A DNA stretch of 32,462 bases, taken from Oscillatoriales cyanobacterium. GTDB lineage: Bacteria; Cyanobacteriota; Cyanobacteriia; Cyanobacteriales; Laspinemataceae. Within the stretch, counting starts at the first letter, position 1, and each line of letters starts with the position of its first letter. The notes below the pieces were generated by a model, which was not told where the DNA came from, did not search any database, and saw only the letters and a program-made list of their open reading frames with translations. The DNA is taken from the NCBI GenBank assembly GCA_011390955.1, contig JAABRM010000075.1, forward strand, positions 1 through 32,462, in the 5' to 3' direction. Positions 1-32,462 of the stretch are shown here, piece after piece. Both the position numbers and the translations under genes were made by a program.

Positions 1-1279
1 AGTGCGAAATTAAGGCTTCTTTGTGTTCCAGCATCCGGGCCAACACATTGTTTTTGTTGGCTTCCGGATCATAGTCCCGCACTAAGAAGATCGCTCCGTG
101 AGCAAATGCTCCCACCATCAAGAATCCCGCGATGTATTGGTGGTGAGTGTACAGGGCCGCTTGGGTGGTGTAGTCCTGAGCAATGAAAGCATAGGAGGGC
201 AGGGAGTACATATGCTGCGCTACCAGGGAGGTGACTACACCCAGACAGGCTAGGTGCCATCCCAACTGGAAGTGCAGGGAGTTGTTGTAGGTGTCGTACA
301 TCCCTTTGTGGCCTTCACCGATCATCCCGCCAAAGGGGGTGCCTTTGGGTGGGTTGTGGGCTTCCATGATTTCTTTCATGCTGTGGCCGATGCCGAAGTT
401 CGTCCGGTACATATGCCCCGCGATGATGAATAACACCGCGATCGCCAAATGGTGATGGGCTATGTCCGTTAACCACAACGACTCGGTTTGGGGATGAAAT
501 CCGCCCACGAAGGTTAAGATCGCTTCTCCCGCTCCGGTTGCCGTGCCAAATAAATGGCCGGCGGTGTCTGGGTTTTGTGCGTAAACGCCCCAGTTCCCGG
601 TAAAGAATGGCGCTAACCCCGCTGGGTGTGGCTTCACGCTCAGGAAGTTATCCCAGCCCACATGGACTCCCCGTGATTCGGGAATCGCCACGTGAACTAA
701 GTGTCCTGTCCATGCCAAGGAACTCACCCCGAATAGTCCTGCCAGGTGGTGGTTCAGCCGCGATTCCGCGTTTTTAAACCACGATAAGGACGGACGGAAC
801 TTCGGTTGCAAGTGCAGCCACCCGGCAAACAGCATCAGTGATGCCAGGATTAGCAGGAAGATCGCTCCTTGGTACAGATCCCCATTTGTCCGCATCCCGA
901 TGGTGTACCACCAGTGGTACACCCCGGAATAGGCGATGTTTACTGGTGATGAGGCTCCCGCTTGGGTGAACGCATCTACTGCCGGTTGGCCGAATTGCGG
1001 ATCCCAGATTGCGTGGGCGATCGGTTTGACATTCAGTGGATCTTTGACCCACTGTGGGAAATTTCCTTGCCAAGCGACATGGAACAGGTTGCCCGATGTC
1101 CACAGAAATATGATTGCCAGGTGGCCAAAGTGCGAGGCAAAAATCTTTTGGTAGAGATTTTCCTCGGTCATCCCATCATGGCTTTCAAAGTCGTGGGCTG
1201 TGGCTATCCCGTACCAGATCCGCCGCGTCGTCGGATCTGCCGCCAGGTCTTGGCTGAATTTGGGGAATTTTGTTGCCAT
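1..1279 (-). CDS. psaB: Photosystem I P700 apoprotein A2 (PsaB), 5' part; continues past left edge
   Basis: PsaB is one of the two large subunits of the photosystem I heterodimer in the thylakoid membrane. It binds P700, antenna chlorophylls and, with PsaA, the Fe-S cluster FX. The first 426 codons are visible. The protein opens [13 protein letters not shown], and is recognisable through conserved runs such as [47 protein letters not shown] and [17 protein letters not shown], which contain the membrane-helix histidines. The FX cysteines and the C-terminal half lie outside the window. The ATG at 1277-1279 (read on the minus strand) has an AAGGA ribosome site just upstream. It lies 101 bp after the psaA stop in the usual psaA-psaB order, so co-transcription is expected. 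There is no frameshift or stop in the visible part. Identification is certain; incompleteness is due only to the window edge. Confidence 0.98.
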
Positions 1280-1380
1280 AAGTCCTTAAATAAATCTCGC
1301 AAAATCTTGAGCTTGAGACTTGAGGTTTTGGAACAAGGAGAGATCCTCCTCATTCCAAAATCCTTAATTCTCAATCAAGA

Positions 1381-3651
1381 TCATCCCGAAACTGAGATGA
1401 CCCGAGCTAGGAAGAATGCCCAAGTGGTGACAATTCCTCCTAAGAGGTAGTGAGCTACGCCCACGGCCCGACCCTGAATAATGCTCAGAGCACGAGGCTG
1501 AATTGCTGGAGCAACTTTGAGTTTGTTGTGAGCCCAAACAATAGACTCAATCAGTTCTTGCCAGTAGCCGCGACCACTGAACAGGAACATGAGGCTGAAA
1601 GCAAACACAAAGTGACCTGCTAAGAACATCAACCCGTAAGCTGACAGAGCGGAACCGTAGGAGTTGATTACCTGAGAGGCTTGCGCCCAGAGGAAATCAC
1701 GCAACCAACCATTAATGGTAATTGCACCTTGAGCAAAGTTACCACCAGTGATGTGTGAAACCGATCCATCTGGTGCGACAGTGCCCCAAACATCCGATTG
1801 CATCTTCCAGCTAAAGTGGAAAATCACAATGGATAGGGAGTTGTACATCCAGAACAGACCCAGGAACACATGATCCCAACCGGATACTTGGCAAGTACCG
1901 CCACGGCCAGGACCGTCACAGGGGAAACGGAAACCCAGATTCATCTTGTCAGGAACTAGACGAGAAGAACGGGCAAACAAAACACCCTTAAGCAGGATGA
2001 GAACGGTAACGTGAATGGTGAAAGCATGGATGTGGTGAACCAAGAAGTCGGCGGTGCCGAGGGTAATTGGCATCATGGCGACTTTGCCAGCTACGGCAAC
2101 CACATCACCGCCAAAAGCAACGCTGGCAGTTGCACCGGCATAAGGAGCGGTGTTTCCAGGAGCCAAGGTGTGCAGGTGTTGCACCCATTGAGCAAAGATC
2201 GGTTGTAGTTGAATCCCAGTGTCCGAGAACATATCCTGGGGACGACCGAATGCCCGCATGGTGTCGTTATGAACGTACAAACCAAAGCTATGGAAACCTA
2301 GCCAAATGCAAACCCAGTTCAAGTGAGAGATGATGGCATCTCTGTGCCGGATCATGCGATCGAGCAGGTTATCAACATTCTTGGCTGGATCGTAGTCACG
2401 AACCATGAAGATGGCAGCGTGAGCAGCCGCACCAACAATCAGGAATCCGCCAATCCACACATGGTGGGTAAACAGAGAAATCTGAGTTGGATAATCCGTA
2501 GCAATGTAGGGGTACGGGGGCATCGCATACATGTGATGCGCCACGATGATGCTTAAAGAACCCATCATTGCCAGGTTAATGGCTAGTTGAGCGTGCCAAG
2601 AAGTGGTGAGGATTTCGTAAAGACCTTTATGGCCTTCCCCGGTAAACGGACCTTTATGTGCTTCCAGCATTTCTTTCATGCTGTGACCAATGCCCCAGTT
2701 TGTCCGGTACATGTGGCCAGCAATAATGAAGAGCACAGCGATCGCAACGTGATGGTGTGCGGTATCAGATAACCACAAGCCACCAGTGACGGGGTTTAAG
2801 CCACCCTTGAAAGTGAGGAAGTCAGAATAAGCTCCCCAGTTTAGGGTAAAGAATGGCGCGATGCCGCTGAGACCACCCCACTGCACTCCCGGATACAACT
2901 CTGTCATCAAGCTGGGGTTGAGGATCCATTCGTGGGGCAGGGGAATATCCTGTGGTGCCACGCCTTTATCCAACAACTCGTTGATGGGCAGAGAAACATG
3001 GATTTGGTGTCCGGCCCAACCAAGGGAACCTAGACCCAATAATCCAGCGAGGTGGTGGTTCATCATTGACTCAACGTTCTGGAACCATTCCAGTTTTGGA
3101 GCCCGCTTGTGATAGTGGAACCAGCCAGCAAATAGCATCAAACCAGCCATTACCAGGGCACCAATGGCGGTGCAGTATAGCTGGAATTCATTGGTGATGC
3201 CGCATGCACGCCATAGCTGGAAGAGTCCAGAGGTAATCTGAATCCCTTTGAAGCCACCGCCTACATCGGCGTTTAAGATTTCTTGACCAACAATTGGCCA
3301 AACAACTTGAGCGCTGGGCTTGATCCCGGTGGGATTACTCAGCCAAGCTTCGTAATTGGAAAACTTAGCGCCGTGGAAATAGGCACCACTTAACCAAACA
3401 AAGATCACGGCCAGGTGGCCAAAGTGTGCGCTAAAGATTTTGCGCGATACGTCTTCTAAATTGCTGGTATGGCTGTCAAAATCATGAGCGTCAGCGTGCA
3501 GGTTCCAAATCCAGGTGGTGGTTTTGGGGCCGCGAGCTAAGGTACGGTCAAAGTGACCGGGTTTACCCCACTTCTCAAAAGAAGTGGGAACCGGATCAGT
3601 ATCAACTACTACCTTTGCTTTTGCCTCTCGCTCTGGAGGGCTAATTGTCAT
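1381..3651 (-). CDS. psaA: Photosystem I P700 chlorophyll a apoprotein A1 (PsaA)
   Basis: PsaA pairs with PsaB to form the photosystem I core, which carries the P700 pair and the electron-transfer chain to ferredoxin. The 756-residue length is normal for cyanobacteria (about 750). The N-terminus ([20 protein letters not shown]) is typical. The FX cluster loop [19 protein letters not shown] is intact, with the two ligand cysteines at residues 578 and 587. The eleven-helix pattern with many paired histidines (for example [39 protein letters not shown]) is present, and the end [10 protein letters not shown] is normal. The ATG at 3651 is preceded by an AGAGGAGAG ribosome site. It is the first gene of the psaAB operon, with a roughly 250-nt leader if the promoter placed at 3904-3933 is right. 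Nothing is odd about it. Confidence 0.99.
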
Positions 3652-3903
3652 CTAGACTCTCCTCTCTTTGGACGGGGAATTAAGGATTGCTCTACTTGAG
3701 GTATTACTAAACAGCAACACTTGTCTTTATAAAGCGGAGCTTTCTTTAAGTTACTTTACAACAAAGCTGCTGAAAATTAAACGGATCTGAATTTGACTCC
3801 TGTTTAATCCACGCTTGAGAAAGATCCCTCAATCAATAGCTCCTGTAGCAGAATGCTACTCGCTTTCGCCAGACTATCCTCAACAGAGTTCTACTGTTGT
3901 TGC

Positions 3904-3933
3904 ATTATACTTGTTACTTCCGCTTTTTATAAA
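3904..3933 (-). promoter_or_regulatory. Candidate psaA promoter
   Basis: On the minus strand a perfect TATAAT (3904-3909) follows a TTTATA -35-like hexamer (3928-3933) with an 18-bp spacer. The start point would fall near 3897, giving a psaA leader of about 245 nt. Long psaA leaders with more than one promoter are known in other cyanobacteria. A loose direct repeat, GTTAATTA and GTTTATAA two bases apart (3930-3947), overlaps and extends upstream of the -35. It weakly resembles the HLR1 element bound by RpaB at photosystem I genes, but has several mismatches. Confidence 0.4.
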
Positions 3934-4296
3934 CGGTAATTAACAATACTTTAAATTTCTCAAGTTTTGAGCTTCTCGAAAGTAGAAAATCAAAATTCAG
4001 AGCAAAAGTCAAGAGTATAACTAAAAAGTTAACAGAGCTTAACAATCCCCATAAACTTTACATAACTTAAAGTTTTATCTGGGGAGCGATCGCGCCGATG
4101 GTGATTCAGCAGAGGCTACAGGACAGATATATCAAGCAGTATGGGTGATTTGGATTGGTGGTGCAGACCGGCGCAGATGTTCTTATGGGCAAGGCGATCG
4201 CCTGAAGATGTCTTACTCAGATGAGAAAAAAATCAATGCTTGTTATTTAATAGTCTGATACAAACCAAGTTCAACCAGCGTTAAAGCCTGAGTGAC

Positions 4297-4320
4297 ATCG
4301 CTTACATAGAAGTAAGTGAT
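4297..4320 (+). repeat. Imperfect inverted repeat upstream of the 4392 gene
   Basis: ATCGCTTAC (4297-4305) and GTAAGTGAT (4312-4320) are inverted copies matching at 8 of 9 positions around a 6-nt loop. It lies just before a possible -10 box (TACAAT, 4327-4332). It could therefore be a protein-binding operator overlapping the -35 region, or a hairpin. Function is inference. Confidence 0.45.
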
Positions 4321-4391
4321 TAAAGATACAATTAATTTTTTCTGTGGCATATCATCAAAAATTTCAATATATAACTTAGGAGTATTACTCA

Positions 4392-6014
4392 GTGTTTGGG
4401 ATTAACTGGCGAATAACTGCCGTAAAAAGAGTTTTGATTGGTTTGATGCTAATAGGATTAATTGTCACTACCGTGGGATGTGGCGATCGCCTGGAAGTCG
4501 AACCCGAAAACGAATTGGTTGAAACAGTGGCCCCGACCCCTCAAACAAAAATTGTGGAAGTGTCTCCCCCTGCGGGGATCCAAAAGCTGCGTCAGGCTTT
4601 CGATCGATATCAACCGCAAGTCAGGATTTTGAGTCCTCAGCCAGATGAAACGATCGAAGCTGAAACCGTGAAGGTGCAGCTAGAGGTCAGAGGACTGCCG
4701 ATGTTCCAAAATCCCCAGTTGGGTTTGGGGCCGCATTTGGAATTTATCCTCGATAACCAACGGGCTTTTGAAATTTATGACCTCAATGAACCCCTGGTTT
4801 TAACCGACTTGCTCCCAGGCACCCATACAATCCGAGTGTTGGCGGCTCGTCCTTGGGATGAAAGTTATAAAAATCAAGGGGCTTATGCTCAGACGACCTT
4901 CCATATATATACGAAAACTGAAGAGAATAACCCTGAACGGGCAAAGCCTCTGTTAACCTACAATCTCCCGAAGGGAAGTTATGGGGCAGAACCGATTATG
5001 CTGGATTTCTATCTGACCAATGCTCCGTTACATTTGGTTGCCCAAGAAAATCCTGATGATAATATTGTGGACTGGCGAATTCGGGTGACGGTGAATGGCA
5101 GCAGTTTTGTGGTGGACCGTTGGGAACCGATTTATCTGAAGGGGTTTGACCCTGGGGTGAATTGGGTCAAGTTAGAATTTTTGGATGAACAAGGCAACTC
5201 GGTTAACAATGTGTTTAACAATACGGCGCGATCGCTGACTTACCAACCTCGCGGTAAAGATAGCCTATCCAAATTGATTCGCGGTGAACTGTCATCGGCT
5301 GAAGTGCGATCGCTGGTGAATCCTAATTACCCAGTGCCGACACCAGAGACGACAACACCAGATGTTGAGGTAATACCAGAAGAGATCCCCGCAGCAATTC
5401 CTCAGCCGATCGTGTCTGAACCCATTTCTGAGCCAGAGATTTCCGATCGAGTAAACGATCGAGAGGCGATTTCTCAAGAAATTGAGGAGCCTACAGCAGA
5501 AAGTCCCGCAGTAGAGGTAATTCCCGAAGCGGTGCCGGAAGAAATTCCTCAAGCAGTCACCCCTGAACTTGAGATCGAACCGATTTCTGAACCAGTGTCA
5601 GAAGAGGTGACAAAAGAGGAAATTCCCGCAGGTTTACCCGTGACCCCAGAGGAGACCGTTGAGAAGACTGTCCCGGAAGCATCTAAACCCGTGACAAAAT
5701 TAACTACTCCGACCGCAGAGGAGTCCGCAGAAATACCGAAAACGGTTACACCATTGGAAAAAGTGGAAAAAGTGGAAACTCTGGAAAAAGCGGAATCAGT
5801 GACATTGCCAGAGGAAACGACGAAGACAACGGCAACGACTGAAACGCAAGAATCAGTAACATTAAAAGTCCGTGAAATGGTCGATCGAGCGATCGCTCAA
5901 GTTTTGGATTTTGTGAATGGTTTGATTTCTTTTGTCAAAAATATCCATATAGATGTCAATCTTCCCTCGTTAGGGGGGGCATCCCAGGCGCCAACCCCAC
6001 CAGCGGTGGATTAA
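4392..6014 (+). CDS. Putative membrane-anchored or lipoprotein envelope protein, function unknown
   Basis: Not recognised as a named family. The GTG start is chosen because AGGAG (4378-4382) lies 9 nt upstream. Residues 13-29 form a hydrophobic signal segment ending TTVGC, with Cys30 as a possible lipidation site; Thr at -3 makes it a non-standard lipobox, so an uncleaved anchor is possible. Residues about 74-175 look like an Ig-type beta-sandwich (starting QVRILSPQPDETIEAE), followed by a second beta-rich part to about 290 (IRVTVNGSSFVVDRWEP). Residues about 310-480 are a low-complexity tail rich in Glu, Pro, Val, Thr and Ile, with repeated EVIPE(A/E)-type units. The last about 50 residues contain an amphipathic helix (VREMVDRAIAQVLDFVNGLI). 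It stands alone on the plus strand, divergent from psaA, and ends in a large hairpin. Probably located in the periplasm or at a membrane. Confidence 0.75.
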   Translation: MFGINWRITAVKRVLIGLMLIGLIVTTVGCGDRLEVEPENELVETVAPTPQTKIVEVSPPAGIQKLRQAFDRYQPQVRILSPQPDETIEAETVKVQLEVRGLPMFQNPQLGLGPHLEFILDNQRAFEIYDLNEPLVLTDLLPGTHTIRVLAARPWDESYKNQGAYAQTTFHIYTKTEENNPERAKPLLTYNLPKGSYGAEPIMLDFYLTNAPLHLVAQENPDDNIVDWRIRVTVNGSSFVVDRWEPIYLKGFDPGVNWVKLEFLDEQGNSVNNVFNNTARSLTYQPRGKDSLSKLIRGELSSAEVRSLVNPNYPVPTPETTTPDVEVIPEEIPAAIPQPIVSEPISEPEISDRVNDREAISQEIEEPTAESPAVEVIPEAVPEEIPQAVTPELEIEPISEPVSEEVTKEEIPAGLPVTPEETVEKTVPEASKPVTKLTTPTAEESAEIPKTVTPLEKVEKVETLEKAESVTLPEETTKTTATTETQESVTLKVREMVDRAIAQVLDFVNGLISFVKNIHIDVNLPSLGGASQAPTPPAVD

Positions 6015-6029
6015 GGAAACAGAAACACA

Positions 6030-6089
6030 GAAACCGGGTTTTTTTGAGATTTTCCCCAACTGGGTAAAACCGAGAAAAAACCCGGTTTC
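6030..6089 (+). terminator. Long hairpin, interspersed palindrome, possible terminator of the 4392 gene
   Basis: GAAACCGGGTTTTTT (6030-6044) and its exact inverse (6075-6089) form a 15-bp stem. The 30-nt interior can partly pair again (TTTT-CCC against GGG-AAAA). It begins 16 nt after the stop codon at 6014. The stem carries its own T-run, as in an intrinsic terminator that may work in both directions. The same GAAACCCGGTTT core recurs near 17412, so it is also an interspersed repeat of this genome. Confidence 0.6.
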
Positions 6090-6120
6090 AGGAAAAAGCT
6101 AAAAATTTTAATTGCATAAA

Positions 6121-6137
6121 GGGAGGCAAAAGCGATT
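6121..6137 (+). promoter_or_regulatory. Ribosome binding site deciding an ATT start for the nuclease gene
   Basis: GGGAGG (6121-6126) is followed after 8 nt by ATT (6135-6137), in frame with the nuclease. An in-frame TAA at 6117-6119 closes the frame upstream. Between this stop and the first ATG at 6228 there is no ATG, GTG or TTG in frame. The ATG at 6228 has no ribosome site. Confidence 0.6.
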
Positions 6138-6797
6138 CTCATTCAGTTTACAGATTTTAATGCTGCTAATACCGTTATCAGTTCATGCCACTCGGAGTGG
6201 GATGAACTAAGTAGTGTTCTGCAATCTATGCCACTACATCTTAAACCTTCTGCTCAAGCAGGAATTCAGGGGAATCCAATTTTCGATCCCATTGGCACCA
6301 ACGAATATATTAAAACTGAGTTGCTTAAGCTCGGATGGGAAAAGAATATCCCAATTCCTAGACAATACAATTTTTTAGGAACAGATGTTGACTTTGGCAA
6401 ACTCGGTTTGATTGGAGAAAGCCAATTTTCCAACTATCCATTCTTGCTTAACAACACTATCAGGGCAGAATTATTCTTTAAAGCACAAATTAAATTTGGT
6501 GGTCAGAATACTAAACTGGTATTCATAATTACCAAAGCGCAAATGTTTCCAGCTTCTAACAGTACACTGTACTATGAACAAGCAATCAAACAATTGAAAG
6601 CATTAGCTGAATACGGTGTTTTTGATGTTCCCATAAGAGTCCTCGGTTTATTTGAACAAGTAGATAAAATAGTTTCTGTTAAATGGACTTTATATGGGCG
6701 TGAACGCTCCAGAATTGTTACACATCAGGAAGATATTCAGTGCCAGATTAGTTCCAAAAATAAGGTAAGCAATCGTTGTGTACTTCGATTGATTTAA
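6135..6797 (+). CDS. BglII/BstYI-like type II restriction endonuclease, probable ATT start
   Basis: Predicted to cleave double-stranded DNA at a short palindrome, probably with a GATC core as in BglII and BstYI. From the ATT start the protein has 220 residues, close to BglII (223). The main evidence is the active-site spacing Asp86-(8 residues)-Glu95-Ser-Gln97 (DFGKLGLIGESQF), which matches Asp84/Glu93/Gln95 of BglII, nearly at the same residue numbers. A family-like segment ending ELLKLGW precedes it, and a KAQMFPASNSTLYYEQA region follows, where BstYI has its SSG-YYEG stretch. If only the ATG at 6228 is used, the protein has 189 residues and lacks the first helix and strand, though it keeps the active-site residues. 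It converges on a methyltransferase gene with 11 bp between the stop codons, a normal restriction-modification layout. The exact recognition sequence cannot be read from the protein. The rare start codon could keep expression low or mark recent loss of an ATG. Confidence 0.7.
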   Translation: MLIQFTDFNAANTVISSCHSEWDELSSVLQSMPLHLKPSAQAGIQGNPIFDPIGTNEYIKTELLKLGWEKNIPIPRQYNFLGTDVDFGKLGLIGESQFSNYPFLLNNTIRAELFFKAQIKFGGQNTKLVFIITKAQMFPASNSTLYYEQAIKQLKALAEYGVFDVPIRVLGLFEQVDKIVSVKWTLYGRERSRIVTHQEDIQCQISSKNKVSNRCVLRLI

Positions 6798-6808
6798 AAG
6801 CTGATAAT

Positions 6809-7912
6809 TTACTTCCATAAATCTAGTTCTATTTGTTCTGCTGTTCCGAGATTTTTTATGGGTTCATCCTTGATTTTTCCATTGCCATTTAGCTTTGAGT
6901 CAATTGGACGTTGCTCGTTCCGTAAATCAGCAGCAAATACTGATTCTTCATACATGAGGCGTTGTTCCATTTCTTGTAAGTGATATTCTTCGGGATAAAT
7001 TTTGGCTTGACTCCGTGTAGATGCAGTTTTACCCACTTGTAAATCAAATCGGAATTTTTTAATGTTTTCTCCGGTTTTTTCTACATAATCTCGCAGGGTT
7101 TTTAAGTTGGGAAAATATCCATTAATATCCGGTTCTCCCTGAAGCCGACGCAGGGCAACTTGGTGATATTTCGAATCGAGTTCTGCTCCCAGAAAGTCTC
7201 GCTGATAATCTCTGGCAACTACGGCAACGGTGCCCGATCCCATGTATGGATCTAAGACTAAATCACCGGGTTGTGTGGTGGATAAAATAATTCGAGCAAT
7301 TAAATCTTCGGGAAATTGACAGGGATGAATGGTTTGTTCTTCGTGATTATGTTTGACATTTCTAAACATCCAGATATCTCCGGGATTTTTGCCGTCTGGG
7401 TTACAGGATAGTTCTCCTTTGCGATCGCCTCGATAATGTTTCTTATTTTGGTACTTCTGCGGCACCCGAATGGCATCCAAGTTAAAGATATAGTCATCGG
7501 ACTTGGTAAACCAAAGAATCGTTTCATGGCGGCAGGAAAATTTTTTCCTGGCATGGAGTCCATGTTGTCTTGCCCAGATAATGCGATTTCTGGGAATTAA
7601 ACCACAAGACTCTAAAATGGGAAAAAAGCGAATATCTAGAGGAATTAGCATTCCTCGATCTGCAAAAGCGCCCACTTGCCAGAAAAGTGACCCAGTTTTT
7701 TTAAGAATTCTGGTACATTCTTCTAGGATGATCTTTTGTTCGGCTAGGTAAATATCTAGGGCTTGTTTGGCTTCGTATTCTTTCCCCAAGTTGTAGGGAG
7801 GTGACGACACAATTAAATCAACGGATTCATCGGGTAACTGACAAAGTAAGTCTTGGCAATTCCCTAAAAAAATGTGATTAACCAGAAAATTGCTCTGAGA
7901 TGTATTTGACAT
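6809..7912 (-). CDS. DNA methyltransferase, N4-cytosine type (beta-class motif order)
   Basis: Transfers a methyl group from S-adenosylmethionine to DNA; here most likely the protective partner of the neighbouring nuclease. With the ATG at 7912 it has 367 residues. Catalytic motif IV is SPPY (residues 37-40), the form usual for N4-methylcytosine enzymes such as those of the BamHI and BglII systems; N6-adenine enzymes usually have DPPY or NPPY. The AdoMet-binding motif I, LDPYMGSGT (220-228), comes after motif IV, which is the beta-class order. A conserved HPCQFPEDLIARII stretch precedes it. The C-terminal about 100 residues are charged and may add target recognition. An upstream TTG at 7990 extends the frame by 26 residues, but a TATAAT box lies inside that extension, so I prefer 7912. 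No clear ribosome site precedes either start. N6-adenine specificity is not excluded. Confidence 0.88.
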   Translation of the reverse strand: MSNTSQSNFLVNHIFLGNCQDLLCQLPDESVDLIVSSPPYNLGKEYEAKQALDIYLAEQKIILEECTRILKKTGSLFWQVGAFADRGMLIPLDIRFFPILESCGLIPRNRIIWARQHGLHARKKFSCRHETILWFTKSDDYIFNLDAIRVPQKYQNKKHYRGDRKGELSCNPDGKNPGDIWMFRNVKHNHEEQTIHPCQFPEDLIARIILSTTQPGDLVLDPYMGSGTVAVVARDYQRDFLGAELDSKYHQVALRRLQGEPDINGYFPNLKTLRDYVEKTGENIKKFRFDLQVGKTASTRSQAKIYPEEYHLQEMEQRLMYEESVFAADLRNEQRPIDSKLNGNGKIKDEPIKNLGTAEQIELDLWK

Positions 7913-7961
7913 TTTTGGTAGGTAATTTGATGCTTTATTCAACAAAATATTAACCAAATAA

Positions 7962-7990
7962 ATTATAGCAAAATTGACAAACAAACGCAA
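7962..7990 (-). promoter_or_regulatory. Candidate methyltransferase promoter
   Basis: On the minus strand TATAAT (7962-7967) with a poor TTGCGT -35 (7985-7990) at 17 bp. The start point would be about 43 nt upstream of the ATG at 7912, which argues against the longer TTG start at 7990. Confidence 0.35.
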
Positions 7991-8015
7991 ATAAGGACTC
8001 TTTTCTATTACATAA

Positions 8016-8043
8016 TTGACAAATGATTTAGGACTGCTATAGT
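8016..8043 (+). promoter_or_regulatory. Candidate sigma-70-type promoter for the kinase operon
   Basis: A perfect TTGACA (8016-8021), a 16-bp spacer and TATAGT (8038-8043, five of six consensus bases). Transcription would begin near 8050, giving a leader of about 330 nt before the kinase ATG at 8380. That leader contains a palindrome and a heptamer array. Confidence 0.5.
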
Positions 8044-8278
8044 AATTTGTCGCTAATGCAGTGGGTTTAATTCAGGTTTTTGGCCAGGATCCCATTGTTG
8101 GATGCCTTGACTGCTCTTGACCTGACTTGGGGGTGATTCCGCTTTCGCGGAGTCGCTGCGCGAATCGCGAATCACTTTCGCCCGAACTTGCTAGATTGGC
8201 GTATAATTCTGTTGACCATGCGATCGCCCGGAGAGATTCAAGCGTCAACATAAGCAATATATAATAAATTATAAAGAA

Positions 8279-8377
8279 TAAGTAACAAGTAATAAGTAAA
8301 AAGTAAAAACTAAAAACTAACAACCAACAACTAAGAACTAACAACCAACAACTAACAACTAACAACTAACAATTAAC
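8279..8377 (+). repeat. A/C-rich heptamer array directly before the 8380 kinase start
   Basis: Degenerate tandem units of about 7 nt; clearest is AACTAAC repeated near 8355-8372, with AACAACC variants upstream and an AAGTAAA-type degenerate start. The mRNA-sense strand is almost free of G and T-runs, so it should be unstructured. It ends 2-3 nt before the ATG. No Shine-Dalgarno sequence is present. Confidence 0.85.
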
Positions 8378-8379
8378 GG

Positions 8380-11300
8380 ATGATCTACAAAATAGAACCA
8401 GAAATAATCACTCTTTTGGTACTAGAAGATTCGGAAACTGCTCGCACTATTTACCGTCGCTATCTTCGATCCCAAAGTGACTTTAATTGCCAGATTCTAG
8501 AGGCAACAACTCTGACCGAAGGTTGGCAAATTTGGCAACAGAATCGCCCCGACCTAGTATTAGTGGATGTAAACTTACCCGACGGCAGCGGGCTGGAATT
8601 TCTAGAGATGATGGGTGCAGATTATCCCGATCGCAACTTACCCGCCATTGTCCTCACCGCGAGGGATGATGAAGCAACCGTAATGCGAGCAATGGAATTG
8701 GGCGCTGCCGACTATTTAATTAAGGAGAATATCACCGCCATTGCCCTAAATATTTCTATCAGAAATCAGTTGCGTTATGCCGCAGCACTCAAACGGGAAA
8801 TAGCCCGATCGCAGCAACAAGAAGCAGCGATCGCCGAAGTTGCCCTACGAATTCGACAATCTCTGGACTTAGACGAAATTTTAACTTGTGCAGTTCGAGA
8901 AGTACGGGAAGTTTTATCCGTAGATCGGGCGGTAATTTATCAATTTAATCGTCATAATAACAGCGGTAAAATAGTGGCTGAGTCGGTGACTTATCCCTGG
9001 CGTTCTTGCCTGGATAGGGAATTAGAAGATAACTGTTTTGAGGATAAATTAGCCTTAGCATACCGAGAGGGCAGAATATTTGTTGCTAATGATATCTATA
9101 CCAGTAATTTAACTCCATGCCATCTACAACTTTTGGCAGAATTTCAAGTCAGGGCTAACATCGCCGTGCCGATTCTGCTGCCCAATACAGAATCGGCACC
9201 TTTGTGGGGTTTATTAATTGTTCATCAATGTAGCAGGTCGCGCAATTGGCAACAGACAAATATTCAGTTACTTCAACGATTATCGGTACAGTTAGCGATC
9301 GCCCTTCAACAGGCAGAACTCTATCAATCCCTGCACCACTTCAACGCTGAATTAGAACAGAAAGTCGCAGACCGCACCCAAGAACTGCGGTTTCTGGCGC
9401 AAACTGCCGAACTGGTTTGTCATATCGGGACGCAAATTCGTTCTTCCCTGGATTTACAGACCATTTTGGATACCACGGTGCGAGAAATTCGCGCCGCTTT
9501 GCAATGCGACCGTGTAATTATTTACCAACTCCGGGATGATTTTACTGGCAGCGTTGTCACTGAATCTATCTTAGAGGGGGGGCGATCGGTCTTGCACAGC
9601 GAAGCGTCAGACCCCTGTATCACCCCGGAATGGATCGAACCCTATCGCCAAGGTCGAATTCGCGTAGTCCGGGATATCTACCAGGAAGCAATGACCATTT
9701 GCCATCAAGAACTGCTGCTAGGCTTTGACATTCGGGCTAAATTGATGGTGCCGATTGTCGTAGAAGAACGACTTTGGGGGCTGATGATTGCCAGCCACCG
9801 CGATCGCCCCCGTGAATGGCAATCTACGGAAATTGAAATGGTGCGGCAATTGTCGATTCAGGTAGCGATCGCGATTAAACAAGCCACCATCTACCAAAAA
9901 GCCCAAGCGGAAATCACCGATCGCCTCCAAGTGGAAACCAACATCAAGCAACTAAACCAGCAACTAGAAAACCGAGTCCAACAACGTACCGCCAAACTCC
10001 GACAACGAGAAGAAGAACTGCGGCACCTCTCCGATCGCTTAGAACTGGCGATTAAATCAGGGGCGATCGCGATCTGGGATTGGGATGTGGTAAATAATAT
10101 CCTCACTTGGGACGACCGGATGTATGAACTCTATGGCATCACAGGGGATGAATTTACCAATGTTTATGAAACCTGGGTCAGTCGCTTGCACCCGGAAGAC
10201 CGAACCTTGGGTCAGAATGCCATTCAGCAAGCCCTCGAAGGAACAAAAGACTACGATTTAGAATTTCGGGCGATTCTGCCGAACGGTCAAACTCGCTATA
10301 TCAAAGCATTCGCCCTAGTAAATCGAAATAGCCAAGGGCAACCGCAACGGATGGTGGGAATTAACTATGATATTACCCAGCAAAAACAGGCAGAGGCAAC
10401 TTTGCGTTCAAGCGAAGCCCACCTGCGAACCGCTCAACGAATTAGCAAGCTGGGGAGTTGGGAATATTATCCAAAAACCGGCCAAGTAACTTGGTCTGAG
10501 GAAACATTCAGAATCTTTGGACTCGACCCAAAAGCCCAAGAACTCACCTTGGAAACCATCACTCAGACGTTCCATCCCAGCGATCGCCTATTGCACGAAC
10601 GCGCCTTTCAGACCGCCATTGCCACCGCTAGTCCCTACAACATGGAACTGAGAGTCTATCGTCCCAATGGCTCCTTAGCTTATATTATGGCCAGAGGGGA
10701 ACCCATCTGCAACGCCGCCGGTATTGTCACCCAACTGGTCGGCACCGTCCAAGACGTAACCGAACGGAAACTGGCGGAAAAACAGCTACAACAAGCCCGT
10801 GATGCCGCCGAATATGCCAACCGAGCCAAAAGTGAATTTTTAGCTTTAATGAGCCACGAAATTCGCACCCCCATGAACGGAGTTTTAGGCTTGACATATT
10901 TAGCACTCAAAACTAACCCCACCCCAGTGCAGCGGGAATATTTAAGCAAGATTCAAAGTTCTGCCCAATCCTTGCTGCAAATTATCAACGATATTCTCGA
11001 TTTTTCCAAAATAGAAGCAGGAAAATTAGAGTTAGAATCAGCGCCATTTGAATTGGATGAAATTCTCAATAATATTAGCAATATTCTAGCCTTAAAAGCA
11101 GTTGAAAAAGGCATAGAATTGATATTTAATATTGGGAAAAATGTGCCAAAATATTTAGTTGGGGATTCCTTGCGTTTATCTCAGGTATTAATCAACTTGA
11201 CCGGCAACGCAGTCAAATTCACCGAAACAGGTAGTGTCGTAGTTTCTGTAGAAACCATCGATCCGGTTCCCCCCTTATTAAGGGTGGATAATTTTCCCTT

Positions 11301-13383
11301 TCAAAGGGGGACTAGGGAGGATTATCCCGCTCCGGTTCCCCCCTTTCAAAGGGGGGCTAGGGGGGATTATCCGGCTAAAACTATCACCCTAAAATTCATG
11401 GTACGGGATACGGGCATTGGCATGAACCCATCGCAAATTAACTCCTTATTTGAAGCCTTCACCCAAGCGGATCCCTCCATCAGTCGCAAATACAGCGGCA
11501 CCGGATTGGGACTAGCCATTTGTCAAAGACTGGTTAAACTCATGGGGGGCAATATTGGGGTAGAAAGCCAACTGAATCGCGGCAGCAATTTTTACTTTGA
11601 AATCCAACTCGGTTATGTTTCTGAATCTCAGGTACAAGAAACAATCCCCACTCCCGACTTGCGGGAGATCAAATCTTTGGTAGTCGATGATAATTCCCAA
11701 GTTCGCGATGTCTTAATTCATGTTTTGGAATCTTTCTCGTTTCGCGTCACTGCCGCCAGTTCTGGGTTGGAAGCATTGGAACTCCTGCGGCGATCGCCAG
11801 AATCCGATCCTTTTGAACTGGTCTTAATTGACTGGTGTATGTCCGATATGGACGGCATCGAAACCAGCCAACAAATCAAAGCCGACCCCAACCTCGCCCA
11901 TATTCCCCATATCCTGATGGTGACAGCCTATCATCGGGCAGATATCTGGGAATTAGCCGCTGCTGCGGGAATTGAGGCTATATTGCCCAAACCCGTTGAC
12001 CGTTCCAGATTATTTGAATCTATTCTGGAAGTGTTTGGCCATCAGACTGCCAATCAATTCAGAAAGTCTAAACCGTCGGTGAAACCGGAAAAACTGAGCC
12101 CGATCAGAGGGGCGCGGATTTTGCTGGTAGAAGATAATGAGGTAAATCAGCAAATTGCCCAAGAACTGCTACAAATTGTGGGATTAAATGTAGAGGTTGC
12201 GCCTAACGGTGTTGTCGCTTTGGCAAAAGTCCAAGGGCAAAATTACGATTTAATTCTGATGGACATTCGGATGCCAGAGATGAATGGTCTAGAGGCAACC
12301 CAACGGATTCGGAGTTTAGCTCAAATAGGCAATCTGGAAACCGAGCGATTTGCTACGGTGCCCATTATTGCTATGACCGCTCATGCCATGAGTGCGGATA
12401 AAGTCAAAAGTCTGGAAGCGGGGATGAATGACCATGTTTCTAAGCCCGTGAACCCCGAAGAGTTATATGCGGTGCTGGTGAAGTGGATTGCCCCCTTGGG
12501 GCAGGGGAGCGGGGAGGTAGGGGAGCCCGCCATCAGCAGAGGTGCAGGAGAGCAGAGGAGCAGAGGAGCCCGCCATCAGCCCGCCATCAGCAGAGGAGCA
12601 GGGGTGCAGGGGAGCAGAGGAGATGAGAAAAAATTCCCCCCTACACCCTACACCCTACACCCTACACCGATGGCGGCCGAAAGCACCCCTGCACCCCTGC
12701 TCCCCAGTCTCCCCGGTCTGAATGTGAATGCAGGCTTATCCCGCATGGGGGGAGATTGGACTGTTTATCAGCGCATCCTGGAAAGGTTTTACTCGATTCA
12801 CCGAGAGTCCGATCGGGAAATTCAAGGGGCGTTAGATCGACAAGATTGGTCGGAGGCGTTTTATCTGGTGCATACCCTGAAAGGTTCTGCGGGGAATATC
12901 GGCGCTGATTCGGTGTTTCAAGCAGCGGGGGATTTGGAGTCAGATTTGCAACAGGCAACGGCGAACAATTCACCACCGATTAATCCACCGATTGATTTAG
13001 ACTTGTTAGCCGCCAAAAGTCAGGCTTTAGCCCGGTGTCTTCAGCAAGTGAGGACGAGCATCTCGGCGATGATTTCGGGTAGAGACGAAGAGGGAACCGC
13101 CCTTAAAGAACCGGAAGCGCAGGGTAGGGGCGATTCGCGATTCGCCCCTACCGTAGAGAAGGAAATCGATCGCCCACAGGTGATTCTTTTGGTGGCGGAA
13201 ATCACCAGTCTGCTGGAAACGGATTTGGTAGAAGCGATCGCCCGTTTAGAAACCCTCAAGGCGCAGGTGACAGGGACTCCTTTTCAAGCTAAATTACAGG
13301 CAGTGGCAGAGTGCTTAATCGAGTTTGATACCGATCGCGCACAAACTTTGCTCGACGAGATTGGCAAAAGCTTAGAAAATTAA
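8380..13383 (+). CDS. Multidomain hybrid histidine kinase with two cyanobacteriochrome-type GAF domains
   Basis: A 1667-residue sensor kinase and phosphorelay protein. Domains: REC 10-130 (Asp63, Lys115); GAF1 152-315 with DNCF (Cys219) and CH (Cys247-His248); GAF2 343-505 with DPCI (Cys413) and CH (Cys441-His442); PAS 545-670; PAS 675-800; HisKA with SHEIRTP (His826); HATPase (Asn943, DTGIG at about 1010, GTGLGLAI at about 1040); REC 1098-1220 (Asp1151, Lys1204); REC 1243-1375 (Asp1295, Lys1355); HPt about 1447-1560 with HTLKGSAGN (His1498). The paired cysteines are those of DXCF cyanobacteriochromes, which bind a bilin and respond to violet-to-green light. GAF2 has Ile in place of Phe. Three repeat insertions interrupt it in frame: residues 962-999 inside the HATPase domain, 1374-1447 between REC3 and HPt, and about 1580-1590. 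First gene of a kinase operon; no membrane segment, so cytoplasmic. The ATG follows a repeat array with no ribosome site. Confidence 0.93.
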   Translation: MIYKIEPEIITLLVLEDSETARTIYRRYLRSQSDFNCQILEATTLTEGWQIWQQNRPDLVLVDVNLPDGSGLEFLEMMGADYPDRNLPAIVLTARDDEATVMRAMELGAADYLIKENITAIALNISIRNQLRYAAALKREIARSQQQEAAIAEVALRIRQSLDLDEILTCAVREVREVLSVDRAVIYQFNRHNNSGKIVAESVTYPWRSCLDRELEDNCFEDKLALAYREGRIFVANDIYTSNLTPCHLQLLAEFQVRANIAVPILLPNTESAPLWGLLIVHQCSRSRNWQQTNIQLLQRLSVQLAIALQQAELYQSLHHFNAELEQKVADRTQELRFLAQTAELVCHIGTQIRSSLDLQTILDTTVREIRAALQCDRVIIYQLRDDFTGSVVTESILEGGRSVLHSEASDPCITPEWIEPYRQGRIRVVRDIYQEAMTICHQELLLGFDIRAKLMVPIVVEERLWGLMIASHRDRPREWQSTEIEMVRQLSIQVAIAIKQATIYQKAQAEITDRLQVETNIKQLNQQLENRVQQRTAKLRQREEELRHLSDRLELAIKSGAIAIWDWDVVNNILTWDDRMYELYGITGDEFTNVYETWVSRLHPEDRTLGQNAIQQALEGTKDYDLEFRAILPNGQTRYIKAFALVNRNSQGQPQRMVGINYDITQQKQAEATLRSSEAHLRTAQRISKLGSWEYYPKTGQVTWSEETFRIFGLDPKAQELTLETITQTFHPSDRLLHERAFQTAIATASPYNMELRVYRPNGSLAYIMARGEPICNAAGIVTQLVGTVQDVTERKLAEKQLQQARDAAEYANRAKSEFLALMSHEIRTPMNGVLGLTYLALKTNPTPVQREYLSKIQSSAQSLLQIINDILDFSKIEAGKLELESAPFELDEILNNISNILALKAVEKGIELIFNIGKNVPKYLVGDSLRLSQVLINLTGNAVKFTETGSVVVSVETIDPVPPLLRVDNFPFQRGTREDYPAPVPPFQRGARGDYPAKTITLKFMVRDTGIGMNPSQINSLFEAFTQADPSISRKYSGTGLGLAICQRLVKLMGGNIGVESQLNRGSNFYFEIQLGYVSESQVQETIPTPDLREIKSLVVDDNSQVRDVLIHVLESFSFRVTAASSGLEALELLRRSPESDPFELVLIDWCMSDMDGIETSQQIKADPNLAHIPHILMVTAYHRADIWELAAAAGIEAILPKPVDRSRLFESILEVFGHQTANQFRKSKPSVKPEKLSPIRGARILLVEDNEVNQQIAQELLQIVGLNVEVAPNGVVALAKVQGQNYDLILMDIRMPEMNGLEATQRIRSLAQIGNLETERFATVPIIAMTAHAMSADKVKSLEAGMNDHVSKPVNPEELYAVLVKWIAPLGQGSGEVGEPAISRGAGEQRSRGARHQPAISRGAGVQGSRGDEKKFPPTPYTLHPTPMAAESTPAPLLPSLPGLNVNAGLSRMGGDWTVYQRILERFYSIHRESDREIQGALDRQDWSEAFYLVHTLKGSAGNIGADSVFQAAGDLESDLQQATANNSPPINPPIDLDLLAAKSQALARCLQQVRTSISAMISGRDEEGTALKEPEAQGRGDSRFAPTVEKEIDRPQVILLVAEITSLLETDLVEAIARLETLKAQVTGTPFQAKLQAVAECLIEFDTDRAQTLLDEIGKSLEN
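11263..11376 (+). repeat. Two tandem copies of a C-run/G-run palindromic element inside the HATPase domain
   Basis: Copy 1 (11263-11331) and copy 2 (11332-11376) both start CCGGTTCCCCCC. They contain CCCTTTCAAAGGG palindromes, an (A/C)TAGGG(A/G)GG run and end GATTATCC(C/G)GCT. They encode residues about 962-999, including PVPPFQRGARGDYPA, between a strand ending VVVSVETI and the resumed kinase sequence ITLKFMVRDTGIGM. A related palindrome lies in intergenic DNA at 26522-26541. The frame is kept. Confidence 0.85.
12499..12720 (+). repeat. In-frame repeat linker: GCAGAGGA octamers and TACACCC heptamers
   Basis: Between REC3 and HPt of the kinase the DNA is made of imperfect GCAGAGGA/GGGGAGCA units interrupted by CCCGCCATCAG copies, then about four TACACCC units (12640-12668), then a C-rich CACCCCTGC stretch. 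The peptide is a hydrophilic linker (ISRGAGEQRSRGARHQ, then PTPYTLHPTP). Confidence 0.88.
13123..13152 (+). repeat. Palindromic element within the kinase C-terminus
   Basis: GGTAGGGGCGA (13123-13133) and its exact inverse (13142-13152) around TTCGCGAT. It encodes GRGDSRFAPT in a weakly conserved region after the HPt domain. Related GTAGGGGCGAA sequence occurs near 24069. Confidence 0.8.
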
Positions 13384-13389
13384 TAATTA

Positions 13390-13459
13390 ACAATTGATAA
13401 TTGATAATTATTAATTAACAATTATCAATTCCTCTCGTTCCCAGACGTAGCCTGGGAAC
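13390..13459 (+). repeat. AT-rich heptamers and hairpin after the first kinase gene
   Basis: ATTGATA units with an inverted partner (AATTGATAATTG and CAATTATCAATT) follow the stop codon within 10 nt. Then comes a perfect hairpin, GTTCCCAG (13437-13444), a 7-nt loop and CTGGGAAC (13452-13459). It may slow or end transcription or stabilise the message, but lacks a T-run. Confidence 0.65.
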
Positions 13460-13464
13460 TAGGG

Positions 13465-13593
13465 AAACTAACAAACAACAACCAACAACCAACAAACAAC
13501 AAACAACAACCAACAATCAACAACCAACAACCAACAAACAACAACCAACAATCAACAACCAACAACCAACAAACAACGAACAACAATCAATCA
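13465..13593 (+). repeat. A/C-rich heptamer array before the second kinase gene
   Basis: About 18 tandem 7-nt units of CAACCAA, CAAACAA and CAATCAA type, in the mRNA sense of the downstream gene and ending 3 nt before its GTG start. Confidence 0.9.
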
Positions 13594-13595
13594 AA

Positions 13596-15245
13596 GTGAC
13601 AGATTCTCAACCGATTAAACCGAAAATTTTAATTGTCGATGATAGTCCAGATAACTTACAAGTGCTGATGCAGCTTTTGAAAGAGGACTATGCGATCGTC
13701 GCCGCGACTACCGGGGAAAAGGCTCTGCAACTGGCAGTGAGAGCCCCTGGCCCGGATTTGATTATTCTCGATGTGGTGATGCCGGTGATGGACGGCTATG
13801 AAGTTTGCACTCGCTTAAAGGCGAATCCCGATACCCAGGGGATTCCTGTATTGTTCGTCACCGCTTTGAGTGAGGTGGGCAATGAAACCAGGGGGTTTGA
13901 GTTAGGGGCGATCGACTATATTACTAAGCCGTTTAGTCCCCCAGTGGTTAAAGCCCGGATTAAAAGTCACTTAACCATTCAGCGGCTCAATCAGGAGTTG
14001 CAGCAAAAAAACAGCGAACTAGCCCGCGCTACCCGGATGAAAGATGAGTTTCTGGCGAATATGAGCCACGAACTCCGCACCCCCCTGAATGCGATTTTGG
14101 GCATGGTGGAGGGGCTGCAAGAGGGGGTGTTTGGGGATGTCAATCAGGGACAAGTTAAGGCATTACAAACTATTGAACGCAGCGGCTCTCATTTGTTGGC
14201 TTTAATTAACGATATTCTGGATGTGGCGAAAATCGAAGCCGGTCAACTGGTGTTGGACATTGCCCCGACGGCGATCGCGCCTTTGTGCCAATCCAGTCTG
14301 GCATTTATTAAGCAGCAAGCTTATCAAAAACAAATCCAGTTAGAGACGAAACTGCCACCGCATTTACCAGAGTTGGCGATCGACGAGCGGCGCATCCGTC
14401 AAGTGTTAATTAATTTACTGAATAATGCGGTTAAATTTACCCCGGAAGGAGGACGCATTGCTTTAGAGGTTAGTTTGTCACCAGCCCAGGGTTACCAGAT
14501 GCTAAGAATTGCGGTGACTGATACGGGAATTGGGATTGCCCCAGAGAATGCCCGGAAGTTGTTTCAACCGTTTATTCAAATTGATAGTGCTCTGAATCGG
14601 CAATATACGGGGACGGGGCTGGGACTGGCTTTGGTGAAGCGCATTGTGGAACTGCACGGGGGGCAAGTGGGACTCACTAGCGAGGTGGGGGCGGGCAGTT
14701 GCTTCACCGTTGACTTGCCTTTTGTCAGCAGAGGAGCAGGGGAGCAGGGGAGCCCGCCGTCGGCAGAGGAGCAGAGGAGCAGAGGAGCAGAGGAGCAGAG
14801 GAGCAGAGGAGCCCGCCATCAGAAAAATTCTCCCCCGCTCCCCCGCTCCCCCGTTCCCCAAGAATCCCCGTTAATCTTGTTGGCTGAGGATAATGAGGCT
14901 AATATTAGTACGATTTCCAGTTATTTGAGGGCAAAAGGCTATCGCTTGATTTTGGCCAAAAACGGACATGAGGCGATCGCGACTGCGATGTCCGCACAGC
15001 CGGATTTGATTCTGATGGATATTCAAATGCCGGGGATGGATGGACTGGAAGCAATGAAACAAATTCGCCGCGATCGCACTTTGGTAGATGTGCCAATTGT
15101 TGCCCTGACTGCTTTGGCAATGGCAGGCGATCGGGAAAAGTGTTTGGCGGCTGGTGCCAATGATTACCTAAGTAAGCCCGTGAAACTGAAACAACTGACG
15201 AATATTATTCAACAACTATTGGCTGTCCAGAAAAACAAGCAATGA
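13596..15245 (+). CDS. Hybrid sensor histidine kinase (REC-HisKA-HATPase-REC)
   Basis: A 549-residue cytoplasmic two-component protein with no sensor domain other than receivers. REC1 is residues 9-125, with DD15-16, Asp59 as phosphate acceptor and Lys111. A short coiled linker leads to HisKA with NMSHELRTP (His158). The HATPase domain has Asn277, DTGIGIAP (309) and GTGLGLAL (339). REC2 is 426-545 with Asp475 and Lys527. Residues about 378-425 are a repeat-derived linker (octamer array 14727-14862). The N-terminal receiver suggests it is driven by phosphoryl transfer, plausibly from the HPt of the upstream kinase; that is inference. The start is GTG at 13596, directly after the A/C repeat array and with no ribosome site. 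The gene overlaps the next one by ATGA. Confidence 0.93.
   Translation: MTDSQPIKPKILIVDDSPDNLQVLMQLLKEDYAIVAATTGEKALQLAVRAPGPDLIILDVVMPVMDGYEVCTRLKANPDTQGIPVLFVTALSEVGNETRGFELGAIDYITKPFSPPVVKARIKSHLTIQRLNQELQQKNSELARATRMKDEFLANMSHELRTPLNAILGMVEGLQEGVFGDVNQGQVKALQTIERSGSHLLALINDILDVAKIEAGQLVLDIAPTAIAPLCQSSLAFIKQQAYQKQIQLETKLPPHLPELAIDERRIRQVLINLLNNAVKFTPEGGRIALEVSLSPAQGYQMLRIAVTDTGIGIAPENARKLFQPFIQIDSALNRQYTGTGLGLALVKRIVELHGGQVGLTSEVGAGSCFTVDLPFVSRGAGEQGSPPSAEEQRSRGAEEQRSRGARHQKNSPPLPRSPVPQESPLILLAEDNEANISTISSYLRAKGYRLILAKNGHEAIATAMSAQPDLILMDIQMPGMDGLEAMKQIRRDRTLVDVPIVALTALAMAGDREKCLAAGANDYLSKPVKLKQLTNIIQQLLAVQKNKQ
14727..14862 (+). repeat. GCAGAGGA octamer array inside the second kinase
   Basis: Tandem GCAGAGGA units, with a CCCGCCGTCGG interruption and a C-rich CCCCGCTC tail. 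The array is translated as EEQRSRGA octapeptides at the boundary between the HATPase and receiver domains. Confidence 0.9.
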
Positions 15246-16339
15246 ATCGATCTATTTTAGTCATTGACGACGAACCGGATAATTTTGATGTGATTGAAAC
15301 CCTCTTGAACCAGCAAGACTATGAGTTGCATTACGCTGCCAACGGACAAGAGGCAATTGACTCCCTAGACATTTACCAGCCAGATTTGATTCTGCTGGAT
15401 GTGATGATGCCCGGAATAGATGGCATCGAAGTTTGTCGCCAAATTAAAGCCATGTCAAAATGGCAAGCTACTCCGATTATTATGGTCACGGCATTAGACT
15501 CAAAATCAGACCTTGCCCGTTGCTTGAATGCCGGGGCAGACGACTTTATTAGTAAACCCATCAATGCTCTAGAATTGCGAGCTAGAGTTCACTCAATGTT
15601 GCGGATTAAGCAACAGTATGATGACCTGCAATCCTTGCTCAAATTGCGGGAAGATATGGTACAAATGCTAATTCACGATTTACGCAATCCTCTGACTGGA
15701 ATATTGTTAAATTTGGAAATCCTCAGAGATCCTGATTATCCCAAAGAAAAGCATCCATATAAACTGGATCAACTTTATAATTCTGCATCAATATTGGGGG
15801 GGTTAATTGATGATTTATTGCAAATGGCTTTAATCGAGTCGGATCGAATTCATCTCAATTTAACTGAAGTAGATATAGGCGATTTAATTCAGTCTGCGGT
15901 AGGCAAATTTGAGAGTATCGCCGCGCAAAGAAACCTGGCGATTGTAGTTCAATTGCCGGAATCAAACCAGCGAAAAATATCCGTCGATCCGCCTCTGTTC
16001 CAGAGAGTTATCGATAACTTACTCTCCAATGCGATTAAGTTTTCTCCCCGCAGGAGTCAAATTATCATTAATGTAGAATTCCTCAAGACCAATATTAAAA
16101 TCCAGACGATCGACTCTGGTCCAGGTGTCCCCGTTGAATTGCAAAAAACTATTTTTAGGAAGTACGAAATTGGCACAAGGATGCCTGATGTTGCTCAAAT
16201 TGGATTAGGTTTGGCTTTCTGCAAAATGGTAGTTGAAGCTCACCAAGGCGAAATTCAGGTAATGAATAATCAGCCAAAAGGATCTATTTTTGAAATAACT
16301 CTCCGCTCCGCAGAAACCGGGGTTATTTCCGCATATTGA
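15242..16339 (+). CDS. Response-regulator/histidine kinase fusion (REC-HisKA-HATPase)
   Basis: 365 residues. The receiver is residues 4-120, with DDEPDN at 9-14, Asp53 as acceptor and Lys105. HisKA follows, with the phosphorylation motif IHDLRNPLTG (His145), and an HATPase domain with Asn263, DSGPGVP (291) and IGLGLAFC (320). There is no output domain and no membrane segment. It overlaps the stop of the preceding kinase by 4 nt (ATGA), implying translational coupling. With the two genes before it, this makes a three-kinase unit in which five receivers and one HPt are available for relay, but no DNA-binding or other effector is encoded nearby. The partner is therefore probably elsewhere in the genome. 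Confidence 0.92.
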   Translation: MNRSILVIDDEPDNFDVIETLLNQQDYELHYAANGQEAIDSLDIYQPDLILLDVMMPGIDGIEVCRQIKAMSKWQATPIIMVTALDSKSDLARCLNAGADDFISKPINALELRARVHSMLRIKQQYDDLQSLLKLREDMVQMLIHDLRNPLTGILLNLEILRDPDYPKEKHPYKLDQLYNSASILGGLIDDLLQMALIESDRIHLNLTEVDIGDLIQSAVGKFESIAAQRNLAIVVQLPESNQRKISVDPPLFQRVIDNLLSNAIKFSPRRSQIIINVEFLKTNIKIQTIDSGPGVPVELQKTIFRKYEIGTRMPDVAQIGLGLAFCKMVVEAHQGEIQVMNNQPKGSIFEITLRSAETGVISAY

Positions 16340-16341
16340 AT

Positions 16342-16369
16342 GTCGGGTGGGCAATATTGCCCACCCGAC
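16342..16369 (+). repeat. Perfect 28-nt palindrome after the kinase operon
   Basis: Two 14-nt inverse halves meet at CAATATTG; each outer half contains GTCGGGTGGG. It lies 2 nt after the kinase stop codon, so it can act as a hairpin at the 3' end of that message. It belongs to the same family as the copy at 17294-17316. Confidence 0.85.
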
Positions 16370-16400
16370 GCAATATTTCTAAGGAGGCATTAAAAAAGTA

Positions 16401-16616
16401 ATGACTGAACGAACTGATGAAGATAAGATGATTGAACGATTGACTATTCATAAAAATCTGATTGGATGGATCATTAAACAACTTGAAGCAGAAGGAATTC
16501 CATGTAAAAAAACTACAGGTAATGATAGCAATGGAGATATCCTGTATGTGAATCCAGAAGACGAACCCAAAGTCAAAGCAATTATTCGCAAAATTCAGCA
16601 ACAGTATAACCCTTAA
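16401..16616 (+). CDS. Small protein of unknown function (71 residues)
   Basis: Not recognised. The protein starts MTERTDEDKMIERLTIHKNL, is charged and predicted soluble, with a helix-rich N-terminal half and a VNPEDEPKVKAIIRKIQQQ helix at the end. AGGAGG (16382-16387) lies 13 nt before the ATG, a little far but usable. It is the first of three small genes in a row (10-20 nt or less between them), starting 61 bp after the kinase operon, so it could be co-transcribed with the kinases or read from its own start. Confidence 0.65.
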   Translation: MTERTDEDKMIERLTIHKNLIGWIIKQLEAEGIPCKKTTGNDSNGDILYVNPEDEPKVKAIIRKIQQQYNP

Positions 16617-16635
16617 TTGTAGTTCGGTGAAATTC

Positions 16636-16842
16636 ATGCCTTATATTGAAATTAAAACTAGAAAATTAATCGATTCTACATTAGCCAAGCAAATTATCAA
16701 CAAAGGAACTGTCAGTGCAGTCTTAACCACTGGTAAAATTACCGGCCCTGCCAAAGCAGCATTTGATGAAGCGGATATCGCTTGGGCAGAAAACATCGAA
16801 GAAACTCAATTTTTAGAATATGAAGCACAGGAGGTAGAATAA
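16636..16842 (+). CDS. Small protein of unknown function (68 residues)
   Basis: Not recognised. The ATG at 16636 is preferred (MPYIEIKTRKLIDSTLA); an in-frame GTG at 16627 would add three residues. The layout, with a basic N-terminal strand, then NKGTVSAVLTTGKITGPAK, then an acidic C-terminus (AENIEETQFLEYEAQEVE), suggests a small alpha/beta fold. The last codons contain the AGGAGG that serves the next gene, whose ATG follows this stop codon with no gap, so the two are probably translationally coupled and functionally linked. Confidence 0.65.
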   Translation: MPYIEIKTRKLIDSTLAKQIINKGTVSAVLTTGKITGPAKAAFDEADIAWAENIEETQFLEYEAQEVE

Positions 16843-17217
16843 ATGTCTTTAGATATTACCTTTTATGGAAACAATGGTGAAGCTCCAGCTACTATAGAAT
16901 TTACACAAGAGTTTTATGAGAGATTAATTCATTCCGATTTTGCCGAAATTGGCATATCTCATAAAAGAAAAACAGAAATTGAGGGACAGGAATTAGAATA
17001 CGACGCCATTGACTTAAATAAAGGAAAAATTTCTAATCGGCAACGATTAATCGACTTTTTCAAAGAAGAGATAGTAGAACAAAGTCGAAAAATGCTAGAA
17101 AATTTAGGGGAATATCCTTCTAAAGAAGAATATCGACAACAGAGTTACCCGGTCAGCAAGCTACAGGAAATACTGCAACACTTAGAAAATCCTAAGTATT
17201 GTTATTTAAGTAAATAA
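16843..17217 (+). CDS. Protein of unknown function (124 residues)
   Basis: Not recognised. AGGAGG (16829-16834) precedes the ATG by 8 nt inside the upstream gene. The N-terminal half looks beta-rich (MSLDITFYGNNGEAPATIEF), followed by a charged helical half (RLIDFFKEEIVEQSRKMLENLGEY). It is acidic, has no membrane segment and no known catalytic motif. It is the last gene of the three-gene group; convergent minus-strand genes begin beyond the palindromes at 17262-17377. Confidence 0.65.
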   Translation: MSLDITFYGNNGEAPATIEFTQEFYERLIHSDFAEIGISHKRKTEIEGQELEYDAIDLNKGKISNRQRLIDFFKEEIVEQSRKMLENLGEYPSKEEYRQQSYPVSKLQEILQHLENPKYCYLSK

Positions 17218-17261
17218 TACCATTTACAAAAAATTATGCAACAATAAGTATTGATATTGTA

Positions 17262-17316
17262 GGGTGGGCAAAAATTGACCATCATATATGGTAGGGTGGG
17301 CAAGCTTTGCCCACCC
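17262..17316 (+). repeat. Interspersed palindrome (one and a half copies)
   Basis: A partial copy (GTAGGGTGGGCAAA, about 17261-17275) precedes a full hairpin: GGGTGGGCAA (17294-17303), loop GCT, TTGCCCACCC (17307-17316). It shares its stem with the palindrome at 16342-16369, on the other side of the three small genes. Confidence 0.85.
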
Positions 17317-17348
17317 GAAGAATGTTAGAGACTTATCGATCGAACCTC

Positions 17349-17377
17349 GTAGGGACTTGGGCCAGCCGTGTCCCTAC
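17349..17377. terminator. Inverted repeat between convergent genes
   Basis: GTAGGGAC (17349-17356) and GTCCCTAC (17370-17377) form an 8-bp stem with a 13-nt loop. It sits between the plus-strand small genes and the minus-strand TPR gene, where a bidirectional terminator is expected. There is no T-run, so it may instead be another interspersed palindrome. GAAACCCGGTTT near 17412 matches the hairpin core at 6030. Confidence 0.45.
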
Positions 17378-17425
17378 CAGACTTCATAAATATGGAATCT
17401 GCTGTAACACAGAAACCCGGTTTAT

Positions 17426-19282
17426 TTATTCGGCAGTGGCGGCTTTTTTCTCCGCTTGTTTCTTTATTTGATATTGCACAAATTCTAGATTTTGTTTGGC
17501 TTGGGCATGATTTGGATTTAGTTCTAAAGCTTTTTGAAATGCCGCGATCGCATCTGGATATTCTTCTAAATATTGAAAAGCTAGACCTTTGCCTGCCCAA
17601 AAATCGGCATTTTGCGGATCGAGTTCGATCGCCTCTTCTAATGCTTTAACCGCATCTTCATAAAGACCTTGCCCCATTAATCCTAAACCTTGGTTATAAA
17701 AAGCCTGGGGAAAATCAGCATAAAGCGCGATCGCCTGTTGGGTTGCACTCACCGCTTCCCCATAACGAGATAACCGCAAAAATACCGCACTTTGATTCAC
17801 CCAAATTTCTGCTAAACTAGGGCGATCGCCAATATTCGCATCCCCTTGAATCGCTAATTCATAAGCGGAAATAGCCGCGTCATATTGCCCCAAAGTGGTT
17901 AAAATTCTCGCTTGATTAAACCAAGCTAAAGATGAATCTGACTTAAGGGCGATCGCTCGTTCCGTAGAAGCGATCGCTTCGGGAAATCGGCCCAAATTCC
18001 AGAGAGTTGCACTGCGGTTACTCCAAGCATCAGGATAATTCGGATTAATCGCCAATGCTCGATTTGCAGAAGTCAAAGCTTCCTCATATCGCCCTAGTCC
18101 AGTCAGGGCATTACCTCGCTGACTCCAAGCCATTGCCGGCCCATATTCCCCCCAATTTCCATCCCCTTCTTGAAGTGCCATATCACAAGCTTTCAAGGCT
18201 TCTTCATAATTGCCTAATCGGTTCAAATTCGCACATTGATTCGTCAATACTAAAGAAGATTGGGGCGTAATTTTCTGTGCCCACTGATAAGCGGTACTCG
18301 CTTCTCCGTGACGCCCCAAAATGCCCAAAATATTGCCGTACTCTGTCCAATTTTCGGCATTTTTCGGATTAAGCACTAGGGCTTGATTGTAAGATTTGAG
18401 GGCTTCATCGTAATATTTCAACTGTTTAAATAGCGAACCCTGAGTTCCCCAGATAGTTGCTAAAGTATTAGCATCATTTTCTTGGTCAGTTTTTAAGGCT
18501 TGTTCGCAGGCTTTAATAGCATCAGAATAACTGCCTACATCAGATAGAACGGTGCAACGTTCTGCCCAAGCGAGGGAAAAATTCGGTTCTAGTTGCAATG
18601 CCCAATCATTAGAATATAAAGCTTGTTCTATATTGCCTAATTGCCGAAATGCGACGCCGCGATAATACCAAGCGATCGCCGGACTGGTGTCTTGCCAGTT
18701 ATCATCAATCTTTAAAGCTTTTTCACAAACAGCGATCGCCTCGGTATATTCTTTTAATTCCGATAAGGTCGCACATTCTTTCGCCATAACCGGGGAATTT
18801 CGGGGTTCCATCCCCAAAACTCGACGATAAGATAACAGGGCTTCCATATATTGCTTTTCGGCAAATAAGGCATCAGCGCGATCGGTCCAGACGACTGGAT
18901 CGTTAGGATTTTGGGTAATTGCCCGATCGCAAGCTGCGATCGCCTCTGGGCGTTTTTCTGGGTCTTGCCAACTCCGACAAATTAACGCCAACTCATCAAA
19001 ATTTTTCTCCACAGAATCTTGAGCCAGTAAATAATTTCCCGGCACCAATATCCCGCCAAACAGGGAAGAACCCACTAAGACAAATAATAAGGGAACGGGA
19101 GGGCGGGGGTGCGGGGGTGCGGGGGGGATATTTTTCTCCTCTGCTCCTCTGCTCCTCTGCTCCTCTGCTCCTCTGCTCCTCGGTCGGTGAGCGAAGCCGA
19201 ACCGCCGTTCCTCTGCTCCTCTGCTCCTCTGCTCCTCTGCTCCTCTGCTCCTCTGCTCCTCTGCTTCTCTGCTTCTCATCAT
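17426..19282 (-). CDS. Membrane-anchored or exported TPR protein with repeat-expanded N-terminus
   Basis: 618 residues. After residue 105 the protein is almost entirely tetratricopeptide repeats (about 13, with the W-N-LG-Y-A-F-A-P pattern, for example GNALTGLGRYEEALTSANRA and GLGLMGQGLYEDAVKALEEA). TPR solenoids bind other proteins, so a scaffold role is likely. Residues about 71-96 (PVPLLFVLVGSSLFGGILVP) are a signal peptide or anchor. The first about 60 residues are unusual: they are encoded by GCAGAGGA octamers (19109-19276) and read EEQRSRGA over and over, pushing the hydrophobic segment far from the start. The start at 19282 (two ATGs in a row) has GGGGGA a few bases upstream; no better in-frame start exists closer to the hydrophobic segment. 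It lies 31 nt after the pentapeptide-repeat gene, probably in one operon. Confidence 0.85.
   Translation of the reverse strand: MMRSREAEEQRSRGAEEQRSRGAEERRFGFAHRPRSRGAEEQRSRGAEEKNIPPAPPHPRPPVPLLFVLVGSSLFGGILVPGNYLLAQDSVEKNFDELALICRSWQDPEKRPEAIAACDRAITQNPNDPVVWTDRADALFAEKQYMEALLSYRRVLGMEPRNSPVMAKECATLSELKEYTEAIAVCEKALKIDDNWQDTSPAIAWYYRGVAFRQLGNIEQALYSNDWALQLEPNFSLAWAERCTVLSDVGSYSDAIKACEQALKTDQENDANTLATIWGTQGSLFKQLKYYDEALKSYNQALVLNPKNAENWTEYGNILGILGRHGEASTAYQWAQKITPQSSLVLTNQCANLNRLGNYEEALKACDMALQEGDGNWGEYGPAMAWSQRGNALTGLGRYEEALTSANRALAINPNYPDAWSNRSATLWNLGRFPEAIASTERAIALKSDSSLAWFNQARILTTLGQYDAAISAYELAIQGDANIGDRPSLAEIWVNQSAVFLRLSRYGEAVSATQQAIALYADFPQAFYNQGLGLMGQGLYEDAVKALEEAIELDPQNADFWAGKGLAFQYLEEYPDAIAAFQKALELNPNHAQAKQNLEFVQYQIKKQAEKKAATAE
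19109..19276 (-). repeat. GCAGAGGA octamer array at the start of the TPR gene
   Basis: About 14 octamers on the minus strand, split by a GGTTCGGCTTCGCTCACCGA-type palindrome remnant (about 19178-19206). The array is translated from the third codon on. Confidence 0.9.
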
Positions 19283-19313
19283 TTTTTCCCCCTATACATA
19301 AATATGCTCTAAT

Positions 19314-20606
19314 TTATTCACAAGGAATTGGGCTATAATCAGGGGCGATCGCGCCACATAAATTGGCATTTTTCAGATTAGCCCCGGCTAAATTAGCCCC
19401 GGACAAATTTGCCCCACTCAAATCGGCATTTTCTAAATTAGCCCCAGACAAATTAGCTTTGCGTAAATCTGCCCCCAATAACTTAGCTTCCTGCAAATTT
19501 GCCCCAGTTAAATCCGCTTCCAAAACTATGGTATTGCTCAAATCTGCCGCCATCATCAGCGCCGAACCTAAGTTAGCTTGAGTCAAATTTGCCGCCAATA
19601 AATTCGCCCGACGTAAATCAGCCGCCAATAAATTAGCACTGCTTAAATTAGCCTTAGTTAAATTACTGTAGTGCAGATTAGCATCCCGCAGATTAATCTG
19701 ATTCAGATTGCCATTTTGCAAATTAGCCATAAACAAATAAGCCCCTTGCAAATTCGCATTCGTCAGGTTAATCCCCTCTAAATTTTTGCCTTGTAAATTA
19801 ACTCCGGGAATTTGAACTTTACTCAAGTCTTTACCGGGTAATTCTTGATTAGAAATTTGCCAATAATTCAGCCATAAAGACTCAATCATGGTATCCTTAT
19901 TAATAGTAGTCTTTTGAAAATTTACCCGCCAAAGATTTGCCCCTAGCAAATTGGTGCCACTTAAATTAGAACCTTGCAAATTAGCCATTTCTAGGTTAGC
20001 ATCTTGTAAGTTAGCCTCGCTTAAATTGGCCTCTTTTAATAAAGCCTGTTGTAAATTAGCTTGTTGTAAATTGGCCTGCTGAAGATTCGCCGTTTCTAAG
20101 TTGGCATTTTCTAACTGGGCATTGGTGAGATTTGCCTGGGCTAAGTTCGCCCCAATTAAATTAGTTTCTCGGAGAATTGTTTCCTCCATAATTGCCTGAA
20201 ACAACGTTGCCCGAAATAAGATGGCACCGGATAATTGGGCTTCGCCTAAATGCGCCCGACTTAAGTCAGCGGCTTCCATTTTAGCGCCCCGCAAATCCGC
20301 TAATCTTAAATCAACAACCTGAAGATTAGCACCCCCTAAATCTGCTTCTCTGAGGTCAGCGCGAATCATTTCCGATCGCTCTAAATTAGCTCCTTTCAGA
20401 TCGACGCCTTCTAAGTCAGCATTTCTTAAACTACATTCAGTACAAACTCGCGTTTCTCGCAGCTTTTGCAAGTCAGATTTTTTGGCCGCTAGAGCCGTTA
20501 ACGCAGTAGATCCAGCAACATAAAAAATCAGCAAATATGCGATCGCTGCCCCAATTTTTTTGCGGCCATATCGAGCTATTTTTTTCTGACATAATATCGT
20601 CTTCAT
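19314..20606 (-). CDS. Exported pentapeptide-repeat protein
   Basis: 430 residues. Residues 1-40 are a signal peptide: basic start (MKTILCQKKIARYGRKK), hydrophobic core (AAIAYLLIFYVAG), cleavage motif ALA before AKKS. From about residue 59 to 425 nearly every five residues fit A(D/N)LXX (for example ANLSEANLQDANLEMANLQ), which folds as a right-handed beta-helix. One break lies near residues 230-265 (NYWQISNQELPGKDLSKVQ). A CTEC pair (Cys55, Cys58) sits before the helix and two cysteines near the end (LCGAIAPDYSPIPCE), possibly disulfides outside the cytoplasm. Such proteins are common in cyanobacteria and some are lumenal; the biochemical role is unknown. There is no ribosome site at the ATG, and a G/T-type repeat array lies 25 nt upstream on the plus strand (A/C in mRNA sense). 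It is followed by the TPR gene. Confidence 0.88.
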   Translation of the reverse strand: MKTILCQKKIARYGRKKIGAAIAYLLIFYVAGSTALTALAAKKSDLQKLRETRVCTECSLRNADLEGVDLKGANLERSEMIRADLREADLGGANLQVVDLRLADLRGAKMEAADLSRAHLGEAQLSGAILFRATLFQAIMEETILRETNLIGANLAQANLTNAQLENANLETANLQQANLQQANLQQALLKEANLSEANLQDANLEMANLQGSNLSGTNLLGANLWRVNFQKTTINKDTMIESLWLNYWQISNQELPGKDLSKVQIPGVNLQGKNLEGINLTNANLQGAYLFMANLQNGNLNQINLRDANLHYSNLTKANLSSANLLAADLRRANLLAANLTQANLGSALMMAADLSNTIVLEADLTGANLQEAKLLGADLRKANLSGANLENADLSGANLSGANLAGANLKNANLCGAIAPDYSPIPCE

Positions 20607-20630
20607 TTTTTTTCATCATATTCAGGTAAT

Positions 20631-20811
20631 TTTGTTATTTGTTGTTGGTTGTTGGTTGTTGTTTGTTGTTGGTTGATTGTTGTTTGTTGTTGGTTGATTG
20701 TTGCTTGTTATTTGTTGCTTGTTATTTGTTATTAGCATCAACAACCACCAACGAACAACGAACAACGAACAACAAACAACCAACAACCAACAACCAACAA
20801 CCAACAACCAA
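20631..20811. repeat. Inverted pair of heptamer arrays
   Basis: On the plus strand 20631-20732 is TTGTTGG/TTGTTTG type and 20738-20811 is CAACCAA/CGAACAA type, with the switch at ATTAGCATCA. In the minus-strand transcript the G/T arm directly follows the stop codon at 20812 and the A/C arm precedes the start at 20606. The two arms can pair. Confidence 0.9.
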
Positions 20812-23800
20812 CTAATTAAATTGAGGATTAATTTCGGCAGGTGACAAAGGCGTATTATCCGGGGTTGGCGGTTCTTCTTCCTCCTCAGTCGCACCGCCTC
20901 CCGGCGTACCGGCAGCCCCAGGTTGACCGGGAACCTCCAGAGTTCCCGCTGCCCCCGCTGCCCCCTGCGCCCCAGACGCCCCAGGAGTACCAGCCGCCCC
21001 AGGAGTACCAGCCGCCCCAGACGCACCCGGCGCCCCAGCCGCCCCAGTCGCCCCAGAAGTCCCAGGCGACCCAGTGACAATAGGTGGCGGTGGCGGTGGG
21101 GGTGCTAAGGTTTGAATAGCCACGGTGCGGGTCAGTTCTTGACCTTGAGCATTGGTGACTTTCAAGGTAATGGTTTCTTGACCTGGGTCTGGGGTGACGG
21201 GATAGGTGACAGAACCCTGGGGCGATACGCTGCCCGGGGCTGGCAAAATCTCCACTTTCATATCTCTCCCGCCAGTAACTTGCCAGGATAAAGTCAATAC
21301 AATGGGTTTTGTTTTAGGCTGTGTTTCAAAAATATATTTCGGTGCCGCTGGTTGGCCATTAATATTAAATGCCACAATATTAATCGGCACGGGTTCCGGT
21401 AGAATTTTAATGATTTCTGTTTTTTTAATGGTAATCCCTTCTTGGGGGGCTTGGTTTTTCGGTAAAACAATTAATTCAAAAATATAGTCATCCGGTTGAG
21501 TTGCTCCCGTGGGTACATTTTTACATACAAGCTGCGGGCCACTGAAGAGGCAATAGTCTTTTAAAGCCGCCGGAATTCCTTGGTTGAAATCATACCGCTG
21601 TAAGGGACTATTTACCCGACCATCAGGCGATCGCGCCATAACTCCGATCTCTTTAATTTGACTCCCCCGATCCACTTGCCAATTCAGCAGAATACTACTC
21701 ACTCTACTGGCTGCTGGTAATTGATTCGTGGCCTGATTCGTGGCCAAAGTTGCCGCTTTTAACTTTACTTCTTCATACACCAGTTGCAGAGAAGCAAATT
21801 CGACAATTTTCGGCTGAGGAATGGCTTTAATTTGAATGGCATTGGTTTTAATCACGGCGGTAGGTGAGCCATCCCCAATGGTGGGAATTACTTGCAATTC
21901 AAACATATATTGCCCCGGTTCCTTAGCGTCCGTGGGCACATTTTCACAAATCAGAATCGTGCTATCCAGATTTTTCTGGCAATAGCGCTCTAATTCAGCG
22001 GACATCCCATCAATAAATTCATAGTTTTTTTGACTTTGAATGATGCCTTCTTGGTTTAAGGCCATTAAGCGCAATTGTTTAATTTGATTGGGATGATTTA
22101 AGCGCCAATTTAATAATATCCTATCCCCTGGACTTTGTGGGGAACCTTGTAAAGAACTTGGGCCAGAACTTTGGCCAGAACTTTGACCAGAAATTTGGCC
22201 AGTTCCGGGAATATTAGCCGGAACTGCTAATAAAGCCCTGGGTTGACTTCCTCCTTGTTGATAAATAGGTTGGCTAGATTCCACTTGCACCAATTGGGGC
22301 ACGGGAATGGGTTGAATTCGCACCGAAGTAGTTCTCAGGGTAATCGGTTCTACTGCTTTTCGGCCTTTTTTTGGCATCACAGTCATTTCAAAAATATAGT
22401 CCCCAGATTTCCGGGCATTTGTCCAGACATTTTGACAAATCAGTTGAGGTTCTGGGACACAAAAATCTTGGAGTTCTTTGGGCAGATTTTTTTGACTCAA
22501 ATCATAAACAACTGGGCCACTTAATACCACTCCATCTGGTGACATTCCCGTAATTTTGAGGGATTGAATTTTTTCCGGATTTTCGATGCGCCAATTTAAC
22601 CGAATCGCATCGTTATTAACTTCTTGATAGTTAATCGGTTCGGGGGAAAATTCAATTACTTCTGGTTTTTTTGGTGGTTTGGTGACTAACCAAAAGATGA
22701 AATAAATCAGGGCGGCTAAACTACCCGTTAAGAGGAAAACTAAAAGTAAAAATTGCCACCAAGGACGCGGCTCCCACATCAAAGTCCCTTGAAAATGATC
22801 GGTAATCAAGGGCAACTTTTGGGTATCTTTGAGGTCAACCGCAAAGTTGAGCATTCGCCCATAAAAAGGTCGGCGTCCTTTGGTGGGTTTTACCTGAATT
22901 CCGGCCAGGGCTGAACTGCCGGGAGACAGCCGCACTTTTTCCGGGGCTACCGTGTAAGTGCAGATGTTATCTTCATCGGCATCTTTAGCCTCAATTTCAA
23001 TTTCTCTGACGGTGTTGCCGGAATTTTGAAATCGCAGTTCAAACAATCCCGCCTGATGTTTGACTTTGCTCACCAAGGTGACAAAATCTACATTAATTAG
23101 GTGAAATTCGGCGATTTCCAGGTACAGGACATCAAGTAATACCAGATCGGGATTATTTTCTGAGTAAAGCCGTACTGTTGGGGAGTACATTCCCGCCCAA
23201 GCGGTCTTATGTGGACTTAAAAATAATAAGATTTCTCCCTTGTCCCCTGGGTTGAGTTCTAGTCCTTGGGTGGCGGTAATAATTCCGGCAAGGGGTAATC
23301 CTTCCGGGTAGATGACGCGAAACCATTTCGGGTCTAAGTCCGGACAAGTGAGGCGAAAGCGATCCACACGGTCGGATCGGTTGTGAACGGTGACATTTAA
23401 CTCCAGTTGTTCTCCCGGTTGCAGCATGGCCGGTTGCAGAGAACTGGTGGAGGGTTGTAGGGTGAAGGTGGCATCTGTGGCGGTGCGGGCTTCCTCCACA
23501 AAGGGCATGACTTGCAGTTTGGCTGGCTGATAAATCGGGGTATTTTCCGGGTAATGCTGTTGGGCATCGATTACCAGCAGATAGTCGTAAGTGTCGGGAA
23601 TGGCGTTGTCCGGGACTTTAATTTTTAAGACTACTTCACTGGACTGTCCCGGGGTTAAGGCGACATATTCGTGAGGAGAGACGCACCACTGACGGACGGG
23701 CTGGGATCTCTCATCAATATAGATATCAATCAGGGCGCTAATGGGACCCTGATTGGTGATGGTGATGCTGAGTTTCAGACCGTCTTCGTCTCCAGCGATC

Positions 23801-23937
23801 GCGGTCGCAAGTCCAGAGGGATTTCGGATAATTCCGAGGGGACTGGCGACAGAATGACTCGCAGAATTACCCAAACGGCTATTTGTGCTAAAGCCATTCA
23901 TCTCCCCCGGAGGGGCACTCAAGGGTTGAATGGTCAT
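20812..23937 (-). CDS. Membrane protein with Ig-like domains, Cys-paired modules and collagen-like tail
   Basis: 1041 residues, not a named family. The start at 23937 is chosen because AGGAG lies 7 nt upstream; the frame stays open further up only through repeats. Residues about 40-390 look like three Ig-type or COG1470-like beta-domains (GLKLSITITNQGPISALIDI; QLELNVTVHNRSDRVDRFRL; LFELRFQNSGNTVREIEI). A single membrane helix is at 394-417. After it come three related modules (about 427-545, 603-705, 745-845), each with LNW then a cysteine pair (Cys493/501, 653/664, 796/805) and an (Y/P)-(I/M)FE strand. A fourth beta-domain (860-945) and a proline run follow, then a collagen-like Gly-X-Y stretch (957-1015, Ala/Thr/Pro/Ser rich) and an acidic tail. 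The cysteine pairs suggest the C-terminal half is outside the cytoplasm, though Lys-rich flanking residues leave topology unsettled. It is downstream of the WD40 gene with a similar N-terminal plan. Confidence 0.82.
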   Translation of the reverse strand: MTIQPLSAPPGEMNGFSTNSRLGNSASHSVASPLGIIRNPSGLATAIAGDEDGLKLSITITNQGPISALIDIYIDERSQPVRQWCVSPHEYVALTPGQSSEVVLKIKVPDNAIPDTYDYLLVIDAQQHYPENTPIYQPAKLQVMPFVEEARTATDATFTLQPSTSSLQPAMLQPGEQLELNVTVHNRSDRVDRFRLTCPDLDPKWFRVIYPEGLPLAGIITATQGLELNPGDKGEILLFLSPHKTAWAGMYSPTVRLYSENNPDLVLLDVLYLEIAEFHLINVDFVTLVSKVKHQAGLFELRFQNSGNTVREIEIEAKDADEDNICTYTVAPEKVRLSPGSSALAGIQVKPTKGRRPFYGRMLNFAVDLKDTQKLPLITDHFQGTLMWEPRPWWQFLLLVFLLTGSLAALIYFIFWLVTKPPKKPEVIEFSPEPINYQEVNNDAIRLNWRIENPEKIQSLKITGMSPDGVVLSGPVVYDLSQKNLPKELQDFCVPEPQLICQNVWTNARKSGDYIFEMTVMPKKGRKAVEPITLRTTSVRIQPIPVPQLVQVESSQPIYQQGGSQPRALLAVPANIPGTGQISGQSSGQSSGPSSLQGSPQSPGDRILLNWRLNHPNQIKQLRLMALNQEGIIQSQKNYEFIDGMSAELERYCQKNLDSTILICENVPTDAKEPGQYMFELQVIPTIGDGSPTAVIKTNAIQIKAIPQPKIVEFASLQLVYEEVKLKAATLATNQATNQLPAASRVSSILLNWQVDRGSQIKEIGVMARSPDGRVNSPLQRYDFNQGIPAALKDYCLFSGPQLVCKNVPTGATQPDDYIFELIVLPKNQAPQEGITIKKTEIIKILPEPVPINIVAFNINGQPAAPKYIFETQPKTKPIVLTLSWQVTGGRDMKVEILPAPGSVSPQGSVTYPVTPDPGQETITLKVTNAQGQELTRTVAIQTLAPPPPPPPIVTGSPGTSGATGAAGAPGASGAAGTPGAAGTPGASGAQGAAGAAGTLEVPGQPGAAGTPGGGATEEEEEPPTPDNTPLSPAEINPQFN

Positions 23938-23955
23938 GGATCTCTCCTTATATAT

Positions 23956-24055
23956 TGTGGTTGTTGGTTGTTGGTTGTTGGTTGTTGGTTGGGGTGTGGG
24001 GTGTGGGGCGGAGGGGCGGAGGGGCGGAGGGGCGGAGGGGCGGAGGGGCAGGGGA
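23956..24055 (-). repeat. Heptamer array followed by GGGGCGGA octamers
   Basis: Plus-strand 23956-23995 is TTGGTTG heptamers, A/C type in the sense of the 23937 gene. 24005-24052 is about six GGGGCGGA octamers. Both are stop-free on both strands, which is why reading frames run on upstream of the real start. Confidence 0.88.
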
Positions 24056-24240
24056 GAAGTTAAAAGTCGTAGGGGCGAATGGCCATATAGCCTGACGGCA
24101 TGGGCTCCGCAAGGACGCCCGTACAAGTGAAAAGTTATGCATAAGTATGACTATTCACTATTCACTATTCACTATTCACTCTCCCCTCTGCTCCTCTGCT
24201 CCTCTGCTCCTCTGCTCCCCCGCACAAGAGATCCCCCTAC
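24056..24240. other. Repeat-filled remainder of the intergenic region before the 23937 gene
   Basis: The 303-bp gap 23938-24240 holds no gene. After the arrays at 23956-24055 there is an imperfect palindrome with outer arms GTAGGGGCG (24069-24077) and CGCCCGTAC (24115-24123). Next come four ACTATTC heptamers (24150-24180) and about five CTCCTCTG octamers (24181-24220; GCAGAGGA on the minus strand), and then the 3' end of the WD40 gene at 24241. Confidence 0.75.
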
Positions 24241-26445
24241 TCAAGAGCCACAGCCTGGGGCGACTTTTTTGTCAATGGTTTTTTGTCTTAAGCGCTGAAA
24301 ACGGACTTTGGCATCGCGGCTGCCACCTACAACCAGGATATAATCCCCTACCCGTTTCACGTCAATACTGTTAATAATGTCTTTGTTTTTTAGGTCTTGG
24401 ACTCGGTATCCTTCGGGGTCGGCACGGCGACCATCTTGTGTCAAAGGCCAAAGCACGATCTTCCCGTCGGCGCCTCCACTGACTAGGTGACAACCATCGG
24501 CACTTAAGGCAACTGATTGTACGGGTTGTTCTCGATGTCCGCTAGACCAGCGATCGCTTGGTTGGCAGTTTTCTGGTGTGCCGAAGCACCGATTCAAGTC
24601 CCAGAGGGTAATGTATCCTTGTTGATCCGCAGTGGCTAGGAGATTGGGTTTGAATTCGGCGGTATCGATGCTGAAGATATAGTCTTCCTGACTGCCCGCT
24701 ATGGGGTAGGGGAGGTCTTGACGGCTGTTGTCAGCGGTATTCCATAATACCAGTCCGTTATATTGACCGGCGATCGCGACTAATTGGCGATCGCGCCCAA
24801 CCAATTCCAGGGCATACACCGCAAAACCGGCATTAAAACGGTTAACGGGTGGAACCTGGGTAGTTTGGTCGATCTGCCTGGAGTCCGTATCCCACTGAAA
24901 GACTAAGCCGCTACCATGTCCGCTAAACAAGTAACGGGAATCAGCACTAAACTCCAAAGCCAAAACCCGGTCAGCTTTTTGATAAGAAAAAGTGGCGATC
25001 GCTGTTCTCGGTCGATCCTTATTCCCCTTCGAGGATAACACGTCCCAGAGTTGAATCTCGCCGTTCTCCAGCCCCACGGCGATCGTATTATTATCGCGGG
25101 GTCGATAGCGAATCGTCCGCACTGACTTATCAAACTTGGCAAACACCCCTTGAGGGCTAAGACGTTTTTTCTCCACCCTCCAAGTGCGAATGGTTTGGTC
25201 ATTGGACCCACTGACCACCCAGTCCCCCAGTCCGCTGAACTGAACCACATTCACGGCGCTTTTGTGACCTTGGGGTTCCAGGGTAAAAATCCAAACGATC
25301 AGCAAGAAGAGGAGAAATAGTCCACTCCCTTGAAGCCACCGAGGGACAATGGGCATAACCCGGAGTTCGAGGACTTGGACATCATTGCGGATATCCACGC
25401 GCTTGTCCGAGACTACTGCCCCGACTTCTAGGATCAGTTTTTCCACCCATCCGAACCAATGGCGACTCTTGCTGGCTCGCAGTTCCAAGAATTTTCTGTC
25501 TCCAGGGGCGAGATTTTCTTGTTCGGGAATTAGTTCTAAGTTGCAATTGGGCTGCACTGCCCCCACCATCTCGATACTAACTTGCTGGGGAAGATTACTG
25601 GCGTTTTCAAATTCCGCCCCATAGATGACTGCCCCTGGATCGCTGGTTGTCTGCTCCTTTTTGCCCAGCCGCCAATTTTGCCACCAAAGACTCTGCCACC
25701 AAAAACCCGGTGGGGGAATTTGTAATTGCTTGGGGTCGCAGTTAAACTCGACATATCCGGCTGGAAGGACTTCGATACTCCCTTCCCGAAAAGCGGGCGC
25801 ACCTTTGGCATGAGTTGCTTCTATTTTAAAAGGGTAAACTTGGCTTAGGGTTTCGGTGGTGGGCGGCAATTGGCTTCGGAAACTGGTTTGGGCTTGTTTT
25901 CCCGGAGCAATTTGTAATCGTCGCTCAATGCCATCAGGAAACCAGTTGGTTTCTAAGCCCAAACAGCGAATCACTGCATTGACGGAAAGTTGGGTGGGGT
26001 TCGTCACTCGCACCGGGATCTCTATATCCGAGTCGGGAAGTCCCTGAAACTGCGAGACTGGCAATTCCAGCACTAAAGGAATCGAACTATTTCCTTGTTC
26101 CACGTTTAAGCGGATAATTTGCCGATCTTCCCCTTCCAGATCCATTGAAAATACCCGCACGGTTAGGTTCATCATGCCGATAAAGCCGGGGATCGGGGTA
26201 TCCGCGATCGCAATTCTGAATTCTGTGGCGGCGCCGGGGGGTTTTTTGGTACTGACTTCTGGAGCAAGACTATACCAAGAGGCGTTTTCTTGAGATTCTA
26301 TGCCAGCAGCCATGATTTCGAGTTGAAACGAGGCGAAGCGATCGCTATAGTTAATCACCGTCACCGTCAACTCTGCCGGTGGCCCCCCTGGTTTAAACGA
26401 TATTTCCCGTTGCTGAACCTGTGCGCTAATCAGTTTTTCTGCCAT
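24241..26445 (-). CDS. Membrane protein with Ig-like N-terminal domains and WD40 propeller
   Basis: 734 residues. Residues 1-365 are beta-rich Ig-like or COG1470-like domains (AELTVTVINYSDRFASFQLE; DIEIPVRVTNPTQLSVNAVI; NLAPGDRKFLELRASKSRHW). One membrane helix is at 370-389 (LQGSGLFLLFLLIVWIFTL). Residues about 392-720 form a WD40 propeller of six or seven blades (NVVQFSGLGDWVVSGSNDQT; QSVALSADGCHLVSGGADGK). WD40 propellers bind proteins. The same order of Ig domains, one helix and a binding domain is seen in the next gene downstream, so the two may form one complex. The start at 26445 has no ribosome site and is preceded by an A/C repeat array in mRNA sense. It lies between the Cache-sensor genes and the collagen-tailed protein, all on the minus strand. 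Function unknown; a role in an envelope assembly is inference. Confidence 0.85.
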   Translation of the reverse strand: MAEKLISAQVQQREISFKPGGPPAELTVTVINYSDRFASFQLEIMAAGIESQENASWYSLAPEVSTKKPPGAATEFRIAIADTPIPGFIGMMNLTVRVFSMDLEGEDRQIIRLNVEQGNSSIPLVLELPVSQFQGLPDSDIEIPVRVTNPTQLSVNAVIRCLGLETNWFPDGIERRLQIAPGKQAQTSFRSQLPPTTETLSQVYPFKIEATHAKGAPAFREGSIEVLPAGYVEFNCDPKQLQIPPPGFWWQSLWWQNWRLGKKEQTTSDPGAVIYGAEFENASNLPQQVSIEMVGAVQPNCNLELIPEQENLAPGDRKFLELRASKSRHWFGWVEKLILEVGAVVSDKRVDIRNDVQVLELRVMPIVPRWLQGSGLFLLFLLIVWIFTLEPQGHKSAVNVVQFSGLGDWVVSGSNDQTIRTWRVEKKRLSPQGVFAKFDKSVRTIRYRPRDNNTIAVGLENGEIQLWDVLSSKGNKDRPRTAIATFSYQKADRVLALEFSADSRYLFSGHGSGLVFQWDTDSRQIDQTTQVPPVNRFNAGFAVYALELVGRDRQLVAIAGQYNGLVLWNTADNSRQDLPYPIAGSQEDYIFSIDTAEFKPNLLATADQQGYITLWDLNRCFGTPENCQPSDRWSSGHREQPVQSVALSADGCHLVSGGADGKIVLWPLTQDGRRADPEGYRVQDLKNKDIINSIDVKRVGDYILVVGGSRDAKVRFQRLRQKTIDKKVAPGCGS

Positions 26446-26455
26446 TTTTTACACT

Positions 26456-26655
26456 TTGTTGGTTGTTGGTTGTTATTTGTTGGTTGTTGGTTGTTATTTG
26501 TTGGTTGTTGGTTGTTGGTTGCCCCCCCCTTGAAGGGGGGGTTGGGGGGGTGTTGTTGGTTGTTGGTGGTTGGTGGTTGACTGCTGACAAACAACAATCA
26601 ACAAAGAACAAAGAACTAAGAACAAACAACAATCAACAAAGAACAAAGAACAAAA
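26456..26655. repeat. Inverted pair of heptamer arrays with an embedded C/G palindrome
   Basis: Plus-strand 26456-26580 is TTGGTTG/TTATTTG type and 26587-26655 is CAACAAT/CAAAGAA type. A palindrome of eight C, TTGAA and seven G (26522-26541) interrupts the first arm and resembles the element inside the 8380 kinase. In the minus-strand transcript the G/T arm follows the stop at 26662 and the A/C arm precedes the start at 26445. Confidence 0.88.
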
Positions 26656-26661
26656 TTGCGA

Positions 26662-28599
26662 TTACACCTCAAATATGGTAGTGATTCGTTGGCGAATCAA
26701 AGTCAAAGTATTGTCATTAAAACTATTATCATCTTCCGCGATTAATCCCCAGTTTTTAAACATTTCTTGACGTTCATCTAATTCCCCCTGATGTTCATCC
26801 AAATGTTGATGCAATTCTATAGCGATTTCGTCAGCTAGTTCTCGATCGCGCTGCAATAAAGTTTGCAACCCATGACGATCTATTACAAATAACAGAGTAT
26901 CGGTGGTGGTTCGCACCGTTGCCGTCTGCGGAATTCCCAACAGTAAAGAAAGTTCGCCAAAAAAGTTGCCATCGGATAAGTTGGCTAAGAATTTGTTAAT
27001 TTTTTCTACATACATTTCCACGGTTCCCGTGAGGATCAGATAAAAAGCATCCCCTGGTTCATCTTCTCGACAAACATAGCTGGCTTCAGGAAGCTGTTTT
27101 TGATAACCAATTTTAATCATTTCTTGAATATCAGCCTCAGAAAAACTCTGGAAATATTTGACTTTTTTCAGTAAATCTGATATATTAAAGTTTGGTATTC
27201 TTTTTTCTTTAATCCGCAATGTTTGAGATTGTTTTAACAATTCTTGGAGAGAAGACTTTTGATTGACGGTCGCTAATTTACTGGCAACAGAAGCTTGTTC
27301 TTGCTCAATACGGAGTCGATCCATCTGTTTTTTCATGCCTTTCTCTCGATTGTAGATTTTCACGGCCATCTCTTGAAACACTCGCGCTAACTGTCCGAGT
27401 TCATCATCCCTTTTGATCGTATTAACTAAGGTTTTTGGGTTAAACTCTTCGGCTTGGATTTCCTGCGCCGCTCGATCCAAAAGTGCGATCGGTTTAACGA
27501 TCCATCGGGAAGTAATCAAACAAACTGCCACTGCACCCCCTAAAGCCGCAAAACCTAACAGCAGAGTCGTCCTGACATTAGCATAGACTCGATCCATGAA
27601 CACCGCTTCGGGAATCATGAGGATAATTCGCCAATCCAGTTCCATTTCTTGCAGGGTACTGACCTGCACAAATAGGCGATCGCCATCAATTTCTAAAGAA
27701 AACGGCTCCGGTTGCGGTGGGTTTTGCAAAATTTTGTAATCAGACAATAATTTTTTGGCCGTCTCTTGGATCATCGGATCGAGACTTTGAGTGGCTAAAA
27801 CTTGTTGATTATCTTGAGTGGAAAGCGGTTCAGCTACGGAAGTCCCCACCAGTTTTCCCGACCCATCAATAATAAAAGCTTTGCTCATTTGACTGGTCTT
27901 TAAACCCCTCAAAAATTCACTAATTTGCGCGAGGCTGACTTCAACTGCCATCACCCCGCGTAAAGCGCCACTATTATCATAGATGGGTAGAACGGAATTA
28001 ATCCCCAAACTCCGATCCGATGAAGAAGCATAAATCGGACTCCAGAGCAATTTTCGTCGTCCTTGAGCCGCTTGATACCACGGACGGTCCCGTGGATCGT
28101 ATTCTTGTCGTCTGACTTCGGGACTACGCTTGCCTTGGGCATCCAGTTCATAAAATACCCGTTGGGGTGCCGTTTCTTGAGTTCTGATTCGCATTAAGCT
28201 TTTGCCATCTTGCCGCTCAACCCCCAAGAAATCTCCTCGGGCATTCCCATAAAATATATATGAAATGCCTTTTTCTTCCCCAGAGGTAGCATCGTCCGGG
28301 GCAGAAGTCTGACCTAGTTGAACTTGACGCCAAAAGTAGCGCTCTAAATTGGGAAAATTTTCGACATTTAAATTGCCATTCGCGATCGCGATCTGATTCA
28401 TTTTCTGGAAAAACTGAGGAACCGATAAGTATTTGGTCACTTGATACTTAGTCAAGTTGCTCTCTTGGACAATAATTTTATTGACTAATTGTTCAACTTC
28501 TTTCCGCGCCGAAACATAAGAGAGCCAAGAAGTCACCCCCATTGCCACAAATATTTGCAACACCACAACCGTCGGTAATAATTTTCTGATTTCCGCCAT
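26662..28599 (-). CDS. Cache-HAMP membrane sensor with degenerate cyclic-nucleotide-binding domain (copy 1)
   Basis: 645 residues. Membrane helices at 8-30 and 344-366 flank a double-Cache-type external sensor domain with YDPRDRPWYQAA (167-178). HAMP is about 363-420, a charged coiled linker follows, and a cNMP-binding domain fills about 485-590. Its phosphate cassette reads FFGELSLLLGIPQTATV: the Arg that normally contacts the cyclic phosphate is Gln558 (CAG), so binding may be lost. No kinase, GGDEF or methyl-accepting domain follows; the protein ends in a short helical tail (ELDERQEMFKNWGLI). It is a tandem paralogue of the next gene upstream (28763-30748), similar over its whole length. 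It likely senses a ligand outside the cytoplasm and passes the signal by HAMP. The start at 28599 has no ribosome site, with an A/C array upstream in mRNA sense. Confidence 0.9.
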   Translation of the reverse strand: MAEIRKLLPTVVVLQIFVAMGVTSWLSYVSARKEVEQLVNKIIVQESNLTKYQVTKYLSVPQFFQKMNQIAIANGNLNVENFPNLERYFWRQVQLGQTSAPDDATSGEEKGISYIFYGNARGDFLGVERQDGKSLMRIRTQETAPQRVFYELDAQGKRSPEVRRQEYDPRDRPWYQAAQGRRKLLWSPIYASSSDRSLGINSVLPIYDNSGALRGVMAVEVSLAQISEFLRGLKTSQMSKAFIIDGSGKLVGTSVAEPLSTQDNQQVLATQSLDPMIQETAKKLLSDYKILQNPPQPEPFSLEIDGDRLFVQVSTLQEMELDWRIILMIPEAVFMDRVYANVRTTLLLGFAALGGAVAVCLITSRWIVKPIALLDRAAQEIQAEEFNPKTLVNTIKRDDELGQLARVFQEMAVKIYNREKGMKKQMDRLRIEQEQASVASKLATVNQKSSLQELLKQSQTLRIKEKRIPNFNISDLLKKVKYFQSFSEADIQEMIKIGYQKQLPEASYVCREDEPGDAFYLILTGTVEMYVEKINKFLANLSDGNFFGELSLLLGIPQTATVRTTTDTLLFVIDRHGLQTLLQRDRELADEIAIELHQHLDEHQGELDERQEMFKNWGLIAEDDNSFNDNTLTLIRQRITTIFEV

Positions 28600-28610
28600 A
28601 TTTTTAGTCT

Positions 28611-28762
28611 TTTGTTGTTTGTTGGTTGTTGTTTGTTCTTAGTTGTTCGTTGTTTGTTGTTTGTTGGTGGTTGGTTGCTTGTTGTTGGTTGGTGGTTGTT
28701 TGGATTTCACCCGAATAACCAACAACAAAGAACAAACAACAAAGAACAAACAACCAACAACA
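28611..28762. repeat. Inverted pair of heptamer arrays
   Basis: Plus-strand 28611-28702 is TTGTTTG/TTGTTGG type; 28715-28762 is CAACAAA/GAACAAA type and touches the stop codon at 28763. In the minus-strand message the order is stop, G/T arm, short spacer (TTATTCGGGTGAAATCCA region), A/C arm, start at 28599. Confidence 0.9.
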
Positions 28763-30748
28763 TTAAACTCCAAAGCGTGCGGTCATAAGTTGGCGAATCC
28801 AACTTAAAGGATTTTCACTAAAACTCCGGTCATTTTCATCCAGTAACCCCCACTTTTTCAGCATTTCTTTGCGTTCATCTAATTCCGCTTTATGGTTATT
28901 GAGTTCAGCAGCAATCTGGTCAGCCATTTCTTTGTAAGTTTGTAAGAGTTTTTGTAACCCATAGCGATCGACAACAAATAAAATCGTTGCTTCGGTAGTG
29001 CGGACTGTAGCTGTCCGGGGAATCCCTAGCAGTAAAGACAGTTCGCCAAAAAACGCTCCCGCTGACAAGTTGGTTAAAAACTTATTAATTTTTTCTACAT
29101 AAATTTCTACCGACCCAGCCAGAATAATATAAAAAGCATCTCCTGGTTCATCTTCTCGACAAATATATTCTCCCTCCTCTAAAGTCGTCTTATATCCAAT
29201 GTTAATCAATTCTTGAATGTCATCGCTAGAAAAATTACGGAAAAACTTGACATTTTTCAATAAGTCTGGCAGCTTTAAATGCTGATATTCTTCATTAGTC
29301 GATCTAATTTTTTGAGATTGTTTTAACAGCCGATTTACAAATGCAAATTGTCCTAAATTGATTAACATCGTAGCTTTTTTCTTCGGATCTTTCTCGCGGC
29401 TTAACTCCTCCATTTGTTTTTTCAGCCGTTGTTTTCTGGCGTAAATTTTATCAGCCATTTCTTGAAACACTCGCGCTAGTTTTCCCAACTCATCTTGACG
29501 TTGGCTGACCGTCGCTAAGGTTTCTGGATTTAAATCTTCCGCTTCAATCTCTGCCGCTGCTTGGTTCAAAATTTCCAGAGGTTTGACAATCCATCGGGCA
29601 GTCAGAATACCCAAGAAAATCGCAAATCCTAATACCCCCAAACCGAGGAACAGAGTCATCCGCAAATTGCTATAGACATTTCCCATAAAATCTGCTTCAG
29701 GAATCACCACAATAATGTTCCACTTTAAATGGGGATGGTCGAGTTCTTTCACCTGAATAAACTGGCGATCGCCCTCAATATTTAATTCAAATTGCTTCTG
29801 GTTTGTGACATCTTGCATCATGCTATTTAATTCTTTCATCGTTGATTGGATCAGTGGATCCGTGCTATCAACCGCATGAAGTCTTTGGGTGCCCTCTGGG
29901 GTCGAGATTGACAAAAGTTCCGCCGATGAACTAGCCACCAATTTTCCAGTTTCTTCTTCGATGATAAACGCTTTTCCGTTCTGACTAATCTTTAAATCAC
30001 TGAGAAAATTACTAAGTTCTCGGAGAGTAATTTCAATTCCCAGTACCCCAAATAATGAACCATTGGCATCATAGATGGGGATGACAGGGTTAATTCTTAA
30101 ACTGGTTCGATCGTAAGACGAGGGATAAATTTCACTCCAGGTCAATCCTCCCTCTGCTTTCGCTGCTTGATACCAAGGGCGTTGTCGAGGGTCGTACTCT
30201 TCTCGGATAACTTCCTTAATTCTCTGTCCTTGGTTATTTAGTTGGTATGTAATTCTGGGAGAATTACCCTGGTTTTTCAGTTTCAAAAAAATGTTTTCAT
30301 TATTTTGATTTTCAACCCCGATAAATCCTCCTTGCTCATTGGCAAACATAATATACTTAACAGATTCTAATAGTTTTTCACTTTGAGCTTGGACGGGGGG
30401 ATTGTTTGGGGAATTGACAAAATCATTGTTATCCAAGTTACTTTGTGCTTCAAATACAGAATCTTGCACAATAATCCGCCAGAAATAAGTGGCTGAATTT
30501 TCAAAGTCATTTAATTTTAAATTGTCATTATAAATAGCAATTTGATTCAGTTGATGGCTCATTTCTGCCGGATCCAAATAGGCCATTACCTGATTATGGA
30601 TATGTTCGGTGACTTGCCAACTCAGTTTAGCAATGAGTTCGTGAACGGTTTTCTTGGCTGAAACATAAGATATCCAGCCAATTAAACCCATTGCTAGACT
30701 AATCTGTAACACCAGAATTGTTGGTAATACTTTGCGGATGGAAGCCAT
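28763..30748 (-). CDS. Cache-HAMP membrane sensor with intact cyclic-nucleotide-binding domain (copy 2)
   Basis: 661 residues with the same plan as its neighbour: helix 8-30, double-Cache-type external domain with YDPRQRPWYQAA (185-196), helix 364-386, HAMP about 385-440, coiled linker, cNMP-binding domain about 505-610 and the same short tail (AELDERKEMLKKWGLLDEND). Its phosphate cassette FFGELSLLLGIPRTATV keeps Arg578 (CGG), so it may bind cAMP or cGMP on the cytoplasmic side. The insert at about 100-125 is longer than in the paralogue and rich in Asn and Gln. There is no output enzyme domain, so the output is presumably by protein contact. The start at 30748 has no ribosome site and an A/C-sense array just upstream. 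It is read after the 453-residue gene, which ends at 30920. Confidence 0.9.
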   Translation of the reverse strand: MASIRKVLPTILVLQISLAMGLIGWISYVSAKKTVHELIAKLSWQVTEHIHNQVMAYLDPAEMSHQLNQIAIYNDNLKLNDFENSATYFWRIIVQDSVFEAQSNLDNNDFVNSPNNPPVQAQSEKLLESVKYIMFANEQGGFIGVENQNNENIFLKLKNQGNSPRITYQLNNQGQRIKEVIREEYDPRQRPWYQAAKAEGGLTWSEIYPSSYDRTSLRINPVIPIYDANGSLFGVLGIEITLRELSNFLSDLKISQNGKAFIIEEETGKLVASSSAELLSISTPEGTQRLHAVDSTDPLIQSTMKELNSMMQDVTNQKQFELNIEGDRQFIQVKELDHPHLKWNIIVVIPEADFMGNVYSNLRMTLFLGLGVLGFAIFLGILTARWIVKPLEILNQAAAEIEAEDLNPETLATVSQRQDELGKLARVFQEMADKIYARKQRLKKQMEELSREKDPKKKATMLINLGQFAFVNRLLKQSQKIRSTNEEYQHLKLPDLLKNVKFFRNFSSDDIQELINIGYKTTLEEGEYICREDEPGDAFYIILAGSVEIYVEKINKFLTNLSAGAFFGELSLLLGIPRTATVRTTEATILFVVDRYGLQKLLQTYKEMADQIAAELNNHKAELDERKEMLKKWGLLDENDRSFSENPLSWIRQLMTARFGV

Positions 30749-30749
30749 A

Positions 30750-30942
30750 ATTTTGTTGGTTGGTTGTTGTTGGTTGTTTGTTCTTTGTTGTTTGTTGGTG
30801 GTTGGGGTGTAATTGATAATTGATAATTGATAATTGATAATTGATAATTGATAATTTTATTTAATTGTCAATTGTCAATTATCAATTGTTAATTTTATTT
30901 AATTGTCAATTGTCAATTGTCAATTATCAATTATCAATTGTT
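30750..30942. repeat. Heptamer arrays: G/T type, then TTGATAA and TTGTCAA types
   Basis: Plus-strand 30750-30806 is TTGGTTG/TTGTTTG type. 30811-30942 is a run of TTGATAA units followed by TTGTCAA and ATTATCA units, which are inverse to the first run and can form long AT-rich stems. The far end overlaps the last codons of the 30920 gene and supplies its stop codon. Confidence 0.88.
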
Positions 30943-32281
30943 CATAGGTAATTTGCCGACGCCGCCACGCGTAATGCAAGATGTTAATGCCCATTTCTTG
31001 AGCGGTGCGGATGGTTTCTCTGGAGACAGAATACTGAGAATCTAGTCCACAAGCGGATAATAAATTACCAATGACAATGATTATTCCGCCGCCCACCATA
31101 ACGGAAATCGGGTTATGGTCAATTGCGGGCAGTTCAGAAAATAAAAAGGGCTGAGTCCGCAGAGGATGTGGTTGGGGAAATTGATCGATCGCTTTTAAGG
31201 GAGTACCCAATTGCTTGGCAAAGTCTTCAAAGGCAATTGATAATTGGTGAATTTCTTTTTCTAGTTCTTGATTAACGGCTCGGAGTTCGTTACTGATATC
31301 TTCTTGGAATTTCTGTAAGTCGGCGGCTTCTAAAGAGCCTAGACTACCCAGGGCTTCTTGTAATTGTTTTTTGACCGCGATTAGGTCTTCGATTTTGGTG
31401 CCTTTAATGGCGGCTTCTATGAATAAGACGCTGCCGGAGTTTAAATAATTTTTCAGGCTGGCGAGTTGTTGAGCTTTGAGAGGACGTGATTCTTTATATT
31501 GGAAATAAATTAGGTCATAATTAAACTCTTTTTGTGTCTCTTCTTCCGGATCTAATTGTAAGCTGACTTGACCAATTTCTTCAGCCCCTTGTAAGGCAGG
31601 ATATAAGGATTCGACGGCATAAAGCAGGTAGGAGAAATCCTTTAGCTGTTGTTGTAAGTTCGGATTGTTGTCGGTGACGACCCCAACTCGGACGATCCCC
31701 TGCGATCGCGATCGCGCTTTTTGCCGATAGCGCAAATCTAATTGATTCAATTCTGGGTAAAAGACATCAGTGGGATTGGAAATTTTCACCTCTCCAGGAG
31801 TCAACTGAATTCGGCAAATTTCCACTTCCAAATCCGTGGGGGGACTATTCCGTTCATCAATTCTAAAAGTTTCCGTGACAAAATCGCTATTACTGTCCGT
31901 TCCTTGGAGTTGATTTGGGTCTACATATCTCACCGTTAAATAAACGGTCATCGGTTGCTGTTTCGCTTCTGAAGTAATTCTAAACGAAATCGGTTCATTC
32001 ACCACAATTACATTGCCAAATAAGTCAATGGCAATTCCCGGTTGAATCTTCACCCAACGGCGATCGCGATATTGTTTAGCTACTTCTGGGGGCGGTTCAA
32101 TGGCATAAACACCTAAATCGGAAACAATCCCCGGTTGGTTCAGGGATTGATAGTGAATATTTTGGCGAATTCGATGGTATTCATGGGCCATTTGCCATCG
32201 CGCACTATTAATCAGCATCCCATCACTGACTTGAATGCGGGTTAATGGTTTGATATTCGGAGGTGGCCAATCTTTACTCAT
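30920..32281 (-). CDS. Two-part protein: baseplate-like N-terminal half, possible DUF4159-like C-terminal half
   Basis: 453 residues, no signal peptide. Residues about 10-170 are beta-rich and include WVKIQPGIAIDLFGNVIVV (76-94), a style of sequence found in phage-tail or injection-system baseplate proteins; this is a resemblance, not an assignment. Residues about 195-440 resemble DUF4159, a ThuA/glutaminase-like alpha/beta fold (FNYDLIYFQYKESRP, then QQLASLKNYLNSGSVLFIEA), with a coiled-coil insertion at about 300-350 (LRAVNQELEKEIHQLSIAFE). The hydrophobic run VMVGGGIIIVIGNLLSACGL (394-413) is probably a buried strand and helix. The last residues, EQLIIDN and the stop, are encoded by TTGATAA repeats. 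The ATG at 32281 has no ribosome site and is preceded by an A/C-sense array. It is the first gene in the window of the minus-strand group; more may lie past the right edge. Confidence 0.75.
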   Translation of the reverse strand: MSKDWPPPNIKPLTRIQVSDGMLINSARWQMAHEYHRIRQNIHYQSLNQPGIVSDLGVYAIEPPPEVAKQYRDRRWVKIQPGIAIDLFGNVIVVNEPISFRITSEAKQQPMTVYLTVRYVDPNQLQGTDSNSDFVTETFRIDERNSPPTDLEVEICRIQLTPGEVKISNPTDVFYPELNQLDLRYRQKARSRSQGIVRVGVVTDNNPNLQQQLKDFSYLLYAVESLYPALQGAEEIGQVSLQLDPEEETQKEFNYDLIYFQYKESRPLKAQQLASLKNYLNSGSVLFIEAAIKGTKIEDLIAVKKQLQEALGSLGSLEAADLQKFQEDISNELRAVNQELEKEIHQLSIAFEDFAKQLGTPLKAIDQFPQPHPLRTQPFLFSELPAIDHNPISVMVGGGIIIVIGNLLSACGLDSQYSVSRETIRTAQEMGINILHYAWRRRQITYEQLIIDN

Positions 32282-32288
32282 AATTTAT

Positions 32289-32462
32289 GTTAACTGTTGT
32301 TTGTTGTTTGTTGTTTGTTGTTTGTTGTTTGTTGTTTGTTGTTTGTTGTTTGTTGTTTGTTGTTGGTTGTTTGTTGGTCGAATGTCATTCCCGCGAATGC
32401 GGGAATCCACTCTTATGGCATTGTTGGTGGTTGGTTGTTGTTTGTTGTTTGTTGTTGGTTGT
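32289..32462. repeat. G/T-strand heptamer arrays with an ATTCCCGC palindrome
   Basis: 32289-32375 holds about 12 nearly perfect TTGTTTG units (A/C type in the sense of the 32281 gene). 32387-32406 is a perfect hairpin, ATTCCCGC, loop GAAT, GCGGGAAT. 32424-32462 resumes TTGTTGG/TTGTTTG units to the window edge. No gene is visible in this stretch. Confidence 0.9.

Follow-up and report, generated by a model that had tools for sequence, protein, structure and literature searches.

The window analysed here, a stretch of 32,462 nt from a filamentous Oscillatoriales cyanobacterium, raises the question of why A/C-rich tandem heptamers stand before eight of its genes with the same strand in the mRNA. 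An earlier note on this DNA took them for a repeat family recruited as a translation leader, loading ribosomes independently of a Shine-Dalgarno (SD) site. Its observations at the starts are borne out in the sequence: all eight listed starts (8380, 13596, 20606, 23937, 26445, 28599, 30748 and 32281) have an array 2-35 nt upstream, the A/C strand is the mRNA strand before each of them (a chance of 0.4% by coin toss), and an SD is absent from seven, the sole SD-like site being AAGGAGAG at 23937. The description of the polarity as fixed holds for starts but is only half of the picture, because arrays of opposite, G/T sense lie near the upstream gene's stop codon in three spacers (20739-20812, 26587-26654 and 28717-28762). 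The statement that array-free genes do have a ribosome site was selective: it is right for 3651 (a PsaA/PsaB-family gene), 4392, 16401 and 16843, but not for 15242, which has neither array nor SD, and at 6135 the sequence GGAGG is present but the codon is ATT, the ATG ORF there beginning at 6228.

Table 1. Repeat arrays of the window; sense refers to the mRNA of the neighbouring gene
Position (nt)	Strand	Feature	Basis and remarks
8283..8377	+	A/C-sense heptamer array, unit TAACAAC, before start 8380	TRF, sequence
13466..13590	+	A/C-sense heptamer array, AACCAAC/AACAAAC, before GTG start 13596	TRF, sequence; array itself unfolded
20642..20730	-	A/C-sense array before start 20606	TRF, sequence
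20739..20812	-	G/T-sense array abutting stop of 20812-23937 gene	TRF, sequence; pairs with 20642-20730; missed in the earlier note
23958..23991	-	A/C-sense array upstream of SD site, gene starting 23937	TRF, sequence
24005..24049	-	C-rich octamer array, CCGCCCCT in sense, start side of 23937/24241 spacer	TRF
24150..24218	-	G-bearing heptamer GAATAGT and octamer AGCAGAGG arrays in sense, near stop of 24241-26445 gene	TRF
26456..26521	-	A/C-sense array before start 26445	TRF, sequence
26587..26654	-	G/T-sense array after stop of 26662-28599 gene	TRF; pairs with A/C arm
28611..28700	-	A/C-sense array before start 28599	TRF, sequence
28717..28762	-	G/T-sense array abutting stop of 28763-30748 gene	TRF, folding
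30753..30805	-	A/C-sense array before start 30748	TRF
30810..30941	-	AATTATC/AATTGAC-family arrays: C-type ATCAATT units on the side of the 30748 start, AATTGAT (G-bearing) and AATTGAC (balanced) units mixed on the stop side of the 30920-32281 gene	TRF, sequence
32295..32376	-	A/C-sense array before start 32281	TRF, sequence
32421..32462	-	Second A/C-sense array, farther upstream of 32281, cut by contig end	TRF

Polarity was counted in a sample of 2.58 Mb (36%) of the 7.1 Mb genome, a non-random selection made up of the window and 103 contigs, mostly the first 20 kb of each. Genes were taken from our own hexamer caller, not from annotation; in the window it reproduces the main genes, but places the 4392, 7990 and 19282 genes at 4446, 7912 and 19075, respectively, and leaves out 6228-6797. 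The sample contains 767 arrays with a period of 7 nt or a multiple, consisting of head-to-tail copies at many loci; 643 lie between called genes, while 57 mostly inside genes and 67 at piece ends, with no gene on one side, were set aside in the polarity counts, and 243 keto-neutral intergenic arrays were counted separately. AACAACC, AATTATC and AAACAAC are the most frequent units, none with a G-run longer than GG on its opposite strand, and units with G-tracts are a minority (the largest, ACACCCT, makes up 46 of 613 period-7 arrays). One 20-mer pattern has 510 + 406 overlapping matches genome-wide, for which a search with the reversed pattern is no control, because it is the same repeat in another register. 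Among spacers of at least 60 nt, 40 of 289 divergent ones have arrays, as do 155 of 967 tandem and 54 of 274 convergent ones, and of the 254 spacers with arrays, 100 hold both types and 154 a single type.

Near genes, the G-bearing strand (usually G/T) reads 5' to 3' away from the gene, at starts and stops alike and in tandem, convergent and divergent spacers. The start half of this rule, the strand bias for which the earlier note had proposed a genome-wide scan, is real, since in the sample (1837 genes) the array is in A/C sense in 45 of the 46 genes with one within 15 nt of the start. At stops, arrays at this distance are in G/T sense in 134 of 143 genes, and are thus about three times as common as those at starts, with a polarity nearly as strict (134:9 against 45:1). 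The ratios are 27:1 at starts and 78:3 at stops if only genes of at least 900 nt are counted (n = 788), and 72:4 and 157:15 per gene within 50 nt. Spacers with both types have the G/T array followed by the A/C array in 98 cases and the opposite order in two (convergent 25:0, divergent 10:0, tandem 63:2). A count that makes no use of gene calls gives 96 GT-AC and two AC-GT neighbouring opposite arms up to 150 nt apart; for arms more than 400 nt apart the order is inverted (89 AC-GT, 15 GT-AC), as expected if genes intervene. Exact GT-gap-AC junction patterns were uninformative: they are too strict, matching 2 to 4 times on each strand of the three genomes of the genus, and are palindromic. Under the rule, the leaders of mRNAs would be rich in A/C and their trailers in G/U.

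The rule reaches about 50 nt at stops and about 150 nt at starts. In single-type spacers the ratios are 25:1 at starts and 43:6 at stops for arrays 0-15 nt away, and beyond 50 nt from the nearest edge the polarity is moderate at starts (32:12) and absent at stops (13:21). In the counts of the whole sample, the sign reverses once the distance to the nearest stop exceeds 50 nt (17:29 at 51-150 nt, 10:17 farther out), perhaps because the far arm is encountered there. A bias of this kind is only faint in genes without arrays, whose first 10 nt after stops, for example, are 20% G and 18% C. Arrays extend as far as stop codons and into them: in 26 of 139 genes a G/T-sense array includes the stop, which is TAG or TGA in 25 of these 26, although stop-codon choice beside arrays shows no overall difference (p = 0.34). 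Of the ten tRNA genes in the sample, two have an array no farther than 300 nt away; in both cases the closest one reads G-outward, and one of the two genes has a second, farther arm that is G-inward. The number is tiny, but this is a hint that translation is not needed.

These counts bear directly on whether A/C arrays were selected as SD-independent ribosome loaders. The near-uniform sense of arrays at starts would suit such a role, as would the scarcity of SD sites, found in only four of the 46 genes with an array within 15 nt, and a translational role has been suggested for the TAACTGA repeats of Beggiatoaceae in the accessible text of MacGregor 2015 (PMC4679880). However, the polarity at stops is nearly as strict and concerns more genes, and convergent spacers, which contain no start codon, obey the rule in 25 of 25 cases, so translation initiation is not the whole cause. 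An array lies this close at only 2.5% of usable starts (46/1861), and of the 73 arrays that lie no more than 50 nt from a start, 38 have one of the opposite type in their spacer. In the comparison of ribosome sites with and without arrays, a 4-nt SD is present in 551 of 1701 array-free genes (32%), leaving 68% without one, and SD sites are rarer only under the array itself (4/46), being found in 11 of 31 genes with arrays at 16-50 nt and 29 of 83 at 51-200 nt, together 40/114. SD absence is best read as occupancy, because depletion is confined to arrays that sit on the SD spot. The lack of an SD beside such arrays should be read with caution, as largely occupancy in a genome where most genes have no clear site anyway. 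Recruitment as a leader does not account for the pattern as a whole, and we consider it quite improbable.

Orthologous loci show how sites and units relate. In Planktothricoides sp. SR001 a visible array stands at four of the six orthologous starts compared by eye, always in A/C sense, and to the eye its units differ from those of the window; the orthologue of 32281, for instance, has the unit AACCACC in the same place. Comparison of the two sequences thus points to unit turnover with the site retained. The SR001 orthologue of 30748 lacks an A/C array and has a GAGGG site instead; in the window this place is taken by an array, with no SD. This replacement could be counted in favour of recruitment, and it also fits a permissive, unstructured A/C leader that is possibly a by-product. 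Among 33 orthologous spacer pairs of G000 and the congener G002, an array is called in eight (G000), seven (G002) and six (both), some calls being weak long-period matches; the contents of the spacers are often replaced between conserved flanks.

Another possible reading is that the two array types of a spacer form RNA or DNA stem-loops that would end or protect transcripts and be selected as pairs. In the three two-arm window spacers that were folded, pairing is predicted to be strong if the spacer lies in one transcript: at 20606 the G/T arm pairs with much of the A/C array (-85.7 kcal/mol, z -8.5), and the values are -64.5 kcal/mol (z -5.5) at 26445 and -51.7 kcal/mol (z -6.0) at 28599. The earlier claim that a G-free leader cannot fold thus fails, given such a shared transcript, for at least three of the eight starts, and is right for the lone A/C array before 13596, itself unfolded on prediction; about 35-40 nt next to the start are unpaired in two of the three folds (20606 and 28599). 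Close inverted pairs, 70 and 75 in number, are also described from two Xanthomonas species in the accessible text of Rehm et al. 2015 (PMC4692102), with few in Nostoc. However, complementarity between two arms of one spacer is no higher than between arms drawn from different spacers (0.574 within against 0.578 across, n = 100, p = 0.64; p = 0.74 in a second comparison), which argues against a selected hairpin. Pairing does not set the order of the arms, yet this order is 98:2, and 154 of 254 array spacers have a single type only. The rule is independent of arm pairing; selected hairpins are a highly improbable explanation, and they and fold-back copying were rejected as the main cause.

Base and codon composition show what the polarity follows. 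At starts, 89 of 105 arrays have a sense strand poorer in G than in C, and at stops 213 of 254 have one richer in G. "G outward, C inward" is the strongest predictor for starts; for stops it ties with start-codon content (log-loss 0.380 for G-C, 0.374 for start codons). Stop-codon and T-A content are poorer predictors of polarity than G-C content. It could be argued that orientation is set only by codon bookkeeping, that is by shunning stray TTG/GTG before genes and keeping spare stops after them. At starts the sense strand is indeed the poorer of the two strands in start codons in 83 of 105 arrays, and at stops it is richer in stop codons in 128 of 254 arrays and poorer in 68; G/T strands have slightly more stop codons at stop edges than at start edges (0.29 against 0.22 per 7 nt, p = 0.048). 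However, G is still followed where start codons do not differ between strands (10:2 of 13 arrays at starts, 19:6 of 27 at stops), and the main unit TTGTTGG is free of stop codons in every frame. The spare-stop model is weak because G prevails in 20 of 22 conflicts with stop-codon content at stops, as it does in six of six at starts. Overall, we judge codon bookkeeping very unlikely to be the only determinant. G in turn may not be the whole determinant, given that start-codon content predicts equally well at stops, where 24 of the 39 arrays without a G-C difference have more start codons in sense and nine have fewer. Repeat families also differ: within 100 nt the keto-balanced AATTATC family obeys the rule (stops 35:7, starts 8:1), whereas keto-neutral heptamers as a class do so more weakly (16:8 at starts, 48:20 at stops). 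AATTGAC shows no polarity at stops (3:4), and octamers are unpolarised at starts (3:3) and weakly polar at stops (14:5). The small AGAGGAGC octamer family, which has G but no start or stop codons either way, gives 2:1 at starts and 7:3 at stops.

The explanation we favour, in which our confidence is evenly divided between belief and doubt, is that tandem heptamer and octamer families fill spacers by neutral expansion, with polarity set by a strand-specific filter on transcripts. Arrays would arise and expand neutrally via slippage and recombination, and the filter would remove or prevent wrong-way arrays near gene edges. G-bearing, structured leaders with stray TTG or GTG starts would harm initiation, and A/C-rich trailers would be disfavoured, weaker transcript ending and antisense effects being candidate reasons. 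Leaders cannot be the sole factor, because stops would then be random, yet they are polar. A/C leaders would be tolerated as unstructured sequence, replacing the SD when they overrun it and not constituting a recruited ribosome-loading device.

Alternatively, a process acting on DNA ends in spacers may lay down or keep the arrays, for example by addition of G-bearing repeats to 3' ends after breaks or through Chi-like G/T tracts that halt exonucleases before the gene, so that each gene would be capped with its G strand outward, as at telomeres. Chi sites and telomere polarity are known from other organisms. Such a mechanism predicts the same signs as a transcript filter. It would bring starts, stops and all spacer classes under one rule, which several unrelated units obey with G-C as best single predictor at starts and near best at stops; the mutual independence of the arms and the arrays reaching into stop codons also agree with it, as does the same polarity with other units in Xanthomonas and Nostoc (accessible text of PMC4692102). 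However, single-type arrays more than 50 nt from the edge obey only moderately at starts and not at stops, and the regularity of the arrays runs opposite to simple 3'-end growth: in 158 arrays of at least 70 nt, regularity is slightly higher in the 5' third of the G/T strand, in most the gene-proximal end, than in the 3' third (0.862 against 0.839, p = 0.04). As this gradient is small and of the wrong sign, 3'-end growth of the G strand was rejected, and we hold a DNA-level origin in general to be rather unlikely. With the suggested translation leader now half of a genome-wide rule and a start-codon model alone insufficient, the choice is framed as one between selection on transcript ends and a process on DNA ends.

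Tandem heptanucleotides of the Calothrix type are often called STRR. They are recorded from Calothrix sp. PCC 7601 and other cyanobacteria, as cited in PMC4692102, and the arrays described here resemble them, by description only, as tandem heptamers of a cyanobacterial genome; the accessible text gives no polarity rule for them. The closest precedent for the polarity is in Rehm et al. 2015, whose accessible text (PMC4692102) describes the intergenic heptamers GGGAATC of Xanthomonas and GGGGA(C/T)T of Nostoc sp. PCC 7120: their G strand is antisense within 50 bp upstream of ORFs, sense within 50 bp of stops, and nearest to its 5' neighbour ORF whatever the orientation of that ORF. The two-sided rule is thus partly published already, and our arrays follow the same polarity within 50 nt (starts 72:4, stops 157:15). 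The Rehm heptamers contain tracts of GGG or GGGG and fold into quadruplexes in vitro, whereas the commonest units here (TTGTTGG, TTTGTTG and AATTGAT) have no G3-G4 tract. Here the polarity extends to units without G-tracts, and because these obey the polarity published for quadruplex-forming repeats, it is separable from quadruplexes. In further contrast to what that text reports, namely few pairs in Nostoc and under-representation between divergent ORFs, both types are present in 100 of 254 array spacers here, and 40 of 289 divergent spacers hold arrays. It is conceivable, though we think it unlikely, that one law covers unrelated bacterial heptamers, those of cyanobacteria and the published ones of Xanthomonas, with the G-bearing strand outward from every gene edge. 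Such a law would hold whatever the unit, its quadruplex potential or the orientation of the gene. It would speak for a shared, undescribed process at gene borders, acting on DNA ends or transcripts as telomere-like or Chi-like gene capping, and not for a function of one repeat or another. Among the matches listed, in a search mostly outside the subscription literature, no publication dealt with A/C-rich heptamers that show polarity on the stop side.

The TAACTGA direct repeats of Beggiatoaceae, some Cyanobacteria and Bacteroidetes are the nearest parallel at starts. In the accessible text of MacGregor 2015 (PMC4679880) they lie just upstream of starts in one orientation, over the SD site, with the SD mostly absent; in Microcystis their orientations are mixed in a sample of 24 sets. 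The arrays here likewise are one-way heptamers before starts, but often have at least 10 copies and comprise many units, whereas TAACTGA is a single unit in two to six copies in the main species, and it is absent from the 40 commonest period-7 units of our sample. The strong stop-side rule sets the arrays described here apart from the TAACTGA repeats as that text presents them.

At gene edges across the sampled part of this genome, heptamer arrays have a strong polarity: the G-bearing strand nearly always reads 5' to 3' away from the gene, at starts and stops alike. Contig C110 of a draft genome (G000; 7,119,540 bases in 113 contigs) makes up the window; 2,579,377 bases of that genome (36%; 103 contigs and the window, with 10,430 N) were sampled. 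A hexamer caller trained on long ORFs gave 1936 genes (75% coding), and TRF detected arrays with a period of 7 or a multiple (767) or of 8 (105). Typed by plus-strand keto skew, intergenic arrays comprise 209 A/C, 191 G/T and another 243 keto-neutral ones; 57 arrays of all types lie mostly within genes and 67 at piece ends.

In the window, TRF and direct reading agree with the earlier note that heptamer tandems precede eight starts: they lie 2-35 nt upstream, with the A/C strand as the mRNA strand in 8/8, and by direct reading only 23937 among the eight has a Shine-Dalgarno (SD)-like site. The products are ordinary and varied (see table). Three of the spacers each hold a second array that the note had missed; read in the direction of the upstream gene it is G/T, and it lies near that gene's stop codon. 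The keto-balanced AATTATC/AATTGAC arrays form a milder version of this two-sided pattern, with AATTGAT and AATTGAC mixed near the stop and ATCAATT toward the next start. Gene 30920-32281 runs into an AATTGAT array that supplies both its final codons and its TGA stop; the orthologue in Planktothricoides sp. SR001 ends earlier, with its own TAA stop. Octamer arrays (AGCAGAGG and CCCCTGCT types) lie inside coding sequence, and these octamers thus get translated or shift gene ends.

Features of the window and loci of a polar 15-mer (window positions unless a contig is named)
Feature	Position	Remarks
PsaA/PsaB-family gene	1381-3651	
Histidine kinases	starts 8380, 13596	Pfam
Pentapeptide repeats	start 20606	Pfam
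Sub-threshold Pfam matches only	start 23937	
WD40 repeats	start 26445	Pfam
Cache-HAMP-cNMP-binding proteins	starts 28599, 30748	Pfam
DUF4159 protein	start 32281	Pfam
Spacers with second array	20607-20811, 26446-26661, 28600-28762	one each
AATTATC/AATTGAC arrays	30810-30941	
AATTGAT array at gene end	30920-30945	
Octamer arrays	12535-12719, 14727-14859, 19103-19277	in 8380 and 13596 kinase genes and N-terminal part of 17426-19282 ORF
Collagen-like repeats, periods 9, 18, 36 nt	20945-21104	in gene 20812-23937; Pfam Collagen match slightly below cut-off
C-run/G-run palindrome CCCCCCCTTCAAGGGGGGGG	26522-26555	breaks up A/C array; also in other spacers of G000
Palindrome ATTCCCGCATTCGCGGGAAT	32377-32420	between two A/C arrays; similar one in a spacer of a congener (G002)
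15-mer GGGTAGGGATTCTTT	C18:18705-18958, C46:61977-62238, C42:31752-31910, C5:204436-204730, C40 piece 63148-63432	

Sampled arrays at most 15 nt from a start are A/C-sense 44:1, and those equally close to a stop are G/T-sense 129:7; per gene (1837 genes) the ratios are 45:1 and 134:9, or 27:1 and 78:3 for genes of at least 900 nt alone. With distance the start-side bias fades (26:2 at 16-50 nt, 42:9 at 51-150 nt, 20:19 farther), and the stop-side bias (25:3 at 16-50 nt) reverses sign beyond 50 nt (17:29 at 51-150 nt, 10:17 farther). Among 254 spacers with keto-skewed arrays, 83 have A/C alone and 71 G/T alone; where both types occur, G/T precedes A/C in 98 and follows it in 2 (tandem gene pairs 63:2, convergent 25:0, divergent 10:0). 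Independently of gene calls, opposite arms (neighbouring arrays of the two types) at most 150 nt apart are ordered GT-AC in 96 cases and AC-GT in 2. In 313 of 400 arrays, a gene lies closer to the 5' end of the G/T strand than to its 3' end. In single-type spacers, arrays flush with a gene obey the rule 43:6 at stops and 25:1 at starts; more than 50 nt away, obedience is moderate at starts (32:12) and absent at stops (13:21). Genes that have no array deviate little: before starts A is mildly in excess and G slightly deficient, and after stops G is 20% versus 18% C. Edges of tRNA genes could tell translation apart from other causes; the sample has only two informative tRNA genes, and the nearest array is G-outward at the 3' side of both.

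The fixed 15-mer GGGTAGGGATTCTTT recurs within G/T arms, and its complement within one A/C arm; it is a non-tandem marker that obeys the same polarity. Of 139 G/T-flanked genes in the sample, 26 have their stop codon within the array itself, and all but one of these 26 use TAG or TGA; arrays thus seem to have cut genes short and given them new stop codons.

The earlier note proposed that A/C arrays were recruited as SD-independent translation leaders. The polarity at starts stands (45/46), but the proposal is not enough to explain the pattern, because stops show almost the same strictness (134/143), with edge arrays three times as common, and because convergent spacers with both types, which have no start codon, are ordered in 25/25. 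Arrays that lie within 15 nt upstream of a start are few (46 of 1861 usable starts). An SD (any 4-base stretch of AGGAGGT whose end lies 3-13 nt before the start) is present in 4 of these 46 genes, in 11/31 with an array at 16-50 nt, in 29/83 at 51-200 nt and in 551/1701 array-free genes; the depletion within 15 nt is largely a matter of the array occupying the SD spot. On folding, a lone A/C array is unpaired; in three window spacers that hold both types, much of the A/C array forms pairs with the G/T arm upstream of it if the two are folded as one, and in two of the three about 35-40 nt beside the start are left free. A functional leader role may still apply: in the SR001 orthologue of the 30748 gene, GAGGG stands at the place of the window's A/C array.

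Selection for hairpins was rejected as the main cause of polarity: arms selected as pairs should match within their spacer, and they match no better there than across spacers (n=100), whether by complementarity (0.574 within versus 0.578 across; permutation p 0.64) or 7-mer sharing (0.262 versus 0.275; p 0.74).

When heptamer and octamer arrays at most 50 nt from a gene edge are pooled, the sense strand has G < C in 89 of 105 arrays at starts and G > C in 213 of 254 at stops. No other single predictor does as well as G-C at starts (log-loss 0.294 versus 0.337 for start-codon content); at stops it is level with start-codon content (0.380 versus 0.374), which carries greater weight in a joint fit, and among the 39 arrays there whose G and C are equal, sense start codons are more numerous in 24 and fewer in 9. 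With no difference in start-codon content, G continues to sort arrays 10:2 (of 13) at starts and 19:6 (of 27) at stops, and where G and stop-codon content conflict, G prevails in 20/22 at stops and 6/6 at starts. Within 100 nt, the keto-balanced AATTATC family obeys the rule (stops 35:7, starts 8:1) and AATTGAC does not at stops (3:4); octamers obey weakly at stops (14:5) and lack polarity at starts (3:3).

Orthologous sites carry different units. SR001, the one named relative that the protein scan gave, with 74% identity in the best segment of the protein of 28763-30748, has orthologous spacers of 75, 56, 117, 112 and 125 nt versus 171, 163, 216, 303 and 205 nt in the window, with units AATAACC, AATAACAA and AACCACC; an array is visible by eye before 4 of 6 compared starts, A/C-sense in all four. 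Across 33 orthologous spacers in 80 kb of G002, some islands have conserved flanks and changed content, and the spacer of C42 genes 93/94 keeps its polarity in both arms with altered copy number. Three genomes of the genus have an A/C 20-mer in abundance (916 overlapping matches in G000 versus 144 and 168 in two congeners), whereas the remaining 26 genomes searched have few matches or none (three with 1, 2 and 16). A/C heptamer expansion is confined to this genus among G000 and 28 relatives, and the excess in G000 is perhaps a recent burst.

We infer that arrays expand neutrally and that a strand-specific filter on transcripts would favour G-poor leaders and G-bearing trailers, a reading to which we give roughly an even chance. 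Its main rival is a process at DNA ends that would set array polarity, which predicts the same signs as the transcript filter.

The start-side and two-sided patterns are not new as a kind, because both have been reported. In Beggiatoaceae, TAACTGA repeats are reported to overlie the SD region before starts, where SDs are rare (MacGregor 2015, PMC4679880). The same polarity is described for GGGAATC and GGGGA(C/T)T heptamers of two Xanthomonas species, with 70 and 75 convergent pairs, and of Nostoc 7120 by Rehm et al. 2015 (PMC4692102), who leave their function open. Here units that lack such GGG/GGGG tracts obey the polarity too, independently of quadruplex tracts; this, together with an almost unbroken order between convergent and between divergent genes and with arms unmatched to each other, is what the present genome adds to the known systems.
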